From Propionibacteriaceae bacterium (lineage in GTDB: Bacteria > Actinomycetota > Actinomycetes > Propionibacteriales > Propionibacteriaceae): a stretch of DNA of 64,000 nt. A model generated the notes under the pieces. It ran no database searches. It was not told the DNA's origin and was given only the letters and a program-made list of their open reading frames with translations. Both the position numbers and the translations under genes were made by a program. This document shows, in pieces, positions 1 through 64,000 of the stretch. How positions within the stretch are numbered: position 1 is the stretch's first letter; every line of letters begins with the position of its first letter. The DNA is taken from assembly GCA_031272505.1 (NCBI GenBank), contig JAISTQ010000051.1:1-64000 (forward strand), read 5' to 3'.

Positions 1-146
1 TTGGTCCCGCTCCGTTGGGTTCGCTTGTCCTCGTCACGTTCAAAAGAAGCTTCATGTCGGAGCTTTGGTCCCGCTCCGTTGGGTTCGCTTGAGGAGGATG
101 CGTTTTGGCTTGTGGCTGCGCTGGTTCCGCTGTTGAGTTTTTGTGT
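1..146. CRISPR. End of a CRISPR array (two exact repeats, one degenerate)
   Basis: A 27-base word beginning TTGGTCCCGCTCC and ending TTCGCTTG occurs identically at 1-27 and 65-91, a period of 64. The sequence between (28-64) is unique, as for a spacer. The left copy is cut by the window edge, so the repeat may be longer than 27 bases; at the 36-37 bases usual for type V the spacer would be 27-28. A third, diverged copy lies at about 121-146: read on the minus strand it keeps AACTCAAC, AGCGG and ACCA of the repeat but lacks two bases. Degenerate repeats normally mark the end farthest from the leader, which would place the leader outside the window and the transcript toward the effector gene; I cannot fix the direction. 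The array abuts the Cas12m gene stop at 159. No cas1, cas2 or cas4 is visible. Confidence 0.75.
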
Positions 147-158
147 CGGGCTGGCCGT

Positions 159-1994
159 CTATGCGGCTTTCAGCATGGTTTCGGTGGCGTTTTCGTCGGG
201 CGAATATGTGCGCCCGCAGTTGTCGCAGGTGACGGTCGGTTTGAGCCAGCGTTGGTCGGCGGGATTGGTCCAGCCGCACCTAGCGCAAGTCCGGGACAGC
301 CCGGCGGATTCGTGCTCTTTGACGGCGACGCCATCCCGCACGCAGGCGGCTTTGATCGCCGCTCGCAGGGTGCCGGGGGCGGCGATGGTGCGCCGGTGCG
401 CGGCAGGCTCGGTGACGGCGTTGGGAAGGTCGGATTCTTGGCGGGCAAGCTGCGCGATGTCAGAATCATCCAAAATGACTTGTCCGGCTTGGGATGCGAT
501 GATCGCGGCCACTTGTTTGAAAATGTCGTCGCGGAATCCAAGGGCACGTGATGCGGTTCCGGTGGAAACCGACCATGTGATCTTGTCGCGGTGCGCCCAC
601 TGGGCGAGCTGCTCTACCAGCGGCTCGGAGCCTTTCAACGGCGGCTGCTCCGCCCAAGCGTGGGCAAGCCGGGCGAGCCGGGCGGCGCTGCGCCATATCT
701 CGATACCCTGGGCGGTCAACTGTGCTTCTTCGTCTTTGCGGCTGGTCGGATCCGGAACCGGACCGTGCGCGTCCAGCCATTCCTTCAAGGTGTCGCGCAT
801 CTGGTTGAACGCTTTGTCCCGGTCGGCCTTCTGCTGCTGTGCGAGCAGGTCTTTGGCGAGGATCCGTTGCGGGATGCAGATGGTGCCGGAGGTGTTTCCC
901 GCCTCCACTTTGAAGAAGGCGCGCATGTCGCGCGGCACCGCCAGCGGGCTTGAAGCGCGCCAATGCGCAACAGTGATGCCGCCGTCATCGTCTTTGCGCC
1001 ACCCCCAATGGAACGCGACCGTCGGCCCGTCATTGATGGGCACCGGGTCGGCGTCGGCGACCCGGGCGGTCACGTTGATGGTGGCCCGCAGCTTCGCGCC
1101 TTTGCGGCGGACCGTCAAGCGGGCACCCACGATGTCCGCGTCAGCGGGCAGCATCCGGTGTGCCTGCACCGGGGCCTCCACCCAGAACGGTTTCCCTTCG
1201 GCGTCAAATCCGGCGCGCATCCGCACCGTGAACCGGCCTGCGTGCCTGCGTTCCGACCAGCTCATCTCGTCGTATGCTTCGGGGTCGATCCACGGCACTT
1301 GGAGCACGTTGCGATGTCGGCCGGCAGGAGCCGCCACGACGGCCGGGTTGCGGTCGTTGTCGGAAACCTGGTCACGTTTCGGTACCGGCAAGAGCTTCAG
1401 GCTGACGGCGATGGTGCCGGTGCCGTCGTATCGGTGATGCCGCATGGTGGCAGGCTCGCCGTTCGCGCGGCGTTTCCGAACCCGGTCAACCGCCGCCTGA
1501 TGGTGGGTGAGCACATCATAGTGCGTCGCATGGTACAGCTTGATCCCGTCGATCCCCTCCTTGCAATACTGCCCGTAGGTGGCCTTCTCGGCAGCCCGGG
1601 CGGCAGCATAGATTTCCGCGATCTTCGGGTCCGCATCAGGTTTCGCCGCCAAGATCGCCTCACGGCGGGCCACCCGTGCGGCTTTCGCATCGGCCCGCGC
1701 CTGCTTTAGCTGCTCGGCCCACGGGCCGACGGGGGTCTTGGTCCGTTGGCGAACCTTCTCGGCGGTGAGCTTCTCTGCGGCAGCCTTCGCAGCCTCCTCG
1801 GCCGCCGCCAGGGCCGTCTCGGCAGCCTCCACCTCCGGAAAACCAGACCACATCTCCTTCATGGCCTGCTCACGGTCCAAATGGATCTGCACCAAGTCTT
1901 CGCGAAGCCGGTGCGCCAGCCAAAGCTGATCTTTCAACTCCTTGGGAATCTCCCACTTGTAGTGGACGCCGAACGTCTCGATGATGACTGCCAT
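159..1994 (-). CDS. cas12m: Cas12m (type V-M / V-U1) CRISPR effector, RuvC-degenerate
   Basis: The 611-residue protein matches the Cas12m family in length and along its sequence: GVHYKWEIP near the N-terminus (9-17), LWLAHRLREDLV (24-35), RHHRYDGTGTIAV (185-197), LPADAD (282-287), a RuvC fold and a terminal zinc ribbon with C570, C573, C590 and C593. Cas12m family members bind crRNA-guided DNA targets and block transcription rather than cutting. Here RuvC-I reads TVAFHWGWR (325-333), with His329 where nucleolytic Cas12 proteins carry Asp; RuvC-II retains D509/D510 (VILDDSD) and RuvC-III has D600-E-N. I infer a binding, non-cleaving effector. The ATG at 1994 follows GGAGGAAACC. It starts 12 bases after the HTH gene and is the distal gene of the methyltransferase operon, directly beside the CRISPR array. 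Confidence 0.93.
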   Translation of the reverse strand: MAVIIETFGVHYKWEIPKELKDQLWLAHRLREDLVQIHLDREQAMKEMWSGFPEVEAAETALAAAEEAAKAAAEKLTAEKVRQRTKTPVGPWAEQLKQARADAKAARVARREAILAAKPDADPKIAEIYAAARAAEKATYGQYCKEGIDGIKLYHATHYDVLTHHQAAVDRVRKRRANGEPATMRHHRYDGTGTIAVSLKLLPVPKRDQVSDNDRNPAVVAAPAGRHRNVLQVPWIDPEAYDEMSWSERRHAGRFTVRMRAGFDAEGKPFWVEAPVQAHRMLPADADIVGARLTVRRKGAKLRATINVTARVADADPVPINDGPTVAFHWGWRKDDDGGITVAHWRASSPLAVPRDMRAFFKVEAGNTSGTICIPQRILAKDLLAQQQKADRDKAFNQMRDTLKEWLDAHGPVPDPTSRKDEEAQLTAQGIEIWRSAARLARLAHAWAEQPPLKGSEPLVEQLAQWAHRDKITWSVSTGTASRALGFRDDIFKQVAAIIASQAGQVILDDSDIAQLARQESDLPNAVTEPAAHRRTIAAPGTLRAAIKAACVRDGVAVKEHESAGLSRTCARCGWTNPADQRWLKPTVTCDNCGRTYSPDENATETMLKAA

Positions 1995-2006
1995 GGTTTC
2001 CTCCGT

Positions 2007-2561
2007 CTATGACTGTTGCGGTTTATGGATAAGTGGTTGTTGGGCGCGCAGATGCGGCGGCCGGATCTCGTCACCGTCGAAAGTGACATTCACCAGGATG
2101 CCCGTCACCTCGAAAACGGTCTCCGATGCCAGATCGGCGGCGATCTGCAAAATCTGCAGCGGCAAACCGTAGAACTGCGGCCATCCGGCCCAGAAGTCCT
2201 CCCTGGTGGCGGGCAAGTCGAACTGTGGACGCACACCCTCGTGGATCTGCGCAAGCGCCGACTCGAACAGATTCGCAACCAGTTGGGTGCGCAACGTTCT
2301 CAACTCGTTCACCCGGCGGACCACGAAATCGGAGACATCACGCTTGCCAGCCTCCATCTCAGAAATCCGCGACGGTATCTTCACCGGCACCCATGCGGCC
2401 AGTTCGCTCACACTCAACCCCAAACCGATCCGGGCGACCGTTAATCCGCGCGGCGAAAACTTTTGCTGCTCTAACAGCCGCTCAGCGTCCATTAGCTGCT
2501 CCTCTTCGGGATGGTCGGGAAGTCCTGGCCGGAAATCCTCTTGCGTACCCAATTCTGCCAT
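2007..2561 (-). CDS. Helix-turn-helix protein upstream of cas12m
   Basis: A 184-residue protein with a DUF1870/XRE-like helix-turn-helix at about residues 38-85: LTVARIGLGLSVSELAAW followed by IPSRISEMEAGKRDVSDFV, the second part being the recognition-helix pattern. The C-terminal half (about 100-184) is unrelated to anything I recognise. Start ATG at 2561 is preceded by GGACGGGGCGA; a longer frame upstream would run into the lipoprotein gene. The gene lies 17 bases after that gene and 12 bases before cas12m, so all three are probably one transcript. It could be a repressor of the operon or of the CRISPR array; an antitoxin role is also possible. DNA binding is a confident family inference, the target is not known. 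Confidence 0.75.
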   Translation of the reverse strand: MAELGTQEDFRPGLPDHPEEEQLMDAERLLEQQKFSPRGLTVARIGLGLSVSELAAWVPVKIPSRISEMEAGKRDVSDFVVRRVNELRTLRTQLVANLFESALAQIHEGVRPQFDLPATREDFWAGWPQFYGLPLQILQIAADLASETVFEVTGILVNVTFDGDEIRPPHLRAQQPLIHKPQQS

Positions 2562-2578
2562 CCATTCGCCCCGTCCGA

Positions 2579-3130
2579 TCAACGCCCCAGCGTGTCGCAG
2601 CCAACCCAAGCGCCCACACCCGCATCTTGGGCACGCGACTGCGCCTCCCGGTATTCGGCGAACCGTTCCGGTTGCGGCTCGCCCGCCGGAATCCACGCCT
2701 CCACCAAACCCGCATCGAGCAGCCGCAACGCCACATCATCCACCACGTCCGTGGACACATAACCCAATGCCCTGCCGTAACGGTCATACCGGTCAGCCCG
2801 CAAGTCGAACACGACATCCACCGAGGTGCCCTCAGAAAGAAGCTCTTCGAGGGCATCATGGGCGGCGTCAGCCCCACAATCTGCGGTGTCGCCGCCATGA
2901 GCGACCTCCGGAGCATCCACCCCCAAAAGCCGCACCTTGATCTTCTCCCCCACTGAAGTCATCATCGTGAACGTGTCCCCGTCCGCAACCGACACCACCG
3001 CACCCGACAGCCCGCCCGGAGCAGCCGTAACCTCGGGCGGGGACGACCCCGGCCCGGGGTTGCATCCGCCTACCACCGCCAACGTGGCGCAGACAGCCGC
3101 CAACCAAACCAGCGACCTTTTCATGCTCAT
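2579..3130 (-). CDS. Thermonuclease-like (SNase) lipoprotein
   Basis: A 183-residue exported nuclease. Residues 1-23 form a lipoprotein signal ending GGC with Cys23 as the likely lipidated residue, followed by a Pro/Gly/Ser linker. From about residue 43 it follows staphylococcal nuclease: VVSVADGDTFTM, VRLLGVDAPE, DRYGRALGYV, and a C-terminal helix LLDAGLVEAWI...AEYREAQSRAQ. The catalytic Asp/Arg/Glu pattern of the family appears kept. It would act at the outer face of the membrane as a nuclease, not with Cas12m inside the cell. It sits between a small membrane protein gene and the HTH gene, closely spaced. Start at 3130; an internal ATG two codons later is an alternative. Confidence 0.88.
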   Translation of the reverse strand: MSMKRSLVWLAAVCATLAVVGGCNPGPGSSPPEVTAAPGGLSGAVVSVADGDTFTMMTSVGEKIKVRLLGVDAPEVAHGGDTADCGADAAHDALEELLSEGTSVDVVFDLRADRYDRYGRALGYVSTDVVDDVALRLLDAGLVEAWIPAGEPQPERFAEYREAQSRAQDAGVGAWVGCDTLGR

Positions 3131-3152
3131 GCCAGCACCACCTGTCTCACCG

Positions 3153-3305
3153 TCACCACAGGATCTTCACCGTTGCGACTATGGTAACGATGATGGTCAA
3201 CAAGCCGACCAGCGCCTCGATGACTTCGATCCAGTATTCGCGGTTGACGACCACCGCAGGGTTGCGTCTGCTCAGCCCTGCCCGAAACAGTTGCCTGAGC
3301 ATCAT
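3153..3305 (-). CDS. Small membrane protein (50 residues)
   Basis: A short frame in the gap between the lipoprotein and methyltransferase genes. GAAGGAGAACACGCC precedes tandem ATG codons at 3305. The product has a basic N-terminus (LRQLFRAGLSRRNP) and one strong hydrophobic segment (EALVGLLTIIVTIVATVKIL), so it should be an inner-membrane protein with a single span. Tight spacing (25 bases after the methyltransferase, 22 before the lipoprotein) places it in the same operon. I recognise no family. The ribosome binding site, spacing and hydrophobic profile support it as a real gene. Confidence 0.6.
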   Translation of the reverse strand: MMLRQLFRAGLSRRNPAVVVNREYWIEVIEALVGLLTIIVTIVATVKILW

Positions 3306-3330
3306 GGCGTGTTCTCCTTCCGTCCAGTGT

Positions 3331-4968
3331 TCATGCGGCTTCTCCGAGTATCGATTCGGCGACGACGGCGACGAGGTCGCGGGCGGCCGGCGGGGTGACT
3401 GCGTTGCCAGCCATCCTCACCTGGTCGCGCTTGGACCCGAGCAGCGTGTATTCGTCGGGGAAGGACATTGCCTTCTTTATCTCGGAAGGTTCGAGCATCC
3501 GGAAGAACACATCCTCGGCGTCAATCGTGGGTGTCTGCGCCGACAGCAGCGACTGGTGCCCGGTGGTGGTTATCGTCCGGGTCGGCTCCGACGCTGGGGT
3601 GCTCATTGACGCTTGGTTGCCGCGCTGGGTGTTGTTCCGCATCACGAGGGCGCATCGGTCCACCGTGGTGACCGTCGGCAGCGGCCGAGAATCAGGAACC
3701 GGCATCGCAGACTTTCCGTAGTAGGACATCACGAGGGCGTGATGGTTGCCGCCCGCGCACACGGTGGCCAGCGGATCGTCGGCTGGGCGTGCCTTCGATC
3801 CGCCGCCGCGCAGTTCGGCGATAAAAGGTGGCAGCAGGCATCCCGTCTCGTTCCGGGAAGTCATCGTCCGGGCCGGTAGCGCCGCCGAAGTGGCGTTCTT
3901 GCCGTCCCTTCCTTCGACCGGCACCAGCAGCGGGTGGACGGCGAGCGCTTTAGAAGAGCTGGTGTGCACGGTGCGTACCGGCTCCGAGGTTGGCCACGCC
4001 CGGTAGTAGCCGCCAGGCTTTCCGAAGGTCGGGCATTTAGGGTCAGCGGAATCGTAGGTGTTGCCAGCGGCCTCCACCAGCAGCGGCGCCCAGTAGCGGT
4101 CGATGCCAGCCTTGATCCGCGCCATCGTCTTCGCTGCCAGCGGCCGGGTGCGCTCGCCGATCCGTCGGCCGAGGTTGGTCCAGTCGATGATCGACGACGC
4201 GGGCAGCCATGCCGGTTCCACGATCTGCCCACGGCAAGAATGCTTAGGGCACCGGTACACGTATTGCGCGCGGTAGCAGCCCGGACGGTTTGAACCTGGG
4301 CGTTTGAACGTCTGCATCGCATCGACCACCTGCTCGCACGACGGGCACCAAGCCTGCGGGCGAACCACCCGCTCCAAATCCGGAGCCGGGATACCCTTGC
4401 GCCAGAACACGATATAGACGCGGTCGCGGGATTGCGGCGCGGGAAGTCCGCCGAGTTGCGCGTGCATGGAGTTCAGCGACATGATCCGGAAGTCGTAGCC
4501 GAGGGCTTTCATCGCGTACAGCCACGCATCGAACAGGCCGCCACGGCAAGTGTCGTCGTCGCCCCAGTCGGCAATGTCGATCACGTTCTCGACGATCACC
4601 GCCTGGTAGCGGTGATGCTCGCTGAAGCGCACCACATCCCACATGGTCGCCCTTGACCTGCGTACCGCATCCTCGGTGATCGTCTCGCCGAACAGATCCG
4701 GCTGCGAGTATTTCTTCTTGCCTTTCGCCTTCGAATGGTTTGTGCACTCTGGTGACGCCCACAGTATGTCGGAGCCGCGCACATAGCGCGGGTCCGTCTG
4801 CGAAATATCGGCGAGCACATGGTCGGTTTGGGGATGGTTCGTGTTGTGGGTTTCGATGGCGAGATCCCAGTGGTTCATCGCGGTGCGCACTTCGACGCCG
4901 GGCACCTGGATCGCACCCGTGGAGGATCCGCCCGCTCCGCAGAACATGTCGGTGATGGTGAGAGTCAT
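3331..4968 (-). CDS. DNA (cytosine-5) methyltransferase
   Basis: A 545-residue Dcm-type C5 methyltransferase. Motif I is DMFCGAGGSS (7-16), motif IV SPEC with catalytic Cys75, motif VI VIVENV (124-129), motif VIII QSRDRVYIVF (179-188), and motifs IX-X lie in the last 60 residues with GNAV at about 521-524. The variable region contains two CxxC-like pairs (CPSC, then CPKHSC) that may bind zinc. No cognate restriction gene is adjacent, so it is probably a solitary element-borne enzyme that masks sites against host restriction during transfer. ATG at 4968 overlaps the stop of an upstream leader frame (ATGA) and is preceded by TTGAAAGGACACC. A promoter module lies at 5135-5165. Confidence 0.95.
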   Translation of the reverse strand: MTLTITDMFCGAGGSSTGAIQVPGVEVRTAMNHWDLAIETHNTNHPQTDHVLADISQTDPRYVRGSDILWASPECTNHSKAKGKKKYSQPDLFGETITEDAVRRSRATMWDVVRFSEHHRYQAVIVENVIDIADWGDDDTCRGGLFDAWLYAMKALGYDFRIMSLNSMHAQLGGLPAPQSRDRVYIVFWRKGIPAPDLERVVRPQAWCPSCEQVVDAMQTFKRPGSNRPGCYRAQYVYRCPKHSCRGQIVEPAWLPASSIIDWTNLGRRIGERTRPLAAKTMARIKAGIDRYWAPLLVEAAGNTYDSADPKCPTFGKPGGYYRAWPTSEPVRTVHTSSSKALAVHPLLVPVEGRDGKNATSAALPARTMTSRNETGCLLPPFIAELRGGGSKARPADDPLATVCAGGNHHALVMSYYGKSAMPVPDSRPLPTVTTVDRCALVMRNNTQRGNQASMSTPASEPTRTITTTGHQSLLSAQTPTIDAEDVFFRMLEPSEIKKAMSFPDEYTLLGSKRDQVRMAGNAVTPPAARDLVAVVAESILGEAA

Positions 4969-5129
4969 AGTTGGTGTCCTTTCAAGGAATCGGTGATCCT
5001 GGATGGATCTCCACTGGCCACAATTCTGTCAGGTGTGGCCCTCGTGAAACAACCGGCAACAAGCGCTACGGCGTGTCGCCATCCAGATGTCCGCCGTCTG
5101 CGAGGTTTCATGCCAGTAGCTTCCTTCAC
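4965..5129 (-). CDS. Possible leaderless leader peptide, coupled to the methyltransferase
   Basis: A 54-codon frame begins with GTG exactly five bases after the -10-like hexamer TTATCT of the promoter module at 5135-5165, so its mRNA would start at or next to the start codon. Its TGA overlaps the methyltransferase ATG (ATGA), the classic geometry of translational coupling. The peptide is basic and carries GWRHAVALVAGC. The middle of the frame coincides with an RNA-like element shared with another leader, so either the RNA or the peptide may be the functional part. Coding is inferred from position only. Confidence 0.4.
   Translation of the reverse strand: MKEATGMKPRRRRTSGWRHAVALVAGCFTRATPDRIVASGDPSRITDSLKGHQL
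4992..5081 (-). promoter_or_regulatory. Conserved leader element, copy 1
   Basis: About 90 bases of the methyltransferase leader match the leader of the gene at 6982-7362 at roughly two positions in three. Shared blocks in minus-strand order are GCGACACGCCG, TTGCCGGTTGTT, CAGAATTGTG and GTGGA-NN-TCCATCC. A single-base length difference between the copies breaks any common reading frame downstream of the second block, which favours an RNA or protein-binding element over a coding one. Function unknown; an attenuator or regulator site is possible. Confidence 0.5.
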
Positions 5130-5134
5130 AACGT

Positions 5135-5165
5135 AGATAAGGCGGCACGCAGCCTGAAGTGGGAC
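5135..5165 (-). promoter_or_regulatory. Promoter module P1 (methyltransferase-cas12m operon)
   Basis: Minus strand GTCCCACTTC at 5165-5156, a 15-base spacer ending GCC, hexamer TTATCT at 5140-5135. The same arrangement occurs nine times in the window with invariant spacing. A GTG start codon follows after five bases. It heads the run of genes from the leader frame through cas12m. Confidence 0.75.
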
Positions 5166-5189
5166 AGTCACCGGCAGTGCCAGCAGCAG

Positions 5190-6401
5190 CTACGAGGCGT
5201 CTCGTGGGATCAGCGCGTTGCTTCGGGCAGCGAGAGCCATCGCGAGTTCGGCGATCTTGTTCTGGACCGGCCCTTCACCGCCCGAGGTGATAATGCCATC
5301 ATCGCTGACGGAAAACCATCCGAACCTGTCACGGTTGCCGCCGTACTCCCCCAGATGGCGAGCCTCGGCCTCCAGCCCGTCCAGTTCCTCCCTGGTGGCG
5401 GCCGCGTTGATCTTGGCGAGCAGCGAATCAGCCCGTTCCACGAAAGAGTGAACGTCATCAATGTAGGTCGGGTTGGAGAGCACCCTGAGCCGAATCACTA
5501 CCGTCTCGTCTTCCTCGAAACGGACGTTGCCGTCCATGTCGGTTTTCACATAGTGCTTGTGCGCTTTGACGGTGAACTGGACCTGCACCCGGTCGCCATC
5601 CTTGTAAAGGCCCCGATCCGCGCCACCACGCAGCGGCAGATTGGGAGTGCTGCTGTGCATCCACACGATGACTTTGCCATCATCGGCGATCAGCTTGTGC
5701 AGGTACATGTCACCGCCGCCCGGATAGCGCGAGGAGCAGATCCAGCGGGCCGAACGGACTGTCGCCCACACGGTCACCTTCTTGTCGCCCGGGTTGCCGA
5801 TGAAACCGACACCCCCCGCCTGGCCACCCGCCCCTGCATCTTGGTTACAGCTGCGAGTCCAGACCGTCACGCCAGCCGCGCAGACGCCCCACAGTTCTTT
5901 CGGGACGAGAATGGACTTGTCCGCCAAAGCCCGCATGTTCTGGCTGAACGTGTCATCGCCCACGGTAGCGGCCATCGCCGCCACCACCTCATCTACTGGG
6001 CCGTCATACCAGCTAGCCACTGGCGGAATCTCCATGATCGAGGCATACAGCGCGTTAGCGATATCCCAGTCGGCATCCCGTGGCTTGAACTGGATAGTCT
6101 GCTGCTGCAGCACTTCCTTGACAACACTCGTGGTGGTCCCGCCCGCCTTCCACCGCTTCCCGCCGTCACTGGCGGACAGGGCGACCGCGATCACGTCAGC
6201 CACCGTGATGAACAGCCCGCTGCCGGATCCACCGCCAGCAAGCCGCTCCAGAATCTTCTGCCACTCTTCACGGTAGGACAACGCCCACAATCCGGAAGGC
6301 TTCACCCCGAGGAAGAGTTCCAAACATGTAGATCCGACCTGCTTCAACTCTCCGGTCTCGCTGTTCCGCAGCACATAGACGTTGTTCCGCGTCCGGCTCA
6401 C
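5190..6401 (-). CDS. Plasmid/phage-type zinc-finger-family protein, 5' end disrupted
   Basis: A 403-residue frame homologous to the protein at 16619-17785: both share a block here reading RTRNNVYVLRN, then ETGELKQVGSTCLELFLG, where the other copy has VCEHCHTRRNRN before KIVGSTCLKDFTG. The family is common on actinobacterial plasmids and phages; its function is not known, and a C-terminal OB-like domain suggests nucleic-acid binding. Here the preceding ~100 residues and the CxxC pair are missing. A strong ribosome site (GAGAGGAGG) and ATG at 6501 open another frame that would join this one only if 46 bases between two CGGGTGAGC repeats were removed, giving a continuous 421-residue protein. The GTG at 6401 is the first start in the present frame and lacks a good ribosome site. 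Treat as frameshifted or switchable. Confidence 0.65.
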   Translation of the reverse strand: MSRTRNNVYVLRNSETGELKQVGSTCLELFLGVKPSGLWALSYREEWQKILERLAGGGSGSGLFITVADVIAVALSASDGGKRWKAGGTTTSVVKEVLQQQTIQFKPRDADWDIANALYASIMEIPPVASWYDGPVDEVVAAMAATVGDDTFSQNMRALADKSILVPKELWGVCAAGVTVWTRSCNQDAGAGGQAGGVGFIGNPGDKKVTVWATVRSARWICSSRYPGGGDMYLHKLIADDGKVIVWMHSSTPNLPLRGGADRGLYKDGDRVQVQFTVKAHKHYVKTDMDGNVRFEEDETVVIRLRVLSNPTYIDDVHSFVERADSLLAKINAAATREELDGLEAEARHLGEYGGNRDRFGWFSVSDDGIITSGGEGPVQNKIAELAMALAARSNALIPRDAS

Positions 6402-6450
6402 CCGCGCAGGGCGGGAGAGTATCCACGTTCCGGGTGGACCTGCTCACCCG
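6396..6450. repeat. 9-bp direct repeats bracketing a 37-bp frameshifting segment
   Basis: GCTCACCCG occurs at 6396-6404 and 6442-6450, 46 bases apart. In both copies the minus strand reads codons CGG-GTG-AGC, the first in the frame opened by the ATG at 6501, the second in the frame of the 403-residue protein. Because 46 is not a multiple of three, the segment breaks the gene; loss of one repeat unit restores it. The segment holds a small inverted repeat (TCCAC, 7 bases, GTGGA) but no terminal inverted repeats, so a transposon is not indicated. Confidence 0.6.
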
Positions 6451-6530
6451 GTACAAGAACGCGTCAATATAGCGGACATTGTCCGCATTGAGCGTTATCA
6501 TACGCCTCCTCTCGTGGTTGGTTTAGGCCC

Positions 6531-6546
6531 CTCCTCTTTAGAGGAG
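6531..6546 (-). terminator. Hairpin with a stop codon in its loop
   Basis: CTCCTC-TTTA-GAGGAG is a perfect 6-bp stem with a 4-base loop. On the minus strand the loop contains the TAA that ends the gene at 6538-6798, followed by GGGGCC and then AAACCAACC, without a T run. It may be a processing or attenuation structure rather than a simple terminator. A close relative is at 6841-6858. Confidence 0.4.
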
Positions 6547-6798
6547 AGGCGATTTGCTGGATGCGTACATCCAGCCTTGGTAGTAGCCGGTGTCGGCCCA
6601 GCCTTGGTCGAGCTCGGTCGCGGCATAGTCGCGACCGGACTCGAAGTCCTCGATGCCTAGTTCATAGGCGCGGGCGTATTCGCGGCTCTCATCTGCAGTG
6701 AGATCGCAGATGCAGATGTTGATCACGTGGCCGCACTCTTCTGAGTGCACCATGTTGTTGATGTCGGTGTTGGCGTTGGTGGTGTTGGCGGTCATCAT
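6538..6798 (-). CDS. Small acidic hypothetical protein (86 residues)
   Basis: A product rich in Asn, Thr and acidic residues: an N-terminal MMTANTTNANTDINNM stretch, a Cys/His cluster (SEECGHVINICICDL), then a helical acidic segment (ADESREYARAYELGIEDFES) and an aromatic end (GWADTGYYQGWMYAS). No family recognised; the Cys/His cluster could bind metal. ATG at 6798 is chosen because GGGAG lies five bases upstream; a GTG two codons earlier lacks that spacing. The stop lies inside a hairpin loop. A weaker copy of the common promoter module is at 6873-6903. The ATG of the disrupted zinc-finger gene follows 36 bases downstream. Confidence 0.6.
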   Translation of the reverse strand: MMTANTTNANTDINNMVHSEECGHVINICICDLTADESREYARAYELGIEDFESGRDYAATELDQGWADTGYYQGWMYASSKSPLL

Positions 6799-6840
6799 GA
6801 CCACTCCCTTCTGCCCTTGCGGGCGGTTGTTTTGGCCCCT

Positions 6841-6858
6841 CCTCCCCTTTAGGGGAGG
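6841..6858 (-). promoter_or_regulatory. Leader hairpin between promoter P2 and its gene
   Basis: CCTCCCC-TTTA-GGGGAGG forms a 7-bp GC-rich stem with the same loop as the hairpin at 6531-6546, and is likewise followed on the minus strand by GGGGCC and AAAACAACC. It sits between P2 and the start at 6798, so it could attenuate transcription. Confidence 0.4.
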
Positions 6859-6872
6859 GGTGTGTTCAGTTG

Positions 6873-6903
6873 TGTTAGGGCAGGCAGGATCCTGAAGTGG
6901 GTC
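6873..6903 (-). promoter_or_regulatory. Promoter module P2 (degenerate)
   Basis: Minus strand GACCCACTTC at 6903-6894, 15-base spacer ending GCC, hexamer CTAACA at 6878-6873. One mismatch in the first box and a poor hexamer compared with the other eight modules; spacing is exact. Confidence 0.5.
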
Positions 6904-6981
6904 ACTGTCTGGGTTGACGCCCGCCGCCGGCTCGTCGTGCCGGCATATCGACGGCGAACCGCCAAGCCAGCGCGGCGGACA

Positions 6982-7362
6982 TCACTTGCTCCCTTCGTAT
7001 GCCTCGGTGATGTCCTTCCAGCCGATGTGTTCCACCGCCCATGCCGCCACCAGATTGCCACCGGAGTAGAACGCGACAGTGTCACCCACCGACAGGCTCC
7101 GCTTGCCAGCGAGACAGCCAGCTATGTACGCATGAAGCGCAGACTTCCACGGCAGCCCGGAGTTGTGCATGTTCGAAGCCTCGAAGACAAGCTCCGCCAG
7201 CCCACTGGTCGGCTCCATGGCTGGCGCATTGCCCAGATTCACCTCAACGGTGTCCTGCCCGACCCCGGGCTTCCAGCCCTCAAGCATCGGCGAGTAGTTG
7301 GTGATATGGTCGAGTTTGGTGAAGCCAACTACGGCGACAATGTTGTCGATTGCGATACTCAT
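6982..7362 (-). CDS. Hypothetical protein (126 residues)
   Basis: ATG at 7362 follows CTTGGAGGAAAC, a strong ribosome site. The protein has a mixed alpha/beta look: a start MSIAIDNIVAVVGFTKLDH, a central NMHNSGLPWKSALHAYIAG, and SLSVGDTVAFYSGG followed by an aliphatic/aromatic end. No signal peptide or membrane span; no family recognised. It shares a ~90-base leader element with the methyltransferase operon, implying common control. It is the last minus-strand gene before the divergent relaxase gene. No copy of the common promoter module is found upstream on the minus strand. Confidence 0.7.
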   Translation of the reverse strand: MSIAIDNIVAVVGFTKLDHITNYSPMLEGWKPGVGQDTVEVNLGNAPAMEPTSGLAELVFEASNMHNSGLPWKSALHAYIAGCLAGKRSLSVGDTVAFYSGGNLVAAWAVEHIGWKDITEAYEGSK

Positions 7363-7523
7363 GTTTCCTCCAAGGGAGACGGGGACGTCCCGGATGGACA
7401 TCCACTAACACAATTCTGGCAGGCCGCACGTCGCGGAACAACCGGCAATGCCCGCGCCGGCGTGTCGCACGAACCACGGGTGAAGAACCACCAGCACCAT
7501 TGAAGCACCATGACATCCTTCAT
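7359..7523 (-). CDS. Possible leader peptide coupled to the gene at 6982-7362
   Basis: A 54-codon frame from ATG 7523 ends in a TGA that overlaps the next ATG (ATGA). It is the same length as the leader frame before the methyltransferase, although the shared nucleotide blocks fall in a different frame. The peptide is rich in Trp and Cys (LQWCWWFF; ACQNCVSGC). A second frame from a GTG at 7531 would read VRHAGAGIAGCS over the same conserved block. Which, if either, is translated is unknown. Confidence 0.3.
   Translation of the reverse strand: MKDVMVLQWCWWFFTRGSCDTPARALPVVPRRAACQNCVSGCPSGTSPSPLEET
7384..7469 (-). promoter_or_regulatory. Conserved leader element, copy 2
   Basis: Partner of the element at 4992-5081, sharing GCGACACGCCG, TTGCCGGTTGTT, AGAATTGTG and the GTGGA/TCCATCC pair in the same order. 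It occupies the leader of the 126-residue protein gene. Confidence 0.5.
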
Positions 7524-7529
7524 CCCGGA

Positions 7530-7679
7530 TCACCTAGACGCACCACGACCAGAACGCCACCAGAACACCACCCGACAGCATCATCATCGAGCCTTCCAGC
7601 CCGAACACCCGAAACGACTCAATCGGAAGCCCCAACCGTCACACACCTCTTGCATTTCGGAGGAAGTCAGCCGAAGCGT
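7530..7679. other. Intergenic region upstream of the relaxase; candidate oriT or operator
   Basis: This part of the 7363-7735 gap has direct repeats (ACCAGAACGCC / ACCAGAACACC at about 7548-7570) and an inverted repeat CCGAAG-N9-CTTCGG at 7671-7691 that overlaps the relaxase promoter module. MobF relaxases usually nick an origin lying close to their own gene, so this is the best candidate in the window. No nic consensus could be assigned by eye. Confidence 0.3.
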
Positions 7680-7710
7680 GTCCCACTTCGGCGGTCTGGC
7701 TGCCTTTTAA
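7680..7710 (+). promoter_or_regulatory. Promoter module P3 (relaxase operon)
   Basis: The only plus-strand copy: GTCCCACTTC at 7680-7689, 15-base spacer ending GCC, hexamer TTTTAA at 7705-7710, followed by AGGGAGA as ribosome site and the relaxase ATG. That the orientation flips with the gene is strong evidence that the module is a promoter. Confidence 0.75.
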
Positions 7711-7735
7711 AAGGTGTATAGGGAGATGTTTCGCC

Positions 7736-10700
7736 ATGATGAGTCTGAAGAAGCTGACCGCCGGGTCCGGCTATGACTATTTGACGCGCCAGGTGGCGGC
7801 GATGGACTCGACGGAGAAGGGCCACACCAGCTTGCACGATTACTATGCGCAGAAGGGCGAGCTGCCAGGAAGGTGGATCGGCGCGGGGATGGAAGGCGTC
7901 GAAGGGCTGGAAGCGGGAGATCCGGTGACCGCCGAGCAGATGAGGAACCTGTTCGGATATGGTGAGCATCCGCTGGCCGACGAGCGGGTCCTGGAGGTGG
8001 ATTTCACTGGGATTGAGAAGCAGATCGGCGAGGGCAAAGGGATTCTGCCCGTCAAGTCGAAGTGGGAGCAGCGGATCGCTGAAGCGCGCCACTTGGGCAA
8101 ACCCTACTATGTGTACGACAATGACGTGAGCGACTACCGGATCGAAGTCGCCCGCCGGCTGCAGGCGGCGAACCGGGCGGAAGGCAAGCCGGCCCGCGCT
8201 GAAACCCCGATAGAGGAACGGGCGAGGGTCCGCAACGAGGTCGCCACCGAGTGGTTCATCAAGCAGCATCGGCGGCCGCCGCTTGATGAGCGTGAGCTGC
8301 ACGGTTTCATCGCCGAACAGTCACGGCAGAAGACCAGCGCGGTCGCCGGATTTGATCTCACTTTCTCGCCGGTGAAGAGCGTTTCGACGTTGTGGGCGGT
8401 CAGCTCGGAGCCGACCAGGCTGGCCATCCAAAGGGCGCACGACCGGGCGGTTGAAGCCACGCTGGCCTACATTGAAAGGGAGGCGCTGTTCACCCGTTCG
8501 GGCACGAACGGCACGAAGATCGAGCGTCCCAAAGGGCTGGTCGCGGCGGCGTTCACCCACCGTGACAGCCGGGCCGGGGACCCGGATCTGCACACGCATG
8601 TGGTGGTGGCGAACAAGGTGGAGATCAAGGACGAGAAAGGGAAAAGCAAATGGTTGACGATCCACGGGTCGGTCCTGTATCGGGCGGCGGTGAGCGCGTC
8701 GGAGTACTACAACACGATGCTGGAAAAGCATCTCGCGGCCTCGCTCGGATTGCGGTTCTATGAGGTGCCCAAAGGTGTCGGGAAACGGGTGGTGCGGGAG
8801 GTTGAAGGCGTCCCGCCGGAACTGTTGGCGGCCTGGTCTTCGCGGGCGAACGACATCAAGAACCGGAAATCTGAACTGGTGGCGGACTTCCGTGCGAAAG
8901 CGGGAAGGCCGCCGACGCCGGTAGAGATGATCAAGCTGGCGCAGGTCGCCACCTTGCAGACCCGGCAACGCAAACACGAGCCGCGCTCGCTCGCCGAGCA
9001 GCTGATCCGGTGGAAGGCGGAGGCGCAGGCGGTGCTGGGCACCTACGAGGCGGTCACCAACGTGGAAGAGAACGCCCTCCACGCCCCATTCCGGGTGGCG
9101 GACGACACACCTATTCCTGTCGGGCACGCCGCCAAGCTGGTCGAGAATGTCTTCGAGGCTGTGCAGGCGAAGTCCGCCACCTGGGGAGTTTTCACCATCC
9201 GGGCCGAGGCGGAACGGCAGATCCGGGAAGCGAACCTGGCCCCGTTCTTCACCGTGAACAACCTTGAAGGTGTGGTCAACCGGGTGCAGCAAAAGTGCGT
9301 CCCGATCAGCTTCGATCCTGACGAAGACAGCAATCTGGTGGACGCCGGAAGGGTGGAACCGAAGGCGGTGGGCGGCAGGTACACGTCGCAGCAGATATTG
9401 AACGCCGAGATGCGGCTCATCGCCCATGCGGGCCGGCCCGGCGGGCGGGCCGCGTCGGATTTGCACATCAACCTGGCGTTCGCCGAAGCTTACGCGAACC
9501 AGGTGGTGTTGAATCCGGGACAGCAAGAGCTGGTCCGGCAGATGGCCGCCAGCGGCCGGAGGCTGCAGTTGGGGTTGGCCCCGGCAGGGTCGGGGAAGAC
9601 GACCGCGATGGGAGTGTTGACGTCCGCGTGGCAGAACAGCGGCGGGAACGTGATCGGGCTGGCACCCTCAGCGGAGGCCGCCGAAGTGCTCCAAAGCGAG
9701 ATCGGCTGCTACTCCGAGACGCTGGCGAAACTCGACTTCGAAACCAGATCTGGCAACCCGGCGTTCCTTCCCAGGCAGTTCCGCAGCATCGGCCCGGACA
9801 CTTTGGCGATCATCGACGAGGCTGGGATGGCGGACACGCTCACCCTTGACCGGGCCGTGAACTGGCTGCTCTCCAGAGGTGCGACCGTGCGGCTGATCGG
9901 CGACACCCAACAGCTTGCCGCCGTCGGCGCAGGCGGGGTTTTGCGTGACATCCAAGCCACCCACGGGGCGGTCAACCTGACCGAGCTGGTGCGGTTCTCC
10001 AGCACCACCGAGGCCGCCGCGACCATCGCTCTGCGCGAAGGTGACGCGAACGCGCTCGGCTACTATTTCGACCACCAAAGGATCCACATCGGCGACGAGA
10101 CCGGAATGTGCGACGCCGTGTTCGACGGGTGGCGGGCCGACAGGGAAGCCGGGCTGGACTCGATCATGGTCGCCCACTCCCACCAGCAGGTGGCCGAGCT
10201 GAACCAGCGGGCCCGCACCCTGCGGCTAGCAGACGAAGCGACGCAGACCGGCGAGCAGGTGTCGCTGAGTGACGGAAACCAAGCGTCGGCAGGTGACACC
10301 ATCATCAGCCGCCGCAACGCCCGGAAGCTCGCCACCAGCAGCACCGACTGGGTGAAAAACGGCGACAAGTGGACGGTCCTCGAAGCGTACCCAGACGGTC
10401 GGCTGAAAGTGCGGCGCAACTCCAGCCGGGCCGGCGGACAGGCAGTGGTGATACTGCCTGCCGACTATGTGGCCGAACATGTCACCTTGGGGTATGCGAC
10501 CACCGTGCACACCGCCCAAGGGGTCACCGCGGACACCATGCACGGGCTGGTCGGCGGCCTGGAAACCCGCCAGTTGTTCTACACGATGATGACCCGGGGC
10601 CGTGACGCGAACCACGCCTATGTGACCCTTACCGGCGACGGTGATGCCCACTCGGCCATCTATCCCGAGGTGCTCCGGCCGCTCACCGCCACCGACGTGC

Positions 10701-13276
10701 TGGAACAGATTCTGAACCGTGACCAGCCGGCCACTAGCGCCACCACCCAACAAAGACAAGCGAAAGACCCGCGCAAACTGCTCAAAGAGGCGTGCGACCG
10801 CTACCACGACACCCTATTTAAAGGTGTACAGACACGGCTGTCGGAGACGGACGAACGGGCGATCATCGACGCCACCGAGACCTTGTTCCCTGGGGTCACC
10901 TACGACGACGCCTGGCCGGCGCTGGCCAACCAGCTCTACTATGCGTACATCGACGGAAGAGACCCGATCCAACTGCTGTTGGACGCCGCCGACCTGGGGC
11001 CGACAGATGACGCCGAGAACCTGACCAAGCTGCTCACTTGGCGCACCGCCACCCTGAACCAGACCGGCGGCGGGCCGCTGCCGTGGCTGCCCGCCATCCC
11101 CGAACAGCTCCGCGACCGGGGAGACACCGCGAAAGAACTCGAAGAACGCCACCAGCAGATCGTCAAGCTCGCCGCCCAGATCGGCACCAGCGCCGACGGC
11201 GACACTGCGGAACCCATCTGGGTGAAAAACAACGGCCTGAAACTCCCCCCGTCGCTCACCCGGCAGATCGAAATCTACCGGGCCGGAATCGGCCTCCCCA
11301 AAGACGAGGCCCGCCCGTTGGGGGAGCCGCCTGAAGACGCCGGCGCGCGAATCTGGCGGAAACAACTCAACAAAAAACTCACCCAGCACGCCTCCCCGGC
11401 AGTCGGAATGTGGCTGCCGCTGCTCCAATCTGTTAGCGCGGACGCCGCCAGAGACGAATTCGCGCCCGCCATCTGCCAACGGCTCGCCCACCTATCCTCC
11501 ATCGGAATCGACATCCGCGAACTGCTGGAAGAAGCCACCGCCACTCCCCTGCCGGACCATCACGCGGCAGGAGCACTGTGGTGGCGGATCGTGGATCTGC
11601 TGCCCGAGCACACCCTAGAAGAAACCGGGCCCCGCCACGACGCCGAAACAGTGTGGCTGCCCAAACTCACCCAGGCGCTCGGCCAAACCCACACGGATTC
11701 GCTCACCAACTCCACCTGGTGGCCCGCCCTCTCCGCCACCATCGAACGGGCCCTGGAATGCGGCAACACCATCGGACAGATCAGCGAAGAACTCACCCAG
11801 GCCGCCACCCGCATCACCGAAGACGCCGCCATCGGAGCCCTCACCCGGCTTTCCCACCTCACCGAACAAAGCCACGAAGACCCAGACGAGAAAACCGACC
11901 CGTGGCAAGACCACCACCACGACGACATTGAGGCCATCCCGTTCAACGACCAAGAACCCGAAGCGTATGAAGAAGAACCGACACCCGGCTTCGCAGACAC
12001 CGCCGCCGCCCGCGCCAGAATCTACGCGGCAAATGTGCAACCGCCGACCATCGAAACGCAAACCGAAAACCTGCCGGCCGATCTGGATCGGCTCGCCGAG
12101 ATCAACGAAATGGCGGCCAGCTTCTATGAGGCGCAATATCGGGCCAGTTGGGCCAGCCCGTACCTGAAAGAAAGGTGCGGCGGCATCGACCTGGCCGGCC
12201 ACCCCTACTATCGTCCCGGATATGCGCCCGCCAGTTGGGACGCGCTGCTGACGCATCTGCGCACGCAAGGAGTCAACGACGAAGAAATGATCCGGGCTGG
12301 CCTGGCCAAACGCGCCGAAACCGGAAGGCTCCGCGACGTGTTCGTGGACCGGCTAGTCCTGCCCGTCACCCACGACGGGAAGACCCTCGGCTTCACCGCC
12401 CGCCGCAACCCCGCCTACACGGACGACGACCACCGGGGCCCGAAATACCTCAACACCGCCGACACTCCCCTGTTCGCCAAAGGACAGCAGCTTTACGGTA
12501 CCGACCCCGCCCAAAAATATGCGACACCTGTGCTCGTCGAGGGTGCCCTCGACGCCATCGCCGTCACCGTCGCTTCCGACAACGCGCCAGTGGGCAGCTT
12601 CTACGGGGTCGCACCGCTCGGATCGGCGCTCACCCTCGCCCAAACCAGACAGCTCGCAAACCTGCCCGGAGGTGGCCAGGCCGTCATCGCGACCGACGCC
12701 GACCAGCCCGGAAAAGCCGCCGCGATGCGCGCCTACTGGCTGCTGTCCGCCCTCGGCATCACCCCCAAATATGCGCCCCTCCAAGACGCGAAAGACCCCG
12801 GCGAATATGTGCAGTCAGGACATGGGAACCAGCTCGCCGCCGAACTGTTCCTCGCCGCCGACTACCCCGACACCATCCTCAAAACCCTCACCGGCTGGGA
12901 CGACCAGCCGGACCCGAAACTATTCCACATCGCCCACCTGCTCGCCGTCAACCTCGCCGCCGCCGCCCCACCCGAACACTGGGAGAGGCTCGGCAGGCAG
13001 ATCGCCAACCAATTCGACTTCAGCGCGGAACTCACCCTCGAAGAGATCAGCATCGCCGCCGAAAAATGGAACCGCGACCCCGCCGCGCAGACCCGCGAAC
13101 ACCTCGCCAACACCCGCCACTACATCGAACACACCCAAAAGATGTCGCCGGTAAAGAATGATATGCTTTCGTTCATGGCCAGCATTCTCAACCCGGCCCC
13201 CGACCCGCAGCCCCCCGCCGCCGCGCCGGCCGAGGAACAGCCACAACCCGAACCAAACCACACCCCCCGCGTATGA
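7736..13276 (+). CDS. traA: MobF relaxase-helicase fused to a DnaG-like primase (TraA type)
   Basis: An 1846-residue conjugative relaxase. Residues 1-330 are a TrwC domain: tyrosines in GSGYDYLTRQVAAMD (12-25) and the metal site DPDLHTHVVVANKV near 285. A TraI-type helicase follows, with Walker A PAGSGKTT (about 617), Walker B AIIDEAGM (about 691) and HTAQGVT (about 925). The C-terminal third (about 1445-1720) resembles the DnaG catalytic core: a primase N-terminal subdomain (PYLKERCGGIDL, VFVDRLVLPV, GPKYLNT), then TOPRIM with LVEGALDAI (about 1599) and IATDADQPGKAA (about 1651). It would nick oriT, unwind the strand and prime complementary synthesis in the recipient. It precedes the prepilin peptidase gene with a 4-base overlap. 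The start is ATG 7736 (or 7739) after AGGGAGA. Confidence 0.93.
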   Translation: MMSLKKLTAGSGYDYLTRQVAAMDSTEKGHTSLHDYYAQKGELPGRWIGAGMEGVEGLEAGDPVTAEQMRNLFGYGEHPLADERVLEVDFTGIEKQIGEGKGILPVKSKWEQRIAEARHLGKPYYVYDNDVSDYRIEVARRLQAANRAEGKPARAETPIEERARVRNEVATEWFIKQHRRPPLDERELHGFIAEQSRQKTSAVAGFDLTFSPVKSVSTLWAVSSEPTRLAIQRAHDRAVEATLAYIEREALFTRSGTNGTKIERPKGLVAAAFTHRDSRAGDPDLHTHVVVANKVEIKDEKGKSKWLTIHGSVLYRAAVSASEYYNTMLEKHLAASLGLRFYEVPKGVGKRVVREVEGVPPELLAAWSSRANDIKNRKSELVADFRAKAGRPPTPVEMIKLAQVATLQTRQRKHEPRSLAEQLIRWKAEAQAVLGTYEAVTNVEENALHAPFRVADDTPIPVGHAAKLVENVFEAVQAKSATWGVFTIRAEAERQIREANLAPFFTVNNLEGVVNRVQQKCVPISFDPDEDSNLVDAGRVEPKAVGGRYTSQQILNAEMRLIAHAGRPGGRAASDLHINLAFAEAYANQVVLNPGQQELVRQMAASGRRLQLGLAPAGSGKTTAMGVLTSAWQNSGGNVIGLAPSAEAAEVLQSEIGCYSETLAKLDFETRSGNPAFLPRQFRSIGPDTLAIIDEAGMADTLTLDRAVNWLLSRGATVRLIGDTQQLAAVGAGGVLRDIQATHGAVNLTELVRFSSTTEAAATIALREGDANALGYYFDHQRIHIGDETGMCDAVFDGWRADREAGLDSIMVAHSHQQVAELNQRARTLRLADEATQTGEQVSLSDGNQASAGDTIISRRNARKLATSSTDWVKNGDKWTVLEAYPDGRLKVRRNSSRAGGQAVVILPADYVAEHVTLGYATTVHTAQGVTADTMHGLVGGLETRQLFYTMMTRGRDANHAYVTLTGDGDAHSAIYPEVLRPLTATDVLEQILNRDQPATSATTQQRQAKDPRKLLKEACDRYHDTLFKGVQTRLSETDERAIIDATETLFPGVTYDDAWPALANQLYYAYIDGRDPIQLLLDAADLGPTDDAENLTKLLTWRTATLNQTGGGPLPWLPAIPEQLRDRGDTAKELEERHQQIVKLAAQIGTSADGDTAEPIWVKNNGLKLPPSLTRQIEIYRAGIGLPKDEARPLGEPPEDAGARIWRKQLNKKLTQHASPAVGMWLPLLQSVSADAARDEFAPAICQRLAHLSSIGIDIRELLEEATATPLPDHHAAGALWWRIVDLLPEHTLEETGPRHDAETVWLPKLTQALGQTHTDSLTNSTWWPALSATIERALECGNTIGQISEELTQAATRITEDAAIGALTRLSHLTEQSHEDPDEKTDPWQDHHHDDIEAIPFNDQEPEAYEEEPTPGFADTAAARARIYAANVQPPTIETQTENLPADLDRLAEINEMAASFYEAQYRASWASPYLKERCGGIDLAGHPYYRPGYAPASWDALLTHLRTQGVNDEEMIRAGLAKRAETGRLRDVFVDRLVLPVTHDGKTLGFTARRNPAYTDDDHRGPKYLNTADTPLFAKGQQLYGTDPAQKYATPVLVEGALDAIAVTVASDNAPVGSFYGVAPLGSALTLAQTRQLANLPGGGQAVIATDADQPGKAAAMRAYWLLSALGITPKYAPLQDAKDPGEYVQSGHGNQLAAELFLAADYPDTILKTLTGWDDQPDPKLFHIAHLLAVNLAAAAPPEHWERLGRQIANQFDFSAELTLEEISIAAEKWNRDPAAQTREHLANTRHYIEHTQKMSPVKNDMLSFMASILNPAPDPQPPAAAPAEEQPQPEPNHTPRV

Positions 13277-13902
13277 ACCCGACGATAAACGCGCTGACCG
13301 CCGCCATCGTCGGCCTTTGCGCCGGCATCTGGTCCTGGGTTGGCCTCAACTCCTACCACTACCGTCTCGACGAAGAGATGGAAAACCCCAAACCCGGAAA
13401 GCGCTGGTGGGTGATCGTCGTGGCGGTGCTCGCCGCCGCCAGCATCGCATACCTTAATAATTGGGAGATGCTGCCCGCGCTCGCCCCGCTGACCCTCGTC
13501 GGCCCGTGGCTCGCCGCCGTCGATTTCGACGTCCACCGGCTCCCCACCCGCATCCTCATCCCCACCGCCATCACCACCGGGGCCGGCATCTGCGGAACCT
13601 GCCTGCTCATCCAAGACTGGACGCCCGCCCTGTACGCCGCTGGCGGCGCAATCGCCTGCGGGCTCGTCTTCTTCGCCGTCTACCATGCCAGCCACGGCAC
13701 AGTCGGCTTCGGAGACGTCCGGCTCGCCGGAATCATCGGCCTCGCCGTCGGCACCCGCCACTTCGCCTATCCTCTCATCGGCATCATAGTCGGATGTATC
13801 CTCAGCATGATCTGGGCGCTCACCGTCCACAAACAAAAACCCTGGCCGTTCGGCCCCTGGCTGCTCGCCGGAGCCTGGACAGCATCACTGATCACAATCT
13901 AG
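13273..13902 (+). CDS. Prepilin peptidase, type IV leader peptidase family (TadV-like)
   Basis: A 209-residue polytopic membrane protein of family A24. The catalytic aspartates are in AAVDFDVHRLPT (D84/D86) and in the GxGD motif VGFGDVRLAG (D148). At least five hydrophobic spans are visible. It would cleave and perhaps methylate type IV-like prepilins. The only likely substrates in the window are the Flp- and TadE-like proteins at 49.8-51.4 kb, 36 kb away; the Tad operon itself lacks a peptidase. Its ATG overlaps the relaxase stop (ATGA), so it is made from the relaxase transcript, tying pilin processing to conjugation. Confidence 0.88.
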   Translation: MNPTINALTAAIVGLCAGIWSWVGLNSYHYRLDEEMENPKPGKRWWVIVVAVLAAASIAYLNNWEMLPALAPLTLVGPWLAAVDFDVHRLPTRILIPTAITTGAGICGTCLLIQDWTPALYAAGGAIACGLVFFAVYHASHGTVGFGDVRLAGIIGLAVGTRHFAYPLIGIIVGCILSMIWALTVHKQKPWPFGPWLLAGAWTASLITI

Positions 13903-13916
13903 GCCGAAAACGGGCC

Positions 13917-14276
13917 CTAAAACGCTGTGGGAGCGATCCTAAGCGAAATCCGCTCCAACTCTTCCGGGAAAATCCGCCAAAACCGGCTGCCGTCCGCTCC
14001 AGACGGCCGATCATGGCTGGATGGCGTCCCAATCGCAGCTGATGCGGCCCCAGGATTCGATGTGGTGACGCACACGACAGTACGGCCATCCTCCAAAGCA
14101 AGGTGATACTCCTGCAGCGGTGGTTGCTCGGCGTATAAAGCAAAGTTTGTCCAAATAACGACGCCAAAGCCGATCATTAGGAGGATTACGATAGTTAGAA
14201 GATTCACGGCTGGGTGTTCGGACCACCAATCCCAAAAGGCATCCCACTTCGATTCTTTGTCTTTATTCCGGCTCAT
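13917..14276 (-). CDS. Small membrane protein (119 residues)
   Basis: N-terminal charged segment (MSRNKDKESKWDAFWDWW), one transmembrane span (VNLLTIVILLMIGFGVVIW), then a ~75-residue soluble domain (EYHLALEDGRTVVCVTTS, FWRIFPEELERISL). No family recognised. Its start overlaps the end of the upstream 293-residue gene by 14 bases, so it is the last gene of the coupling-protein operon, and it is convergent with the prepilin peptidase gene (14 bases between stops). A role next to the coupling protein in the membrane is possible but only inferred from position. Confidence 0.65.
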   Translation of the reverse strand: MSRNKDKESKWDAFWDWWSEHPAVNLLTIVILLMIGFGVVIWTNFALYAEQPPLQEYHLALEDGRTVVCVTTSNPGAASAAIGTPSSHDRPSGADGSRFWRIFPEELERISLRIAPTAF

Positions 14277-15144
14277 CGTCGGTCGTTTCTTGTGGCAGGT
14301 CTTCTATGTCTGCGGCATCGACGAACCGTGGCTTGCCCAGTGGTCCTTCGGGCAGCTCAAAGTATACGTCTTCATCTGGGTAGACCATCTGCACGTCTAG
14401 CTCCTGTTCGATAGCGGCCGGGCTGGCCGCACCGGCTTCAACCACCATCATATCACCATTTACCGATGACATATTTTCGGCGTGTCGTACGATCTCGCCG
14501 GTCTGCCGGTCCACGCCTCCCGCAGGAACGCTGATGGTGTAGCTGCCCTCGATCGGCAACACGGCGATCAGCGGGGTGAGGGTTTGGACGTCCCGCTGGA
14601 ACAGCTCGGCCCTTTCGGCGCGCAAATCCATGTGGACGTTGTAGCTGGCGGCGGCGGGCCATTTCTGGTGGTGTTCGCGGCAGTGCCGTTTCACACGTTC
14701 TGCCATCCGGCTGATGAACCCGTTCAGCGAGTAGCGCACCCATGCCTCCAGATTGTTCGAGTTCGGATCGAGTTGGGCGCGACGACGTTGGTCGGCGAGC
14801 AGCGCGATGTCGTGCACCAGGTGCGGATGGTGCGGCCAGCATGGCGGGATCAGCCCATAGTCCGGATCCCACACATATTCGTGGTTGTACCAATCGACGA
14901 CCTTCTCCAGCCAAGCGTAGAGTTCGGCGCGCAACGCCGGAGACGTGCAGCTCGGCGGATCGTAGGGTTTAGGCAGCCCTGCCGGGTCGCCGATCCGTTT
15001 CTTCCTTTCGGCCTGCGCCCTGCCGATCAGCGTGCGGGTGTCCGGATTCCTCTCGAACAGCGCCAAATCTGAGAACGCCAGGCACAGCTCCGGCGTTTCC
15101 GGCATCGGAAACGGCCACGCCAGCCACTCTTCATAATCCGCCAT
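14263..15144 (-). CDS. Conserved hypothetical protein of actinobacterial conjugative elements
   Basis: A 293-residue soluble protein. A conserved-looking core at about 60-140 (LRAELYAWLEKVVDWYNHEY, then CWPHHPHLVHDIALLADQRR, then FISRMAERVKRHCREHHQKW) resembles DUF4913-type proteins carried beside relaxase and coupling genes in actinobacteria. The C-terminal part (about 225-293) is acidic and probably disordered. Its ATG overlaps the stop of the coupling protein gene. No catalytic motif is visible; a relaxosome accessory role is a guess from context. Confidence 0.65.
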   Translation of the reverse strand: MADYEEWLAWPFPMPETPELCLAFSDLALFERNPDTRTLIGRAQAERKKRIGDPAGLPKPYDPPSCTSPALRAELYAWLEKVVDWYNHEYVWDPDYGLIPPCWPHHPHLVHDIALLADQRRRAQLDPNSNNLEAWVRYSLNGFISRMAERVKRHCREHHQKWPAAASYNVHMDLRAERAELFQRDVQTLTPLIAVLPIEGSYTISVPAGGVDRQTGEIVRHAENMSSVNGDMMVVEAGAASPAAIEQELDVQMVYPDEDVYFELPEGPLGKPRFVDAADIEDLPQETTDDEPE

Positions 15145-16649
15145 CAGATCAAACCCACCTTTCTGGCCTTCTCCACCACCTGCAGACCAAACTGGTCGTT
15201 CTTCTCAGCTTGTCGGCTGTGCAGTTGCTCGCGCAGCGCCTCCTGCTGCGCCAACAGTTCCTTTCCGGTGTTCCCTTCGACGCAGCGTTGCAGCTTGGCC
15301 AGCATCGGCGAGGCGTTGCCGGCCAACACCAGCGCCTGCCGGGTGGGAATCTGCCGGATCTCTTCTGGCCGCAGAATCGGAATGTCCTCGGCGGTAGCCG
15401 TCACCCCGCCCTCCAGCTTCAACTGCTTGCTGGTCCGCGCCACCCGCACCGACCCAACCAAATCGGACACCTCTTTGTTGTACTCGGCGTCCTTCGAGCC
15501 GCCGAAGATCACCAGCACGTTCGACAGCGCCCAAATCGACTTCGCCTCCTGGTCGCCGAAAATCGCCGAAAGCTGCCGCCGGGTCTGCGCCGCCCACAGG
15601 AAGCTGATCCCCAACGCCCGCTCGTTCGCCATCCGGGTCCGCAGCGTCGGTATCGGAGCCGTCGAGGGCAGCTCGTCCAGGCAGGCGAGCATCGGCGGGC
15701 ACAGCTTCCGGTACGGGCTCTGGTTGCCCACCTCCAAGGCGGTATCGAGAATATGCTCGGTAAGCGCGGTCATCAGCGGCGACGCGGACTGGTAGGGGTC
15801 CTCTCGGCCCAGCATGAAGAAGGTGCCGCCCTCGCGGATGATCCGGGCGATGTCGGTGGCCTGCTTCCCCGGCGAAGGCACGCAACGGTTCAGGATCGAA
15901 GGCTGCATGAACAGGCTCATAGCTTGTTGCAAAGTGGTGATCGTGTTCGAGACCGTCCGTTCATCACCGTGCAGCGCCCCCTCCAGCAGGTTGAACCACA
16001 TCGGCGCGGCATCCGGATGCGCCTTGAGGATGTCAAACGGATGGTTCGCGCCCAACGGATTCGCCACCCACGGCAGCACCTTCGCCAGATTCGCGCCGAT
16101 CAGCGCGGCGGCGTGCAGATACGCCATCAGCACCTTCGCGGACTCCGAAGCATAAAACCGGGCGGCAGCATCCGACCCTCCGCCGCTGTTCGCCTTGATG
16201 GTGCCCGCCGTGAACGCCTTCGCGCGTTTCTCCGCGACCATCGGATCGGCACAGCCGGCCACCGGATCCCACACCAGCTCGTCCAAACCTTCCACCAGCC
16301 CGAAAGGGTCACACACCAAAGCGGGCCGTTCCGGCCCGCCCGGAAACCTCGGCGCTTTACGCGCCTGGTACACCAACAACAGATCATCCGGTTTCGTCAA
16401 CGTCACCAAAGCCGCACCGGGCGCGCCCAACAAGGCCGGAAACAGCAAATCCAGGCTCTTGCCGGAGCCTTGCGGGCCGATGATTCCGGCGCACATGTCA
16501 TACGGGCACCACAGGTCGCCCGCCCTCGGTTCCCAACACTGGCCGACCCGCCAGCCGACCTCTGTTGGCTCAAACCCGGCCTTCAACTTCCTGCCGCCCA
16601 CATGTTCTCCAATCTCCGCTAGACGCCCGCCATCGCCGGTTTGCCCCAA
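15144..16649 (-). CDS. Type IV coupling protein ATPase domain (VirD4/TraG), without membrane anchor
   Basis: A 501-residue ATPase of the VirD4 family. Walker A is IIGPQGSGKSLDLLF (58-65 core), followed by ALVTLTKPDDLL and LVCDPFGLVEG; later landmarks are FMLGREDP, LACLDELPSTAPIPTL (Walker B region) and LGISFLWAAQTRRQLSAIFG. Coupling proteins bring the relaxase-DNA complex to the secretion channel. This one begins directly with the segment that normally follows the transmembrane N-terminus, and has no membrane span of its own. The gene at 29128-29565 looks like the missing N-terminal half. The start overlaps the preceding gene by 31 bases. Confidence 0.9.
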   Translation of the reverse strand: MGQTGDGGRLAEIGEHVGGRKLKAGFEPTEVGWRVGQCWEPRAGDLWCPYDMCAGIIGPQGSGKSLDLLFPALLGAPGAALVTLTKPDDLLLVYQARKAPRFPGGPERPALVCDPFGLVEGLDELVWDPVAGCADPMVAEKRAKAFTAGTIKANSGGGSDAAARFYASESAKVLMAYLHAAALIGANLAKVLPWVANPLGANHPFDILKAHPDAAPMWFNLLEGALHGDERTVSNTITTLQQAMSLFMQPSILNRCVPSPGKQATDIARIIREGGTFFMLGREDPYQSASPLMTALTEHILDTALEVGNQSPYRKLCPPMLACLDELPSTAPIPTLRTRMANERALGISFLWAAQTRRQLSAIFGDQEAKSIWALSNVLVIFGGSKDAEYNKEVSDLVGSVRVARTSKQLKLEGGVTATAEDIPILRPEEIRQIPTRQALVLAGNASPMLAKLQRCVEGNTGKELLAQQEALREQLHSRQAEKNDQFGLQVVEKARKVGLI

Positions 16650-17785
16650 GATCGCCGCGCCGGCGAATGGGAAAGCAGCTCGACCCGCGCCAAGACAGTC
16701 TGCCGGTGCTGCCGGTATGTCTCATGCTTGGCGACCGTCCCGGAAATCCGCACTTGGTCGCCAGGGTTGACACCCAGCAGCCACTCCGCCCCGGAGACCG
16801 TCTTGAAGTCCCGGTTGCCGCAAGACACCACCAGCAGATAGCGCTGCGAAGGCGACGTTTGCTTCGGCAGCCACTTCTTGACCACCACCGTCCCTTCCGC
16901 ATTCACCCGTTGGCCTACCGTGCCCACGAACCCGCCCAGGTCACGCTCCGCATTTCGCAGCGCCCGCACCGCGCTCACCGCCGTGGGAAGATCCTCCTCG
17001 GCCACCCATCCCGAATGCACCAGCCGCAGCAGCCGCGCCGCATACGCATCATCTGGCTCAACGGGATAATCCCGTTTCAGTTTGGCGATGATCCGGTCGG
17101 CGGCCGCCGGGGCCGCTGGAGCGAAAGGTGCCAGCAACTCGGCCAGCTCGGCGGCCGGCTCCTGCCCGTGGAAACCCAGCATCGTCTTCACCAAAGTGAC
17201 CGTGGACCGGGGACGTTTTGATCTCGCCGGAACAAACCCGAACACCTGCGTCACCTGCCAGGCGCACGCGATGACCAGCCGCAACGGCAACTCCAGGCTG
17301 TCAGAAGTCCAACGTTTCTTGCCGTACAGGCCGACCATCCGCTCCGCCCGCCCCAAATCCAGCAGCAGCGGATTGAGCCGCCTGCCGGTGAAATCCTTCA
17401 AACAAGTCGATCCGACAATCTTCATCTGCCCAGAATCCACATGCGACAGCAGCACCGTCTCATTCCGGTTCCGCCGAGTGTGGCAATGCTCGCACACCGA
17501 CCAATCCGCCACCGGCACCTCTACCGCCCCGGGCAGCCACCACACCGACGGCGGCACAGTGCCCAAATCCGCGCGGGCGATAATCTTCCAGCCGTTCAAC
17601 AGCGGAAACGCGCCCTTCAGCTTCACCTTCCAACAGTGCCCCCCCAAACTGGTGCCGCCCCCATACGCGGGCTCCGCATCCAGCACCAGCCTTCCCGCGA
17701 ACTGCCCGGCAGTGCGGGCCGACAACTGCTCCAGCTTCGCCTTCGCCGCCGCCAACTCCTCTCCTGTCAACAAATAGGCGCTCAC
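16619..17785 (-). CDS. CxxC zinc-finger-family protein with OB-like C-terminus
   Basis: A 388-residue intact paralogue of the disrupted gene at 5190-6401. About 100 N-terminal residues (GWKIIARADLG) lead to a zinc-finger-like VCEHCHTRRNRN (C98, C101) and then the family block KIVGSTCLKDFTG. The end (about 330-375) contains LGVNPGDQVRISGTVAKHE and VLARVELLS, the strand pattern of an OB fold, so nucleic-acid binding is likely. Function unknown; such genes are frequent on actinobacterial plasmids and phages. It is inside the coupling-protein operon: 4-base overlap with the gene before, 31 bases with the gene after. Confidence 0.75.
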   Translation of the reverse strand: MSAYLLTGEELAAAKAKLEQLSARTAGQFAGRLVLDAEPAYGGGTSLGGHCWKVKLKGAFPLLNGWKIIARADLGTVPPSVWWLPGAVEVPVADWSVCEHCHTRRNRNETVLLSHVDSGQMKIVGSTCLKDFTGRRLNPLLLDLGRAERMVGLYGKKRWTSDSLELPLRLVIACAWQVTQVFGFVPARSKRPRSTVTLVKTMLGFHGQEPAAELAELLAPFAPAAPAAADRIIAKLKRDYPVEPDDAYAARLLRLVHSGWVAEEDLPTAVSAVRALRNAERDLGGFVGTVGQRVNAEGTVVVKKWLPKQTSPSQRYLLVVSCGNRDFKTVSGAEWLLGVNPGDQVRISGTVAKHETYRQHRQTVLARVELLSHSPARRSWGKPAMAGV

Positions 17786-18801
17786 CGTCCCACCCCCCCA
17801 CTTGGGTGGGCCGGGCTCGCCGGAATCGGATCCGGCACAGCCTGGGCCTGCTCCAACTGGCTTGGCGGCAACATCTCGCTCTGCGCGATCTGCTCACGGG
17901 TCTGCTGCCACTGCTTCGGCGTGATCCGATTCTCGTCGATCTGCCGCAGCATCGCACCCAGCGAAGAACGCGGATTCACCCACTCCAGCTTCTCCTGGAA
18001 CGCCCGCTGCATCACCGGAGTCTTCGCCGCAAACGCCGCCAGCGCACCCAACCCCAAAACCGGCCCCTGCAACTCATCCGGAGTAGCCGCCGCCACCTGC
18101 GTCCACAACGTCACCATCCGGCCCGCCACCCTGGGGATCGTCGCCAACATCGCCCGATCCTGGCCCGCCTCAAACTGCGCCAACGCCGAAAGCATCAACA
18201 AAGTGTCCGAAGGGAGCTCCTGCCCCGGCTTCAATCCCGGCAGCGTCCCATCCAAAGCGACACTCATGTACGTACCCAAATCCGCGCCCGCAGCCTCATC
18301 CTCCCGAAGCGAACTCACATAACCATCCAAGACATCCGTGGCCATCTCCGCCTCCACACCCACCGGGCCGGCCAGCCTCGCCGTCAACGAAGGCGAAACC
18401 TGCTGATTGCGCAGCCCCGCAGCCCGATGCGGCAACTGCACCACCTCGCCCGAACCCGTCACCGAGAAGCTGTCCTTCCCGTCCGTGAAACCCGCCGCCA
18501 CCAACTTCAACCCGGCCCGCTGCAACCTCCGGCCCGTGTCCTCGATCAGCCGCCGCACCGGAGCAACCTCCCCGAAGCCCAGCAACGCCATCTGCGGCAG
18601 CCCGTTCAACCGCCTGAACACCGCCGCCGCCACCACCTCCGCTGAAGTGCCCGCGCCTACCCCAACCGCGACAATCCGATCCACCCGGCCCGTCTCATCC
18701 AAGCCGACACCCACCAACTCCCGGCCCGAACGCCAGCCGATCTCCTCAGCCACCCGCGCCAACAAACTCTCAATAGTGCGAATCCGATCCTGCTCCGCCA
18801 T
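17782..18801 (-). CDS. DUF4192-like protein (divergent)
   Basis: A 339-residue protein starting at ATG 18801 inside TGATG, the stop of the preceding gene, after AGGGGGCAGG. The layout resembles DUF4192: an alpha/beta half (RIVAVGVGAGTSAEVVAAAV; PVRRLIEDTGRRLQRAGLKL) and a helical half (LSALAQFEAGQDRAMLATIP; LGLGALAAFAAKTPVMQRAF). The standard LLGFRPEESL block of clear family members (see 59.5-62.3 kb) is missing, so the assignment is tentative. The C-terminal tail is Gln/Pro-rich. Function unknown. It is the second gene of the P4 operon and probably acts with the preceding, apparently related gene. Confidence 0.6.
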   Translation of the reverse strand: MAEQDRIRTIESLLARVAEEIGWRSGRELVGVGLDETGRVDRIVAVGVGAGTSAEVVAAAVFRRLNGLPQMALLGFGEVAPVRRLIEDTGRRLQRAGLKLVAAGFTDGKDSFSVTGSGEVVQLPHRAAGLRNQQVSPSLTARLAGPVGVEAEMATDVLDGYVSSLREDEAAGADLGTYMSVALDGTLPGLKPGQELPSDTLLMLSALAQFEAGQDRAMLATIPRVAGRMVTLWTQVAAATPDELQGPVLGLGALAAFAAKTPVMQRAFQEKLEWVNPRSSLGAMLRQIDENRITPKQWQQTREQIAQSEMLPPSQLEQAQAVPDPIPASPAHPSGGVGR

Positions 18802-19451
18802 CACCTGCCCCCTTCCTTCAACAACTGTCCGCCCTGCCTGTCCGCCTGGACGGCACGGGACCAAGACTGGAACAACTGCGAAGCCCGCCTCACATCCGTC
18901 GCGCCGACCGCCGCAAACAGCAACGACGCCAAATCGTCAGCATCCGACACGTTCCCCTCATCCGAACCCGCAGCCGGAACCGGGTGGCTCCGCCTAGCAG
19001 CCGCCGGACGCTCCGCACGCGCCGGCCAATCCGCCCCATCCATCACCAGCAGCGAATCCTCAACAGGATTGGGCGGACCCTGGGAGGCCACCTGCCCATT
19101 CTCCTGCGTCGGATACAACACCCGATAGTCGCCGCCATCCACAACCGCAGCCGCCAACACGCGAGCACCAGCCCCATTCAAACTCCCCAAAACGCCGCGC
19201 ACAATCGGAGCCGCCCCCTCCGCATCGGCATACGCCGCCAACACCAGCCGGCATTCCGGATACTCGCCCAGCACGCGCTCCGTCAGCGCATCCCAACCCG
19301 TAGGCTCAGCAAGATCCGCCAACGCCACATGCGCCGACGCCACCGGCCTCTCACCATCCACCACAACCACCGCCAGCCGCCGCTCCATAACGCCGCCCAA
19401 CGCCCGCTCAACCGTCCGGAAAAGCTGCCCAAACCCGGTATCTTTCTCCAT
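18801..19451 (-). CDS. DUF4192-like N-terminal domain protein, leaderless start
   Basis: A 216-residue protein whose segment ECRLVLAAYADAEGAAPIVR...GSLNGAGARVLAAAVVDGGDY matches the second half of the DUF4192 alpha/beta domain. The C-terminal third is low-complexity with a final helix (DLASLLFAAVGATDVRRASQ). Function unknown. The ATG at 19451 is five bases after the TTATCT hexamer of P4, so it should be translated from a leaderless mRNA; no ribosome site is present. It heads the operon running to 13917. Confidence 0.65.
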   Translation of the reverse strand: MEKDTGFGQLFRTVERALGGVMERRLAVVVVDGERPVASAHVALADLAEPTGWDALTERVLGEYPECRLVLAAYADAEGAAPIVRGVLGSLNGAGARVLAAAVVDGGDYRVLYPTQENGQVASQGPPNPVEDSLLVMDGADWPARAERPAAARRSHPVPAAGSDEGNVSDADDLASLLFAAVGATDVRRASQLFQSWSRAVQADRQGGQLLKEGGR

Positions 19452-19456
19452 ACCCT

Positions 19457-19487
19457 AGATAAGGCGCACCACACCCCGAAGTGGGAC
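19457..19487 (-). promoter_or_regulatory. Promoter module P4 (coupling-protein operon)
   Basis: Minus strand GTCCCACTTC at 19487-19478, 15-base spacer ending GCC, hexamer TTATCT at 19462-19457, then AGGGT and the ATG. Best example of the leaderless geometry, because the start codon belongs to a full-length gene. Confidence 0.8.
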
Positions 19488-19557
19488 ACCGCGCAGAACC
19501 CAGCGATAAAAAAGCGCACGTCCTCCCAGCCGACAACGCAATCTGCAGACCAGATCT

Positions 19558-19580
19558 AGCGAAAGGCCGAAGCCTCCCGG
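19558..19580 (-). terminator. UUCG-loop hairpin after the secreted protein gene
   Basis: Minus strand AGGC-TTCG-GCCT (19575-19564) is a stem closed by a UUCG tetraloop, followed by TTTCGC. It lies 36 bases after the stop at 19612 and before P4, fitting a terminator. The stem is short. Confidence 0.45.
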
Positions 19581-19611
19581 TTGATGTAACCGAACGGCAG
19601 CACCGTATGGT

Positions 19612-20613
19612 TTAGTCGAAGACTTCAATGACCTGGATTTCGGCCACTGTTATCACCCGTTCGAAAGCCGGGGCGACCTTCTTGATCACACCACTGCCAT
19701 AGTCGCCCTTCCACTCGCCCTCCCACAACGCAGTGAAAGTCACCGTCCGCTCCTTCGCCGTGTCATAGAAAATATGGTCACAACCCGGCGACCGATTCAC
19801 CCTAGTGTGTGCCAAATTCGCGAAACCCCTCCGATCCGACCACTCCTCCATCAAATCCTTCCGGCTGCACACCGTATGATCCGAACCATCACCCCAATCA
19901 ATCTCCACCTTCGTGATCTGCGCCGTCAACGTCACCGCACCCTCCTGCTCAGTCTTCGGGCCGACCATCCGCATCGCCTTGCTGTACTTCGACTTATCCG
20001 CCTTAATGATGTCATCACTCCACGTCCACACCGGCACCCCCACCAGAATCGGATTCTCCAACGGATACTGGAACACCAACTCGATAGCCTCATGGTCCAT
20101 CTGACTAAACAACCGCTCCGCGACCGCCTCCTCATTCACCCGCTCCACAACCTGCCGGAACGAAGAATCCGTCCCCACCCGAGCCCACACCTTCGAATCC
20201 GACCCGTCAGCGTTCTTACAAGCAATCGACATGAAATCAGTGGCCTGATACTGGTTCCCCGTACTGTCATCATTCCAACCCGGATGCGCCTCACTCAACG
20301 TCCTACCCACCGACGGATCCAACTTCTTGGGAATACTGGCAGCGATCTGTTGGCAAGTCTTCGGCTCCGACTTCACCGCCGGATGCCGCACCGTAGTACC
20401 AGACTTCCCCGAAGACGGCTTCGTCACAGACGTCTGCTCCACCGCCGTGCAAGTTCCAGATGTCGGCGAGTAACACGACACATCTTTGGTGGTGCCTGAC
20501 GGTGACGGGGCTACCACCGGAAGCTCCGCATACGCCACATCAGTGAACTGCACGGCAGCCAGCCCAATAACCCCCACCCACACGGCGGAGACGACATACC
20601 TACGGCGAATCAT
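19612..20613 (-). CDS. Secreted protein, copy A of a duplicated pair
   Basis: A 333-residue protein with a Sec signal peptide (basic MIRRRY, hydrophobic core, cleavage near VAYAE). After a Ser/Thr/Pro linker comes a domain shared in detail with the protein at 56375-57391: VERVNEEAV, ELVFQYPLENPILVGVPVWT, DIIKADKSKYSKAMRMVGPK, VEIDWGDG and the end VAEIQVIEVFD. The VPVWxW...WGDG pattern is that of a secreted actinobacterial family usually near Tad pilus genes; its role is unknown, perhaps pilus assembly at the cell surface. Four conserved cysteines could form disulfides. The ATG overlaps the lipoprotein stop (ATGA). Confidence 0.75.
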   Translation of the reverse strand: MIRRRYVVSAVWVGVIGLAAVQFTDVAYAELPVVAPSPSGTTKDVSCYSPTSGTCTAVEQTSVTKPSSGKSGTTVRHPAVKSEPKTCQQIAASIPKKLDPSVGRTLSEAHPGWNDDSTGNQYQATDFMSIACKNADGSDSKVWARVGTDSSFRQVVERVNEEAVAERLFSQMDHEAIELVFQYPLENPILVGVPVWTWSDDIIKADKSKYSKAMRMVGPKTEQEGAVTLTAQITKVEIDWGDGSDHTVCSRKDLMEEWSDRRGFANLAHTRVNRSPGCDHIFYDTAKERTVTFTALWEGEWKGDYGSGVIKKVAPAFERVITVAEIQVIEVFD

Positions 20614-21218
20614 GATGGCGTACACTCCGTGGTATCCGCGTCATCTTCCCAAGAAGAAGCCTTCCATTCCCCGCCGCCCTCCGACTCCGGAGCCACCAAC
20701 ACCACCTTGTAAGTGCGGACAAACGTGCTGATCGAAGGAGGGTCTTTGGTCCCGTCCTTGAGGACGGGTATCTGGCTCGACTGGTCGATGCACAGGCTAA
20801 CCTCGTAGGTTCGTTCACCATCAACCTCAACCCAGCCGGTCTTGTACCACAACACCTCCTGGGCACCCTCGAAATAAACACCGTTTTCCGTCATGATTCT
20901 GGTGTTATTGACGCAAATCTCCACCGCGTCATCAGTGGAGATTGCGATGCACTCCTGCTGGTCTTCATGGGAAAGCGGATACACCGGGTTATTCATTTGA
21001 CGATTTATCAAGTCTTGGAACTGCATCACCACATCGAGGGCGGCTTGCTCGTCCGGATCCAACGTCTCCGACGGCGTAGGCGTCGGGGTGGGAGTTGGTG
21101 TCGGTGTCGGTGTCGGGGTGGCGCTTATCGAAGGTGCCGGCGTCTCGGAGGGTGGTGGGGTGCCGCAGCCAGCCAACAACACCACCCCAAGCACCATTGG
21201 CAACAGACGCGTCTTCAT
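20610..21218 (-). CDS. Lipoprotein, copy A of a duplicated pair
   Basis: A 202-residue lipoprotein. The signal ends VLLAGCG with Cys as the lipid site, followed by a Thr-Pro repeat spacer (TPTPTPTP) and SETLDPDEQAALDVVM, a block identical in the lipoprotein at 57376-57966. The folded part has two Cys pairs and ends GGEWKASSWEDDADTTEC. No enzymatic motif is visible. It is coupled to the secreted protein gene downstream. ATG at 21218 follows GGGGAGGCTGAC. Probably a partner or membrane anchor of the secreted protein. Confidence 0.8.
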   Translation of the reverse strand: MKTRLLPMVLGVVLLAGCGTPPPSETPAPSISATPTPTPTPTPTPTPTPSETLDPDEQAALDVVMQFQDLINRQMNNPVYPLSHEDQQECIAISTDDAVEICVNNTRIMTENGVYFEGAQEVLWYKTGWVEVDGERTYEVSLCIDQSSQIPVLKDGTKDPPSISTFVRTYKVVLVAPESEGGGEWKASSWEDDADTTECTPS

Positions 21219-21219
21219 G

Positions 21220-21354
21220 TCAGCCTCCCCACGTCGATTTCTGATCGTTGATACGACCATAGCTATCCGTTTTCATCCCAAGCAACTCACCGATCATCGG
21301 CGTGTCGCCAAACCATCCCGTCCGCACGCGCCCGCACGCAGTTCTCCTTTCCAT
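21220..21354 (-). CDS. Possible leaderless leader frame before the lipoprotein (44 residues)
   Basis: An ATG stands exactly five bases after the TTTTCT hexamer of P5 and opens 44 codons that stop one base before the lipoprotein ATG (TGACATG); the ribosome site GGAGG of the lipoprotein lies in its last codons. The peptide is unremarkable (starts MERRTACGR, ends KSTWGG). An internal ATG in another frame reads MVWRHADDR across the conserved GCGACACGCC. Position, not composition, is the evidence. Confidence 0.4.
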   Translation of the reverse strand: MERRTACGRVRTGWFGDTPMIGELLGMKTDSYGRINDQKSTWGG

Positions 21355-21359
21355 ACCTT

Positions 21360-21390
21360 AGAAAAGGCGGAAACCGGCCCGAAGTGGGAC
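21360..21390 (-). promoter_or_regulatory. Promoter module P5 (lipoprotein/secreted pair A)
   Basis: Minus strand GTCCCACTTC at 21390-21381, 15-base spacer ending GCC, hexamer TTTTCT at 21365-21360, then AAGGT and ATG. Confidence 0.75.
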
Positions 21391-21439
21391 ATTGCGCAGG
21401 ATCCGCCCCGACAACGGCACGTCTTCCCGGCAGGCCGTG

Positions 21440-24400
21440 TCAGATGGCAGGCCCGAATCCTATGTGGGGGCTGGTTTCTTCCGTCAGCTCCGGCGGGCGA
21501 ATCGAGGGGGTGCCGGGTGGGAGGTTTTCTTGTGCTTCGGCGATACGGTTGAACTCGGTTTTCACGTTCAGGTAGGTTTCGCGGGCATCTTCCAATTCGG
21601 CCTGGTGGACGAACGGTTTGCCGAGGAGCCGTCTGGAGCCTTCCAGTTCGGCTTGGGCTTGGGACAGGCTGAGCGTGTTCTCGTCGATGGCGGCGCTGAT
21701 GCCGGTGGCGATCATGTTTTCCATGCGGGTCACCATGCCCATGCCGGATGTCGGATGGTTGCCTTTCAAGTCGATGTTGCGTTCCACTCCGGGGACGCCG
21801 CGAAGTGCGAGCTTGTAGTTGGTTTCGCTTCTGCCGCGACGCCGATACTCGCGCTCCTGCTGCAACTCGATGGCCAGTCCGCCCAGCTTCACGAACGGGT
21901 TGGCGTGAATCAATTCCCAGGGGGCTTGCATGTGCTGTTCGAGCCATTGGGCGGCGTCGCTGCGCGACGTGGTGCGAATGGTGACGGGTACCCGTCCACG
22001 GGCAGGGTCCCATTCGCCTGCCGTCCGCAGCTTGATGTGGAAGGCGTCGCCTTTGGTGGATTGGCTGGCCGCAAGCGCCTCGCGGAGCAAAGGAAGGTTC
22101 TCTTCGGCTTTCGCGATTTCGTGCTCAGCGTTCGCGATGCGCACCTCTAGCGCCTTTTGCTGCCTGTCATGGTCACGTTCCAGGTTCGTGAACCGGCGTA
22201 ACGTCTGTTCGGCTTCGATCAGCTCCATCAGCAGCGGGTTCGACGTGGACACGGCGGTGTTCATGCGGGCCTTCTCCGTCTCATCGTCCAGGTTCTCGAC
22301 TTCCCGCCCGAGGTTTCCGCCGTTCATCAATTGGCCGATGAAATCGGCCTTGCGGCTGATGGTTTGCCACATGAACGTGTCGTAGGTGTCGGTGGCTATC
22401 GCGGTGGTGATGTGCACTTCGGGGTTGAGGTTTCCTTGGCGGAGGATGCGGCCTTCGCGCTGCTCGACGTCGGCGGGCCGCCACGGCGGGTCCAGGTGCA
22501 GCAGGTGTATGGCGCGCCGTTGAATGTTGGTGCCGACGCCCATTTTGGTGGTGGACCCTATGAGGACCGCTACGTTTCCGTTGCGGCATTCCTCAAAGAG
22601 CCGCTCTTTGTCGGTGTTCGTCTTCGCGTCTTGAATGAACCGGATCTTCTCCGCTGGGATGCCACGGTCCACGAGCGACTGTTTCAACTCGGTGTAGACG
22701 GAGAATCTGCCGTCCGTATTGGGCACTCCCTGGTCGCAGAACACCATCTGCAACGCGCCCCTCCCTGGGTAGGGCTGTCCGGTGTCCGGGTCCGAGTACT
22801 CCCAATCTTTGGTTTTCGCCCAGATCTGGTGAATGATGTCGGCTGCCGCGTCGATCTTCTCGCCGCCTTGGGCGCGCGGATCGACGAGCCGCATGTCCAA
22901 GGTGGCGCGGCGGCCGTCCCCGTGTACGGTTAGATGGTTGTCTTGGTCCGGTTCGACGAGTTTTTCCTCAATGTCGCGGATTCTTTTGCGGATCACCTCT
23001 TCGAAGAACACGCGCTGCTCTTCGGAGCGGGCTAACACCAGCCGGTCCACCCCTGGTTGTCCGTCAAGTTGCACCGTGGCCGGAATCTTCAGGCCGAGCT
23101 CGCTGCCGCGTTTCACGTCGGCGACCCGCCGAAACAGGCCCTGCAGCTCGGGCACGTTCACGAACTTCGCCAGCCGGTTTTTGAACTTGATGTCGCCGGT
23201 GGCGGTGAACTCGGGGCGTTTTTCCACCTGCGCGAAAGTCGCCGCCCACTCGTCGAACTGGTAGACGCCCGCAGCCCGTAAAGTCTCCGGGGTGAGATAG
23301 CGCAGCATGACGTGCATCTCGGAGACCGAGTTCGCGATCGGAGTTGCGGTCGCGCCGGTCATCACCCGCTTGCCGTTCATCCGGCGCAGATAGTCCACCT
23401 TGGAGAGCAGGTCCATCGCCCGCTGTGACCCTTCGATCTGCCCGTCAGAGATTTGGCTGAAAGTGGTCAGGTTCTTGAAACTGTGCAGCTCATCGACGAA
23501 CAGGTAGTCGATGCCGCTCTCTTCGAAGCTCACGCCGGGATCCCGGTCGGTGAGCAGTTTGCCCTTTATTTTTTCCATCCGGGCCAGCATCTGCGCCTGC
23601 TGCTTTTTCACCGACAGTCCTTTTTCTTTGCCTTTCTCTCGGTCGATGGCTGCCTGCAAGTCGGCCACCTGCTCGGCGATGAACCTGTTAACGGTCTTGG
23701 GCTGCAGCGGGATTTTGGTGAACGCCCCGTAGGTCATGATCACCGCGTCATAGTCGCCTTGGGCGATCCGGGCGACGAACCGGGTGCGTTCGGCCTTGCT
23801 GAGGGTTTCTGCGGAGGCGGCGATCACGTTCGCCTGCGGATAGAACTGGAGGAACTCTCTGGTGAATTGGTTAAGCATGTGGTTGGGCACCACGAACGCG
23901 GGCTTTTGTATCATGCCGAGCCGTTTGAGTTCGACCGCGCCAATGCACATCTCCATCGTTTTTCCGGCACCCACCTGGTGGAACAGGCCGACGGACGGTT
24001 CGGCGAGCATCCGGGCCACCGCGTCCCGCTGGTGCGGGTACGGCTGCCACATCGGGGACAGGCCCGGCAAGCTCAAACGCTCCCCTTCGGTGCGATAGTC
24101 CCTGCCGACATGGGAGTTGAACCGGCGGTTGTATTCGCGGACGAGCCGCACGGTCCGCTCTGGATTTTCCCAGATCCATTCTTTGAATGCCTGGTCCAGC
24201 TTCTCGGCCTTCTCGGTCGCCGCGTCGGTCTCCTGCTCGTTCAACTGCTCATGTTCTTGCCCGTCGGCATCTTTCCAATAGTCGGTCACTTGGATGGGCC
24301 GCTGCTCCATCATCGCCCGGAAAATCTCGTGGGCAGCTTTACGGCGGGTACCCCACAGTTCGGTATAGGTGAAGTCACCCGTGATTGTCCGACCCGGCTT

Positions 24401-26479
24401 TATGCGCCAGTTGGATACGTCCATGCGTTGCGCGGTGAGCTTGTCGTCTCTCAACAGCCAGCGCAGGAACTCCTGATGGTCGCTCTCCGGGATCCACACC
24501 GCGCCGGGCCGCACCCCTATCTCACCGGGGAGGATGTCCTCGGGCTGAACCTGCCGCAACGCCTCCACATGCGCCTGCCATGTTCCCGGCTCGGCGGTCT
24601 CCGCCAAGATCGCATCTTCGAGTTTCTTGCGCACATCACCGGAAAGGTATTCGGCTTTGGTGACCCACTCGTCGGTTCTGGGCACCTGCCAGATCAGCTC
24701 GCCCAAATCCGCGACCGCCGTATCGACGGCCACACCCGCCAGTTCGGCGATCTGCGCCAAATCCACCTGACCGGTGCGGTCCAACACGACGTTCAGGGCA
24801 TCCTGGACGGACTCTACTTGGCTGATCTGCGCAGCTGGTTTGATCTGCCGTCCGAGCAGCATCACGCCGGGGGATGCCTGCTGGGTGGCCTCGTCGAACA
24901 CTTCCAACGCGCTCATCCGCCACCAGGCCGGGTCAGCGGCCATGAGCCGCAGCGCCGCCGGGGTACGCCTACCGGAGGCTGGCACCAACGTTTCCGCTTT
25001 CGCCAACACCTCGTCCTCGGGAAGATCCTGCTCGGCGGCCAATTCTTTGGCCAGTTCGGCGCGTTCGCGCTTATCTGCGGCGGTCACGAACGGCGTGTAG
25101 CGGTTCAGCGGCCCATAATCTTTGACGTACTGCTCCCAACGGCCCCTCAGATCGGCGCGGCGGGCTTTGATCGCCTCATCTGCGCTATCCGGGTCAGCCT
25201 CGACAGCCATCAACGCTGAGAGGGAGTCGCGGATTTGCAGCAGCCGGCCCAGCTCGGCTCCGGCCGACTTCGGTACCTTCAGCGGCACATATTCCCCATA
25301 TTCGACGATGCCGAAACTCGCATTCTTCAGCTTGCCGATATGTCCGTCTGGAACACCCGGCGGGGCGGCCTCCAGTTTGGGCGGCAACTTATCTTCGTCC
25401 CGGCGGGGAGAGAAAACCATCCGGTGCGCTTTCGCGTGCCGGCGGAGCATCACGGACGCCAAAGTGAGGCTCTCCGGCAGCGTGTTCAGGTCTGTGGCCT
25501 CCACACCAAGCCGCACCCCATACTGTGTCGAGACCGCTTTCATGGTGCCCAGCACCATGTTCGGATTCTCCAAGAAATACTTGTTCACCGCGAGTTGTTC
25601 CTCGCCGTGCGGCCCCTGAAGGGTCTCCCAGTTGGTTTGCAGCCATGCCGGATTCTGCTCGAACGGCTCACCGGGGACGCGCCGCCGGAACAGCAGCATG
25701 TCGATCATCACGTCGGTGCCCGCCGAACGGGCGAACGCCCGGTTCGGCAACCGGATCGCGCCCACCAGATCGGCAAGCTCGTGCATCTCCTCCCGCGCCG
25801 ATGCGTTCTCGGCGTCCATCGTGTAAGCGGAAGTGAGCATCACCGCCATGCCGCCAGGACGCACCAAAGCGAGCGACTTGATAAGGAAATGGTTGTGCAT
25901 CGACTGGCGCGTCGAGTTATACAACGGATCCACAAGCTGCACCTTAGAAAACGGCACGTTGCCGATAGCGGCGTCGAACAATCCCGGGCGGAACCTCGAA
26001 TCCGCGAACGACTCACACCGAATCCGCGCTTGCGGATACAGCGCCTGGGCGATAGCGGCGGTCGTCGGATCCAGTTCCACGCCGTACATGTTCGCGTTCG
26101 AAGGTGCCATGCCGATAAACGTGCCCGCGCCGCAGCCCGGCTCCAGCACGTTCCCGCTGTCAAACCCCAAATCCCCCAACAGCGTCCACATGTGCCGCAC
26201 CACCATCGGATCGGTGTAATGCGCGTTGATCGTGGTCAGCTTCGCCGCATCGTATTCCTCCCCGGACAGCAGGCCGCGCAGCCGCGCCCGCCGCTGCCCA
26301 TGCTCGTCGCGGGATTCGTCAAACACGTCCGCCAGACCCGACGCGCCCCACCCCGACCAGCGTGCCAAAACCTGCTTCTCTTCCAGTGTCGCCAGCCGGG
26401 GCTGACCGTCAATGCCCGGCTCTTGCCGCAAAGCCTGCAACGTTTCGATAGCGGCGACGTTCGCATCAAAACGCGCCAA
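21440..26479 (-). CDS. N6-adenine methyltransferase / SNF2-type helicase fusion (DarB-like)
   Basis: A protein of about 1680 residues combining an adenine methyltransferase (motif I NVLEPGCGAGTFIGM near 110; motif IV-like IGNVPFSKVQLVDPL) with a superfamily 2 helicase: YPHQRDAVARMLA, Walker A HQVGAGKTMEM (about 836), YLFVDELHSFKNL (about 994), MTGATATPIANS, and C-terminal lobe MGVGTNIQRRAIHLL, REGRILRQGN (about 1343). A charged coiled-coil tail follows. It resembles phage P1 DarB and the large plasmid-borne methyltransferase-helicases, which protect incoming DNA from type I restriction; that role is inferred. The frame stays open upstream to 26998, but the added residues overlap the acidic protein gene and look non-coding; I take TTG 26479 after CAGGAGGATTT, uncertain by some tens of bases. 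Confidence 0.85.
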   Translation of the reverse strand: MARFDANVAAIETLQALRQEPGIDGQPRLATLEEKQVLARWSGWGASGLADVFDESRDEHGQRRARLRGLLSGEEYDAAKLTTINAHYTDPMVVRHMWTLLGDLGFDSGNVLEPGCGAGTFIGMAPSNANMYGVELDPTTAAIAQALYPQARIRCESFADSRFRPGLFDAAIGNVPFSKVQLVDPLYNSTRQSMHNHFLIKSLALVRPGGMAVMLTSAYTMDAENASAREEMHELADLVGAIRLPNRAFARSAGTDVMIDMLLFRRRVPGEPFEQNPAWLQTNWETLQGPHGEEQLAVNKYFLENPNMVLGTMKAVSTQYGVRLGVEATDLNTLPESLTLASVMLRRHAKAHRMVFSPRRDEDKLPPKLEAAPPGVPDGHIGKLKNASFGIVEYGEYVPLKVPKSAGAELGRLLQIRDSLSALMAVEADPDSADEAIKARRADLRGRWEQYVKDYGPLNRYTPFVTAADKRERAELAKELAAEQDLPEDEVLAKAETLVPASGRRTPAALRLMAADPAWWRMSALEVFDEATQQASPGVMLLGRQIKPAAQISQVESVQDALNVVLDRTGQVDLAQIAELAGVAVDTAVADLGELIWQVPRTDEWVTKAEYLSGDVRKKLEDAILAETAEPGTWQAHVEALRQVQPEDILPGEIGVRPGAVWIPESDHQEFLRWLLRDDKLTAQRMDVSNWRIKPGRTITGDFTYTELWGTRRKAAHEIFRAMMEQRPIQVTDYWKDADGQEHEQLNEQETDAATEKAEKLDQAFKEWIWENPERTVRLVREYNRRFNSHVGRDYRTEGERLSLPGLSPMWQPYPHQRDAVARMLAEPSVGLFHQVGAGKTMEMCIGAVELKRLGMIQKPAFVVPNHMLNQFTREFLQFYPQANVIAASAETLSKAERTRFVARIAQGDYDAVIMTYGAFTKIPLQPKTVNRFIAEQVADLQAAIDREKGKEKGLSVKKQQAQMLARMEKIKGKLLTDRDPGVSFEESGIDYLFVDELHSFKNLTTFSQISDGQIEGSQRAMDLLSKVDYLRRMNGKRVMTGATATPIANSVSEMHVMLRYLTPETLRAAGVYQFDEWAATFAQVEKRPEFTATGDIKFKNRLAKFVNVPELQGLFRRVADVKRGSELGLKIPATVQLDGQPGVDRLVLARSEEQRVFFEEVIRKRIRDIEEKLVEPDQDNHLTVHGDGRRATLDMRLVDPRAQGGEKIDAAADIIHQIWAKTKDWEYSDPDTGQPYPGRGALQMVFCDQGVPNTDGRFSVYTELKQSLVDRGIPAEKIRFIQDAKTNTDKERLFEECRNGNVAVLIGSTTKMGVGTNIQRRAIHLLHLDPPWRPADVEQREGRILRQGNLNPEVHITTAIATDTYDTFMWQTISRKADFIGQLMNGGNLGREVENLDDETEKARMNTAVSTSNPLLMELIEAEQTLRRFTNLERDHDRQQKALEVRIANAEHEIAKAEENLPLLREALAASQSTKGDAFHIKLRTAGEWDPARGRVPVTIRTTSRSDAAQWLEQHMQAPWELIHANPFVKLGGLAIELQQEREYRRRGRSETNYKLALRGVPGVERNIDLKGNHPTSGMGMVTRMENMIATGISAAIDENTLSLSQAQAELEGSRRLLGKPFVHQAELEDARETYLNVKTEFNRIAEAQENLPPGTPSIRPPELTEETSPHIGFGPAI

Positions 26480-26523
26480 CGGGCCAGATGGCGCTAAATC
26501 CTCCTGGCTTGCCGGTCGGAAAG

Positions 26524-26913
26524 CTACGCCAAGGTGAGCAGCCTCGCCACCATCGGCCGCCTTGGATCTGCCGCGTAGTGCTCCAGGTTGCCCGGATCGT
26601 CCGGGTCGTCCTTCGCCATCTCCTCCCGCCAGGTGTTCGCCTGCTCCACCACCTCCGCCAGCAGCTCTTCGGGCTTCACCTTCCACTTCTTCGCTATCGC
26701 CTCCAGCAGCACCTCCGGCGGGGCCGTCTGCTCCAAGCCCAGATCCATCACCGTGAACAACAGATTGTCCGCCAGATGGTTCGAATAGTGATAGAGGCTC
26801 ATCGCCCCCATGTACTCGCCCAGCGCATCCAGATACGGATTGTCCTCCTCCTCTTCTTCTTCCGGATACGGATAATCCTCGTCCTCGTCCACTATCTCCA
26901 AGTGCTCGCCCAT
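26524..26913 (-). CDS. Acidic hypothetical protein (129 residues)
   Basis: Starts at ATG 26913 after GAGGAGGAACAGC. The N-terminus is extremely acidic (IVDEDEDYPYPEEEEEEDN), followed by helices (YHYSNHLADNLLFTVMDLGL, then PPEVLLEAIAKKWKVKPEEL). Such acidic proteins next to methyltransferase-helicase genes could be DNA mimics or chaperones, but no family is recognised. It overlaps another open frame, that of the large fusion protein, which argues that the fusion starts downstream of it. It is the gene immediately before the fusion in the P6 operon. Confidence 0.7.
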   Translation of the reverse strand: MGEHLEIVDEDEDYPYPEEEEEEDNPYLDALGEYMGAMSLYHYSNHLADNLLFTVMDLGLEQTAPPEVLLEAIAKKWKVKPEELLAEVVEQANTWREEMAKDDPDDPGNLEHYAADPRRPMVARLLTLA

Positions 26914-26985
26914 GCTGTTCCTCCTCCGCTTCGGCCAGCCAATCCAACAACGACGGCTGGAACACAGTTCTGTTCTGCCTCGCCA

Positions 26986-27084
26986 TTAGCCTATCCAAAT
27001 CTCAAGCCGAAAAAACCGCCCGGCGTGTCGCCCTGCCACCGGACAGCCCACGATCAGCAAAGACTCGAAAGGATTTCTCTTCAT
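26986..27084 (-). CDS. Possible leaderless leader frame of the P6 operon (32 residues)
   Basis: An ATG lies five bases after the TTTTCT hexamer of P6. The 32-codon frame ends in TAA that overlaps a following ATG (TAATG at 26986), the start of a frame beginning MARQNRTVFQPSLLDW that later runs into the acidic protein gene. The peptide includes AGRHAGRFF over the conserved GCGACACGCC. Evidence is positional. Confidence 0.4.
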   Translation of the reverse strand: MKRNPFESLLIVGCPVAGRHAGRFFRLEIWIG

Positions 27085-27089
27085 GCCCT

Positions 27090-27120
27090 AGAAAAGGCGG
27101 CAAACACCTCGAAGTGGGAC
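27090..27120 (-). promoter_or_regulatory. Promoter module P6 (methyltransferase-helicase operon)
   Basis: Minus strand GTCCCACTTC at 27120-27111, 15-base spacer ending GCC, hexamer TTTTCT at 27095-27090, then AGGGC and ATG. Confidence 0.75.
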
Positions 27121-27249
27121 ACCGGGTAGCGAACAACCCGACAGCGGAGCGTCAAAAAGCTCAGCAAAAATATCAGAGAGTTAGACGGAAACGACACGGC
27201 GGACACCGAAACCAACGGCTGGACGTGAAGGGCCGCCGCCGTAGGCTGA

Positions 27250-27816
27250 TCAGGAGTATTTCGCCATGTTGATGGCCATGCGTTCGTAGGCGCTCGGCTC
27301 GTTTTGTTTGATCTTCCAGGCCAGGTCTTCAGCCGCACTCCTCTCGATGGCCTTCTGGTTGTATACCCCTTGCAGGTATTCGTCCCATTCAGCTTGGGAC
27401 ATGCCTTCGCCGCGCACCGACAAGTGCTCCAGCAGCCACAATGTGAGCTTCCAGACGATTATCGCCGTCAAGGAGATCGGTGGCATGAAGCCTACGAACA
27501 GTCCGATCTTGATGGCCTGTTTCTTCCGCTCTTGCCGGGTATGACGGGTGCCGTATTTGACATAGCCGGCCAGCACATAGATCGTCACCAACAAGGTGCC
27601 CGGCCAAGTGGCGCTGCCCACATAGAAGATGACCGTCAGCACCTTCTCGGTGGTGACCTCCCCGACAACCCAACGGTGGTCAGGCTCCATCGTGGACGCC
27701 AGGAACAGGAACAGCAGCACGCCGACCAGTATCAGCACCACCAAGGTTTTCTTCCAGCGCGCCGGATAGCCGGCCGGCGCGGGAGGCTCGCTGCCAGGAA
27801 TGGATGCCATCTGCAT
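27250..27816 (-). CDS. Membrane protein at the end of the secretion operon (188 residues)
   Basis: Three hydrophobic spans are visible: TLVVLILVGVLLFLFLA, VLTVIFYVGSATWPGTLLVT...LAGYV, and GLFVGFMPPISLTAIIVW, with a basic loop (RHTRQERKKQAIK) between the second and third, and a soluble helical C-terminus of about 65 residues. No family recognised. ATG 27816 follows CAGGAGAGGTGGCGAG. A GCGACACGCC leader word lies upstream at 27885-27894. It is probably a secretion-apparatus component by location. Confidence 0.65.
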   Translation of the reverse strand: MQMASIPGSEPPAPAGYPARWKKTLVVLILVGVLLFLFLASTMEPDHRWVVGEVTTEKVLTVIFYVGSATWPGTLLVTIYVLAGYVKYGTRHTRQERKKQAIKIGLFVGFMPPISLTAIIVWKLTLWLLEHLSVRGEGMSQAEWDEYLQGVYNQKAIERSAAEDLAWKIKQNEPSAYERMAINMAKYS

Positions 27817-27922
27817 GTCTCGCCACCTCTCCTGATTGGTTCTGCTTCTATTGTCGCAGTTTGGTACGACGTTTTTCTCCGCCCGGCGTGTCGCACCCAA
27901 TGCTGCCGTTATGCGGCGGTGA

Positions 27923-28948
27923 TCAGATGGTTGGAGGGGCGCGGTGTCGGGTGGGATGTTCGTCTTCGATGGATGGCACTGCGGCCGTGACGTCAGTGTC
28001 GATGTTTACGGTTGGGGCCATCTGGGCGGTGATCTCTTTGGCCCATTCGAGGCTGGGCGGCGTGGTGTGTTCGAGGATTTTGTCGGCGGCATCGACGACC
28101 CGGTTGGCGGTCTCCTGGACTACCTCTTCGAGGGTGCGCCCGTTGGTGGCCGCCGAGGTGGCCCAGCCGGACACGTAGGAGAACGTGTATTGGGCGGAGT
28201 CCAGGCCGTGCGCCTGGGTGACGATGTAGGCCACCGATTCGGCTTCCACTTCGGCGACGCCCCGGCAGCGCAAACCTGGCGTCTTATAGCCTTCCGGGTG
28301 CAGCAGCATGTGGCCGACCTCGTGCGCAAGGGTTTTCACCGCCTGCGCGTCATCTATATCGTCGCGGACCCGGATGTGTTTCTCTTCATGGTTGGTGTAT
28401 CCGTTCGCTTCGCCGCAGTCGCCCCGGTCCACCGTGTGGCCGTGCTGGCTGGCGAACTCGACCATGGCGTCCCACAATCCTTCCGGTGCTTGGCCTTCGA
28501 GCAGCTCGGGGGCTGGCGGGCGCACGACGGGAGGTTCGACTTGGCTGCCGTCGAAAACGTGCACGATCTTGAACAGCATCTTTTTGAGCGGTTCTCCGGT
28601 TTCCGGGTCGATCTCCGGGTCGGCACCAGGCTGAGGTCGGACTTTGACGAGCATCGGCGCGAACACGGCGATACCTTTCTCGCCTTTGCGCACCTGGTGG
28701 CCTACCTCGGCCCACCGGTTGTAGGAGTGGACGATGGCGGCGTGTGGGCATTGCAGCGAGATCAGCAGCCGGTTGTTCGGCGAGTACTGGTGCATCCGCG
28801 ACTGGAAGCCCAGGAACCGCTGCCACGCCTCCGCGTCGTCGAACGACAGCAGCTGCTGATGCAGCGAGGATTGCAACTGTTCCACTTTTTCGCGCCGAGC
28901 ACGCTGCCAGTTGCTCTTCTGCGCGGGAGTGAAGGGTTTGCGGCTCAT
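27923..28948 (-). CDS. ardC: ArdC-type antirestriction protein (ssDNA-binding, zincin-like)
   Basis: A 341-residue protein. The N-terminal domain (about 1-130) has the ArdC single-strand DNA-binding pattern: FTPAQKSNWQRARREKVEQL, MHQYSPNNRLLISLQCPHA, WAEVGHQVRKGEKGIAVFAP. The C-terminal domain contains VKTLAHEVGHMLLHPE (about 205), an HExxH zinc site, and a downstream Glu in GVAEVEAESVAYIV. ArdC-type proteins protect the incoming single strand during conjugation; the zinc domain role is not settled. The start ATG 28948 overlaps the stop of a 53-residue gene (ATGA), so the two are coupled. It is embedded in the secretion operon. Confidence 0.9.
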   Translation of the reverse strand: MSRKPFTPAQKSNWQRARREKVEQLQSSLHQQLLSFDDAEAWQRFLGFQSRMHQYSPNNRLLISLQCPHAAIVHSYNRWAEVGHQVRKGEKGIAVFAPMLVKVRPQPGADPEIDPETGEPLKKMLFKIVHVFDGSQVEPPVVRPPAPELLEGQAPEGLWDAMVEFASQHGHTVDRGDCGEANGYTNHEEKHIRVRDDIDDAQAVKTLAHEVGHMLLHPEGYKTPGLRCRGVAEVEAESVAYIVTQAHGLDSAQYTFSYVSGWATSAATNGRTLEEVVQETANRVVDAADKILEHTTPPSLEWAKEITAQMAPTVNIDTDVTAAVPSIEDEHPTRHRAPPTI

Positions 28949-29106
28949 GTCTGCTGCGCCCACTTTCGCACCTGGTCAAGATCGACGAGCAGTTCGGCTT
29001 CCGCATCAAGGTCGCCTTCGGCGGCGATCTCTTCGAGTTGTTCTTCGAGAGCTTGCTCCATCAGCGGCAGGTCGCGCGGATCGATCCCTTCGGGTATCTG
29101 GTCCAT
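28945..29106 (-). CDS. Small acidic protein coupled to ardC (53 residues)
   Basis: Starts with ATG 29106 after GAAGGAAACCAAA and ends in TGA overlapping the ardC ATG. The product is strongly acidic: MDQIPEGIDPRDLPLME, then repeated Glu-rich helices (QALEEQLEEIAAEGD; EAELLVDLDQVRKW). Net charge and size recall DNA-mimic antirestriction proteins, but there is no family match; it could equally be an ardC translation coupler. Confidence 0.6.
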   Translation of the reverse strand: MDQIPEGIDPRDLPLMEQALEEQLEEIAAEGDLDAEAELLVDLDQVRKWAQQT

Positions 29107-29127
29107 TTTGGTTTCCTTCTATTCGGG

Positions 29128-29565
29128 TTAGGTGTAGAGGTCGGGTCGGATGATCCTTCGTTGGGAGAACAGGCGTTGCTCTCCGAGTGCTTCTGCGGCA
29201 TCGCGCGGTGTCGCCATGCCTTTCATCCTGCCGGGGCCGAACCGGTGCAGCAGCAGCACCAGCACCACTATCGACCCGGCCAGGGCCAGTATTTCCATGA
29301 TGGCGAGCCACGTCCACACGGCTATGCGGCTGGCGGCCGGATGGGCGATGTCGAGGCCGGCGGCGGCGTCCCCGGCGAAAATACCGGGCAGGGAGGTGAA
29401 CAGGTTCGCGCTGGCCGGCCAAGTGATGCCCGCGCCGGCGAACAGGTTCGCCAGCAGGCGGCCGGTTTGGGCGGCGAGCACAGCGACGAGCAGGTAGGCG
29501 AGGATGCCACCCAGGGCGGGCTCCCACGTCCACGGGTACGGGTTTTTCCGATGTTCGATCTGCAC
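29128..29565 (-). CDS. Membrane protein resembling a VirD4 N-terminal domain (145 residues)
   Basis: Two hydrophobic spans (ILAYLLVAVLAAQTGRLLAN; WLAIMEILALAGSIVVLVLL) with an external loop between, then a cytoplasmic tail GPGRMKGMATPRDAAEALGE and a final RRIIRPDLY. This is the topology and tail of the N-terminal part of actinobacterial VirD4-like coupling proteins, which is absent from the ATPase at 15144-16649. I infer that the coupling protein is split into two genes 12 kb apart. It overlaps nothing but is only 3 bases from the next gene, so it belongs to the secretion operon. An unrelated small channel component is the alternative. Confidence 0.6.
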   Translation of the reverse strand: MQIEHRKNPYPWTWEPALGGILAYLLVAVLAAQTGRLLANLFAGAGITWPASANLFTSLPGIFAGDAAAGLDIAHPAASRIAVWTWLAIMEILALAGSIVVLVLLLHRFGPGRMKGMATPRDAAEALGEQRLFSQRRIIRPDLYT

Positions 29566-29568
29566 CGG

Positions 29569-31221
29569 CTACTCCTCTTCTTCTTTTTCTTGTTTGGGAA
29601 TGTCGTCCATGTTCGGGGTGACGGAAAGGTGCACATGGTCAAGATGCCGGTCTGAACGCGAACAGGCTTGCACGCTGGCACAGTTCGGGCTCTTGTAGTC
29701 TTTCCAGGACTTCATGCCTGGGCTCCAATGTTTATCCGCCCAGATCACTTGGGTGACGCCCAACTCTTTCGCGTACTTCTGCACCCATTTGGCGACCTTC
29801 CAGCCGTCCGTGCGGCCCTGCTCGGAGTCGTTGTCTTTGATTGAGTTATCGACCGCGTTCCCGTCGCAATGGTTTGAATGGTAGTTGCCGGTGCCGTTGC
29901 ATGTCGGATGGGACGCGGCCCTTCTGCCGCCTTGATATGTGACGGTCTCCGGGAAGTATTGTTTGACGCACCTGGCGACCCGCAGCGAGGGCGGATTCAA
30001 GTTCAGCCGTTTCTCGGTGTCGGCGGGCAGCGGAGCGCAGTCGCCGCCGAGGAACGCGGGCAGATCCGGGCTGGAGTCGCAGCCTTTGAGGATCACATCG
30101 GAAACAACCGGGAAATGGTCCGACGGGTAGATGCCGCGAATCATGTGCACGTTCGAGCCGTTGACCATCGTGGTGTAGTGGTTCCCTTCCGGCCCCAGAT
30201 ACACTTGCCAGTTGATCACCTCGAAGGCTTTGTTCACATAGATGTTGTCGATGCTGCTTCCGGCCCGCACCCCCTTGTATACGGTTTCGCCGCCCACCTT
30301 CATTCCGAAACCGTTGAACGACGCGGCCCGCTGGAACAGGCCGATGTTCGTGCCTTCCTCAGCAGCGTCCAGCCAGGTGTCGTAGGGCATGTATTTTTTG
30401 ATCTCGGAAGGCGAGGAGTTGAAGTCGCCGAGCATGATGGTGGCCGCCCACATGCCCGAGTTGATCTTCTCCAATCCTTCGAACAGCCGCTTGTAGCCGG
30501 CTTTCCGGGCTTTCTCGGCCGCCTCGGGGTCGTCCAGGCCGGCTTGGGTGTGCACGTTCACGACGAACCAGATCCGTTCCACGTTGTCTTTGAGTTTCAC
30601 CCAGGTGGCATACCTGTTATCGACCGCGCCGTCCTCCCCGGCGGTGTTCAGCCGGATCACCCCTTTGTCTTTGAGTTCCGGGAATTTCTCGCGGTTCCAC
30701 ACGATCGGCTGCGCCCGCCCTTCCTTGTCCGGTGTCCACGAATCCCAGCCGCCCAGGAACATGATCCGCAGCACATCGTACAGTTGAGGGGTTTTCGAGT
30801 CGTCGTCGCTGGTGCTGCTGTTCGTTTTGTCGCCCGATTGGTTCTCCTGGAAGCCGACCAGATCCGGTTTCGCTTCCAGCACATAGGTGGCGACCGCGTT
30901 CCCCCGGCCTTTGTGCTCGTCGTCAACCTGGGTCCACGAATAGTCATCCTCATGGTCTTCCATGCCGGCCTCCTCGGCGGTGTACGACACCCCTTTCACG
31001 TTGAAACTCATCACCCTCGCCGTCCAGTTACAGCCTGCGCTCTCGGTGGTGTTCGCCACCCCGCCGGTGAGGAACCCGAGCAGGATGATCACGGCGAACG
31101 GCATCAGAAACATCGGCAGTATCACCAGGCAGCCGACGCCGGCCTTCGCCATCAGCCATTTGTTCACCTGCCGTTTGGCGGCAGCTTTCCCAACCTGCTT
31201 CGCCTTGTCTGACATTCCCAT
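29569..31221 (-). CDS. Membrane-anchored DNase I-like domain fused to a peptidoglycan hydrolase-like domain
   Basis: A 550-residue protein. One span at 27-53 anchors it. Residues 66-380 are an endonuclease/exonuclease/phosphatase domain with the family residues in order: MSFNVKG (71-77), GFQENQ (123-128), NVHTQ (222-226), LGDFNSS (264-270), SDHFPVVSD (367-375). Residues about 410-536 match the ARB_07466-type peptidase domain often attached to cell-wall enzymes: GNYHSNHCDGNAVDN (445-459), GWKVAKWVQKYAKELGVTQV, HLDHVHLSV (526-534). In secretion operons this place is usually taken by a wall-opening enzyme, so the second domain fits; a surface-exposed nuclease in the same polypeptide is unexpected. 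Acidic tail EKEEEE. Confidence 0.88.
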   Translation of the reverse strand: MGMSDKAKQVGKAAAKRQVNKWLMAKAGVGCLVILPMFLMPFAVIILLGFLTGGVANTTESAGCNWTARVMSFNVKGVSYTAEEAGMEDHEDDYSWTQVDDEHKGRGNAVATYVLEAKPDLVGFQENQSGDKTNSSTSDDDSKTPQLYDVLRIMFLGGWDSWTPDKEGRAQPIVWNREKFPELKDKGVIRLNTAGEDGAVDNRYATWVKLKDNVERIWFVVNVHTQAGLDDPEAAEKARKAGYKRLFEGLEKINSGMWAATIMLGDFNSSPSEIKKYMPYDTWLDAAEEGTNIGLFQRAASFNGFGMKVGGETVYKGVRAGSSIDNIYVNKAFEVINWQVYLGPEGNHYTTMVNGSNVHMIRGIYPSDHFPVVSDVILKGCDSSPDLPAFLGGDCAPLPADTEKRLNLNPPSLRVARCVKQYFPETVTYQGGRRAASHPTCNGTGNYHSNHCDGNAVDNSIKDNDSEQGRTDGWKVAKWVQKYAKELGVTQVIWADKHWSPGMKSWKDYKSPNCASVQACSRSDRHLDHVHLSVTPNMDDIPKQEKEEEE

Positions 31222-31230
31222 GACGCGCCT

Positions 31231-32733
31231 CTATGCTGCGGCCTCTAGCGCGTCTTGCGTCCAAGTCAACTGCTCTTCGACCGGATGCAGGATCGTCTTG
31301 ACTTTGAAGTAGCGTTCCCCGGCGATCCAAAGGGCGCGGCCCTTCTCCTGGCGGCACCAGCCGGTCACCAGTTGCTGCGCCATCGGGTTGATGCCGAGCA
31401 GCTCGCCAAGCTGGTTCGCGACCTCTTGGTCCTGGCCGAGCAGGATCTTCGTATCCGCCAAATGGAACATGTCTTTGGCGATCTGCACCGCCTGCGAGCC
31501 CGCATCGCCCACACTCAAAAAGTCTGATGGTTTGTGCGCTATCGCCATCTGAATGTCGCCGTCGCGGCGCGAAAGCCGCAAATCCGCGTCGAAGCTCTTC
31601 ACCGCGTCAATACCCAACCGGAACTGCCGCCAACACTCGTCGCGTACCACCACCCGCATGTCGCCCGGCTCGGACAGTTCCCGCATCGCCCGCGCCCACG
31701 AGTTCAGGCACAGCAGCGCCATGCCGGTCGCCTCGTCACCCAAACCCTCCAGGCGGGAAAGCGACAGGGAAGCTATCGGGGCCATCCAATCCAAATCGAT
31801 GGTCGTCGGCCCGTCGAACAGGCCGGCCAGCGCACCTTGGAACATTTCCGCCAAAGCGTCCCGCAACGCCCTAGTGTCATCCCAGAAATGCTGGCTGGAC
31901 GAGTATCGGCACTCCTCGATCATCTGCTGCGGCGGGCTGTTCAGGCACTGCCACAGCTCGGGGATGGTCGTCACCCGCAAGCTGGAGGCCCCTTGGGCGA
32001 AGCCGGTCACCTGCTTCAACGCCGAATCGACCACCTTCGCTTCGGTTGGCCCGAACGGCACCCCTTGAGAGCCGACCATTCCCCTGATCAAAGTCAGCCA
32101 GCGGGCGAACACGATGTCGCAGCGGCGCTTCTGCTCCGCCACACTCAACTGTTCCCAGCCTTGGCCGAGCGGCCCGAAATCCAGCGGGTTGATCCGGTTC
32201 GCCAAGCCTTGCCCGATTGCGATCGGTTCCACCTGGAAGAACCGGCACAGCTTCTCGTACTCGTCTTTCGGATCGCCGACCACCAGGCAGCGGTAGCCGA
32301 ACGCGGCCATCCGGATGATGAACGCCTTCACGGTGGCGGACTTGCCCATGCCTGGCTTGCCCAACACCATCACGTTCGGGTTGGAAACCGGCATGTCGTC
32401 GTCCATCACCCAGCCGTTCGGATCGCAATAGAACGCCCCGCCGGAGAAATAGTCCACGCCCATCTGCGCGCCGTGCGGCTTCAACCCTGGAGCGGAAATG
32501 AACGGCCAAAAGATCGCCGCCTGGTCCGACGTCATCTGGTACACCTCCGGCGGGACCTTTCCCGGCTGCCAGCCGCAATACGGGCGCAGCACGTTCTTCT
32601 GCGGGGCGAACAGGCGCGGCTCCTTCGTTTCCGGCGGCGGCGGCGTCACCTTCGGCAGCTCATGGCCGAAATCCGCCAACAGCCGATCCACACTCCGGCC
32701 TTGGGTGTCCGCCCGTCTCTGCTTGCCCATCAC
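31231..32733 (-). CDS. Type IV secretion ATPase, VirB4-like
   Basis: A 500-residue ATPase with Walker A VMVLGKPGMGKSATVKAF (core 125-132), the following strand RCLVVGDPKDEYEKL, and a C-terminal region VVRDECWRQF...VKSFDADLRLSRRDGDIQMA typical of VirB4/TraC proteins in actinobacteria (conserved acidic residue before the arginine-rich segment, then IAHKPSDF). It would energise assembly of the channel and transfer. No membrane span. It lies 9 bases before the fusion nuclease gene and 12 after the SCO6880-family gene. Confidence 0.9.
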   Translation of the reverse strand: MMGKQRRADTQGRSVDRLLADFGHELPKVTPPPPETKEPRLFAPQKNVLRPYCGWQPGKVPPEVYQMTSDQAAIFWPFISAPGLKPHGAQMGVDYFSGGAFYCDPNGWVMDDDMPVSNPNVMVLGKPGMGKSATVKAFIIRMAAFGYRCLVVGDPKDEYEKLCRFFQVEPIAIGQGLANRINPLDFGPLGQGWEQLSVAEQKRRCDIVFARWLTLIRGMVGSQGVPFGPTEAKVVDSALKQVTGFAQGASSLRVTTIPELWQCLNSPPQQMIEECRYSSSQHFWDDTRALRDALAEMFQGALAGLFDGPTTIDLDWMAPIASLSLSRLEGLGDEATGMALLCLNSWARAMRELSEPGDMRVVVRDECWRQFRLGIDAVKSFDADLRLSRRDGDIQMAIAHKPSDFLSVGDAGSQAVQIAKDMFHLADTKILLGQDQEVANQLGELLGINPMAQQLVTGWCRQEKGRALWIAGERYFKVKTILHPVEEQLTWTQDALEAAA

Positions 32734-32745
32734 ACGCCCTCTTCC

Positions 32746-34254
32746 CTAGTTCAGTTTCTTGGTGTTCACCAGCGACAGTCCCAACGGGACCACCGACGCG
32801 AAAAACGCATGATCTTGAGATAAATCCACCGGCAACGGGGCGAACCCCGAGTTGCGGATCGACGCGTGCAGCCGCTGGGAGAACTCGGCGATGCTCATCG
32901 TCCTTGGTACCGTCACCGTCGCCAAAGCATAGGGGCGCACCATCGCGTTGCCCGAATCGAGCTTCTCATCCAAGCGGCGGGTCCGGCCCACCTGCTTTCG
33001 TTCCGAAGCGCGCATCTTCCGGCCCATCTTCTCGTTGATCGCCTCCGCCATATCGGCCGTCGCTTCTTTTTTGCGGGTGAGTTTCTGCGCTTTGTCGAAA
33101 CTCATGATCGGATAGCCGACCAGCAGGCTGCGCCGCTCTCCGGCCTCCTGCGGCATCAACACCGGGGCGAGCGCGCCCATCACCGCGCCCTTACCGGGAA
33201 GCCGGATCACATCCGAGGACGACCACCAGGCGTCATGCTCATAATGGCGGGCAGCGGAATGCGCGCCCGACGGGCCCGCCATCGGCCAAGGCACATCCGC
33301 GTTCACCTTCGGATCTTTGCTTTTGGCCACCCCGGCGGCCACCAGTTGGGCACGATCCCCCGGCGCGAACCCGGTGCGTACCGCGACAGCCAACTCCGGG
33401 GAAGTCAGCCAGCGGACAGTGTCCATCTGCAGGCCGGAGCGCAGCTTCGTCTCCATCTCCGCCAGCAGCATCACCATCGCCGACATGCGCCCCGCCATGC
33501 CCTTCCCGAAATGCTTCGCGTTCTTCTTCAACGCCGCCTCCGAAACCGTCACCGTGCAAAACGCCTCCGTCTGCACCGACGCCTGCGACACGATCTGCGC
33601 CAAACCCTCCGTCACATGCCGGGCCTGCGCCGGGGCCGCCGCCGAAAGATGCTCCAACAGATACTGGTGGCGTTCCTCGCCGTCATCCGGCACCGACCGC
33701 ACAATAAACAGAATCTCCTCCACCATCTCCGTCCGCGCCGCCGCGTTCAACAAATCCCGCAAACCATCCGCCAACAAAGCCCGCTCGGCGACATCGGCCA
33801 GTTTGATCCCCGGGAACGTGATCGCCGCTGTCGCCGCCCACGTCAAATTCGCATGGTTCTGGATGATGCCCACCCGGCGCTGCTGCGGGCCTTCCGGCGG
33901 ACCATCATGGACCTTCACCTGCTTCAACAAGCCCGGAAGATCCGCCTCCTCAATGTTCTCGCCCTCCATCGCCTTCGAACGGAACTCAGTCAGCTTCGAA
34001 GCCGACCCGGCCGAATGCGCAACAAACGTGGCCAGCCAGTTGATCGAGCTGCGGCCCCGGATCGGCACCGCGATCACCAGCGCGGCGGCCGCGAAAAGGA
34101 CCAACGTCCAACCGACCGCGCCCCAATCCGAACGCGAGACCGCCAACAGGCACGGCATCAACGCCACAAACAACCCAGCCAGCTTCGGGCCAGTCAACCC
34201 GAAAAACAGGCCGCTCTTATCTTTTTGGAACTCGCCATAAACCGCGACACTCAT
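32746..34254 (-). CDS. SCO6880-family type IV secretion protein
   Basis: A 502-residue protein with two N-terminal membrane spans (LTGPKLAGLFVALMPCLLAV; VGWTLVLFAAAALVIAVPIR) in a PrgI/VirB3-like arrangement, then a long soluble region. Landmarks are RRVGIIQNHANLTWAATAAI, DGEERHQYLLEHLSAAAPAQ and HDAWWSSSDVIRLPGK, as in SCO6880-type proteins that precede VirB4 in actinobacterial conjugation clusters and fuse VirB3-like and VirB4 N-terminal-like parts. Role in the channel is inferred from family context. Tight spacing on both sides. Confidence 0.85.
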   Translation of the reverse strand: MSVAVYGEFQKDKSGLFFGLTGPKLAGLFVALMPCLLAVSRSDWGAVGWTLVLFAAAALVIAVPIRGRSSINWLATFVAHSAGSASKLTEFRSKAMEGENIEEADLPGLLKQVKVHDGPPEGPQQRRVGIIQNHANLTWAATAAITFPGIKLADVAERALLADGLRDLLNAAARTEMVEEILFIVRSVPDDGEERHQYLLEHLSAAAPAQARHVTEGLAQIVSQASVQTEAFCTVTVSEAALKKNAKHFGKGMAGRMSAMVMLLAEMETKLRSGLQMDTVRWLTSPELAVAVRTGFAPGDRAQLVAAGVAKSKDPKVNADVPWPMAGPSGAHSAARHYEHDAWWSSSDVIRLPGKGAVMGALAPVLMPQEAGERRSLLVGYPIMSFDKAQKLTRKKEATADMAEAINEKMGRKMRASERKQVGRTRRLDEKLDSGNAMVRPYALATVTVPRTMSIAEFSQRLHASIRNSGFAPLPVDLSQDHAFFASVVPLGLSLVNTKKLN

Positions 34255-34272
34255 CTACATCTCCATTTCTGC

Positions 34273-35979
34273 TTAGTTTCTTCTGCCACCATCAGGCCGC
34301 ACCGTCCTGCCGCCCGGGCTTGGCCGACCACCACCAGGTGTCTGCCCGCCCGAAGGCGGCCTCCGATCCGGCACCACGCCGCCACTCGGCGACGGCGGCA
34401 CACTCGCCGAACCCCCACCAGAAGGAGGCTGCGGCGCAGGCTTGCCGACTGTAGTCGGCTGCTGCGGCTCTGCCGCTAAAGGCTGCGGATCTGCGCCATC
34501 CGGCGAAGACACGGGGCTACCAGCAGTTTGGGATCCAGGCTGCGCTGGTTCCTGGTAGGTGCCGCCCGCATCGTACATGCCCTCCGTGTCGTACATCGGA
34601 TCGAACGGCGGTGTAGCGCCCGGCGGATCGTACACCGGATCCCCGCCACCAGCGGGACTTGAACCCGAGCTGAGGTTCTCGCGGACAGCCCTGCCTGTGT
34701 TCGCCGCCGCATGGCCGAACGTGCTCGCCGCCGATGTGACACTCGTCTGCGGATTACGATCTGGATACAGCGTGGTGCCACCCTTCTCATTTCCGACTCC
34801 GGCTTGGTTGAGCGCGTCGGTGGCAACCGCCGAAGCCTTCGCACTCACGCTTTTCACCTTGTCGCCGAATGCGTGCGCCAGCCCGGCTGCCGCGCCCAAT
34901 GTCGCACCCATGCCCATGCCCATCGCGCCACCTGCCCCACCCGAGGTGGCGTTCGAAAGCTGCCGGTCGGTGCCGGCCTCCGCCAACTGCTCACCTTGCG
35001 ACACCCCGTTCGCATCCGCAGACTGCGCCGCCGTCGAAGCGCCCTTCCCGCCGCCAGTAGCCGCGCTGGCCTTCTCGCCGAACATGCCCGTGCCGGTCAT
35101 CGCCGCCCGCAATTGCGCACCAGAAGACGTGGATGGGTCCACGAACGCCAACAGTTTGAACAGCGCCATCGGGGATATTGCCGCCACCAGCATTAGCCCG
35201 ATCCCAACAAAAGTCTGATCCAGAGCACTTTCCACTGTGGGTGTGCCGCCAGGCCAATCCTGTTTAGTGGTGAACTGGATGGCCAGGTGCTGGATAAACA
35301 GGATGAGCGGTTTGGCGAACACTGCCGCGTGGAACCAACGTAGGCTCTTCCAACACCAGCTAGAGGTTGATTCGTTTACCAAGCCTGCGGCACAGATGGG
35401 TGACGTGGCGACGATCACAACTATCGCCCCAGCCATCACGATCATGGTCACTAGATTTGTCAAACTGCCTAGAAGGACCAGCGGGCTGATCAACACCAAC
35501 ATGAACGCCTGGACCAAGTTGATTTTACTGGTCCAATCTGCGTCTGCTGTTACGGCAGCATTAGAATCCGAGGTTTCAATCCACAAAGACACGAACGTCC
35601 CATTGTCGCCGATCTCTTTGAGTAAACCGCTTGAGAGAATATTCGTGGCGTCAATCATCCCTTTGGCGTAGGCCATGAAAGCGACACAAAACAGCAAGAG
35701 CTTCCCAATTCCCCAAAGCAGCTCAGCCAGTGGTTTCCCGTTCTGTTGTTGCGCTGTCTTGCCTATCTGGACGATGGCCAAGATAACTGCGACACCTGAC
35801 GCGATCCAGACGGAGAACTCGGTGAAAGCGATCTGCTCGTCCAAGTTATCGGTCAAATTCAGCCCGAAACCCATTACTAGCTGATAGACGAACAGCACCG
35901 CCTTCCAGATCCCCATCAGTATTCCGGTAACCATGTTTTGAATGCCTTGCACACAGGCATCAACAATCGCTTCCCACAT
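34273..35979 (-). CDS. TrbL/VirB6-like polytopic membrane protein
   Basis: A 568-residue protein. The first ~280 residues hold at least six spans (for example MVTGILMGIWKAVLFVYQLV; LAELLWGIGKLLLFCVAFMA; LVTMIVMAGAIVVIVAT; FVGIGLMLVAAISPMALFKL), the layout of VirB6/TrbL channel proteins. The second half is Gly/Ser/Ala-rich and then Pro-rich and repetitive, likely disordered and cytoplasmic or surface exposed. Base composition in 35.2-35.9 kb is less GC-rich than its neighbours. It starts at ATG 35979, 3 bases after the VirB8-like gene, in the secretion operon. Confidence 0.85.
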   Translation of the reverse strand: MWEAIVDACVQGIQNMVTGILMGIWKAVLFVYQLVMGFGLNLTDNLDEQIAFTEFSVWIASGVAVILAIVQIGKTAQQQNGKPLAELLWGIGKLLLFCVAFMAYAKGMIDATNILSSGLLKEIGDNGTFVSLWIETSDSNAAVTADADWTSKINLVQAFMLVLISPLVLLGSLTNLVTMIVMAGAIVVIVATSPICAAGLVNESTSSWCWKSLRWFHAAVFAKPLILFIQHLAIQFTTKQDWPGGTPTVESALDQTFVGIGLMLVAAISPMALFKLLAFVDPSTSSGAQLRAAMTGTGMFGEKASAATGGGKGASTAAQSADANGVSQGEQLAEAGTDRQLSNATSGGAGGAMGMGMGATLGAAAGLAHAFGDKVKSVSAKASAVATDALNQAGVGNEKGGTTLYPDRNPQTSVTSAASTFGHAAANTGRAVRENLSSGSSPAGGGDPVYDPPGATPPFDPMYDTEGMYDAGGTYQEPAQPGSQTAGSPVSSPDGADPQPLAAEPQQPTTVGKPAPQPPSGGGSASVPPSPSGGVVPDRRPPSGGQTPGGGRPSPGGRTVRPDGGRRN

Positions 35980-35982
35980 CGG

Positions 35983-36804
35983 CTATCCCTCCTTGATGGC
36001 AAGCCAGCCGGCTTCAAGGGCAGCCGTTGAACCTGGCCAGGCATGTGGGGCCTCCGCCGCCACGCTGGCGATCTGCCAACGCCCGTCCTGCCATTGCATC
36101 GCCGCGCAATAGCCCCAGCCGCCTTCGCCCACAGTGTCGATGAAAATCGTCACCTTGAACAGCGCGCACACGGTCGCCCAATCGTCCCCGTCGGTGCCCT
36201 TCACCATCGCCGCCTTCGGCACCACCGAGATAGCTGCCGTCCCCTCGTACTCGGTGCCGTCAGACTTCGCCTTGTTCAAAAATGACTTGATGTTCTGCGT
36301 CAACTCCCAGTCGGCGAACTCCGGCCCGCCGGGCAGCACCCACTCGTCATAGACGCTCCGCGCATAGGTGACATCGGCGCTGTCCAACACGCTCTGCGTG
36401 ATCGCAGCCAGCTGGCCGACAGCGCCCTCCGGGGTTTGCGGGAAACCAGACGGCACCCCACCCTGAAATACCAGCGTTGAGCTTGGAATGGTGATCGTGC
36501 CGAACGGTTCGAGGGCTGGATCTGGATTCAGCCCTTCATCGATAGTCGTGTTGAACATCGGTGCTTGCGCGATCTGCTCACGTCTCTTGGTCGGATCGGC
36601 GGCGAGAACACTCGTAGCGCCCGCTTCGACGGCAGATACTGTAGGAGTAGAATCCGGCGAGCCAAAGAACGACGAATATAAGCCATAACCTGCCGTGCCG
36701 ACGCACAGCAGCGCAAAGAGGCTTCCGCCCGCCAGTACCGCAATCAGTTTGCTCCGGCTCCACGGCTTCGGCTCTCGTTCCTTCTTCTTCCTGCCGAACA
36801 TCAT
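35983..36804 (-). CDS. Bitopic membrane protein, VirB8/TcpC-like
   Basis: A 273-residue protein: basic N-terminus (MFGRKKKEREPKPWSRSK), one span (LIAVLAGGSLFALLCVGTAG), and an extracytoplasmic domain of about 220 residues with TPEGAVGQLAAITQSVLDSA and WGYCAAMQWQDGRWQIAS near the end. The topology and the position between the VirB2-like and VirB6-like genes match the VirB8/TcpC role of linking channel parts, although I see no decisive motif. Two ATG codons in tandem (36804/36801). Confidence 0.7.
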   Translation of the reverse strand: MMFGRKKKEREPKPWSRSKLIAVLAGGSLFALLCVGTAGYGLYSSFFGSPDSTPTVSAVEAGATSVLAADPTKRREQIAQAPMFNTTIDEGLNPDPALEPFGTITIPSSTLVFQGGVPSGFPQTPEGAVGQLAAITQSVLDSADVTYARSVYDEWVLPGGPEFADWELTQNIKSFLNKAKSDGTEYEGTAAISVVPKAAMVKGTDGDDWATVCALFKVTIFIDTVGEGGWGYCAAMQWQDGRWQIASVAAEAPHAWPGSTAALEAGWLAIKEG

Positions 36805-36811
36805 GCAACCT

Positions 36812-37123
36812 TTAGCAGGTGATCGTCCCATTCCACAGGCTGCCAATCACCGCAGGCAGCACCGCAAGACACACTGCGGAAATTGCAGCCACCACCAGCG
36901 AGATCACACCCACTTTCGAAGAGTGCTGCATTCCGAAGAGTCTCCCGGCTACAATCGAGCCGATACCCACCAGCACTGAAATGCCAAGCAGAAGCCCCAC
37001 ACCCCAAGCGATGTAGCCGCCAACCTGATTAACGAGACTGTCAACGCCCGCTGGTGCTTTCGCCACGAACTTGGTGCAGGCAGTTTCCAATGGGGTCAGC
37101 AATGGAGTAAGCAAGGGAATCAT
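36812..37123 (-). CDS. Small two-span membrane protein, VirB2-like
   Basis: A 103-residue protein with two long hydrophobic segments (GGYIAWGVGLLLGISVLVGIG; VGVISLVVAAISAVCLAVLP) separated by a short basic loop (GRLFGMQHSSK), as in VirB2/TrbC pilin-like or channel proteins of Gram-positive systems. The ATG (37123) overlaps the stop of the ParA-like gene within TGATG, and AAAGGAGGAATCTG is the ribosome site. No cleavable signal is obvious. Confidence 0.7.
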   Translation of the reverse strand: MIPLLTPLLTPLETACTKFVAKAPAGVDSLVNQVGGYIAWGVGLLLGISVLVGIGSIVAGRLFGMQHSSKVGVISLVVAAISAVCLAVLPAVIGSLWNGTITC

Positions 37124-38049
37124 CAGATTCCTCCTTTCAATAGATTGATTAGTTGCCCTGCCGCGCCGCAGACCGGCCCCGGCAGAAGATCTTGGGTGAT
37201 GCCAGCCACCGCCAGCGTGGCATCAACAGGGAAGGTGACAATCCGGCCCATATCCCGGGCCTGCCTCGTGGTGTAGCCCAACGCCTGCTCCACAGGGCGC
37301 GGCCAACGCTTCGCGTTCACCCCGACCAGCGCCACCACACAGCGGTTCACGCCCGCCAACGAAAGACACGCCTCCAGACGGCGCAACCCCGGAACGCTCG
37401 CCCTGGCGACCAACACCACACAGCCCGAAAGGCGGGCTATCTCACCCAGCCAGCAATCAGCGGCGAGCAGCGTCTCGAAATCCCAACTGGAATCCACCAC
37501 CGACACCGCCATCCGGTTCGGAAGCGGCACCGGCAGCTCGCCCACCGCAGCAAGATGCCGCTCCTGATGCTCGACCAGCAGCGGGCCGCGCTGGCCGCGC
37601 ACCCAGCCCGAATCCGCGCCCAAACCCGCCGAAGGCGCAGCCGCGCACGCCGACACCCCCACCGGGCAAGTCTCCAACAGGCGCACGCCCTGCCCGAACC
37701 CGTCCGCCAAAGCCAACGCCACCACCGAAGTGCCCACCCCGCTGCTGCAGCCCTGCACCAGCCACACCCGCTCCCCCGGCTCCGGCACCCACCGCGAACC
37801 GGCCGGCCGGACAGGACGGGGAACAGCCATCCGTTCCACCTCCCGCACACCAGCAGGGTCAGGCAAAGTTTCAGAAAGGGAAACCTGCTGGTGTGCGGGG
37901 GGAACAACGGGCGGCACCGGGGAATGCGCCGGGGCTGGCACTTGCGGGAATTTCGGATTCCGGGTCGGCTCGATTATCGCCGGACCTGGCTGCGGCGGGG
38001 CCTGCAGCGCCTTCACGCTCGCCCGCAAATCCGCAAGAGTCAAAGTCAT
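37123..38049 (-). CDS. ParA/MinD-like ATPase with degenerate P-loop
   Basis: A 308-residue protein with a Pro-rich N-terminal 80 residues and a MinD/ParA-type domain beginning RVWLVQGCSSGVGTSVVALAL. The deviant Walker A lacks both lysines of the canonical KGGxGKT motif, so ATP binding may be weak or lost. Later blocks are AVSVVDSSWDFETLLAADCW, VVLVARASVPGLRRLEACL and VALVGVNAKRWPRPVEQALG. Such pseudo-ParA proteins occur in actinobacterial conjugation operons; a positioning or assembly role is inferred. TGATG overlaps at both ends show tight coupling. Confidence 0.75.
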   Translation of the reverse strand: MTLTLADLRASVKALQAPPQPGPAIIEPTRNPKFPQVPAPAHSPVPPVVPPAHQQVSLSETLPDPAGVREVERMAVPRPVRPAGSRWVPEPGERVWLVQGCSSGVGTSVVALALADGFGQGVRLLETCPVGVSACAAAPSAGLGADSGWVRGQRGPLLVEHQERHLAAVGELPVPLPNRMAVSVVDSSWDFETLLAADCWLGEIARLSGCVVLVARASVPGLRRLEACLSLAGVNRCVVALVGVNAKRWPRPVEQALGYTTRQARDMGRIVTFPVDATLAVAGITQDLLPGPVCGAAGQLINLLKGGI

Positions 38050-38336
38050 CAGATCACCTTCAATCTGCTCTGCCGCTTCTTCAACGCGGCCCGGGTCTCC
38101 TCGGCGCTCAACGCGGCGATCTGCCGACGCGCGTCAAACGACCGCCGATACCGCTCCAACGCCTCCGCGAACCCCTCCGTCTGCGCCAAAAGCTGCTCCG
38201 CCTCGGCAAGCATCGCCGCCGCCAACTCCGGCTCGCGGGCGATCACCTCCGCCAGATCATCCACCTTGTCCCGATCAACATCAGGCAACATCACCTGCAC
38301 CTCCCGATCCGGAAGGACCCGCAATCCTTCATCCAT
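38049..38336 (-). CDS. First gene of the secretion operon: small helical protein (95 residues)
   Basis: ATG 38336 follows CTGGGAGGAAGC. The protein is all-helical and charged (DRDKVDDLAEVIAREPELAA; EAEQLLAQTEGFAEALERYR; ALSAEETRAALKKRQSRLKV), probably a coiled coil. No family recognised. The longer upstream frame crosses the promoter module and is rejected. Its stop overlaps the next start (TGATG). The transcript from P7 would have a short leader of about 27 bases. Confidence 0.7.
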   Translation of the reverse strand: MDEGLRVLPDREVQVMLPDVDRDKVDDLAEVIAREPELAAAMLAEAEQLLAQTEGFAEALERYRRSFDARRQIAALSAEETRAALKKRQSRLKVI

Positions 38337-38367
38337 GCTTCCTCCCAGGAATTCCTTATTTGCCCCA

Positions 38368-38398
38368 GAGATGGCAGAAAACCCCCCGAAGTGGGACA
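38368..38398 (-). promoter_or_regulatory. Promoter module P7 (type IV secretion operon)
   Basis: Minus strand GTCCCACTTC at 38398-38389, 15-base spacer ending GCC, hexamer ATCTCT at 38373-38368. It starts 12 bases after the stop of the sigma-like gene and heads about eleven secretion genes. Confidence 0.75.
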
Positions 38399-38410
38399 CC
38401 AACACCGCAC

Positions 38411-39265
38411 TCACGCGAAACCCCCCGCCATCGCATACTCGCGCAGCCGCTCCAGCGCATCCTGCGCCGACCGGTACAACTGCCGCGCCGACACGTTCTC
38501 CCGCTCCGCCAGACGGCTGATATTCCGCTTACTCAACGGCGGACGGCCCGCCCGGAACCGGCAATCATCCCCCGCGACCTCCACCGCGCCCTCCAAAATC
38601 TGCCGACACTCCGGCGAAATCACCCCATCGGCCACCGCGCTCTCCAACACCCAATCCAGCTCGCCAACCCCCTCAAAGCCCACAGCGGAATCCTCATCAA
38701 ACAAACTTTCCGGAACCGTCCCATATGTGGCCGTCATCAAAGGAGTCCGATCCAAATGGCGGCGGAAAATCGTCCCAACATGCCCAACCTGCGCGAACAC
38801 CTCCTGGCGCACCCAACCCTGGATTTTCGCCGCCACCTTCGTCGAACCCGGATCCTCCACATGGGGACGCCCATGCGCCGTCCGGCACTCAATCCACAAT
38901 GCCGCCGCGACCCGCTCTATCGCCGGCTGTTCACTCAGCCACTCATATCCCGACGATGCCCGGCCCGGCAGCGAACACAAATCACTGATCACAGTGCGCG
39001 CCGCCCGCTCCAACAGCCAACACAACACCGTCGCCGCCTCCGCGTCATCAAACCCATCCCGGAAACCCACCTCCAGCAAAGCCGCCAACACCGCATTCTG
39101 CTGATCGTCATCCGCGACCTCCCAATACCAGGTGAGGAACATTGACGGATCCGGCACCACCGTCAAAGCCGGGCACACTTCCACCCACGCCTCGAGCCGG
39201 CGCACCATAATCTCCAACACCGTCGCCTGGTCAATCCCAAGCTGCTCCGCAATCGGTGGACACAT
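38411..39265 (-). CDS. Sigma-like / helix-turn-helix regulator
   Basis: A 284-residue soluble protein. ATG 39265 follows GAAAGGAGCAGCAG. The C-terminal 60 residues (RFRAGRPPLSKRNISRLAER then ENVSARQLYRSAQDALERLR) have the length and helix pattern of sigma-70 region 4; a middle segment ERVAAALWIECRTAHGRPHV is where sigma factors would have region 2-like helices, but the similarity is faint. The N-terminus is acidic and helical. It lies immediately upstream of P7 and is the only gene in the window that looks able to direct a special promoter class, so it is my candidate regulator of modules P1-P9. Alternatives: a plasmid copy-control or transfer regulator. Confidence 0.6.
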   Translation of the reverse strand: MCPPIAEQLGIDQATVLEIMVRRLEAWVEVCPALTVVPDPSMFLTWYWEVADDDQQNAVLAALLEVGFRDGFDDAEAATVLCWLLERAARTVISDLCSLPGRASSGYEWLSEQPAIERVAAALWIECRTAHGRPHVEDPGSTKVAAKIQGWVRQEVFAQVGHVGTIFRRHLDRTPLMTATYGTVPESLFDEDSAVGFEGVGELDWVLESAVADGVISPECRQILEGAVEVAGDDCRFRAGRPPLSKRNISRLAERENVSARQLYRSAQDALERLREYAMAGGFA

Positions 39266-39462
39266 CTGCTGCTCCTTTCCGCATCCGATAGCAACAGCCT
39301 GCCCAAACCGAAAACCAAACCTGTCCCCCCAACCGCCCAAAACCGCCAAACCAACACCCCCGCCAGACAGCAAAACCCCTAGCCAAACCCCTGTCCCCCC
39401 TTGTCCCCCCACTCAGAATGGACACCCCCCCAAGAAACCGTCACCGGTAAGGAACCCGCCTC
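39266..39462. promoter_or_regulatory. Upstream region of the sigma-like gene with TGTCCCCCC repeats
   Basis: No protein gene fits this stretch. TGTCCCCCC occurs at 39322-39330, 39392-39400 and 39402-39410; the first two are preceded by CCAAACC and CCAAACCCC respectively. On the minus strand these are GGGGGGACA repeats 55 to 145 bases before the start codon, the right place for operators of the regulator gene. The common promoter module is absent here. Confidence 0.4.
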
Positions 39463-39534
39463 ATGATCAAGGCGCTCGCGAAATCATTCAGCGTCGAAAA
39501 AACCGCGCTCATGTGTCCGATCGCTGGCGCATAG
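39463..39534 (+). CDS. Possible 23-residue peptide
   Basis: ATG 39463, preceded by GGTAAGGAACCCGCCTC, opens 23 codons on the plus strand against the general direction. The peptide begins MIKALAKSFSVEK and ends ALMCPIAGA, with one Cys. It stands between the secretion and defence modules, in a stretch with no other gene on either strand. A short secreted or modified peptide is conceivable but there is no export or modification gene nearby; it may be chance. Confidence 0.2.
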   Translation: MIKALAKSFSVEKTALMCPIAGA

Positions 39535-39567
39535 CCCGCGGACACTGCGTCGAAACGAGTAGTGCTG

Positions 39568-40464
39568 CTAGCCCAGTGCCGCCAGCAGGTTCGTGATCAT
39601 TGTCGCAATCACACCGCCCGAAGCGCCAGACGCCACCCTGCCTAGAAAGCCGCCCGTCTTCGACACCAGCGTACGCAGCCGCCCCTTCTCCGGCGTCGGC
39701 GCATCCGCCTCCTGCGTGATCTCTTCGAGAATCTCCGAGACTTCCTGTTGATCGGTGTCTGTCAACCCCAACTCCGGCAGTTGCGCCGAGACGAGCTCGA
39801 CGAAAAACCGCAAGTTCGCCAACGTGTCACTCGAAACCGTCTGCATAGCGTTCGGACTATTGACAGCAACGTTGCCCCCAATATTCGTGACGTTCACACC
39901 GCCAGCCACCTGCACAGGAGGCTTCCCGCCAGCCTCCACCCATGCCTGTCCTTCAGGATTCAATCCAGCTCTTTGAGGGATTCCGATCCAGTCTGTTATC
40001 GCGTTCGCAGCAAGATAGTGAGAGTCCAGCAGCCACTTCGCAGCTTCACCTGCATCTTCCTCAGTGAACGGAGCTCCGTAAAACGTGGGATCGCTTTCTA
40101 GCCAGTCGGAAAGGAGATGAAGATCAGATGGTGACTGCTGCTGGTACATCCAACGCGCCAACGCCATCCTCGCCGTTTTCCGTCTCTCGACAACATTCTC
40201 ACGCTGCTTCTGCACCTGCCTCAACAGCTTCAGCCTCTGATGAGTTATCCCGATATCCCAAGGCCAATTGCAGTTAGGCCTGTGCAGAAGCCCTGCTCTT
40301 TCGAGTGCTTGAACATCACCGCTATGACCCTCATGGAGCCCCAGATCAGTGATCGGCACTAGAATGTGAGGTTGTTTGTCAGTCGCTTCGGCGATCTTCT
40401 CCAGGAACCACAACCGCCTGGCGGGGATGCCCGACATGCCTGGGGACAGTTCTATCGCGCTCAT
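39568..40464 (-). CDS. Possible membrane-acting defence protein (298 residues)
   Basis: N-terminal half is helical and looks like a winged-helix or sensor region (RRLWFLEKIAEATDKQPHIL; ALERAGLLHRPNCNWPWDIG). A beta-type motif GGVNVTNIGGNVAVNSPNAM lies near 190, and the C-terminus (about 265-298) is GGFLGRVASGASGGVIATMI followed by TNLLAALG, a Gly/Ala-rich hydrophobic segment of the kind that inserts in membranes. Proteins with this NxGGN repeat and a hydrophobic end occur in bacterial defence islands as putative abortive-infection effectors; I assign that role only by resemblance and by its place beside a restriction-like system. Less GC-rich than the transfer genes, suggesting separate acquisition. 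ATG 40464. Confidence 0.55.
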   Translation of the reverse strand: MSAIELSPGMSGIPARRLWFLEKIAEATDKQPHILVPITDLGLHEGHSGDVQALERAGLLHRPNCNWPWDIGITHQRLKLLRQVQKQRENVVERRKTARMALARWMYQQQSPSDLHLLSDWLESDPTFYGAPFTEEDAGEAAKWLLDSHYLAANAITDWIGIPQRAGLNPEGQAWVEAGGKPPVQVAGGVNVTNIGGNVAVNSPNAMQTVSSDTLANLRFFVELVSAQLPELGLTDTDQQEVSEILEEITQEADAPTPEKGRLRTLVSKTGGFLGRVASGASGGVIATMITNLLAALG

Positions 40465-40539
40465 GTGGACAATCGTATCGTCGTAGTCGGGCGTTCAAGC
40501 GGACGGTGCGATTAGTTCAGTTGACCGGAGCCCTCTCCT

Positions 40540-41574
40540 CTAGGTCATTGGGGCGACATGCTCTTCGATGAAGGCGATCTCGCTGTCGTCGAGTTTGTAC
40601 TTGGCGTAGAGCTGTTGGTCGATTTCGGGGATTGATTTCGTCCAGTCGATGTCCGATTCGCTCGTGAAGTCCTGGAGGGGGACGTACTTCCACACCTTGG
40701 CAGGATTGTGCTGAGTGATCTTCAAAACGCCAAGTAAGGTGCGCGCGAACTTACTCTTCACGTACTTGAGGCAGGCCGCAGCATCTGATTCGTCCTTGAA
40801 GCACCCGATGGTAATGAAAGTCTGAGTCACCGCGACGTTAGGCTCGGCGATGACAGGGTCTCCGATCCCGCCGAGGCTGGTGGAACCATTGGAAGCCGGA
40901 ACGGCAACCTTATACGCACCGAAGCTCTCGGGGCCAGTGATGTAGTCGCTGCGAATCCAGCGGTAGACCCGCCTATTTTTGATGAGGCCGAGCACCTGAA
41001 CGTAGTCCTGTCCGTCAGATGGTTTCGTCTCGTAATAGAGGAATGAAAACTGCTCAAATGCGTTCGTATTCACGAGTGCCGCATTTCCCTCGGGTCGGAG
41101 TGCCAGCGCATCAGGATGATCCCGGTACAGCTCGTCGGTGTAGCGATAAGACCGCGAGCTTGTTATCCTCGTCTTTTCCAGCGAATTACGGCTAGAGGCG
41201 AGAACCTTGTGCAGGATGTCGTTGAGTTCCGGGTATTTCGTGAAAGTTCCAATAGGTTCGCCGGTAGCGTCGGAATCTCGGTAGGTGACGGCGATGCCGC
41301 CCATGATGTCGGTGCCGGGGAACAGGTCGTTGCTGTTTGGCACGTAGTGCGATACTGAGATGCGCGGATCCGCGAGCATCTTCTCGTTCCACGCTTTGGG
41401 TGTGAATCCTGCGTTGAAGAGGAAACGGGCTGGGGTGATGAGCACCACTTTCTTGCCGACCTCGTAGGCCGCGTCCATGAAGAGGTGGTAGACGGGTGTG
41501 TCTCGGGTGCCGGCCCCTTGTGCTTCTTCCTGGTAGGGCGGGTTGCCGATAACGACGTCGAATTGTTTGCTCAT
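40540..41574 (-). CDS. Adenine methyltransferase NPPY-domain protein with specificity region
   Basis: A 344-residue protein starting just before motif IV: FDVVIGNPPYQEEAQ (NPPY at 11-14). Further Eco57I-type features are VVLITPARFLFNAG, ADPRISVSHYVPNSNDLFPG and a target-recognition-like C-terminus (YVQVLGLIKNRRVYRW; WKYVPLQDF). There is no AdoMet motif I; that part seems to be at the end of the preceding 1094-residue protein, whose stop is one base before this ATG (TGACATG, changed frame). The two polypeptides together would make one Eco57I-like methylase. Last gene of the three-gene system. Confidence 0.85.
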   Translation of the reverse strand: MSKQFDVVIGNPPYQEEAQGAGTRDTPVYHLFMDAAYEVGKKVVLITPARFLFNAGFTPKAWNEKMLADPRISVSHYVPNSNDLFPGTDIMGGIAVTYRDSDATGEPIGTFTKYPELNDILHKVLASSRNSLEKTRITSSRSYRYTDELYRDHPDALALRPEGNAALVNTNAFEQFSFLYYETKPSDGQDYVQVLGLIKNRRVYRWIRSDYITGPESFGAYKVAVPASNGSTSLGGIGDPVIAEPNVAVTQTFITIGCFKDESDAAACLKYVKSKFARTLLGVLKITQHNPAKVWKYVPLQDFTSESDIDWTKSIPEIDQQLYAKYKLDDSEIAFIEEHVAPMT

Positions 41575-41575
41575 G

Positions 41576-44500
41576 TCAGTGTCCTTCCGTCAACATGTCG
41601 TCGATTGTCTGCTGGCGTTCTTCTGGGGTCATTTGGGCGAGGTTTCCGACTTGGAAGTGCCCGGAGTTCTCGATCCAGGCTTTTCGCTCCGGGACGCCAC
41701 CAGATACAGCTTCGAGGGTGATTCGGTGCAGTAGTTCGTTGTGGCTCATTTCGAAGATCTGGGTGGTGAAGATGTGTTTCAGCCGCTCCTCGGGGTCAGA
41801 GATGACATCCTCTAGCCCTTTGTCCAGGCGGCGTACGAGTTCCATCAGGAACAGCCCGGCGGTGGAGAAAAGGTCAGCGAAGGTTTTCGTCGGATCGGTG
41901 AAGATGCCGGGGTTTTCGGCTTCGAGGGTATCGACCATCATCTTGACCACTGCTTGTGGGGTGAAGACGAGCGAGGTTTTCTGTTGCGGGATGTAGGCGA
42001 AAATATCCTCGGTCTGTTTGTCATCGAAGTAGTCGGCGAGGGCTTCCTTCTTGTCGAGGAACTCTTGGATGGACTGGTCGAACACCGCTTCGTCGAACAG
42101 GCCGGGAATCCTCGTGGTAGATCCGTCTTCTTCTTTGACTTCTTGGCCGTCGCGGAGGATACGGAAATCGTCCTCGGTGATCCCGGTGATCTCCTCGAAT
42201 ACGTCATCGGGGGTGTAGTCGTCGAAGTTCGACAGCTTGATACCCCGATCCCCGTATGCCATGAGGAACATGGGGATTGTGCGGGCGAACCCGCGTAGAT
42301 GCGAGCGGGCGTCTTCCATCGTCTTGTCTGCCCGTTTCTGTTCCTTCTTGGTTTCCTCGCGGGTGACGATCTCTGGAACGATGTTCTCGATAGTCTTTTC
42401 GACGATTTCTAAGACTTTGGCATTGAGTTCTTCTTCTTTTTCGGCCTGCCTGGCTTCGATTTCCGCTGCCTCAGCCTCGGTAGCCGCTGCGGCGCGTTCA
42501 TCTTCGAGACGCTTCTTGGCGATGTTGTACTCGGTGTGGGCACGTTCGATCTCGATCTTCACGGTTTGTTCCGTGCGCTTTTCGTCACGTTCGACCTGCC
42601 CGGCAGTGAGTCCGTATTCGTTCTTCAGTTGTTCACGCTTAGCGTGGGTTTGCTCGGTGATGGCCTTAGCAATCTGAATGGCGTTCTGGCGGGCTGGCGC
42701 GTTCGCGTCGGCGATGGGGATGTCTTCGACCTGCCACACCGGCTTGCCCAGTTCGGCAACCTTCAGATTGATGACTGTTTCGGTGTCCAACCTGACTGTC
42801 CCGTCCGGATCGACCGACACTGGCGGGTCGGGGATCTCGATGCGTTGGCTGGTCTTGAGTTTGCCTTGCTTAGCCGCTGGCAGCTTGTCGAGGATGTCTT
42901 TGACGTGCTCGGAATAGCGGAAGATACCGGCGACGTTGGCGAACAGGAGGTTGGACAGGAATCCACGTCGGACAACTTCGCGGGCTTTGAAGACTTGCGG
43001 GAAGGTGATCACCTGTGTGGCGTCCAGTGCGATCATGCGCCCTTCGGAGTCCTCGCCGATGACGGGAAAAAAGTTCAACAGTCTGCGGATGTTGTCTCGT
43101 CGCACTTCCGGGTCGCCGGTCGGGTTTGGGTTGAGGTTGTTGGCGAAAGCGTCGAATATGGTGAGTGTCCGTTCCGGCGCGAAGTCGAAAATGTAGGCGT
43201 TCTCTTTTTGGAACACTTTCCCGCCCCGTTCGAACGTGCAGGGGTTCTGCGCTCGGAAAGCTGCTTGCATGTAGAGGGCGGGCGAGGTGAGGTTGGAGAG
43301 CATGATGACGGCTGTCCATTCCGGGACAGTGACGCCAGTGGTGAGCTGGCCCACGGACAGCGTGATGGTCTTCCCGCCTTCGCGCTCGGCTTTGTCGATT
43401 GCGTCGCGAACGGCGTCCAGCGACTTCTTGGAGACCGCCATGTCAGCGTCGTCAGAGCGGCCGTCTCCGGCGGCCAGCACTATGGTGTAGTCCTTGAACA
43501 CGTCGTGTTTCTTCAGGAGTTTTTCGAGTGCTTTCGCCGAAGCGACGCGGTTTAGGAGCCAGAACGAGTGCCGGATCTCGTCGCGTAGCTCCGGAGTGGA
43601 GAACGGGTACTTCTCGTTCGTTGTCAGGCAATCAAGGAACTTGATCACTTCGGCTTCATGCTCAAAAAAGCCGTTCTCTTTCGTGCTGAAGAACTCGTTG
43701 AGGTCGAAAGCGTAGTCGATGTTGGCCTCGTCTTCGCTGAGGGCGACACCTTCGGCGAGCCGGTCGGTGATCATGCGGGACACCTGGTAGGTGAGCATGT
43801 TGAGCGTGGGCAGCGCCTCGTAAGGGTTCTCTTCTGCCGAGTTGTCCCAGTTTTGGCGGGCGGTTCGTTCCTCTTCGTAGGTCCAGTTGAAGATCTGGTC
43901 TTCGTCGAACTTTCCTGACGCCAACGCTTTGAATGGTGTGCCCGAGAGGTGGAGGGCCCAGTTGCGTTTGATGTGGTCGAAGGCGACATCAGTCTTGGTC
44001 GTGTCGATTCCCTCGTGCGCCTCGTCAATGACGAGCAGATCCCAGTCAAAATCCGCAATGTGCTTGAGCTTCGGTAGATTCCCGCCGAAGTACTGTGAGC
44101 CTTTCAGATCTTGCAGGGAGACAAACTCGATAATGCGCAGGTCGCTGTCCCCTTGGTCGATCACGAGGCGACGCCACTGGTCCCTGGACATTGGACTGCG
44201 GTCGGCAAGGGATGGCGACTCTGAGACGAACTTGTAAGTGGTTTGGTGCCCGATGAACCGGACGAAATCGTCAAACCACTGGTTGGCGATGGCGGGCCGG
44301 TTCGTGACAATCAGCGCCCTTTCGACGTCCAACTGGCGCATGAGATCATAGGTGGTGAGTGTCTTGCCGAATCGGGGCTTTGCGTTCCACAGGACTTCTG
44401 CACGCCCGGCACCGAACGCGCTTAGTGCTTGTTCGACCGCCCGCTGCTGTTCAGGACGCAAAGTGTAGTCGTCTTCCCCTTCCGTCTGCACATCGGAAAA

Positions 44501-44860
44501 GTCTTGCGCCGCAAAGGCAAAGAAGTACTCTTTGGATGTCTTTTCCGCCCCTTTGAAACAGTGCCATTCCGTACGTTTCGGCTTGAGTTCACGCTCCACA
44601 CCCTGTTGGTGTAGGTAGAGATGAAACTCCTTGTCCGTGAATCGCCCGCCAGCCTCAGTCATGAATTGCGCCTTGTACGACCACTTCTTGTGCTGCCTCA
44701 CGGAGAGTTGTGACGCCTGCTGCGCGATGCGTTTATCGGCGCTTTCCTGCTCGGTGTACCCGATCTTCTCCCAACCTTCGTACTTCGGGATGTCTGGAGT
44801 CTCCCATGAGTAGACAAGAGGGTTTATCTCACGGTAGGTTTTGATGTTCGGGCTAGGCAT
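41576..44860 (-). CDS. GIY-YIG-like nuclease + SF2 helicase + methyltransferase-like restriction protein
   Basis: A 1094-residue protein. Residues about 15-60 (VYSWETPDI...GWEKIGYTEQESADKRIAQQ) fit a GIY-YIG/T5orf172 nuclease. A restriction-type helicase follows: Walker A NAKPRFGKTLT (159-169), LLVIDEAHEG (about 270), LHLSGTPFKAL, TITLSVGQLTTGVTVPEW and MQAAFRAQNP. A long charged coiled coil (about 740-860, EDERAAAATEAEAAEIEA) precedes a terminal half-methylase with LVFTPQAVVKMMVDTL and ADLFSTAGLFLMELVRR as a degenerate motif I. It overlaps the upstream methylase-like gene by 8 bases. By composition it should restrict DNA using ATP-driven translocation. GC content is visibly lower than in the transfer genes. 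Confidence 0.85.
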   Translation of the reverse strand: MPSPNIKTYREINPLVYSWETPDIPKYEGWEKIGYTEQESADKRIAQQASQLSVRQHKKWSYKAQFMTEAGGRFTDKEFHLYLHQQGVERELKPKRTEWHCFKGAEKTSKEYFFAFAAQDFSDVQTEGEDDYTLRPEQQRAVEQALSAFGAGRAEVLWNAKPRFGKTLTTYDLMRQLDVERALIVTNRPAIANQWFDDFVRFIGHQTTYKFVSESPSLADRSPMSRDQWRRLVIDQGDSDLRIIEFVSLQDLKGSQYFGGNLPKLKHIADFDWDLLVIDEAHEGIDTTKTDVAFDHIKRNWALHLSGTPFKALASGKFDEDQIFNWTYEEERTARQNWDNSAEENPYEALPTLNMLTYQVSRMITDRLAEGVALSEDEANIDYAFDLNEFFSTKENGFFEHEAEVIKFLDCLTTNEKYPFSTPELRDEIRHSFWLLNRVASAKALEKLLKKHDVFKDYTIVLAAGDGRSDDADMAVSKKSLDAVRDAIDKAEREGGKTITLSVGQLTTGVTVPEWTAVIMLSNLTSPALYMQAAFRAQNPCTFERGGKVFQKENAYIFDFAPERTLTIFDAFANNLNPNPTGDPEVRRDNIRRLLNFFPVIGEDSEGRMIALDATQVITFPQVFKAREVVRRGFLSNLLFANVAGIFRYSEHVKDILDKLPAAKQGKLKTSQRIEIPDPPVSVDPDGTVRLDTETVINLKVAELGKPVWQVEDIPIADANAPARQNAIQIAKAITEQTHAKREQLKNEYGLTAGQVERDEKRTEQTVKIEIERAHTEYNIAKKRLEDERAAAATEAEAAEIEARQAEKEEELNAKVLEIVEKTIENIVPEIVTREETKKEQKRADKTMEDARSHLRGFARTIPMFLMAYGDRGIKLSNFDDYTPDDVFEEITGITEDDFRILRDGQEVKEEDGSTTRIPGLFDEAVFDQSIQEFLDKKEALADYFDDKQTEDIFAYIPQQKTSLVFTPQAVVKMMVDTLEAENPGIFTDPTKTFADLFSTAGLFLMELVRRLDKGLEDVISDPEERLKHIFTTQIFEMSHNELLHRITLEAVSGGVPERKAWIENSGHFQVGNLAQMTPEERQQTIDDMLTEGH

Positions 44861-45560
44861 CGTTCCTCACTTCCTTGTGAACGTGCTCTATGTGGCAAGG
44901 CCGGTAGGTGGCGTACTGGGTGAAATCGAAAGCCCCAGAGCCTGCCTCGCGGAGCGACACCAATGTGAATGGTTCGCGCTGCACCATGCCGGGAATGTTC
45001 AGCATCCGATGCCACCAAGAAAATTGGAGAAGCTGCCCGGATCCATCTTGGCCGGTGAGGGTATTCCCTTGAAGGACATTCTGTTTGATCAGGTACTTCG
45101 CGGCGCGATACAAGTTGGTGCGGTAACCGCAGTTGATCCCATTGCGCTTATGGAAGGAAAAGAACTCTTCCTCCAGCGACTCCTGGGCGGCTTGGTGGTT
45201 GTCTTCAAGCAGCTCGACCGCATAGATCGAGGCGAGTGCGAACAGCGACTCGGTTTGCCAGAACTCAGGCTGGTAGCGCCTCTCAATGGCCCGGAGCTTG
45301 CGTCGGAGAATCGCCACAAGGAAGTTCCCGTCACCTGCGGCTGGCTCGAAGAAGGTCTTGTCCACGAATCCGGGCCCGGTCTCCAGTTCTGGCCGAACAA
45401 GGTCCAGCATCTGGTTGACCATGTGGTCGGGGGTGAACACCTCGCCGTACACCTTCACCCGGCGGCGAGACTTCACCAGTTGCTCCCTGCCATCGCCACA
45501 CGCCGCAGCGGCACCAGCCTCACCATGTGGCAGGTGAGCGTTGGTGGAATCTGTGACCAT
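44853..45560 (-). CDS. N6-adenine methyltransferase-like protein, motif I only (235 residues)
   Basis: Contains the N-terminal signature of type I/IIG methylases VKVYGEVFTPDHMVNQML (36-53) and a clear AdoMet motif I TFFEPAAGDGNFLVAIL (69-85), then IYAVELLEDNHQAAQ (motif II region with the acidic residue) and NVLQGNTLTGQ (motif III region), but stops without NPPY. It overlaps the helicase gene by 8 bases and begins the three-gene operon. It may complement the NPPY half-protein two genes downstream, or act as a sensor. Start ATG 45560 has only a weak ribosome site (GTGAGG). Confidence 0.8.
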   Translation of the reverse strand: MVTDSTNAHLPHGEAGAAAACGDGREQLVKSRRRVKVYGEVFTPDHMVNQMLDLVRPELETGPGFVDKTFFEPAAGDGNFLVAILRRKLRAIERRYQPEFWQTESLFALASIYAVELLEDNHQAAQESLEEEFFSFHKRNGINCGYRTNLYRAAKYLIKQNVLQGNTLTGQDGSGQLLQFSWWHRMLNIPGMVQREPFTLVSLREAGSGAFDFTQYATYRPCHIEHVHKEVRNDA

Positions 45561-45797
45561 GCGACCTCACGCTAATAACGTCTTTGGCTTCCCAATTTAC
45601 CGCGACCATCGCCCATGCGGCGGAGCAACGCCCAGCAGGTTCACCGCCCGAGCCGCATCGACCACCGACAAGCCCTCACACCACCCAGCCCAGCACACCG
45701 TCTCAGCCCCCAACCGGCACACGCTACCCGTAGCAACACTTATTCCTCCGATGTTGCGTTGACCGTTAGAACCCGCACCTGGGCCATCCCCGAAAAC
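45561..45797. other. Upstream region of the restriction-like operon
   Basis: No confident gene. A minus-strand frame carries a protein-like stretch (LSVVDAARAVNLLGVAPPHG) ending at about 45599, but has no start with a ribosome site. The promoter of the restriction operon should be here, and I see no copy of the common module, in keeping with separate acquisition of this island. Confidence 0.35.
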
Positions 45798-46109
45798 TCA
45801 GCCCCCGCAGTCTTCAGGGTTACCTGGTTCTCCAGGAGAGAGCGGACGCGTAATCCACGGGCCGAAGTCGCGCCCAAAGAAGGAGTAGCCGTTGTAGTAG
45901 TTGTAGGTGACGTTCACGGTGATAGCGGGCGGCGAAGCCTGTGCGCACTCCTGCGGCCGAGCCGGGCCTGCTATCCACGCCCGGAGCCGGTCTGCTGCCC
46001 ACGCGACGAACATCTCCCCGACTAGTGAGCCCCTGAGACAAAGAAAAGCGGTAGTGGTCAGGTCTGCGGTGAGCACGAACACCACCGCAATGAAAAATAA
46101 ATGGTTCAT
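45798..46109 (-). CDS. Small membrane protein (103 residues)
   Basis: N-terminal span (MNHLFFIAVVFVLTADLTTT, continuing AFLCLR), then an amphipathic helix (GEMFVAWAADRLRAWIAG) and a C-terminal VTYNYYNGYSFFGRD segment. No family recognised. Its ATG overlaps the stop of the 44-codon frame upstream (ATGA), and TAGACATAGGGT stands directly before it, similar to the hexamer-to-ATG region of the leaderless promoters but without a good upstream box. Confidence 0.5.
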   Translation of the reverse strand: MNHLFFIAVVFVLTADLTTTAFLCLRGSLVGEMFVAWAADRLRAWIAGPARPQECAQASPPAITVNVTYNYYNGYSFFGRDFGPWITRPLSPGEPGNPEDCGG

Positions 46110-46240
46110 ACCCTATGTCTAGGCGGACACAAGCTCGGCGGCGGCGGCCGCGAATGCCGGCCGAAATGCTTGTATTGCCTTGTCAGAGAAGGTTTGAGAG
46201 GGCGGATGCGGGTGCCCGCCGAACCGTTTTGCCGACTCAT
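46106..46240 (-). CDS. Possible small basic protein (44 residues)
   Basis: A short frame linked by ATGA overlaps to the genes on both sides. The product is basic and Pro-rich (RIRPLKPSLTRQYKHFGRHS, RPPPPSLCPPRHRV). Alone it would not be convincing; the exact overlaps at both ends are the only support. Confidence 0.3.
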   Translation of the reverse strand: MSRQNGSAGTRIRPLKPSLTRQYKHFGRHSRPPPPSLCPPRHRV

Positions 46241-46395
46241 ATCGGCGGAAGGCGCGGGCGGCGGTCTTTTCGTTTGCGGATGCGGCGGAGGAGGGCCGGC
46301 AGTTGGATGAGTATCGCTACTTCGAGGCACAGCAGGTCAGACAGGGTGGCGTCGCCAGCGAGGAGGGCGACAAGGTCAGTCAATAGGTCATCCAT
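46237..46395 (-). CDS. Possible small membrane-associated protein (52 residues)
   Basis: ATG 46395 opens 52 codons: a hydrophobic, acidic first half (MDDLLTDLVALLAGDATLSD; LLCLEVAILIQLPALL) and a basic end (RRIRKRKDRRPRLPP), the pattern of a tail-anchored or signal-like peptide. Its TGA overlaps the next ATG. Toxin-like small proteins can look like this. No clear ribosome site. Confidence 0.35.
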   Translation of the reverse strand: MDDLLTDLVALLAGDATLSDLLCLEVAILIQLPALLRRIRKRKDRRPRLPPI

Positions 46396-46464
46396 ATAGC
46401 CCACATACGGATCAGGGGTGCCTACAGCGCCAAATGATTTCGGGCGTTTTTTCCGCCCAGCCGG

Positions 46465-49400
46465 CTACGCGGTTTTGGCGAGGGGCTGGTCGGTAAAAAG
46501 ATGGGCTTGGAATATGCGTTCGAGACGGGTGGGGGTGTCGTAGGGTGCGCCGCCGTCGGGGGCCCAGTTTTCGATCTGGTCGCGGATGGTGCGGCTGGCG
46601 TGGCTGTTCCCTTCGGCTTGCATGATGGCGGCGAGGTCGGTGAGGACGGCGGCGTTGTCGGGGGCGGCGATAAGGGCGATCTGGGTGGCTTCGCGGGCTT
46701 GGTCGATTTGGTTTTTCGCCAGATGGTGGGTGGCGAGCTGGTGGGCGACGTCGATGATCGCCTCGGTGAGGATAGTGTCGTCGGGTTGGGCGGCGAGCCA
46801 GTGGCCGTGCCCTTCGCGGAATCCTTGATATGGGGGGCCTTCGACGAGGCTGAGGGCGGCTTCAAGGTCGGCGGCACCTTTTTCTCCTTTGGAGTGGGCG
46901 CGCAGGCGCAGCCTGCGGAACAGGTCCGCGTCGGACAGCAGCACGGGGATCGAGTAGACGGATTCGCCGCGTTGGGCGCTGAGCGGGTTTTCTTTCGTGT
47001 ACGGCAGGTAGGGCTTTCCGTCGGGGCTGTTGCCGAGCCAGGTGCGCAGCACGCTCATGTCTTTGCGGACCCGTTCGTCTTCCAGGCCGAAAACGTCGGC
47101 GATTTCGACGGTGGTGGCCCCTTCGGGCTGGGCGGCGAGATATGCGACGAGTTCGGTGTAGAACTGGCGGCGTTTGGCTACGATGGCGGGGTTTCCGGTG
47201 CGTCCGACCCGTACTTTCATCTGTCCGAGGACACTCAGTCGGGGCCGGTCGCTGTAGGTGGCGGCGAACGCTTCCAGGTCTTCTTTCAGGGTGGGGTCGG
47301 CGGCTTTGATGCGGTTCCGGACGGTGACGGGGACGGCGGGCGCGACCGCCGGGAGGTCTTCGGGCAGGTTCGGGGTGGTTTCGACGAGTTGTTCGCTGGT
47401 GGCTGTGGTGAGGGTTTCGGATTCGAGCGCCTGTGCGATGTGCGAGTCGCGGTCTTTGGTGTATTCGGCGCGGAGCTGCCCGGATTGGTCGGCGAGCTGC
47501 TGCCATGGGGTTGCGGGATGCTCATAGATGGGCATGTCGGTGTCTGTGGTTTCGGCGAGGCCGGCCACATATTGGGCGCAGGCGTCCGCTTCGGCGGCGC
47601 TGAGCCGGTTCGCGATCCCATGCCAGCGGATTTGCGGAATGTGGACGGTGCCGTCCGCGCCAACTTGGATTTCGACACCTGCGGGGGTGCTGTCGGTGAG
47701 CAGGATGGATGTGCCGGTGCAGAGCGCTTCGTCGTTGATGAGCTGGTCGAGCTGGTCCACGGCGGGGTTGCGGCTGGAGGTGACGAGGATCCGGGAGGTG
47801 TGCAGGTCGTCGCCGTATTGGGCGGCGCGGGCTTGGGAGACGGTCAGGTTCGCCCCGTCGAGGGTTTCGGCGGTGTGGCGGGCGTGTTCGACGATCTGGT
47901 GCGGCACCTGGGTGTGGTGCCGGATGCGTTCGGGGCTGAGCGGCCCGGTTTCGGGGAAGATGTTCGCCAAATCGACGGTGATGTCGCCTCCCCATGGGGT
48001 GAGCGCCAGTTGGGACACCAGGTAGCGGGCGAGGTCTTCGCGGTAGGTTTTCTCGCCGGTCAGGGTGACGGTTCCTAGCGCTTCGAGGTTGATGAGCCGC
48101 CAAATGTCGCCTTGTTGGCCGACATCGACGAGTTGCGGCCACGCTACCGGGTCGTAGGCGGTGGGCGTGTCGGGTAGGTCGGCGAAGTCGGCTTGCCAGA
48201 CGTTGGGTTCGCTGGTGGGCGTCCATGGGGCGGGCAGGTTCGCGTTGCCTGCGAATGTCACCAGGGCGGTTTCCGGGTCGGCGTCGATCCACAGCAGTTC
48301 GGGTTGCGGTTCGCGTGACAGGTTCGCGAGCGCCTTGTGGATGCCGGTGAGGGTCTGTTGGCCGATTTCCCCGGCGCGCCGGATGGTGGCCTCCACCGGG
48401 ATGTGCTGCTGGGCGGTGACGGTTTGGATGTGTTTGCCGGGTCGGCGGTAGCGCAGTTTGTTTCTTTTTCCGGCGGCGAACATCAGCACGATGCCGCCCG
48501 CCAGCAGGACGCCCGCGCCGGTCAGCCCGGCGAGCAGCCATGTGGGCGCTCCGACTTCGGCCAGCTCGGGCACCTCCTCCCCCGTCGGCATCTGCTGCCC
48601 TGCCGGGGTTTGCTGCCCGTGCGGGGTGGGGCTGGTGGGGAACTCGGCGTCGGTTCCGGCTACTACCGGCACTGACGCTTCGGCGGATATTTCAGGTGCG
48701 GCCTCTTGTGGCGCTAGGGTGGTTTCGGTTGGTGTGGGCAGGGTGTCTTCGGTGGTGAACATGGGTGCGGCGACTTGCGCGCCCCGGTCTGAGGGTGCCG
48801 CCCGCACCGTGTCATCGGCGTCGGCCGCAATCGAGGGTGTGGCGGTTGGGTTTTGGAGTTCTTCGTCGGTGACGGTGCGGCCCGCTTCCACCGGCACTGT
48901 GTCCGTGTCGTTGCTGGTGGTGTCCGGCTCGGCTGGCTCTTCCAGTGTCGTCTCTTCCGGTGTCGTCTCTTCTTCTGGTGTTTCTGCTGGTGTGGCTGGG
49001 GTGTGGCCGGGGATGGTGACTTTGTCGCCGGGCCAGATCATGTCCGGGTCGGTGATCCGGTGGCCGGTGTGCTGCGGTTTGCCTTTGGACAGTTTGAAGA
49101 TTTCCGGGTAGCGTTCGGCGTCGCCGAGTTCCTCAAGTGCGATCTGCGAGAGGGTGTCGCCTTTTTGCACGGTACGGGTGTGGGTGGCCTGCCGCGCTGG
49201 TTTCTCCGGTGTCGGCTTCGCTGGGGTGGCCTGTTGGGGGGTGTCGTGTTGCGGTTGGGCGTGCTGGGTGGTCTGCCCGACTGTTGGTGTGGTTTTCAGG
49301 GGGACGATTTTTGGGGTTTGGGTGAGGGTTACGGGTGCGGCTTGGGCCGGCTGGACCGTTTGGGTGTTCACTGTGGCGGTCGAGGCGAACAGCAGCGCGA

Positions 49401-49713
49401 CGCTGGCGACCAGCCCATGAGCCAGGCTTTGGCTCCACCCGAGGAAACGGATATGGCGGATGCGGCGGTGTCGGAGCCTGCCGACCACTTCAGCGGTTAT
49501 TGAGATTAGAAGGAGGGCCCAAACGATCCACCCGGCAACTTTGAGCAGGGTGAAGAACAGGGTGCCGTCATCGGTGCGGGTGAGCACACTCCACAGCGAT
49601 TCCCAGCTGAGGTGCGGCAGGCCCAGGGTGGCGGTGGCGACCAGCAGCATCGGCAGGGCGACCACGATGGCCACGAGTCCGAGCAGCGCCGCCGCCCCTT
49701 TGAGCTTGCCCAT
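46465..49713 (-). CDS. LysM and BTAD-like domain membrane protein
   Basis: A 1082-residue protein. Three N-terminal spans (about 5-30, 53-76, 98-118) are followed by a Pro/Thr-rich linker and a LysM domain at about 188-246 (RTVQKGDTLSQIALEELGDA ... DMIWPGDKVTIPG), a long Glu/Thr/Pro-rich region, another span (WLLAGLTGAGVLLAGGIVLM) and a soluble C-terminal part ending in a bacterial transcriptional activator-like helical repeat (LEAALSLVEGPPYQGFREGH; QARAATQ-like TPR pattern DQAREATQIALIAAPDNAAV). Such proteins accompany Tad clusters in actinobacteria; the LysM part should hold the cell wall. Ribosome site GAAATAGGAG. Promoter P8 lies 32 bases upstream. Confidence 0.85.
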   Translation of the reverse strand: MGKLKGAAALLGLVAIVVALPMLLVATATLGLPHLSWESLWSVLTRTDDGTLFFTLLKVAGWIVWALLLISITAEVVGRLRHRRIRHIRFLGWSQSLAHGLVASVALLFASTATVNTQTVQPAQAAPVTLTQTPKIVPLKTTPTVGQTTQHAQPQHDTPQQATPAKPTPEKPARQATHTRTVQKGDTLSQIALEELGDAERYPEIFKLSKGKPQHTGHRITDPDMIWPGDKVTIPGHTPATPAETPEEETTPEETTLEEPAEPDTTSNDTDTVPVEAGRTVTDEELQNPTATPSIAADADDTVRAAPSDRGAQVAAPMFTTEDTLPTPTETTLAPQEAAPEISAEASVPVVAGTDAEFPTSPTPHGQQTPAGQQMPTGEEVPELAEVGAPTWLLAGLTGAGVLLAGGIVLMFAAGKRNKLRYRRPGKHIQTVTAQQHIPVEATIRRAGEIGQQTLTGIHKALANLSREPQPELLWIDADPETALVTFAGNANLPAPWTPTSEPNVWQADFADLPDTPTAYDPVAWPQLVDVGQQGDIWRLINLEALGTVTLTGEKTYREDLARYLVSQLALTPWGGDITVDLANIFPETGPLSPERIRHHTQVPHQIVEHARHTAETLDGANLTVSQARAAQYGDDLHTSRILVTSSRNPAVDQLDQLINDEALCTGTSILLTDSTPAGVEIQVGADGTVHIPQIRWHGIANRLSAAEADACAQYVAGLAETTDTDMPIYEHPATPWQQLADQSGQLRAEYTKDRDSHIAQALESETLTTATSEQLVETTPNLPEDLPAVAPAVPVTVRNRIKAADPTLKEDLEAFAATYSDRPRLSVLGQMKVRVGRTGNPAIVAKRRQFYTELVAYLAAQPEGATTVEIADVFGLEDERVRKDMSVLRTWLGNSPDGKPYLPYTKENPLSAQRGESVYSIPVLLSDADLFRRLRLRAHSKGEKGAADLEAALSLVEGPPYQGFREGHGHWLAAQPDDTILTEAIIDVAHQLATHHLAKNQIDQAREATQIALIAAPDNAAVLTDLAAIMQAEGNSHASRTIRDQIENWAPDGGAPYDTPTRLERIFQAHLFTDQPLAKTA

Positions 49714-49744
49714 GTTTTTTCTCCTATTTCTTCCCTGTCACCGT

Positions 49745-49775
49745 AGAGAAGGCACAAAACCGCCCGAAGTGGCGC
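49745..49775 (-). promoter_or_regulatory. Promoter module P8 (LysM-BTAD gene)
   Basis: Minus strand GCGCCACTTC at 49775-49766 (two mismatches), 15-base spacer ending GCC, hexamer TTCTCT at 49750-49745. Leader about 30 bases with a normal ribosome site. Confidence 0.65.
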
Positions 49776-49799
49776 ACCTGCCCGTGATTGGCGGAGCGC

Positions 49800-49840
49800 C
49801 TGCCAGGCCCGCCACTTGTTCTGGTGGGTGGGCCTGGCAG
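49800..49840 (-). terminator. Terminator-like hairpin after the Tad operon
   Basis: CTGCCAGGCCC (49800-49810) and GGGCCTGGCAG (49830-49840) form a perfect 11-bp stem with further pairing inside (CCAC/GTGG). It lies 13 bases after the last Tad gene and before P8. No T run, as is common for actinobacterial terminators. Confidence 0.65.
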
Positions 49841-49853
49841 CACCTGTTGAGGG

Positions 49854-50348
49854 TTATTCATTTGTAAACTCGGATGTGGCGGTGTCGCCGTCGCCGCCGC
49901 CGATTGCCGCCGGCGGGTTCAGCTCTTCGCCTTCGGCGACTATCGCGGCGCGGGCGGTGCCGCTGCCGTAGACGGTGATCGTGTGGATGTTGATCGCCTT
50001 CAGGAATCTGGTTTCCGCCTGGTATTTCACGTTCACGGTGACGTTGCCGTCTTTGATGACTGGTTTGCCGTCACATTGGGCTCCTTGGGATTTCACATAG
50101 TCGCAGGCGACGGTGTTGGCCTCGTTTTGGAGGATGTTCAGTTCCAGGCCGGAGGATTCCCATGCGGAGTTGAGGTTCACATGCTGGAAGGCGATCCGGG
50201 CTGCCTCTTTGGCGACGTTGTGCGCGTGGGTGCGCCATCCGATGGATGAGCACAGGTCTGAGATCACGCCGACGAGCACGGTGGCGATGAGCAGGATGCA
50301 CATCGAGAAGATGCAGAACGATGCGCCTGTCTCGTCTTTGTTCCTCAT
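49854..50348 (-). CDS. TadF-like pseudopilin-family protein
   Basis: A 164-residue protein with a short N-terminus ending NKDETGASFCIF, one hydrophobic helix (SMCILLIATVLVGVISDLC) and an extracytoplasmic domain (AKEAARIAFQHVNLN; AETRFLKAINIHTITVYG). The ETG-A-x4 start recalls the prepilin-like processing site of TadE/TadF minor pilins. Third of three consecutive genes of this type; ATG 50348 overlaps the stop before it (ATGA). Likely a minor subunit or assembly factor of the Tad pilus. Confidence 0.75.
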   Translation of the reverse strand: MRNKDETGASFCIFSMCILLIATVLVGVISDLCSSIGWRTHAHNVAKEAARIAFQHVNLNSAWESSGLELNILQNEANTVACDYVKSQGAQCDGKPVIKDGNVTVNVKYQAETRFLKAINIHTITVYGSGTARAAIVAEGEELNPPAAIGGGDGDTATSEFTNE

Positions 50349-50845
50349 CGTTCCCTCCAGATGTCGGTGGCGGAATGCCCGGTGACGGTGACGGTGTATG
50401 TCAGCGCGGTTTTGGCTTTTTGCCCGCCGCGCAAATCCATCATGTCCAGCACACAGTCGATGCGGACGTCCACGGTTTTGTCTCCGGACTCGTACAGGTC
50501 CATGTATGCGCTGGCTGGGACGTCTCCGGTGAGTTCGTAGCCGCGTTCTTCGATTTCGGCGGCGGACACGGTCACCTGCGCGCCGCCGATGCAGGCCAGG
50601 CCGGCGTTTTCCAGCCCATATTGGACTTGTTTCTCGGCGGCTTTCTGCGCGGACTTCTCGGTCCTTTGCAGGGTGGCCGTCCGGGCAGCATCGTCGGCGA
50701 TACCTTGCAGCGAGTTCCACGCCAGGGTGGCCCGGCCGCCGAAATACAGCAAGGCGATCATCGCCATGATCACCGGCACCATGCACACGACCTCGACGGA
50801 GACGCTGCCCCGTTCGTCCCGGCTGTTCCTGTATCTGTTCCGCAT
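50345..50845 (-). CDS. TadE-like minor pilin
   Basis: A 166-residue protein with the TadE signature RDERGSVSVEVVCMVPVIMA followed by a hydrophobic helix and then DDAARTATLQRTEKSAQKAA, as in TadE proteins where the Glu at position five after the glycine is conserved. Four Cys residues in the exported part. Would be cut after Gly by the prepilin peptidase. In the Tad operon, 4 bases from the preceding gene. Confidence 0.85.
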   Translation of the reverse strand: MRNRYRNSRDERGSVSVEVVCMVPVIMAMIALLYFGGRATLAWNSLQGIADDAARTATLQRTEKSAQKAAEKQVQYGLENAGLACIGGAQVTVSAAEIEERGYELTGDVPASAYMDLYESGDKTVDVRIDCVLDMMDLRGGQKAKTALTYTVTVTGHSATDIWRER

Positions 50846-50849
50846 GTCG

Positions 50850-51227
50850 CTACTCGATTATCCGGTCGATCGGCTTGCGCACGGTCACACTGATCTCAGG
50901 TTTCCAGCCGGGGATCAGGCTGGGGCCTTTGCCTTTCAATGTCACCTGCACTTCCGTCTCGGAGGCCCGGCAGCTGACCTCGGAGACACTGATCGCCTTC
51001 CCGGCTAGTTTCGCGGTCTCCATGGCGGTCTGCTCGCAGGCGCTTATCGACGATCCGGCCGCCGCAGCGGCAGCGCCGTCGTTCGCGGCCGCGAGCGCGG
51101 CCGTCCGCCCGTAGAAGAACAGGCCAACCTGCAGGATGCAGCACACGATGAGGATGGCGAGCGGTATGTAGATGGTCCATTCGATGTTTGTCACATCGCC
51201 CCGCTCGTCCCTTCGCCGAGCCGCCAT
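50850..51227 (-). CDS. TadE-like minor pilin (second)
   Basis: A 125-residue protein beginning MAARRRDERGDVTNIEWTIY and continuing with a hydrophobic helix (IPLAILIVCCILQVGLFFYG) and AALAAANDGAAAAAAG. The ERG-x4-E arrangement is that of TadE-type prepilins. ATG 51227 follows CTAGAAGGGCAC; longer upstream frames overlap the Flp-like gene and are rejected. Probably a minor pilin. Confidence 0.8.
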   Translation of the reverse strand: MAARRRDERGDVTNIEWTIYIPLAILIVCCILQVGLFFYGRTAALAAANDGAAAAAAGSSISACEQTAMETAKLAGKAISVSEVSCRASETEVQVTLKGKGPSLIPGWKPEISVTVRKPIDRIIE

Positions 51228-51235
51228 GTGCCCTT

Positions 51236-51439
51236 CTAGCCGGTGGGTGCGGGTACTGACCAGCCGGTGCTGTTCGTCTGCACGAACCCATAGACTGCAC
51301 CGCCGATGATGAGGGCGGCCGCCACACCGATGCAAATCCAGATCACATTGGAGATGTTGTGGTTGTCGCCGCGTTCATCTTTCGGGCAGAACACCTGGTG
51401 CAGGTACGCCATCAGCGATTTCATGTAGGTCAGGTTCAT
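51236..51439 (-). CDS. Flp-like major pilin candidate (67 residues)
   Basis: A small protein: basic/aromatic leader (MNLTYMKSLMAYLHQVFCPK), then DERGDNHNISNVIWICIGVA and AALIIGGAVYGFV, a short hydrophilic end. Size and position (between TadC and the TadE genes) are those of the Flp pilin, and the ERG before a hydrophobic helix fits prepilin cleavage, but the usual Glu after the cleavage site is replaced by Asn/Ile residues. GGAAAAAGAGT precedes ATG 51439. Confidence 0.65.
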   Translation of the reverse strand: MNLTYMKSLMAYLHQVFCPKDERGDNHNISNVIWICIGVAAALIIGGAVYGFVQTNSTGWSVPAPTG

Positions 51440-51455
51440 ACTCTTTTTCCTTTCT

Positions 51456-52370
51456 TTAGGGAGCCTGCATTGTCGCAAACTCAATGAACCATGGGGAGCA
51501 CATGATCAGCACGACCGTAACGGTCATCCCGATGATCGGCAACGTCATCTTCAGGGTTGCCGATTTGGCTGCGGCCTGCTCCACCGCCAGCAGCCGTTCC
51601 CGGAGCGAAAGGCCGAGCGCCGCAAGGTTTGACGCCACATCTGAGCCTTCGTCTCCGGCGAGCCGCATCACCGACGCGACCTCTTCCAAAGCTGGCACAT
51701 CTATCCGGTGCGACAAGGTGGTGAGATCATCCCAAGGGCTGGTGTGTTGCACCGCCGACAGGTTCAACACTTCGTACATCTGCTCGAAAGGCCAACTGTC
51801 CCCCAGCTTCGCCGCCTCCTCCATCGCTTTTCTTGACGAGGCCAAGCCGGCGACCCGTTCGATGGCGACCAGGTCCACAAACGTGCACAGCGCATAGTTG
51901 AACTCGCGCCGCCTGGTGCGCGCCTCGGACCTGACCGTCCCGTTCGGCCCCTTCCAGCCGGCCACCGCGAGCAGCATGGTGACCATCGACGGGATTCCGA
52001 CAGGCAGCCCGACAATGATCGTGAAACCGAGCACCAGCAGCGGCATACCGACCAGCAGCAGTGCCGCGTTCAGGATCTTCTGCCCGTAGAACCGGCCGAT
52101 GCTCATGCCGACAATCGCCAAATCCGCCTCCGGCCGGTACGACACCAGGAACGACGGGAACCTCCGCTGCGCCCACGAGCCGACCCGTTCCAACGTGGGC
52201 GGCTTCACCGCCGGGACGTCCGCCCGGCTGGGCCGCACCGCCTGCTTCCCGGAGAATTTCGCCAACACCCACCCCAGGTCGGGGCGGGCGGGCGCGAAAC
52301 TCGCCACGAACAGGGCGATCCCGCCGAAGACCATCACCCCGGCGAGCATCCACAGTTGCAGCGCGGTCAT
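51456..52370 (-). CDS. tadC: TadC, pilus assembly inner-membrane protein
   Basis: A 304-residue GspF-family protein with an N-terminal span (LWMLAGVMVFGGIALFVASF), two adjacent spans in the middle (LLVGMPLLVLGFTIIVGLPV) and a C-terminal span (TLPIIGMTVTVVLIMCSPWF). The conserved cytoplasmic part includes NYALCTFVDLVAIERVAGLA and AGDEGSDVASNLAALGLSLR. It forms the platform that works with TadA and TadB. Its ATG overlaps the tadB stop (ATGA). Confidence 0.85.
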   Translation of the reverse strand: MTALQLWMLAGVMVFGGIALFVASFAPARPDLGWVLAKFSGKQAVRPSRADVPAVKPPTLERVGSWAQRRFPSFLVSYRPEADLAIVGMSIGRFYGQKILNAALLLVGMPLLVLGFTIIVGLPVGIPSMVTMLLAVAGWKGPNGTVRSEARTRRREFNYALCTFVDLVAIERVAGLASSRKAMEEAAKLGDSWPFEQMYEVLNLSAVQHTSPWDDLTTLSHRIDVPALEEVASVMRLAGDEGSDVASNLAALGLSLRERLLAVEQAAAKSATLKMTLPIIGMTVTVVLIMCSPWFIEFATMQAP

Positions 52371-53248
52371 TTCCGTAACCTCGCCTGCTCGCCCAACACC
52401 CTCGGCGCGTCAGGCATCGCCGCGATCCGGCGCACCAGATACACGAACAAGCCGAACAACCCCAGATAGAACAGCAGCAGCGCCTGCCCGAACGGGCTGC
52501 TGTATTCGAATATCATGCCGGACAGCACCGTGATGCCGACCCCGGCGACGCTGATGGCGACGATCATCCGCGCCTCGGTGCGGGCGCTTTCCCGTTCGGC
52601 CTCGATCGCGAGCCGGTTCCGGACATCCTGCGCCACCAGCACCGAGATCTGCTTCAACGTGGCCGACAGGCCCGAGCCTTGCACCCTGGACGATACGATC
52701 AAAGCTGCCGCCACCTCGTCGCCGGTATAGTCGCGCATCTCCTCGGCGAACGCCCGGAAAGCGACCTCCGGGGTGATGTTCGACCTGGACAGGAAACCCA
52801 CCAGGTGCGTCACCTCAGTTTTGATCGCCGGCGGGACGCTCCGCTGGGAGGCCGCGACAGCTTGCGGCAAAGACTGGCCGGCCATCAGCACCGAAGAAAG
52901 GCTCCGGGTCCATTCCGCCATCGCGTTCATCTTCGCGATCCGGACATCCTCATCGGAGCGCATCATGATCGCAGGCAGGAACACCACTATCGCCGGCAGC
53001 ACAATCGGCGCGATCATCCAGCCGAACACCATCGCGACCAACAAGCCCACCAGGAAAGAACCGACGATCAACAGCCGCCGTTGTGGGCTTTGGGCAACCC
53101 ACCAGCGGGCCAGCCGCGAATCGTGGCGGCCGCGCGGCGGTTTCGCCGGGCGGCGCATCATGCCCAACGCCAGCAGGAACAGGCCGCCGAAAACGGCCGC
53201 CCCCGCCACCAGGGCGAAAATAGTTCCCAAAGCGTACGCGTTCACCAT
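52367..53248 (-). CDS. tadB: TadB, pilus assembly inner-membrane protein
   Basis: A 293-residue GspF-family protein: spans at YALGTIFALVAGAAVFGGLF, LLIVGSFLVGLLVAMVFGWM and near the end (MIFEYSSPFGQALLLFYLGL). The conserved domain reads AEWTRSLSSVLMAGQSLPQA and SGLSATLKQISVLVAQDVRN. ATG 53248 lies inside the tadA stop region (GGCATGGTGA), an overlap of 7 bases. Longer upstream starts are in tadA coding sequence. Confidence 0.85.
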   Translation of the reverse strand: MVNAYALGTIFALVAGAAVFGGLFLLALGMMRRPAKPPRGRHDSRLARWWVAQSPQRRLLIVGSFLVGLLVAMVFGWMIAPIVLPAIVVFLPAIMMRSDEDVRIAKMNAMAEWTRSLSSVLMAGQSLPQAVAASQRSVPPAIKTEVTHLVGFLSRSNITPEVAFRAFAEEMRDYTGDEVAAALIVSSRVQGSGLSATLKQISVLVAQDVRNRLAIEAERESARTEARMIVAISVAGVGITVLSGMIFEYSSPFGQALLLFYLGLFGLFVYLVRRIAAMPDAPRVLGEQARLRK

Positions 53249-54906
53249 GCCCTCCCCGGTTTCTCCGCCAGGTCGGCCTGGAACTGCTCGGGACGCCACC
53301 CGGCGGCCTTGCAGGCGCGGATAAGCTGCTCCGACGGCGGCGCGCACGGGACGGCCGGGACGGTCGCCTGCTCAGACACGAAAATCGGCTCGGTGGTGAT
53401 CTGCCCCTCCACCAAAGAAACCCCGGCGATCTCATCCACCCAGCGGGCCTTCCGCTGGGTGCCGTCCGGCAACATGACCGTCTGCCCACGGAAATACACC
53501 ACCAAATCCAGCACGCTTGCGAGCTTCTCCGTCGCCAGCTCTTTCGTCACCGACGGCCCATGCTCCATCGCGCACGTCACCAGCTTCTGCGTACACGCCC
53601 GCGCGCTCCGCGCATGGGTGGTGGACAGCGACCCGAAACCGGACTCCATAACCTTGATCATCGACCACACCTCCGGGCCGCGCACCTCCCCGACAATCTG
53701 CCGATCCAGACGGTACCTGAACGAGTTGATGATCTGCTCGGCCGTCGTCTCAGAGCCGACACCGCCCTCGCCGCCCTGCCGGGACTCCCACGCGTACACC
53801 AGCGGATGGCGGCGCTGCCCGTCCGCATCCAGCAGCTCATCCAAAAACAGCTCATAGTCTGACTCGAACGTGCCCAACACCTCACCCGGCGGAATCTCGT
53901 TGATCAACGCCCGCATGAACGTCGTCTTGCCCACCGCCTGCTGGCCACACACCACAATCGACAAACCAGCCCGGACCGCCGCCGCCAAAAAATCCGCCGC
54001 CGTCTGTGTCACATTCCCCCACGCCACCAAATCCGCCAAACTCACATCCCGCACCCGATGCCTTCGGATACAAACCGCGACCCTCGACGTCGAAACCGTC
54101 GCCGCCAGCCGATACCCGCCCGGCAAAGTCATATCCAGTGACGGATTCGAATGCGAGAACTGGCGCGGATTCCTCGCCCGCTGCGCAATATCCCTAATGA
54201 ACCCCTCCAGCTCCGCATCCGACGCCGCAATCGGCTCAGCCTGCACCATCGTGCCATCCGAAAGTTCCATCCACACCACATCGCAGCCCTCCAGAAGAAT
54301 GTTCTCAACCCGCTCATCCTCCATCAGATACTGCAGCCGGCCCAGCCGGAACAACGTGTTGAACACCGCCCGGTGCAGCTGCTCCGCCTCCGCCAGCGAA
54401 TACGGCTCGCCCGTCGCCGACACCATCATCGACTGCCGATCCGCGACCACCCGGCCGATCACCTCGGTGCCGAACGCCTCAAACTCATCCGAATCGAACT
54501 GCTCACCCTCATGGGTGCGCAGCCAATCCGCGACCGGCACCGAACACTCATTCGCTAAAGACGCCACCAAATCCCAATCCAACATCTCCGCCCGGCGCTG
54601 CGGCCGCACCCGCAAAGCCGCCACCGCCGGCCTTGGAAGATCCGCCACCGAAGGCACCACCGCCGACACCGGCTCCAACTGGGCGGCCACCTGCTCCGCA
54701 ATCGACGGCAGCGGCCCAACAACAACCTCCGGGTCAGGATCGGCTGGGATCAGCCACGGGGACGGACTGTCATCCGTGCCGTCATCAACAAAGAAAAACC
54801 GCGCCTGGCCCTTCGAAGGCGGCGGAACAGCATCAGCCTTCCGCTGCAGCAACGGCAACGAGCCAATATCGAACTCGTCCCCAAAAGAGAGAGTCTCCTC
54901 GCTCAA
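53242..54906 (-). CDS. tadA: TadA/CpaF pilus assembly ATPase
   Basis: A 554-residue secretion ATPase. After a ~110-residue variable N-terminus come the typical blocks: VENILLEGCDVVWMEL, FSHSNPSLDMTLPGGYRLAA, VAVCIRRHRVRDVSLADLVA, Walker A VVCGQQAVGKTTFMRALINE (about 322-341), Walker B region RLDRQIVGEVRGPEVWSMIK and SGFGSLSTTHARSARACTQK with the conserved His. It powers pilus extension. Starts at ATG 54906, overlapping the TadZ-like stop. Confidence 0.93.
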   Translation of the reverse strand: MSEETLSFGDEFDIGSLPLLQRKADAVPPPSKGQARFFFVDDGTDDSPSPWLIPADPDPEVVVGPLPSIAEQVAAQLEPVSAVVPSVADLPRPAVAALRVRPQRRAEMLDWDLVASLANECSVPVADWLRTHEGEQFDSDEFEAFGTEVIGRVVADRQSMMVSATGEPYSLAEAEQLHRAVFNTLFRLGRLQYLMEDERVENILLEGCDVVWMELSDGTMVQAEPIAASDAELEGFIRDIAQRARNPRQFSHSNPSLDMTLPGGYRLAATVSTSRVAVCIRRHRVRDVSLADLVAWGNVTQTAADFLAAAVRAGLSIVVCGQQAVGKTTFMRALINEIPPGEVLGTFESDYELFLDELLDADGQRRHPLVYAWESRQGGEGGVGSETTAEQIINSFRYRLDRQIVGEVRGPEVWSMIKVMESGFGSLSTTHARSARACTQKLVTCAMEHGPSVTKELATEKLASVLDLVVYFRGQTVMLPDGTQRKARWVDEIAGVSLVEGQITTEPIFVSEQATVPAVPCAPPSEQLIRACKAAGWRPEQFQADLAEKPGRAW

Positions 54907-55700
54907 CGGTCCACCCCCTCCCGCACGCCAGTGAACAACTGCGCCTGCTCCTCGGCCTTCCGGGCCGCCAACTGCCGCAAATCCTCCCCCGTGCCGCGCA
55001 AACTCCGCCCATACAGAGAACGCGGCAGGCTCCGCGCTGCTGGCCCCTGCGCCCCGTCCGCGAACACCGCCGCCCGGCGGGCATCAAACTCGATCTGGCC
55101 AACCACCCGCAACTCCAAAAACTTCTCCAGTGAACGCGACGAATAATGGCCCTTCGCGCCCACCTGCAACAGGCACACCTCATGGACGCCAGCCAACACC
55201 GACTGCCGCAAAGTACGCGCCCAATCCTCCAACGCGATCACCTCCCGCAACGTATTGCGGAACACCATCACCGTCACATCAGATTGAGACACCAACGGCT
55301 GCGGCCAAGCCGCCAACCCCAGGCGGCCCGCATCCACCAACACATCCATGCCCAACGTCGGCAACACCGACCCCAACGGAGCCCACAAAGTTTGCAAACC
55401 CGGCGTCTGATCATGCCGCAACGAACCCGGCACCACCAACACCTCCGAACCATCCACCCGGATCGCCGCCGAAAGCAAACCCTCCCGCAGCCGGCCCTCC
55501 TGCTCCGCCAACTTCAAATCCACCACCGTCGGCGTATCCGCCGGCAAACCAGCCCGGAAAAAACCCGCCAACATACTCGACCCGCCCGCCGGATCAGCCT
55601 GCAACACCAACACCGGACCGCCCCAGAACGTCGCCAACCCCAAAACCGTCGCCGAAACGCCCGGCGACCCCGAAGCTGACACGAACGTGAACACCGCCAC
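54903..55700 (-). CDS. TadZ/CpaE-like ParA-family protein
   Basis: A 265-residue protein starting with GTG 55700, which shares its G with the stop codon of the CpaB-like gene (TAGTG). It has a ParA-type fold start VFTFVSASGSPGVSATVLGL with the P-loop lysines missing, then VLQADPAGGSSMLAGFF and VVDLKLAEQEGRL, MDVLVDAGRLGLAAWPQPLV, VTVMVFRNTLREVIALEDWA. Pseudo-ATPases of this kind position Tad machinery at a cell site. Helical C-terminus. Confidence 0.8.
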   Translation of the reverse strand: MAVFTFVSASGSPGVSATVLGLATFWGGPVLVLQADPAGGSSMLAGFFRAGLPADTPTVVDLKLAEQEGRLREGLLSAAIRVDGSEVLVVPGSLRHDQTPGLQTLWAPLGSVLPTLGMDVLVDAGRLGLAAWPQPLVSQSDVTVMVFRNTLREVIALEDWARTLRQSVLAGVHEVCLLQVGAKGHYSSRSLEKFLELRVVGQIEFDARRAAVFADGAQGPAARSLPRSLYGRSLRGTGEDLRQLAARKAEEQAQLFTGVREGVDR

Positions 55701-56368
55701 TAGCGTTCCACCTCCACATCCGACTCCAACACCACCGCAATCGAACCAGTGCCCGCCCACAAAGCCAACTTCGGCGCCACATCACTAGGGACCGTCACCT
55801 CCACCACACTCGACGAATCACCCGACCGGATGTTATACACCACCGCCGGAATCGAATCCACCGAAGCGGTACCCGACACCGAAGCCGAATTCCCCGACGT
55901 CAACACCAAAGTCACCGGATCGCCCGCCCGCAACGTATCCGTAGACGGCAACAAGCCGCCAACCACCGGCACCGCCACAATCGAAAAACCCTCCGCCGGC
56001 ACCGGCACATCCACAATCGCCGCCGGGGCCACCACCGTCCCCGCAGCCAAATCCTTCACCACCCGGCGTCCCACCACCTGCTCCAAATCCGCGCCCGGAA
56101 CATACACCATCGACGGATCCACCGAAATGCGCACCACACCCAACTCCTCCATGCCGATCAGATGGCCCCGATCCATATCCACCCTGGCGACCACCACCTC
56201 GACCGTCTGCGAAGTGGACGTCCACAACCAAAACCCGAACAGGCCACCCATAATCACCAACGCCGCGCCCACAACCGCCAACATCGGCGAACGCTGCAAC
56301 TTCACCCCAGCCGAAGCCACAACCGTCCCCGCATCACGCGCGCTCACACTCGTCTTCTTCGCCATCAT
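55700..56368 (-). CDS. SAF-domain protein, CpaB/RcpC-like
   Basis: A 222-residue protein: one span (PMLAVVGAALVIMGGLFGFW) and an external SAF domain (VVVARVDMDRGHLIGMEELG, RRVVKDLAAGTVVAPAAIVD), then a beta-rich part (AGDPVTLVLTSGN). Matches CpaB/RcpC, a pilus assembly protein of the periplasmic or wall side. Tandem ATG codons at 56368; AGGAGTTG precedes them. Followed by the TadZ-like gene with one shared base. Confidence 0.8.
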   Translation of the reverse strand: MMAKKTSVSARDAGTVVASAGVKLQRSPMLAVVGAALVIMGGLFGFWLWTSTSQTVEVVVARVDMDRGHLIGMEELGVVRISVDPSMVYVPGADLEQVVGRRVVKDLAAGTVVAPAAIVDVPVPAEGFSIVAVPVVGGLLPSTDTLRAGDPVTLVLTSGNSASVSGTASVDSIPAVVYNIRSGDSSSVVEVTVPSDVAPKLALWAGTGSIAVVLESDVEVER

Positions 56369-56374
56369 CAACTC

Positions 56375-57391
56375 CTAATCGAAAACCTCAATCACCTGGA
56401 TTTCGGCAACCACGATCTGGCGGGTCACCGGGTTAGCGATCTCTTTAAACGTGCCATGGTTCCCATTCGAACCAGTCCACACACCTTCCCAAAGCGCGGT
56501 GAACGTGACCGTCCGATTCTTGGAAGTGTCATAGTAGATGTGATCGCAACCCGGAGATCTCTTCACCTTAGTGTGGGAAAGATTCGCGAAGCCCTTCGCA
56601 TCGTCCCACGGTTCCTTCAAATCATCCCTAGTGCACACAGTGCTTTCACCGTCACCCCAGTCGATCTCCACCTTCGTCACCTGCGCCGTCAACGTGACCG
56701 CGCCATCCTGCCCGGTCTTCGGGCCGACCATCCGCATCGCCTTGCTGTACTTCGACTTGTCCGCCTTGATGATGTCATCGGACCACGTCCACACCGGAAT
56801 CCCCACCAGAATCGGATTCCGCTCCGGATACTGGAACACCAATTCCACCCCCTCCAAATCCATCTGCGCAAACAGATTCCGGGCAACTGCTTCCTCGTTC
56901 ACCTTCTCCACCTGCGCACGCAGCGAAGAATCCGGTCCCACCGGATACCAAACCCTCTTCGTCACCCCATCCTCGACACACACAACCGACGCATAATCAT
57001 CCGGCTTCACCCGGTTCCCGTTAGCATCCAGACCCCCCGGAAACGCCTCATTGAACGACGTCCCAATCGTCCCACCACCAAGCGACGACCTGATCGAGGT
57101 ACAATCAGTCGGCTTCGCCTTCACCGCCACCGGACGAGTCACCGTAGACGATTCCTCTTTCTTCTTAGACGAAGAAGACGGCGGAACCGTCTCAGACACC
57201 GCAACACACTTTTTGGCTCCAGATTTCACGCAGGGCACCATCCCTGAGCTTCCGGTGGGTGTCGCCGCCGGTTTAGCGTTCTCAGCCGTAGCCGGTAAAG
57301 TCATGTGGTTCAAGCCGAAAAGCAGCATAAACCCTGTTGCGGCCACCGCCAGCCGCAAGAGAACGGCCTTGTTAGCTACTGTGCAGTGCAT
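56375..57391 (-). CDS. Secreted protein, copy B of the duplicated pair
   Basis: A 338-residue paralogue of the protein at 19612-20613, sharing VEKVNEEAVARNLFAQMDLE, FQYPERNPILVGIPVWTWSD, DIIKADKSKYSKAMRMVGPK (identical over 20 residues), TKVEIDWGDG and the end VAEIQVIEVFD. The N-terminus has a signal-anchor-like segment (LRLAVAATGFMLLFGLNHM) and a Ser/Lys-rich linker. It lies directly before the Tad assembly genes, which links the family to the pilus. ATG 57391 overlaps the lipoprotein gene by 16 bases. Confidence 0.75.
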   Translation of the reverse strand: MHCTVANKAVLLRLAVAATGFMLLFGLNHMTLPATAENAKPAATPTGSSGMVPCVKSGAKKCVAVSETVPPSSSSKKKEESSTVTRPVAVKAKPTDCTSIRSSLGGGTIGTSFNEAFPGGLDANGNRVKPDDYASVVCVEDGVTKRVWYPVGPDSSLRAQVEKVNEEAVARNLFAQMDLEGVELVFQYPERNPILVGIPVWTWSDDIIKADKSKYSKAMRMVGPKTGQDGAVTLTAQVTKVEIDWGDGESTVCTRDDLKEPWDDAKGFANLSHTKVKRSPGCDHIYYDTSKNRTVTFTALWEGVWTGSNGNHGTFKEIANPVTRQIVVAEIQVIEVFD

Positions 57392-57966
57392 TCCGGTGAG
57401 TCCTCGTCCGTCCAACTTGAAACCTTCCACACCTCACCACGGTTTAATTCATCCACCAGTTCAACCGTGTAGATACGCAGCCACGGCTCCGGATCCCGCA
57501 CATACTCAGTGCCGTCTTTGAGCACCGTCACATCATTCGAGCCATCCACGCAAGTGAACACATAATACTCACGCACCCCGTCGGTCTCCTGCCAATCCAC
57601 CCGCAGTGTGGATAATTCCTGGCCGCCCTCAAAGTGAATACCCTCTTCCACCAGACTCTCGTTGTCTTCCAGGCAAGCGTCTATCGCAATCCCAGTCGAT
57701 ACCTTGATGCACTCGTCCTGCTGCTCCTGCGGCATAGGCCACTGGGGAGCCGCATAATGACGCTTGGTGATCTCGTTGTACTCCATCACGACATCGAGGG
57801 CGGCCTGCTCGTCCGGATCCAACGTCTCCGAAGGCGTAGGCGTGGGAGTTGGTGTCGGTGTCGGGGTGGCGCTCACCGTTGGGGTCGGCGTCTCTGAGGG
57901 TGGCGGGGTGCCGCAGCCTGCGAGCAGGGCAGCTAACAGTAGCGCAGGCAGCAAACGAAAAATCAT
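57376..57966 (-). CDS. Lipoprotein, copy B of the duplicated pair
   Basis: A 196-residue lipoprotein. The signal ends ALLAGCGTPPPSETPTPT; a Thr-Pro spacer follows, then the block SETLDPDEQAALDVVM shared with copy A. The folded domain has conserved Cys residues (EECIKV-like QDECIKVST, AIDACLEDNE, FTCVDGS, DSPECTAQ) and ends GEVWKVSSWTDEDSPEC, matching copy A. GAGGGGGGCTGG is the ribosome site. Probably works with the secreted protein. Confidence 0.8.
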   Translation of the reverse strand: MIFRLLPALLLAALLAGCGTPPPSETPTPTVSATPTPTPTPTPTPSETLDPDEQAALDVVMEYNEITKRHYAAPQWPMPQEQQDECIKVSTGIAIDACLEDNESLVEEGIHFEGGQELSTLRVDWQETDGVREYYVFTCVDGSNDVTVLKDGTEYVRDPEPWLRIYTVELVDELNRGEVWKVSSWTDEDSPECTAQ

Positions 57967-58040
57967 TTCCAGCCCCCCTCAACTCTAGGCTTTGTTGTTG
58001 TGTAAACCATACTTTTCGTCCTTCCTTCGGCGCAAATCGA

Positions 58041-58730
58041 TCAGCATCCGTCCCAGATGTGGGACAGGGCGGCCGTCACGATCACATTGTCCTCATAGTG
58101 GCGGCTGCCATCGCTCCGGGTGATCACCTGCCCGCCACACGTGATCACCCGCAACAGCCGCTCTCCGTCTTCCGCGAACAGCTCCGCAGGAAGATCCTGC
58201 TTATGGATCTGCTCCAAACCCACCACCCGGTACTGCTCCAGATAGCAGCCCCTCGAATCCGAAACCAGAATCTCCGCGCCCTGCCCGATGGTGGACAGCG
58301 GATACAGCGCGCCCTTCACTCCCCTGCCCGACACATGACCCGCCAGCAGCATCGTGCCCGCCAGATCGCCAGGCTGCGCGCCACCATCCCAGCGGCCCAC
58401 CTTCGACGGAGCCGGAATCTCCAACACCCCGTCCTCCAAGGGCACGTCCACGATCTGCGCGGAAACACCCAACGAGGGAATCTGCAAAAGCGACGGCTCA
58501 AACCTCGCCACCAAACCATCCCCCACCTGCGCCGCCCGGCCGCCATCGATCACCACCCGCGTCGAAGGGACCGGCGCAGGAGACACCCCGGCCACCGGAT
58601 CAAAGGAGTAACCTCCAGTGACCGACGGTGCCTCCTGCCCGCCAGAGGCCAGCCCATCAAAGACCATCACTCCCCCGCCCACAGCGCAAACTGCGGCCGC
58701 AGCCGCAACCAGCGCCGTAGACAGCTTCAC
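58041..58730 (-). CDS. Sortase, class E/F-like
   Basis: A 229-residue sortase with an N-terminal signal-anchor (STALVAAAAAVCAVGGGVMV). Active-site elements are TMLLAGHVSGRG (His near 131), LLRVITCGG (Cys near 198) and a late DNVIVTAAL where the catalytic Arg region lies (HYEDN preceded by SR). The start is GTG 58730 after AAGGAGGCTTTC. As first gene of the Tad operon it may attach pilus-associated or surface proteins to the wall; the large surface protein at 62340-64000, with a VDTG sorting-like motif, is the only visible substrate. Confidence 0.85.
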   Translation of the reverse strand: MKLSTALVAAAAAVCAVGGGVMVFDGLASGGQEAPSVTGGYSFDPVAGVSPAPVPSTRVVIDGGRAAQVGDGLVARFEPSLLQIPSLGVSAQIVDVPLEDGVLEIPAPSKVGRWDGGAQPGDLAGTMLLAGHVSGRGVKGALYPLSTIGQGAEILVSDSRGCYLEQYRVVGLEQIHKQDLPAELFAEDGERLLRVITCGGQVITRSDGSRHYEDNVIVTAALSHIWDGC

Positions 58731-58758
58731 GAAAGCCTCCTTCTTCCTCCTACAACAC

Positions 58759-58789
58759 AGATAAGGCGGAAACGCCCCCGAAGTGGGAC
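58759..58789 (-). promoter_or_regulatory. Promoter module P9 (sortase-Tad operon)
   Basis: Minus strand GTCCCACTTC at 58789-58780, 15-base spacer ending GCC, hexamer TTATCT at 58764-58759. Leader of about 25 bases with AAGGAGG before the GTG start. Confidence 0.78.
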
Positions 58790-58827
58790 ACCCACCCCCA
58801 AAACCCCAATATATCACCATTTACCGG

Positions 58828-59073
58828 CTATATAATGACGGTGCGACTCACCGCCGGACGGAAGCCACCCCTCGGCCCGAGCAGCAAAGTGTCCATCGCG
58901 CAGCCCCCGCCGTATGCGGCTACCTGCGTAATCATGGTGTCCCACGCGGCAACGTATTCGTCCCGGCCGGCGAGCACCGGGGGCCGAGCACTGGCCTTGA
59001 CGGTGTATAGGGTTCCTTCCGCTGTGAGTTGTCCTCCTGGTTTTCTGTTCTCCGCTGGCGTGTTCTTAGAAGC
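58828..59073 (-). pseudogene. Truncated ATPase gene remnant
   Basis: A minus-strand frame reads AENRKPGGQLTAEGTLYTVK, then ASARPPVLAGRDEYVAAWDT and DTLLLGPRGG, which is the beginning of an AAA-type ATPase up to its Walker A (expected GPRGxGKT), after which it changes to unrelated residues and stops at 58828. No acceptable start codon precedes the first conserved part. It lies in the 335-base gap between the sortase promoter and the 163-residue protein gene and looks like a gene cut by recombination. The rest of the ATPase is not in the window. Confidence 0.55.
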
Positions 59074-59557
59074 TCAGCCCGGGTTCGGAGTAGTGGAGGA
59101 AGAACTCTTCGGCGGTTTCTGGGCGGGGGCTTTGGGAGGGAAGGTTCTCTTTCGCGGTTTGCATCAGCCCCAGAAACTGGTCCAGTGTGGGGTCGCCAGC
59201 CCGGTGTCTGACTTGCCAGTTATATGTGCTGTTCGGCCAGAGGGTGGGGTCGGCGACTTCCTTCCATGTGCAGATGGTGTACATCTCTTCTCCGAAACGC
59301 ACCGCCCACTCGATGGGAGTTTTGGGGCACTGGTCCAGCCACGTCGGCTCGCCCAGCATCGCCCGAAGATCGTTCGCGGACATGCCCCGCAGCCACGCCT
59401 CCTGCTTGGACGTGTCTTGTATCTCGCCGATCCTGGGGTCGGCGGCCGCCAGCACTGTCACGTCGGCGAGAATCGGCGAGCGCGCCACAGTGGTCTCGTC
59501 TCGGGTAATGGTGATGAGTGTGCTGGCATACACGTCTGCTTCGGGCAGGTCACTCAT
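59066..59557 (-). CDS. Hypothetical protein (163 residues)
   Basis: Starts at ATG 59557, 13 bases after the first DUF4192 gene. A soluble protein with a beta-rich N-terminus (VYASTLITITRDETTVARSP), a middle EAWLRGMSANDLRAMLGEPT and an aromatic TWKEVADPTLWPNSTYNWQV. No family recognised. Position suggests it works with the DUF4192 proteins. Its stop lies inside the upstream end of the ATPase remnant. Confidence 0.65.
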   Translation of the reverse strand: MSDLPEADVYASTLITITRDETTVARSPILADVTVLAAADPRIGEIQDTSKQEAWLRGMSANDLRAMLGEPTWLDQCPKTPIEWAVRFGEEMYTICTWKEVADPTLWPNSTYNWQVRHRAGDPTLDQFLGLMQTAKENLPSQSPRPETAEEFFLHYSEPGLSF

Positions 59558-59570
59558 GTGCGGTCCTTTG

Positions 59571-60290
59571 CTATATCGTCGGCGCGGGGGGGGGCGCGCC
59601 TACGGTGTGTTTTGCTTCTATCTGCTGGGCGAGCTGCAGGAGCCGGCCTTGCAGTGCGTTGGCGTTCTCGTGGGTGAGCTGGAACAGGTACTCCACCTGT
59701 GTGGGGTCGTCGTTGAGGAGTATGCCGAGCTGCGCAAGGTCGATCTCTGACGGGTGTTCTTGTCCGAGCAGGCCCAATGCTGTTGCGGGCCGGTCTGCTT
59801 TATCGATTGTCTGGGTATTCAATGCTGCGATGTGGCCGAGGTCGAAGAGGATGGCGCTGCGTTGCGCGTCCGGCAGGGCGTAGCGTCTGGCCAGGTCTGC
59901 GCGGGTTGGCAGGCCGGAGTTGTTCTGGCCGGAGTCTGCGATAAACGCCATGGCGGCCAAAGTCAGGGAGGCTGACGGTTTCATGAAGGTGTCTTGTAGC
60001 AGTTTGCCGGTTTCGACAAACAGCTGCGGATCCGCAGACACCGCCACGCAGTGCATTTCCATTCCCGTGAACTGGCTTCGGATACCGTTGATCAGCTTCT
60101 CCCAAAACGGCTTGTCGTGGAGGACATCAGCGAGATCTGCCCGGCACACCATCTCCATCTGGTTGTCTTTGACACCGACCATCACGAGGGATTCTTCGGG
60201 CCGGAACCCGAGCAGTGTGGGCACGATGGCGACCAGCTCGTCCACGGAGGTGACCCATTGTGGTGTTTCTTGCGTGGCGCCGATGCCCAT
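59571..60290 (-). CDS. DUF4192 protein, copy 3 (239 residues)
   Basis: The hallmark VAIVPTLLGFRPEESLVMVG is present (about 20-39), followed by MVCRADLADVL, MEMHCVAVSADPQLF and a helical second half (ILFDLGHIAALNTQTIDKAD). Shorter than the neighbours by about 90 residues. DUF4192 proteins are common in actinobacteria; no activity is established. ATG 60290 with GGAGAAAACC. The upstream intergenic frame is not coding-like. Confidence 0.8.
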   Translation of the reverse strand: MGIGATQETPQWVTSVDELVAIVPTLLGFRPEESLVMVGVKDNQMEMVCRADLADVLHDKPFWEKLINGIRSQFTGMEMHCVAVSADPQLFVETGKLLQDTFMKPSASLTLAAMAFIADSGQNNSGLPTRADLARRYALPDAQRSAILFDLGHIAALNTQTIDKADRPATALGLLGQEHPSEIDLAQLGILLNDDPTQVEYLFQLTHENANALQGRLLQLAQQIEAKHTVGAPPPAPTI

Positions 60291-60307
60291 GGTTTTCTCC
60301 AGTCTGC

Positions 60308-61309
60308 CTATATTGCGGGCCCTTTGGGGGCGGGTGCCTGTGGGAGTTCTTCTTGCTGCGGCGGGTTCGTCGTGTTGTGCCTTTCGGGGATTTGGTCGAA
60401 CTTGCTGACGGTCTTGGTTTCGTCGGCGAACCAGACTTCCATCCTTTTCACGTCGTCCCACTCTGACGGCGGAGTGATTTCTTTTATCAACTGTTGGAGC
60501 AGCGGCAGCTCGGCGGCTCCGGGGAATTCGTCCCGGAGGGCCTGTATGGCCATCGACGTGATCGGGCCGCCGCTGTTCGTCCAACTGGCGAACGCGAGCA
60601 TGGTGAGCACGTTTTCGCGCATCGGCTGCGGGGTGATCTCAAGTGCCCGCAGAATCTGATACTGGTATTCTTCCGCGTTCCCCGTGTGCAGCCGCACCAG
60701 CAGGTGTTCTTTGCATGGTCTGCTGCCCATCAGGATCACGAGCTCCGCCAAGTCCGCGTCCGACAGTTGCAGGTCTTCCGTGATCAGATCCTGGGCGCGT
60801 TCCGGCCACTGTCCCCTATCGACCAGATCGATTCGGCGGCGGGCCGCCCGCATGAGGTCCGCGCACGTTTCGCGCTGCTCCTCGGAAGGCGGGGCAAACT
60901 GTTTGGCGAGCTCCGCGCGGGATGGTTTGCCGCATCCGTCGAAGCTGCTGTTTGCGGCTTGCGCGAAGCCTCCGAGTGTCAGGTTCCGGGACTGCCCGGA
61001 GAACGCCTCCTGGATGAGCGCGGCGACGGCCGGCGGCAACTCCGGGTTGGCGGACACCGCCACGTTGAACAGCGTCGCGCCGGGAAACCTTTTTTGGATC
61101 CGGTCCAGCAGGGACGGCAGATAGTGTCTGTCGCCGAAGATGTCATCGAGGTCAACCCGTGAGGTCACCATCACCATGTTTTGCCTGGTGACCGCCGTCA
61201 CCAGGCACTCTTCAGGTTTCAGCCCCACCATATCCGGAATGTGCGCGACCATGCCCTCAGCGGACGTGATCGGATGGTTCAGCGCTCGAAATCCGCTTGG
61301 TTTGCCCAT
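60308..61309 (-). CDS. DUF4192 protein, copy 2 (333 residues)
   Basis: Carries VAHIPDMVGLKPEECLVTAV, SRVDLDDIFGDRHY, LFNVAVSANPELPPAVAALI and the helical half with SDADLAELVILMGSRPCKEH and VLTMLAFASWTNSGGPITSM. Same order of segments as the other two copies, roughly one residue in three identical. Pro/Gln-rich tail ending PKGPAI; all three copies end in a similar Pro-rich -I. ATG 61309 with CTGGAGGAAACG. Function unknown. Confidence 0.82.
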   Translation of the reverse strand: MGKPSGFRALNHPITSAEGMVAHIPDMVGLKPEECLVTAVTRQNMVMVTSRVDLDDIFGDRHYLPSLLDRIQKRFPGATLFNVAVSANPELPPAVAALIQEAFSGQSRNLTLGGFAQAANSSFDGCGKPSRAELAKQFAPPSEEQRETCADLMRAARRRIDLVDRGQWPERAQDLITEDLQLSDADLAELVILMGSRPCKEHLLVRLHTGNAEEYQYQILRALEITPQPMRENVLTMLAFASWTNSGGPITSMAIQALRDEFPGAAELPLLQQLIKEITPPSEWDDVKRMEVWFADETKTVSKFDQIPERHNTTNPPQQEELPQAPAPKGPAI

Positions 61310-61326
61310 CGTTTCCTCCAGGAGTC

Positions 61327-62316
61327 CTATATCGCCGGCGTGAGGGAGGCAGGTTGGGCGGTGTGGGCTTCGCGGTCTGGTGTGCTCGAAGTGTTGTTTC
61401 CGGCCGTAGTTTGCGCGGGGGTTTGCGCTGCGGCATCCAGATTCTTTGCCGTCCATTCGCGCATCGTCTCCCACACGTTGGGATTGACAATCTGCTCGTG
61501 CAACATGTGCAACACCGGCAGGAACCGGGCGTCCGGAAACTCGGCTTCGAGTGTCCGTCTCGCTTCCCCGCTGATTGTGCCGCCGCCGTTGACCCAGCTC
61601 GCCAAGGTGAGCATTTCCAGCACTGACTCGCGAAAGATGGGAAGGCATACGCCGAGCGTGTCCAGCAGCCGGTCTTCCATGGCGGCCGCGTTGTCGGCGG
61701 ACAGGTGCCGCAGCAGGAACTCTTCGCGCACTCTAGAGTGGGAGAGCAGCATTCCGGCCAGGCACAGGTCCACGTCTGATGGTTCAGCCATGTCGAGCAG
61801 GCCCATGGCGTGGGCTGCCCAATCTTCTTTGCTGATAGGTTTGAGCTGCTGGCGGGCGGTCTGGGACAGCCCTTCCAGATGGTCGCGGTGCGCTTCGGAG
61901 GGTGGCGCGAACCGGCGCTCCAGTTCCGTTTTGGACATCCATGCGGAGTAGTGGCTGTCGTTGTCGGCGACCAGCACCATGTCCGCAAGCTGCAACTTGC
62001 AAGACGGCTCCGCGAACTTGCCCCGCACCAGGGCGTTGGCATCGTGCAGCAGTCGCGGGTCGGCGGAGATGGCCACGCAGAACACTTCCGCGTCAGGGAA
62101 CCGCTGCTGGATTCTGGAGAGCAACCCGTTGAAGCCCTTCCGGTCTTGCAGCGCATCCTCGATGTCCATTCGGGCGGTCACCGCTATGAGCTTGTCCACG
62201 GTGACCACCATCACCAGCGACTCTTCAGGTTTCGCCCGCAGCAGGCGCGGGATGGCCGCGACCAGTTCTTCCTGGGATGTTATCCGTGATCGTGTCTGTC
62301 CTGCTTCGGTGCCCAT
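61327..62316 (-). CDS. DUF4192 protein, copy 1 (329 residues)
   Basis: Begins MGTEAGQTRSRITSQEELVA and carries VAAIPRLLRAKPEESLVMVV, TARMDIEDALQ, VFCVAISADPRLLHDANALV and VLEMLTLASWVNGGGTISGE, the last matching copy 2. Tail is Thr/Pro-rich and ends SLTPAI. ATG 62316 with CACAGGAGGATCCG. It is 23 bases after the surface protein gene, so these genes are probably one transcript entering from the right edge. Confidence 0.82.
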   Translation of the reverse strand: MGTEAGQTRSRITSQEELVAAIPRLLRAKPEESLVMVVTVDKLIAVTARMDIEDALQDRKGFNGLLSRIQQRFPDAEVFCVAISADPRLLHDANALVRGKFAEPSCKLQLADMVLVADNDSHYSAWMSKTELERRFAPPSEAHRDHLEGLSQTARQQLKPISKEDWAAHAMGLLDMAEPSDVDLCLAGMLLSHSRVREEFLLRHLSADNAAAMEDRLLDTLGVCLPIFRESVLEMLTLASWVNGGGTISGEARRTLEAEFPDARFLPVLHMLHEQIVNPNVWETMREWTAKNLDAAAQTPAQTTAGNNTSSTPDREAHTAQPASLTPAI

Positions 62317-62339
62317 CGGATCCTCCTGTGTGAGCTGGT

Positions 62340-64000
62340 TCAGGCGGGAAGCGCCTGGAGGCGGTAGCGGCGGATCGCCAGGAACAGGCCGGCGGCCAAG
62401 CCGATGTCGATCAAGGCGATGCCGATGCTGATCGTCCAGGTGTTGACGCCGATCAGGCCGGTGTCCACGCTCGGAGTCTCTTCCGGGGTGTCCGCCTTCG
62501 GATCCCCGCCCGTGGTTTCTTCCCCGCCGGTGGCCTCCTCCCCGGTCAGTGTCTTTGCCGGGATGACCGACAGCAGCACCGTTTCGGTGTCGATACCTTT
62601 CACTGCGGTGTGTGTCAGGGCGACTGGGTTTTGCGGGGTGAGCGTTTCTGCGAACGTGTAGCAGCCCTCGCCGCTGGTGGCGATCAGCGCCGTCTCGTAC
62701 ACGCCGTCCACCTCCACCACAATCTGGGGGATGGTGGCGGCCGCAGGCGCGTTCGTCCAATCGACGTTCTCGCAACTGCCATCGACCGGCGGTACCGGCC
62801 CGTACAGTTCGCCCGTGATGGTGGCCCGCAGGCCGCGCAGGCCAGACACCTTCACCAGGTCCGACACCGGCTCGCCGGCCAGCCCCTGGGCGGTCTGCGC
62901 GACCGTGGAGACGTCCGGCGCGATCAGCAGCGTGGTCTCGGACGGGATCCCCAAAGGCAGCACCGTCTCGAACTCGTTCGGCTCTTCTCCGGCTTTCAGC
63001 CGCAAACTCCAGGTGACGCAGCCGCCCCGGTCGATGGTGACCGGCCCCGCCGTGTATTCGCCGCCGCCGTCCACCTCGATGGTGAGGGTTTCGGAAGGTG
63101 CCGCTTTCAGGTTGGTGATCGCGTCCCCCCATGCGGCGGCGTCAAAGTCGGCGCAGGTTTGGCCGGCTTCGATCACCAGCGGCCCATAGAGCACCGCCTC
63201 CAAGGTGCCTTTTCCTTTGAACTCGCTGACGGTGATCGTGTCCGTCACCTGGAAGGTGTTGTCGGATACCGTGGATGCGATTTGGGAAGAGATTTCCGGT
63301 TCGGGCACCAGAATCGTCTCCGTAGCCTCGCCCGGGTCGGAGCTCACCAGCGGCTCGCCGCCTAAAGTGAGATCGATCACCCACGTGTAGCAGCCCGGCT
63401 TCGCCACAGTCGCCTCCCCGGAAGTGTACGTGGAGTCCTTCTCAATGGTTTGCGGCTCATCTTGGAAGATGAGGTGCTCCGGGCTAATCAGCGCCTTCCA
63501 CGAGTCCGCCGTAATGCCGTCGCATGTCTGTTTCCCGTCCGCGTCACGGGTGGCTTTCGCCGGGCCGTACAGGCTCGCTACCGCACCCACCTGTTCTGGC
63601 GCGCCGGACGGGTCGAAGCCGCTGACGGTCACCTCGTCGGTGACGGTGTCCCCAATGTCGGCGAGCTGCTTGGATGCCACGGTGTTGATCTCCGGTAGGG
63701 ACACGGTTGCGGTCTGGGTGGGCTCGCCCGGCTCATGCTCGTACTCCCAAACCTGCACCCCGGCCGAAAGGCCGGTGAGCGTATACCCGTAGGTGAGGCA
63801 ACCCGGCTGCAACACCCGGTACTCCCCCACCCCCTCTAGGGTGGCGTCGCCCGTGTCGGTCATGTCGATCGGGCCGATAGGCAGCGTGGGCTCCACGCCC
63901 GTCCAATCCACCATGGTGCAGCCGCCCTCGGGCATCGGCACCGGCCCGTACAGGTTCCCGCTCAGGAACACCTGCGCATTGTCGTCGAACGCCAACATCC
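62340..64000 (-). CDS. C-terminal part of a large surface protein with tandem repeats (partial)
   Basis: Only the last ~550 residues are in the window; the frame runs off the right edge. It is built of repeated domains of roughly 120-140 residues, each marked by LYGP and a Cys pair: SGNLYGPVPMPEGGCTMVDW, VASLYGPAKATRDADGKQTC, EAVLYGPLVIEAGQTCADFD, TGELYGPVPPVDGSCENVDW, alternating with YTxxLxxL-type strands. The end is a sorting signal: ETPSVDTGLIGVNTW, a hydrophobic span (ISIGIALIDIGLAAGLFLAI) and RRYR. The VDTG motif in place of LPxTG suits class E/F sortases, one of which is encoded 4 kb away. Probably a wall-anchored adhesin, perhaps for mating-pair contact. Confidence 0.85.
   Translation of the reverse strand, partial: MLAFDDNAQVFLSGNLYGPVPMPEGGCTMVDWTGVEPTLPIGPIDMTDTGDATLEGVGEYRVLQPGCLTYGYTLTGLSAGVQVWEYEHEPGEPTQTATVSLPEINTVASKQLADIGDTVTDEVTVSGFDPSGAPEQVGAVASLYGPAKATRDADGKQTCDGITADSWKALISPEHLIFQDEPQTIEKDSTYTSGEATVAKPGCYTWVIDLTLGGEPLVSSDPGEATETILVPEPEISSQIASTVSDNTFQVTDTITVSEFKGKGTLEAVLYGPLVIEAGQTCADFDAAAWGDAITNLKAAPSETLTIEVDGGGEYTAGPVTIDRGGCVTWSLRLKAGEEPNEFETVLPLGIPSETTLLIAPDVSTVAQTAQGLAGEPVSDLVKVSGLRGLRATITGELYGPVPPVDGSCENVDWTNAPAAATIPQIVVEVDGVYETALIATSGEGCYTFAETLTPQNPVALTHTAVKGIDTETVLLSVIPAKTLTGEEATGGEETTGGDPKADTPEETPSVDTGLIGVNTWTISIGIALIDIGLAAGLFLAIRRYRLQALPA

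Follow-up and report, generated by a model that had tools for sequence, protein, structure and literature searches.

Among the closest described counterparts of the system reported here is SigN (ZpdN) of the Bacillus subtilis plasmid pBS32, which passages of PMC6751061 establish as a sigma factor by in vitro transcription and tie to DNA damage and cell death. Compared by description with those passages, the present system shares a plasmid-encoded (here candidate) sigma factor, a plasmid regulon and a consensus of its own, and differs in that its protein family is missed by sigma models, sits on an actinobacterial element and has transfer genes as its putative targets. Cas12m2 is a non-cutting binder that silences transcription; type V-M systems are enriched in plasmids and have been proposed to act in inter-plasmid competition, and in the type V-M and type IV-A plasmid systems guides directed at promoters cause silencing in a reporter assay (portions of PMC10442227, PMC11013384 and PMC11656645). 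Unlike the systems described in those portions, the array reported here has a spacer that copies its carrier's own promoter class, and a search of the open-licence literature by title returned no paper on such a spacer.

The window, a 64,000-nucleotide stretch of a 92,959-base Propionibacteriaceae contig, had been described from its letters as carrying nine copies of a promoter-like module with invariant spacing and a TTWTCT-like hexamer. The best-supported reading of the module is a replicon-private two-box promoter, TGTCCCACTTC-N12-GCCWTWTCT. All nine places exist and the spacing is identical in every one; seven are perfect copies (GTCCCACTTC, exactly 12 bases, GCC) at 5165, 7680 (plus strand), 19487, 21390, 27120, 38397 and 58789, one is a good variant at 49775, and the ninth, at 6903, is doubtful. 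The copy placed at 38398-38368 is real but starts one base away, at 38397, and the hexamer reads TTATCT at 5165, TTCTCT at 49775 and TTTTAA at 7680, with CTAACA standing in for it at 6903. Five further perfect copies lie outside the window on the same contig (66336, 71833, 80013 on the plus strand, 90513 and 92545), and the nine thus belong to a set of 13 good sites on the replicon, or 14 counting 6903. The features of the window are as follows.

1..104, minus strand: window part of the CRISPR array, the remainder lying at contig positions 92600-92959; adjoins the 3' end of the Cas12m gene
162..1994, minus strand: Cas12m, type V-M effector (full-length match to Cas12m2, PDB 8hio/8hhl; E 1.1e-138 for 8hio)
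5135..5165, minus strand: perfect module with hexamer TTATCT; precedes block 4968-159 (cytosine methylase ... nuclease ... Cas12m)
6873..6903, minus strand: doubtful copy, GACCCACTTC, with CTAACA replacing the hexamer
7680..7710, plus strand: perfect first box with TTTTAA as hexamer; the MobF/TrwC relaxase gene has its ATG 25 bases past the hexamer
19457..19487, minus strand: perfect module; precedes block 19451-14263 with a coupling protein (TraG/TraD-like, 15147-16601)
21360..21390, minus strand: perfect module; precedes 21260-19612
27090..27120, minus strand: perfect module; precedes 26998-21440 (helicase/methyltransferase fusion)
27253..38336, minus strand: type IV secretion block (VirB4-like 31234-32733, SCO6880 family 32749-34254, ArdC-like 27926-28948)
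38367..38397, minus strand: perfect first box, hexamer ATCTCT; directly 3' of the sigma-like gene, with the first ATG of the type IV secretion block 30 bases on
38414..39265, minus strand: candidate reader, sigma-70-like, 284 aa, in a frame open to 39412; copy 38397 lies directly downstream of it
49745..49775, minus strand: good variant, GCGCCACTTC, keeping spacing, GCC and TTCTCT; 31 bases 5' of the ATG of 49713-46465
58759..58789, minus strand: perfect module; precedes a sortase gene (58044-58730), then the Tad pilus block (SAF 55703-56368, secretion ATPase 53245-54906, T2SSF 51459-53248)

The 11-mer TGTCCCACTTC is present 12 times on the contig, where trinucleotide content predicts 0.04 occurrences. 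All 12 occurrences of GTCCCACTTC-N12-GCC in the 2,233,753-base genome fall on this one of its 67 contigs, a reversed control pattern has none in the same genome, and the module is absent from all 197 other family genomes even with one mismatch allowed; these counts rule out a chance origin. Large collections, which may omit near relatives of the window, returned 24 pattern matches (16 in genome contigs and eight in viral contigs, several of the latter being identical sequence). All were examined and none looks promoter-like; 22 lie inside open frames 129 or more codons long and the other two in frames of 66 and 84, and they look like chance occurrences.

Copies are not equally common inside genes, the pattern named beforehand as counting against the module: gene calls (simple ones of our own) cover 82% of the contig, yet 12 good sites lie clear of them all, and the thirteenth, 66336, overlaps one doubtful call on the opposite strand. 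A weight matrix built from these 13 sites, with 6903 and CRISPR spacer S3 left out, scores them at 28.7-37.2, and the best score on five random contigs is 11.2. The copy at 6903 is uncertain because its score of 15.9 is nearly reached by an in-gene place, 7919 (15.5). Past the hexamer come a short conserved stretch and a ribosome-binding site, and at 10 of the 14 sites a start codon and a Shine-Dalgarno-like stretch, the latter judged by eye, lie 18-31 bases on.

The protein encoded at 38414-39265 probably reads these promoters, judging from its sequence and genomic context. No family in Pfam or NCBIfam matches it, and across 30 members of its own family no sigma model in those libraries does better than E 0.037 (TIGR02937, two of the 30); because curated models do not recognise the family, we call the protein sigma-like and do not file it as a sigma-70 member. 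The genome's nine region-4 sigma matches (PF08281) all lie on other contigs. Two alignments were built, A1 from 20 of 30 homologue matches (near-duplicates and fragments dropped) and A2 with 30 rows, 14 of them from a class-wide search. The 30-sequence alignment scores 37.5 over 186 columns against 24 ECF sigmas (0 of 100 column shuffles as high, maximum 18.9) and 42.5 against group 1/2 sigmas (0 of 100, maximum 20.7). The match runs collinearly across regions 2 to 4 (186, 145 and 169 columns, each with 0 of 100 shuffles), with hhalign probabilities of only 52-73%. A high score can come from an HTH by itself: LuxR regulators reach 35.9 against group 1/2 sigmas, and the first alignment scores 23.0 against LuxR, above its own null maximum of 19.9.

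Taken by parts, the region-4-like C-terminal HTH scores 27.2 against group 1/2 sigmas (maximum of 60 shuffles 17.7) and also exceeds its null against LuxR (22.3 versus 14.9), so its region-4 likeness is not sigma-specific. The region-2-like part scores 15.7 in the first alignment, inside its null, and against ECF sigmas 20.6 (1 of 100 shuffles) and 22.6 (0 of 100) in two other alignments, for which the LuxR control gives 62 and 92 of 100; one subset showed no similarity to group 1/2 sigmas in this part (96 of 100 shuffles). Neither alignment has a significant match among solved structures, a widened profile placing TFIIB (E 0.036) ahead of SigF (E 0.33) in the PDB, and a single-sequence structure model of the protein is all helical and poor (pLDDT 46.8). 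Like ECF and group 1/2 sigma-70 factors, the family has a region-4-like C-terminal HTH and sigma-like box spacing, and tentatively a weak collinear match in region 2. It differs from them in that some 70 conserved residues at the N-terminus precede the region-2-like part, no family model matches it, and its specificity varies between elements. Separately, comparing the N-terminal 72 residues with the HTH end of group 1/2 sigmas gives 20.4, where the null reaches at most 17.4.

Of 196 other genomes of the family, 23 encode homologues. A tblastn search of plasmids with 38414-39265 found no match, two relatives used as queries matched four and three plasmids, and on four public plasmids the relatives are annotated 'hypothetical protein'; the 80 pattern stretches in viral contigs include no relative of the protein. 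Relatives on other mobile elements adjoin promoters of the same geometry with other letters. Among 27 of the 30 homologues (three shorter than 200 aa were dropped), 17 have TGTCC followed 26-27 bases on by TTA directly downstream of the gene, against 0.013 expected and none on the reverse strand; the strict two-box form is absent downstream of the other ten, including 38414-39265 itself, where the hexamer is ATCTCT. Among these 17, eight belong to near-identical B-type elements, which show no regulon because each has one copy. Of 197 genomes, 19 have sites of two promoter types and 17 of these encode a homologue, as do 7 of the remaining 178.

Across the elements of the relatives, two promoter types that differ from the one in the window recur before matching genes: one type precedes the relaxase gene, and the second precedes operons for type IV secretion, the coupling protein and the Tad pilus. 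Plasmid pA-N39 (Pimelobacter) carries TGATCGY-N16/17-ACATAGG four times: after the homologue and before type IV secretion genes, and before a coupling-protein pair, a Tad operon and one unknown gene. In scans covering gaps of 10-13 and 14 bases, A-type copies precede the relaxase gene and a small gene positioned like 38052-38336 (homology by eye) in genomes G149 and G112; G115 and G148 have A-type sites, and no homologue was found in them. An Ornithinimicrobium plasmid with a homologue has one candidate site only and no repeated module.

The protein could instead be a DNA-binding activator or repressor aiding the host's main sigma factor, with TGTCC... as its operator and the second box as a degenerate host -10; a lone long box on the left is what one would expect of an operator, and only the C-terminal HTH is clearly significant, against LuxR too. 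However, both boxes differ together between promoter types while their distance stays at 26-27 bases, the collinear match extends over 141-186 columns for sigmas and only 25-81 for LuxR, and TTATCT or TTTTCT is not a usual -10 (consensus TANNNT). We regard such a regulator as unlikely and, by inference, favour a sigma factor.

It is more doubtful still that another factor, a host sigma or a plasmid HTH protein such as 86743-87273, reads the motif and that the sigma-like gene is a mere conserved neighbour of the first promoter. Adjacency by itself would yield the co-occurrence, the contig does encode other HTH proteins, and some homologue elements lack a repeated module; yet the exact motif is missing from the remaining genome and the 197 relatives, which argues against a host factor, and promoter type tracks homologue subfamily across several elements. 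That the repeats are not promoters at all but RNA leader elements, sites for partition or transfer, or a dispersed repeat is very improbable: the conserved stretch and ribosome-binding site after the hexamer speak for such a reading, but the copies are oriented towards genes, close 5' of start codons at most sites, their middle is free in sequence and fixed in length, and their targets are conserved in relatives.

We therefore return to the promoter reading, and think it rather likely that a two-box promoter private to a conjugative plasmid is read by a plasmid-encoded sigma-like protein and drives the transfer genes jointly. The sigma-like protein would join host RNA polymerase, reading TGTCC(CACTTC) as a -35-like box and GCC-WTWTCT as a -10-like box, and the genes for the relaxase, the coupling protein, type IV secretion and the Tad pilus, the surface genes and probably Cas12m would be switched on together. 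The earlier proposal, a single regulon under a non-standard promoter, is the best-supported account, given a replicon-private motif, a candidate reader and the same geometry beside relatives, with 6903 its doubtful member; the inclusion of Cas12m runs only through an assumed five-gene read-through from 5165, across gaps that measure 155 and 87 bases in our gene calls.

The CRISPR array has a 36-base repeat and 28-base spacers (64-base period), and its spacer S3 (92809-92836), GTCCCACTTCGGGGTGAAAACCGCCATATCT, is a copy of the promoter module. S3 differs from each of the 14 own sites by 6-12 mismatches and has a matrix score of 20.1, the next below the 13 good sites (random best 11.2). With up to three mismatches it is found in its own array alone among the 197 family genomes, and the cores of S1-S4 have no exact match in viral contigs. 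S3 is apparently a guide aimed at a sibling plasmid's promoter, to judge by its letters. This suggests a contest among related plasmids, fought over one another's switches. Promoter letters are particular to each plasmid type, so that the promoter would mark rivals; we propose that DNA-binding, non-cutting Cas12m, guided by S3, acts against the sibling's copy, and that the variable 12-base stretch spares the plasmid's own copies. In a second, unrelated case, the Cas12m array of another genome holds its contig's own most repeated motif, which hints that the tactic is perhaps a general one.

Taken more widely, we tentatively put forward that an unnamed sigma-70-like family may run private programmes in actinobacterial conjugative elements, with letters varying per element, and that a Cas12m guide may silence a sibling's transfer programme while the inter-box stretch protects the carrier. 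If true, this would name the master switch of widespread actinobacterial conjugative elements and supply naturally matched sets of sigma-like proteins and their promoters with which to study the evolution of promoter specificity, and the recognition of rivals by plasmid CRISPR guides through private promoters would become directly testable.

The sequence-only reading had proposed nine copies of a promoter-like module with invariant spacing in the window; all nine are present and the spacing holds, but the first box is perfect in only seven, with site 49775 (sites are named by first-box coordinate) a good variant and 6903 doubtful. A motif scan of the whole replicon and of relatives, which it had put forward as a check, confines the module to one contig: GTCCCACTTC-N12-GCC has 12 copies in this genome of 67 contigs, all 12 on C30 (JAISTQ010000051.1; 92,959 bases, the window being bases 1-64000), and its reversed control pattern has none. 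With the hexamer included and at most one mismatch allowed, the module was found in 1 of 198 family genomes, namely this one. C30 is probably circular, because its CRISPR array runs across both contig ends.

In a profile of 13 sites, the first box has an invariant T at -1 and a G followed by a nearly invariant TCCCACTTC; the middle is free, GCC is invariant, and the second box is WTNTCT-like. Past the second box, conservation at these sites is limited to a G two bases downstream and, 10-17 bases downstream, a purine-rich ribosome-binding stretch; a start codon lies 18-31 bases past the hexamer at 10 of 14 sites. The module is very probably a promoter, with the following genes behind it.

Genes and blocks behind module sites on C30 (operon extents predicted from our own gene calls)
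Site 5165, window: block with cytosine methylase, nuclease and Cas12m
Site 7680, window: relaxase
Site 19487, window: coupling-protein block
Site 21390, window: block of unknown function
Site 27120, window: helicase/methyltransferase
Site 38397, window: type IV secretion block
Site 49775, window: large membrane protein
Site 58789, window: sortase and Tad pilus block
Site 80013, past the window: LRR surface protein region
Sites 90513 and 92545, past the window: DprA-like and ChlI/ComM-like gene block

A restriction-modification-like block at 40540-45560 (Eco57I-type methylase, ResIII helicase) has no module copy ahead of it, and a plasmid-borne TIR-domain protein (L002, 805-2319, minus strand) is a possible defence gene. 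CTATAC-N-GTATAG-type inverted repeats, iteron- or partition-like, occur on C30 in strong excess (12 pairs; L001 at ~9400-9650 and contig-wide).

The gene at 38414-39265 (minus strand), which ends 14 bases before site 38397, specifies a 284-residue protein carrying an HTH at its C terminus; no module copy lies ahead of the gene, and the protein would therefore act on the regulon without being part of it. Of 196 other family genomes, 23 encode homologs (~30% identity), and a profile search of 394 genomes in the class detected them in 22 other genomes. The protein has no name in Pfam or NCBIfam, searches of an open-licence library turned up no paper on the family, and sigma factors make up 5 of the 12 models weakly matched in NCBIfam by 30 members (best E 0.037). 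Profile-profile comparisons, with column-shuffled profiles as controls, gave a 20-sequence alignment 40.0 against group 1/2 sigmas (200 shuffles, maximum 25.4), 23.0 against LuxR regulators (null maximum 19.9) and a non-significant 16.2 against six ECF sigmas (null maximum 19.1). An alignment of 30 sequences scored 37.5 against 24 ECF sigmas (186 columns) and 42.5 against group 1/2 sigmas (145 columns), while a distant subset of nine sequences scored 40.6 against ECF sigmas (169 columns); 0 of 100 shuffles equalled any of the three scores. Most of the sigma score is HTH, and LuxR regulators themselves score 35.9 against group 1/2 sigmas; region 2 alone is borderline, and a PDB profile search places TFIIB (E 0.036) above SigF (E 0.33). 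For these reasons we describe the protein as sigma-like without classing it among the sigma factors.

Directly 3' of 17 of 27 homolog genes lies TGTCC, then TTA 26-27 bases from its first T (0.013 by shuffles; reverse strand 0), although this strict form is missing behind the other 10, which counts against a shared geometry. Four promoter types other than that of C30 stand behind homologs: TGTCCGRATC...GGCTTAGTGG (7 genes), TGTCCACC...CCGTTAGGGATGG (8 near-identical elements), and one each in genomes G153 and G151. Across the family, 10 of 197 genomes contain the first type (8 of them with the homolog) and 9 of 197 the second (all with it). The homolog is thus present in 17 of 19 genomes with either type versus 7 of 178 others (Fisher 3.9e-17; the test takes no account of kinship, nor of the matched copy often being the one beside the homolog gene). 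First-type copies number 6, 5 and 3 on stretches of G149, G112 and G147; gene matches by eye place them in G149 and G112 ahead of the relaxase, of the small gene that follows the sigma-like gene, and of a small coiled protein like that after C30 site 90513, and in G149 also ahead of an ArdC-like gene. Second-type elements carry one copy each and so show no regulon. Distant class-wide relatives of the protein (L163-L176, L181-L183; one to three per genome) fall in one family (genera g72, g93) and one other, and the stretches examined have no TGTCC promoter directly 3', except for a single late TGTCC in L165.

Four plasmids with a homolog, annotated hypothetical on all four, rank within the top five plasmid matches to the C30 relaxase. 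One of them, Pimelobacter simplex pA-N39, has genes for relaxase, DprA, DUF4192, Tad, type IV secretion and thermonuclease in common with C30. It carries TGATCGY-N16/17-ACATAGG at 7134, 14930, 61211 and 87522, at the head of the Tad operon, of a gene of unknown function, of a coupling-protein pair and of the type IV secretion operon; this form also lies behind the homolog in four order-mates. Against a repeated module, an Ornithinimicrobium plasmid with the homolog shows one candidate site only. We consider it likely that the sigma-like protein reads the module, and favour, less firmly, a sigma mechanism.

The C30 array, which continues at window 1-104, holds four distinct 28-base spacers, and S3 (C30 92809-92836, past the window) is itself a copy of the module, CCACTTC-N12-GCC-ATATCT. 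A weight-matrix scan ranks it next on C30 behind the 13 training sites, at 20.1 versus a random best of 11.2, and it differs from the 14 own sites by 6-12 mismatches, mostly in the free middle. Searches of an open-licence library turned up no paper on promoter-copy spacers. A second case is contig C12 of G174 (L214, L211, L212), with a Cas12m relative and a GAACCGTGTACTTA-like motif: GTGTACTTA occurs there eight times, once as a spacer within the contig's own Cas12m array. The spacer ends in the contig's most over-represented 11-mer and lies five mismatches from an own copy; this module is one-box, and the sigma-like protein has no homolog in G174. Another contig of the C30 genome (C13, 3920-4498) carries a Cas12m-like gene remnant (45% identity over ~205 residues, one stop).

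The degenerate-repeat side and a repeat ending in AC, as reported for Cas12m2 crRNA (PMC10442227), suggest that the array is transcribed with Cas12m; the S3 guide would therefore start at the second box. Published work describes Cas12m2 as silencing transcription without cutting (PMC10442227), Cas12m PAMs as T- and C-rich (PMC11013384), and V-M systems as plasmid-enriched, with inter-plasmid competition proposed (PMC11656645). Since no donor of S3 was found in viral contigs or 197 family genomes, we infer its role: S3 fits a guide against a sibling plasmid's promoter.

Follow-up and report, generated by a model that had tools for sequence, protein, structure and literature searches.

A recurrent EEP domain in T4SS wall hydrolases of the Propionibacteriaceae, possibly directed at phosphate-bearing wall polymers

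To our knowledge, little is known about Gram-positive conjugation through a thick wall rich in phosphate polymers. PrgK of pCF10 and TraG of pIP501 are T4SS proteins that combine a membrane helix with several extracellular wall-hydrolase domains, and the portion of the source available to us treats their breaching of the wall for peptidoglycan only (PMC11323569). A further wall enzyme, VldE, cleaves the L-Ala/D-Glu bond; its catalytic zinc is held by H301, D308, and H375, with H370 as the base and H373 in the HxH motif, according to the accessible part of its description (PMC11667670).

Here, we describe a protein of a Propionibacteriaceae bacterium that shares the architecture of PrgK and TraG, a membrane helix followed by an extracellular wall-hydrolase domain in a T4SS operon, and that also carries an endonuclease/exonuclease/phosphatase (EEP) domain. 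The window, by which we mean the whole stretch of DNA analyzed, covers the first 64 kb of a contig of 92,959 bases; the genome measures 2.23 Mb. What is new is that an EEP module recurs in T4SS wall hydrolases, where it replaces or joins the transglycosylase/lysozyme-like domain. Our literature search, a weak test of absence in print, found no description of EEP-wall-hydrolase fusions in T4SSs.

The protein and its conjugative element

The gene lies 9 nt from the upstream ATPase gene and 3 nt from the downstream gene for a small membrane protein (Table 1). A relaxase, a coupling protein, and a VirB4-like ATPase are all encoded on one element, which on this gene content carries a conjugative T4SS, and transfer itself is predicted from the same genes. 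The first-pass annotation had placed the gene in a secretion operon, as its SCO6880-family and VirB4-like neighbors and the TrwC relaxase and coupling protein within the window confirm. The order SCO6880, ATPase, EEP-hydrolase, orf145 recurs at locus L026 in another genome, so the arrangement is not due to chance. Custom wall-hydrolase profiles, built from 2 to 11 sequences and with the profile "slt" representing only the lysozyme-like kind of loci L021 and L022, match just this gene within the 64-kb window, and a Pfam scan of 10 other window ORFs found no wall hydrolase among them. We assign the protein to a T4SS wall-hydrolase slot, given a gene in a T4SS operon whose product has a membrane anchor and a wall-hydrolase domain.

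Table 1. Coordinates of the protein, its domains, and the transfer genes in the window
Feature	Position	Strand	Basis
TM-EEP-VldE-like protein	29569..31221	-	550 aa, ATG start, ORF call
Membrane helix, residues 28-52	31066..31140	-	hydrophobic stretch and charge count; predicted N-in; model helix 5-51
EEP domain, ~residues 65-380	30082..31029	-	PF03372; 3mpr Z 28.6; 4c1r Z 26.6; catalytic residues
VldE-like zinc L,D-endopeptidase domain, ~residues 385-539	29605..30069	-	profile 9flh; fold 9fln; H451, D458, H526, H529, H531
VirB4-like C-terminal ATPase, directly upstream	31231..32733	-	NF045975 5.3e-17, below its cut-off
SCO6880-family T4SS protein	32746..34254	-	NF042935 6.5e-118
Polytopic membrane protein, putatively VirB6/TrbL-like, by look only	34273..35979	-	no family match
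Conserved small membrane protein (orf145), downstream of the wall-hydrolase slot	29128..29565	-	L026 homologue in the same place, 37.8% identity
Coupling protein, TraG/TraD type	15144..16649	-	PF12696 5.1e-24
TrwC-type relaxase with helicase and primase/Toprim parts	7736..13276	+	PF08751 8.8e-81
ArdC-like antirestriction protein	27923..28963	-	PF08401 1.3e-9

By charge count, seven Lys/Arg residues and one Asp/Glu residue lie N-terminal to the helix, so the rest of the protein is predicted to face outward (N-in, C-out), which supports, as a prediction, the outward orientation proposed earlier. The earlier description of two domains with intact catalytic residues behind a single membrane anchor also holds, as all eight EEP positions and the peptidase zinc ligands are present. 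The AlphaFold model of the full protein has a mean pLDDT of 77, with the EEP core mostly at 80-95. A search with the full-length protein found no relative among the collected genome contigs. An assembly or frame artefact is ruled out as the origin of the fusion by the recurrence of EEP fusions with other partners at L026, L021, and L022.

Pfam gave no match to residues ~385-539. This region matches VldE both by profile (9flh, 8.2e-8) and by fold (9fln, Z 13.2, rmsd 1.9, 106 aligned residues); the peptidase-only model was built on 2 sequences with a pLDDT of 75.2, and the other four models reached 33 to 57. H451, D458, H526, H529, and H531 match the spacing of VldE H301, D308, H370, H373, and H375, which designates H451, D458, and H531 as the zinc ligands and H526 as the catalytic histidine of a VldE-type enzyme of clan MD. 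Judged by motif and model, the C-terminal domain is thus of the VldE type (L,D-endopeptidase, clan MD), and by analogy with VldE, it may cleave the L-Ala/D-Glu bond.

The window also contains several genes outside the transfer apparatus. A Cas12f-like protein is encoded at 159-1994(-) (PADLOC Cas12f 1.1e-158). Next to it, the contig end (1-91) has a 27-nt repeat in two identical copies, 64 nt apart, and the gene and repeats may mark the margin of a type V CRISPR array carried by the conjugative element. A cluster at 51456-56371(-) encodes a T2SSE-type ATPase (PF00437), a SAF-domain protein (PF08666), and two membrane proteins; it resembles a Tad/Flp pilus cluster, the Tad naming being by eye, and a surface pilus on the element is possible. 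A sortase is encoded nearby at 58041-58820. Two ORFs at 40540-44860(-) resemble parts of a type IIG-like restriction-modification enzyme (PADLOC 1.4e-25 and 1.5e-21). Within the transfer region, 21440-26998(-) encodes an 1852-aa methylase-helicase-like protein with weak DrmD/BrxH-like matches.

The EEP domain and its nearest relatives

Residues 72-369 match PF03372 with an E value of 5.9e-7 and 29.9 bits, above the curated Pfam cut-off of 24.5. The protein has all of the eight residues that we take to be the catalytic and metal positions of the EEP fold: N74, E126, H224, D266, N268, D325, D368, and H369. Each position is kept in 36 to 41 of 41 aligned EEPs, and all eight are intact at L026, L021, L022, L023, L025, and L033; at locus L043, the contig ends ahead of the last two.

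The best match of the window EEP, by both profile and fold, is the Bt3783-like group, formed by Bt3783 itself (4c1r) with 3mpr, 3g6s, and 3l1w. An eight-row EEP profile searched against the PDB is led by 3mpr (3e-18), 4c1r (8.3e-18), 3l1w, and 3g6s, followed by nocturnin (8e-12) and then Angel2, CCR4-type proteins, and TDP2. A profile of T4SS EEPs only (E ≤ 10) again places 3mpr, 3g6s, 3l1w, and 4c1r on top, with TDP2 at 0.0023 and weak matches to CdtB (E 0.43) and exonuclease III (1.4-2.1). The fold search gives the same leaders (3mpr, Z 28.6 over 251 residues; 3g6s, 26.8; 4c1r, 26.6; 3l1w, 25.8), below which come nocturnin (24.6), CNOT6L (24.5), TDP2 (23.8), neutral sphingomyelinase (22.7), exonuclease III (19.6), and bacterial sphingomyelinases (19-20). 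DNase I is absent both from the PDB matches of the T4SS-only profile at E ≤ 10, which excludes nothing, and from the best 50 fold matches, where a missing row is likewise no exclusion.

The top relatives are 22-24% identical to the window EEP, so function is not readable from likeness. They point no less to small or sugar phosphates than to DNA, and kinship to the Bt3783 group makes sugar-phosphate phosphatase activity a candidate function that the domain may have. The domain had first been called DNase I-like and an outward-facing nuclease. The former name stands only at the level of the EEP superfamily, and the nearest relatives are the Bt3783 mannosyl-6-phosphatase group; the latter is unsupported as stated, with the Bt3783-like structures nearest and nocturnin, CNOT6L, and TDP2 after them. 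The observation itself is right, and its nuclease framing is one option but not the best supported. Since the nearest solved relatives are phosphatase-like, there may be no paradox of the kind raised for an outward-facing nuclease in DNA transfer.

EEP fusions across the family

To place the fusion among T4SS operons, as the first-pass annotation had proposed, we surveyed the slot beside the ATPase. The window ATPase was searched in 198 family genomes and matched in 94. Among 77 places listed at ≥50% ATPase identity (79 rows, two genes being split), 72 were viewed, with G182:C36, G182:C88, G115:C408, G017:C168, and G179:C11 left out (partial). Of these slots, 63/72 encode a wall hydrolase (VldE-like, NlpC/P60, and/or M23) without an EEP, 3/72 encode an EEP (the window, L026, and L043), and 6/72 have no hydrolase, in four cases because the contig ends within ~700 bases. 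Ten loci of a distant ATPase clade, checked among 71 listed rows, gave no match to the custom hydrolase profiles.

Pfam scans of ten proteins included eight slot proteins, of which six matched SLT/SLT_2 and one gave a weak SLT_3 (E 0.01); the remaining one, L066, is a peptidase alone. A transglycosylase/lysozyme-like domain thus occupies the position of the window EEP in 7/8, and the EEPs of the window and L026 occupy the SLT position of the other slot proteins. The survey accordingly identifies the EEP as taking the place of the transglycosylase domain in a T4SS wall hydrolase.

The EEP also occurs in a T4SS of a different type within the same genus. L021 (genome G012) encodes a 680-aa helix-EEP-lysozyme-like-NlpC/P60 protein, and L022 (G008) encodes a 667-aa helix-EEP-lysozyme-like-VldE-like protein, their lysozyme-like parts being so named because they resemble slot proteins in which SLT_3 matched weakly. 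Both have TcpF-like ATPases (NF052333, 1.8e-17 and 1.4e-15) and FtsK-like proteins as neighbors, and L022 additionally has a membrane protein resembling CD3337/EF1877 (1.6e-4) and a protein resembling TcpC (1.4e-5, just below cut-off) nearby. This T4SS type is present in 5/197 family genomes, and its slot protein has an EEP in 2/5; in the other three loci, the slot proteins are VldE-like with M23, or NlpC/P60, and have no EEP. Carried by wall hydrolases of both T4SS types and lacking at these three loci, the EEP is an exchangeable module. The FtsK-like conjugation protein of L022 (1984-5970(-)) contains LAGLIDADG/homing endonuclease matches (PF14528 and PF05204), and this insert is probably an intein.

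The partners of the EEP differ among these proteins: VldE-like in the window, NlpC/P60 at L026, lysozyme-like with NlpC at L021, lysozyme-like with VldE-like at L022, and M23 at L033. The last is a 598-aa fusion of M23 (1.2e-16) and EEP (2.1e-14) in the window's own genome, on contig C47 and outside any T4SS. Its M23 domain has HxxxD and is short of one histidine of HxH, so the domain may only bind. In another genus, G164 has a 5'-truncated remnant that retains the end of an EEP and a VldE-like domain; identity to L022 is 45% for the former and 57% for the latter.

Overall, 39 of the 41 EEP places in the family were examined (G020:C18 and G106:C367 were left out), and the EEP is joined to a wall hydrolase in 6/39, the G164 remnant included. 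Elsewhere, the EEP is paired with a tyrosine phosphatase or with repeats, of fibronectin type III or other kinds. At L032, the EEP encoded by 8206-10140(-) is joined to a tyrosine-phosphatase domain (PF13350 1.1e-24), giving a double phosphatase; no T4SS gene was matched nearby. An apparent integrase-EEP fusion at L035 (6533-8656(+)) was rejected. The match to the phage integrase profile reaches only position 50/172, and the complete EEP is preceded by a weak lipoprotein-like signal (E 0.16), so this is probably a run-in frame.

With the four T4SS EEPs as the query, matches were found in 1/394 genomes of the class at 1e-25 (the window's own), 25/391 of the order at 1e-18, and 24/198 of the family at 1e-20, 19 of which belong to the window's genus. 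Plasmid records searched by tblastn with the L021 EEP gave no match. The fusion is thus local to this family within this EEP subfamily, and fusions with other EEP subfamilies would escape detection. A tree of 24 EEPs groups the five T4SS-linked sequences with three stand-alone ones, L023-L025 (support 97/98). On this tree, the T4SS label requires two changes, which fits either a single recruitment followed by loss or two recruitments. The structure alignment excludes L136, L149, L152, L155, L159, L168, L171, and L172 (short or odd frames) and L150, L153, L154, and L170 (internal stop). The window EEP is divergent, with 25-37% identity to its relatives and a branch of 1.42, so its function or substrate may have drifted.

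Candidate substrates and comparison with known wall enzymes

We favor the reading that the protein is a wall-penetration enzyme of the T4SS in which a VldE-like peptidase is paired with an EEP acting on a phosphate-bearing wall polymer, and we give this reading as a whole a probability of about 0.45. A wall-hydrolase role in the T4SS is very probable. The EEP, with its residues intact, is predicted to be an active metal-dependent phosphoesterase, and a wall phosphoester as its substrate is a tentative proposal with chances slightly short of even. The EEP is tentatively assigned to the wall because its partners are exchanged among hydrolases, it takes the place of a transglycosylase, and its nearest named relative is a sugar phosphatase. 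In the proposed mechanism, the donor membrane would hold the enzyme through its single helix, and the VldE-like domain would cut the peptide stem of peptidoglycan. The EEP would most likely act on a teichoic-acid-like phosphodiester, a sugar phosphate, or the link between polymer and peptidoglycan, and by loosening or clearing the wall polymer, it would open a passage for the peptidase and the T4SS channel. If so, one step of breaching the wall would have a dedicated enzyme that could help to set host range by wall chemistry.

The host genome has 10 matches to PF04464 (six on contig C9), which we take to be a teichoic-acid polymerase family, and two to PF03816, presumably an LCP ligase family. 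On these matches, the host seems capable of teichoic acid synthesis, which could supply a substrate for the EEP. Across the family, PF04464 is present in 21/24 EEP genomes versus 50/174 others (Fisher 3.9e-8, kinship ignored). Within the genus, the association is not seen (17/19 versus 8/11, p 0.33), so the family-wide signal may be shared ancestry, and the idea that the EEP tracks teichoic-acid genes inside the genus is unsupported. PF04464 was unmatched at 1e-15 in G023, a 75% complete genome with a fused EEP, and the neighbors of the stand-alone EEPs at L023-L025, read by eye, are unlike wall genes. Also counting against a wall substrate, the enzymes ranking next after the Bt3783 group (nocturnin, CNOT6L, Angel2, and TDP2) act on nucleotides or nucleic acids.

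The main rival is an extracellular DNase displayed on the T4SS wall hydrolase, which would act near the donor surface against competing DNA or natural transformation. The available parts of two sources report that secreted DNases of mobile elements cut transformation by one to three orders of magnitude (PMC4774983) and that IdeA/SxnA are carried on ICEs (PMC7693049), and the window EEP would then be a membrane-tethered, machine-coupled form of such DNases. The superfamily includes nucleases, two of which (CdtB and exonuclease III) are weakly matched, but the nearest relatives are phosphatase-like and no DNase I sequence was matched at E ≤ 10. An anchored nuclease beside a DNA channel is also awkward, and anchored fusions with wall hydrolases, including L033 outside any T4SS, need no DNA substrate. 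We thus regard a DNase as unlikely.

A phosphatase acting on lipids or nucleotides, which had been raised at the outset, fits best among the earlier options as a phosphatase, but a wall substrate is preferred. An enzyme that hydrolyzes phosphoesters of lipids or nucleotides where donor and recipient meet (sphingomyelinase-, phosphoinositide-, or NADP-phosphatase-like) would agree with the nocturnin and sphingomyelinase folds; these rank under 3mpr and 4c1r by both fold and sequence, and the pairing with wall hydrolases would be left unexplained, which makes this proposal improbable. We attach similarly low odds to a non-catalytic or regulatory module. The free swapping of slot domains would suit such a role, as would the LytM and CHAP domains that restrain the PrgK muramidase in pCF10, on the evidence of the accessible text (PMC11323569). 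However, the window protein lacks an SLT domain that could be regulated, and the retention of 8/8 catalytic positions despite 25-37% identity to relatives argues against a dead EEP domain. A TrwC-type relaxase joins DNA via a tyrosine, and a TDP2-like activity that frees the 5' end of the transferred strand from the relaxase, for which the TDP2 matches and the relaxase on the element speak, is very improbable given that TDP2 ranks below the sugar phosphatase, that the EEP is predicted to face outward, and that it is also fused to M23 outside a T4SS.

Bt3783 (4c1r) is 24% identical to the window EEP across 246 residues, and its chain has no wall hydrolase; its mannosyl-6-phosphatase activity is taken from the PDB entry title, and a literature search for Bt3783 found no paper. 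The C-terminal domain of VldE (Spr1875) of S. pneumoniae shares the fold and the spacing of zinc and catalytic residues with the window peptidase at ~24% identity, but the latter has an insertion ahead of the first zinc histidine, and a T4SS link is absent from the portion of the VldE description available (PMC11667670). Among the best matches, proteins on Rhodococcus and Prescottella plasmids, annotated as M23 family metallopeptidases, have the C-terminal domain in common with the window protein; the matches start at ~residue 294-394 and leave the main EEP part unmatched. We tentatively propose that some conjugation wall enzymes form a class with a sugar-phosphate or teichoic-acid phosphoesterase in place of the muramidase or added to it, so that phosphate polymer and peptides would both be cut. 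PrgK and TraG, as described in the part of the source at hand, have no EEP domain (PMC11323569). The window protein, in turn, gives no match to an SLT or muramidase domain with either Pfam or the custom profiles; it fills the same slot as PrgK and TraG, yet it is not filed as PrgK/TraG-type.

What the first reader, a model, noticed from the sequence alone, without database searches (positions are those of the whole stretch)
40540..45560. Three-gene restriction-like system with the methylase parts divided among three proteins
A motif-I-only protein (235 residues), a GIY-YIG-like nuclease-helicase with a degenerate motif I (1094) and an NPPY-only protein (344) are linked by an 8-base overlap and a 1-base gap. 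No single protein is a complete methylase, so activity must need assembly. This may be an undescribed restriction-modification or phage-exclusion architecture.
Basis: partly seen in the sequence, partly recalled or inferred. Interest (0 to 1): 0.75.

Follow-up and report, generated by a model that had tools for sequence, protein, structure and literature searches.

The report
Split-methylase restriction system, rearranged DrdVI type
These three genes are a rearranged member of a little-studied restriction-modification family (DrdVI type) in which the DNA-methylating enzyme is divided between proteins, and relatives that fuse the pieces keep a hidden start site for making the catalytic piece on its own.

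Summary
Three minus-strand ORFs (235, 1094 and 344 aa) overlap by 8 bases and are then separated by 1 base. P1 holds methylase motifs X-I-II-III without NPPY. P2 is a GIY-YIG (T5orf172-type) nuclease plus SF2 motor ending in a degenerate motif X-I-II half. P3 starts at NPPY and carries the variable recognition region. It is not a local mutation: 28 of 29 P1-bearing genomes of the order carry the neighbouring modules, and the split recurs in Bacilli, Proteobacteria, Deinococcus and two gut phages. In 67-69 aligned copies the SAM determinants are intact only in P1 and NPPY is present only in P3, so a composite methylase is strongly implied. The family is not undescribed. It is homologous to DrdVI (pDrdVI), whose M1+M2 were cloned and expressed in E. 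coli and are assigned GCAGCC (m6A); MaeIV is a second such 'split methylase'. The window differs because the pseudo-SAM half is fused to the motor-nuclease and M2 begins exactly at motif IV. Apparently new: in all 39 non-redundant genes fusing the two halves, a start codon sits two codons before motif IV, with a ribosome-binding site preserved by synonymous codon choice, suggesting one recognition half shared between modification and restriction complexes.

The parts
44853..45560 (-). P1 (M1-like): SAM-binding half of a gamma-class N6-adenine methylase, motifs X-I-II-III, no NPPY
   Evidence: ORF; family motif counts; AF2 pLDDT 83; best structural matches MmeI and CamA, Z 12.7, aligned to CamA residues 10-160, just before its NPPY at 165-168 (PMC8187626)
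45318..45347 (-). P1 motif I EPAAGDGNFL (E72-L81)
   Evidence: E, P, G and G invariant in 67 of 67 P1 sequences
45198..45227 (-). P1 motif II IYAVELLEDN (I112-N121), ribose-binding acid E116
   Evidence: E or D in 67 of 67
41576..44860 (-). P2: GIY-YIG nuclease, SF2 motor, long helical region, pseudo-SAM half
   Evidence: ORF; Pfam ResIII; same architecture in L002-L024
44486..44860 (-). GIY-YIG (T5orf172-type) domain, P2 residues 1-125; Y17, K32-x-G34, R44, E98
   Evidence: Invariant residues; T5orf172 matched in 6 of 8 members
42941..44473 (-). SF2 helicase/translocase core, P2 residues 130-640 (AKPRFGKT, DEAH, SGTP)
   Evidence: ResIII 5.5e-15; invariant motifs
41696..42085 (-). MTdeg: pseudo-SAM half, P2 residues 926-1055
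   Evidence: hhalign to the P1 family: probability 97.8, E 9.5e-13 over 90 columns
41846..41881 (-). Degenerate motif I FADLFSTAGLFL
   Evidence: First Gly of GxG replaced by K (36) or T (32) in 68 of 68 homologues
41729..41761 (-). Degenerate motif II QIFEMSHNELL
   Evidence: Acidic residue replaced by S/A/G/T in 68 of 68
41582..41588 (-). Shine-Dalgarno-like GGAAGGA, 7 nt before the P3 ATG
   Evidence: Sequence
40540..41574 (-). P3 (M2-like): catalytic half (motif IV onward) plus target-recognition region
   Evidence: Eco57I 2.4e-16; PADLOC MTase_II 3.8e-30
41533..41562 (-). Motif IV FDVVIGNPPY, beginning at residue 5 of P3
   Evidence: GNPPY in 69 of 69 readable copies
40825..41280 (-). Hypervariable P3 residues 99-250, probable target-recognition domain
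   Evidence: Mean pairwise identity 43% against 60-78% in all other segments of the trio

Best explanation
A DrdVI-like ATP-dependent restriction-modification system with a split N6-adenine methylase. P1 supplies the SAM-binding half and P3 supplies the catalytic NPPY half and the target recognition. Together they would methylate adenine in a short, probably asymmetric site (composite enzyme strongly inferred; M1+M2 activity was reported elsewhere for DrdVI and MaeIV). P2 is the motor and GIY-YIG nuclease. Its C-terminal pseudo-SAM half, a degenerate paralogue of P1, probably docks on P3 in P1's place, so that the same recognition half directs restriction without methylating (inferred). Unmodified DNA would then be translocated and cut (inferred). 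Relatives that fuse the pseudo-half to the catalytic half appear to make free catalytic half from an internal start (sequence evidence strong, translation not shown).
For: Modules co-occur: 27 of 28 P2-positive genomes of the order also have P1, and 28 of 29 P1 genomes have the neighbouring modules. Complementary losses: P1 keeps GxG and the motif II acid (67/67) and lacks NPPY; MTdeg lost both (68/68); P3 has NPPY (69/69). P1 and MTdeg are homologous halves. P1 model equals a gamma methylase up to just before motif IV. pDrdVI carries P1, MTdeg-P3 and GIY-helicase; M1-2.DrdVI were expressed in E. coli and assigned m6A GCAGCC (PMC6430315); M1-M2.MaeIV give m6A GCACY (PMC10113651). Internal start: 39/39 fused genes have ATG/GTG/TTG two codons before motif IV; SD in 30/39 against 5.3% of other in-frame Met codons and a synonymous null of 11.4 +/- 2.3; Gly(-5) is GGA in 16/16 against 15% usage. 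P3 99-250 is hypervariable.
Against: The P2 model is poor (pLDDT 62), so the fold of the pseudo-half and its docking on P3 are not shown. No complex was modelled. The window's own GIY-YIG domain has no Pfam hit. Nothing here shows activity of the window system. Homologues are not independent, so the P values overstate. The DrdVI and MaeIV papers do not report M1 or M2 tested alone in what I could read.
Confidence: 0.78

Rival explanations
1. P2+P3 form a self-sufficient methylase whose altered motif I still binds SAM; P1 is an accessory or regulatory protein.
For: In Bacilli the degenerate half and the NPPY half are one chain, and the second Gly and the motif X 'FTP' are kept in MTdeg.
Against: Both the first Gly of GxG and the ribose-binding acid are lost in all 68 copies while P1 keeps both in all 67; P1 is almost always present; published clones used M1 together with M2 (PMC6430315, PMC10113651).
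Confidence: 0.1
2. The internal start codon in fused genes is only a relic of a former gene boundary, or a structurally preferred Met, and is not used.
For: Split genes exist whose P3 starts at nearly the same place, so fusion could leave an ATG behind.
Against: Kept in 39 of 39 fused genes across phyla while neighbouring positions vary; the three non-Met cases are GTG, GTG, TTG; the SD is kept by rare synonymous codon choice.
Confidence: 0.25
3. The locus is a local frameshift or decay product of a single-chain type ISP/IIG enzyme.
For: The modular order nuclease-motor-methylase-TRD resembles type ISP enzymes; P1 matches LlaBIII structurally.
Against: The same split occurs in about 30 actinobacterial loci with intact frames; P1 is an extra, intact paralogous half.
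Confidence: 0.03
4. A phage-exclusion system in which methylation is absent and P1 senses SAM or DNA.
For: Located on a conjugative element and also on two phage genomes.
Against: Relatives DrdVI and MaeIV are assigned m6A motifs from cloned genes (PMC6430315, PMC10113651); P3 has intact NPPY and a variable TRD.
Confidence: 0.06

Closest known systems
DrdVI (M1.DrdVI, M2.DrdVI, DrdVI; Deinococcus wulumuqiensis NEB 479, plasmid pDrdVI)
   Same: Same three modules: small SAM-half M1, NPPY/TRD-bearing M2, and a GIY-YIG nuclease fused to a translocase (PMC4996451). M1-2 cloned and expressed in E. coli; GCAGCC, m6A (PMC6430315).
   Different: In DrdVI the pseudo-SAM half is part of M2 (539 aa) and the nuclease-motor is a separate 851-aa protein. 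In the window the pseudo-SAM half is at the end of the nuclease-motor and M2 starts at motif IV; gene order is M1-R-M2.
MaeIV (M1-M2.MaeIV, Methanococcus aeolicus)
   Same: Described as a split methylase/RM similar to DrdVI; m6A GCACY on one strand (PMC10113651).
   Different: Its sequence was not compared here; archaeal.
Type ISP enzymes (LlaGI, LlaBIII)
   Same: Order nuclease, SF2 motor, gamma methylase, TRD; P1 model matches their methylase domain (Z 7.5).
   Different: Type ISP is one chain with an Mrr-type nuclease and an intact methylase (own knowledge); here GIY-YIG, three chains, duplicated SAM half.
PADLOC REase_MTase_IIG model PDLC03626 (1359 aa) and MTase_II model PDLC03375 (348 aa)
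   Same: P2 and P3 match the fused model, P3 matches the 348-aa model; DrdVI subunits match them as well.
   Different: No model covers P1 as such; it only gets weak partial hits to complete methylases.
MTA1-MTA9 and METTL3-METTL14
   Same: Two methylase-like chains of which one lacks SAM-binding residues (PMC9174199).
   Different: There both chains are whole folds; here P1 and P3 each hold only half of the fold.

Membership tests
DrdVI-like split-methylase R-M | M1: small protein with SAM motifs and no NPPY | tested here: met
DrdVI-like split-methylase R-M | M2: NPPY motif plus target-recognition region | tested here: met
   P3 GNPPY; variable 99-250; same PADLOC models as M2.DrdVI
DrdVI-like split-methylase R-M | GIY-YIG nuclease fused to a translocase | tested here: met
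   ResIII; family T5orf172 hits and conserved Tyr/KxG/Arg/Glu, though no Pfam hit for the window copy itself
DrdVI-like split-methylase R-M | Pseudo-SAM half located in the M2 protein, as in DrdVI | tested here: not met
   In the window it is at the C-terminus of P2. This is an arrangement, not a stated criterion of the published family, so it is filed as a variant
DrdVI-like split-methylase R-M | M1+M2 give site-specific m6A | not testable with these tools
   Reported for DrdVI and MaeIV only (PMC6430315, PMC10113651)
Type ISP R-M | Single polypeptide with nuclease, motor, complete methylase and TRD | tested here: not met
   Three ORFs; degenerate SAM half in P2
Type IIG R-M (REBASE label of DrdVI) | Endonuclease and complete methylase in one chain | tested here: not met
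BREX | PglX methylase with PglZ, BrxC and other subunits | not tested
   No BREX component among the PADLOC hits of the trio and its next gene; the rest of the window was not scanned

The most novel reading that the evidence does not exclude
One catalytic/recognition half (P3) is shared between two alternative SAM-type halves: with intact P1 it makes the modification enzyme, with the pseudo-half of the motor-nuclease it makes a SAM-blind recognition module for restriction. Where the pseudo-half and catalytic half are fused, one gene makes both the long and the short form through a conserved internal start. Modification and restriction would thereby always keep the same specificity.
Probability: 0.5. 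Interest if true: 0.72.

Novelty: new variant of a known kind. Interest (0 to 1): 0.55.

Why it matters
The DrdVI family is described in only a few lines in the papers I could read, and defence libraries have no model for its SAM-binding subunit, so many copies are annotated as unrelated 'N-6 DNA methylase' or 'hypothetical' fragments. The complementary motif losses define how to recognise it. The internal start gives a directly testable account of how one recognition module can serve both a methylase and a nuclease. It would also be a naturally split adenine methylase, useful as a two-part tool.

Tried and rejected
Local frameshift or decay: rejected by the many intact homologous loci. AbiR as the known relative: no PADLOC AbiR hit, and the papers found only mention it. 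P2 structure prediction was too poor to use (pLDDT 62). Direct PDB sequence searches with P1, P2 and P3 found nothing; profile searches gave only weak methylase hits for P1. Viral-contig scan with P1 found none, with P2 one contig. The gene after the trio (39568-40464) is not conserved with it. E. coli genomes hold no DNA-level relative of M2.DrdVI. P1 'fused' to P2 in L023 looks like a frameshifted P1 tail rather than a true fusion (judged by eye from the alignment). Single-chain methylases with a P1-like half exist but are generic gamma enzymes, so they show only that NPPY normally follows where P1 ends.

Full report
OBSERVATION. The three ORFs are present as described: P1 45560-44853, P2 44860-41576 and P3 41574-40540, all on the minus strand, with an 8-base overlap and then a 1-base gap. 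P3 has its own ribosome-binding-like GGAAGGA seven bases before its ATG. P1 has motifs X (GEVFTP), I (EPAAGDG), II (IYAVELLEDN) and III (GNTL) but stops where NPPY would come. P2 has a GIY-YIG-like N-terminus, an SF2 motor (ResIII 5.5e-15) and a C-terminal X-I-II segment with motif I DLFSTAG. P3 begins MSKQFDVVIGNPPY (Eco57I 2.4e-16).

RECURRENCE. Twenty-two genome loci and two Arthrobacter plasmids carry relatives of P2 (66-77% identity except one at 44%), nearly all with all three ORFs in the same order. In the window's order P1 was found at E below 1e-14 in 29 genomes; 28 have the other modules next to it. Of 28 P2-positive genomes 27 have P1. Three arrangements exist: (A) P1 / GIY-motor-pseudohalf / P3 (window); (B) P1 / pseudohalf-P3 / GIY-motor (Proteobacteria, Deinococcus, many Actinobacteria, two gut phages); (C) P1 with one fused GIY-motor-pseudohalf-P3 chain of about 1450 aa (Bacilli). 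In some systems P1 is replaced by another NPPY-less 'subunit M' with motif I [AT]CGE[AG]P[YF] (L048, L049, L135, L041 beside L033).

COMPLEMENTARY LOSSES. Over 67 P1, 68 pseudo-half and 71 P3 sequences (69 of them covering motif IV): P1 motif I E-P-x-x-G-x-G is invariant and motif II keeps E or D in every copy, and no P1 has NPPY. In the pseudo-half the first Gly of GxG is K (36) or T (32) in every copy and the motif II acid is S, A, G or T in every copy. P3 has GNPPY in all 69 readable copies. More distant fused proteins also have SKTG or SKSG. Acids of motifs I and II contact SAM in CamA (PMC8187626). P1 and the pseudo-half are homologous to each other (hhalign probability 97.8, E 9.5e-13), so the system contains two versions of the SAM-type half, one intact and one altered but conserved.

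STRUCTURE. The P1 model is good from about residue 40 on (overall pLDDT 83, pTM 0.79). Its best solved relatives are MmeI and CamA (Z 12.7), aligned to CamA residues 10-160, while CamA's NPPY is at 165-168 (PMC8187626). P1 is thus a gamma-class methylase cut off just before motif IV. The P2 model is not usable. The nuclease assignment rests on T5orf172 matches in 6 of 8 diverse members and on invariant Tyr, KxG, Arg and Glu; it is not a Pfam match of the window copy itself. P3 residues 99-250 vary far more (43% mean identity) than any other part of the trio (60-78%), as expected of a target-recognition domain.

KNOWN FAMILY. Plasmid pDrdVI of Deinococcus wulumuqiensis NEB 479 carries arrangement B. 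Its M1-2.DrdVI genes were cloned and expressed in E. coli ER2796 and assigned GCAGCC, m6A, filed as type IIG (PMC6430315). [quoted passage not shown] The window system is therefore a variant of a known kind. It differs in that the pseudo-half is attached to the nuclease-motor and M2 begins at motif IV.

INTERNAL START. In genes that fuse the pseudo-half to the catalytic half, the codon two positions before the Phe of FDVxxGNPPY is a start codon in 39 of 39 non-redundant cases (36 ATG, 2 GTG, 1 TTG), while nearby positions vary. An AGGA/GGAG/GAGG lies 3-11 nt upstream in 30 of 39, against 5.3% of 569 other in-frame Met codons in the same genes; synonymous resampling gives 11.4 +/- 2.3 and never more than 21 in 2000 trials. 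In 16 of 16 genes with Gly at -5 the codon is GGA, against 15% usage elsewhere in those genes (binomial 6e-14, overstated by shared ancestry). DrdVI itself shows it: TTT GGA GAG AAC ATG CAG TTT GAC. Separate P3 genes most often start four residues before motif IV. The catalytic half thus seems to be made as its own polypeptide throughout the family. I found no description of this in the papers I could search.

MECHANISM. Shown: module conservation, complementary motif losses, homology of the two SAM-type halves, coding signature of an internal start. Shown by others for relatives: m6A assigned to cloned M1+M2. Inferred: P1+P3 is the modification enzyme; the pseudo-half of P2 binds the same P3 half to give a recognition module for restriction; the motor translocates and the GIY-YIG domain cuts. 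The single-strand m6A of MaeIV suggests asymmetric sites and a two-site cleavage requirement as in type III and ISP enzymes (inference from known enzymology).

CONTEXT. The trio lies on a conjugative element with a TrwC relaxase, SCO6880, VirB4-like and TadA/VirB11 genes. Related systems are common on plasmids.

Noticed in passing
window 7736-13276, 31231-34254, 53242-54906: Conjugative element genes: TrwC relaxase with primase/Toprim, VirB4-like ATPase, SCO6880 family protein, TadA/VirB11-type ATPase.
   Followed up: partly
window 21440-26998 (-): 1852-aa ORF with a weak methyltransferase match (DUF6094) and SNF2/ResIII helicase domains, possibly another restriction or anti-restriction protein of the same element.
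   Followed up: no
window 3331-4968 (-): C5-cytosine DNA methylase of 545 aa, no partner nuclease looked for.
   Followed up: no
window 159-1994 (-): 611-aa protein with a weak Cas12f1-like/TnpB TNB-domain match.
   Followed up: no
window 39568-40464 (-): 298-aa gene 75 bases after P3 on the same strand with a weak PADLOC PDC-M14B match in its C-terminal third; not conserved beside other trios.
   Followed up: partly
L144 and L145: Complete trio of arrangement B on two human-gut phage genomes (PV036449, MT835565), so phages themselves carry the system.
   Followed up: partly
L048, L049, L135, L041 (upstream of L033): An alternative NPPY-less partner ('restriction endonuclease subunit M', motif I [AT]CGE[AG]P[YF]) replaces P1 beside proteins with the same degenerate motif I; in E. 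faecium (L135) a DUF262 gene follows.
   Followed up: partly
L084 6953-7903 (-) and L127 6241-8664 (-): Rare incomplete cases: a P1 without neighbours and with an aberrant tail (G172), and a GIY-motor gene without P1 (G216), probably decaying copies.
   Followed up: partly
L046, L054, L140, L141, L142, L147: Bacillar fused proteins have about 160 extra N-terminal residues before the GIY-YIG-like domain (GIY match starts near residue 149-181), of unknown function.
   Followed up: no
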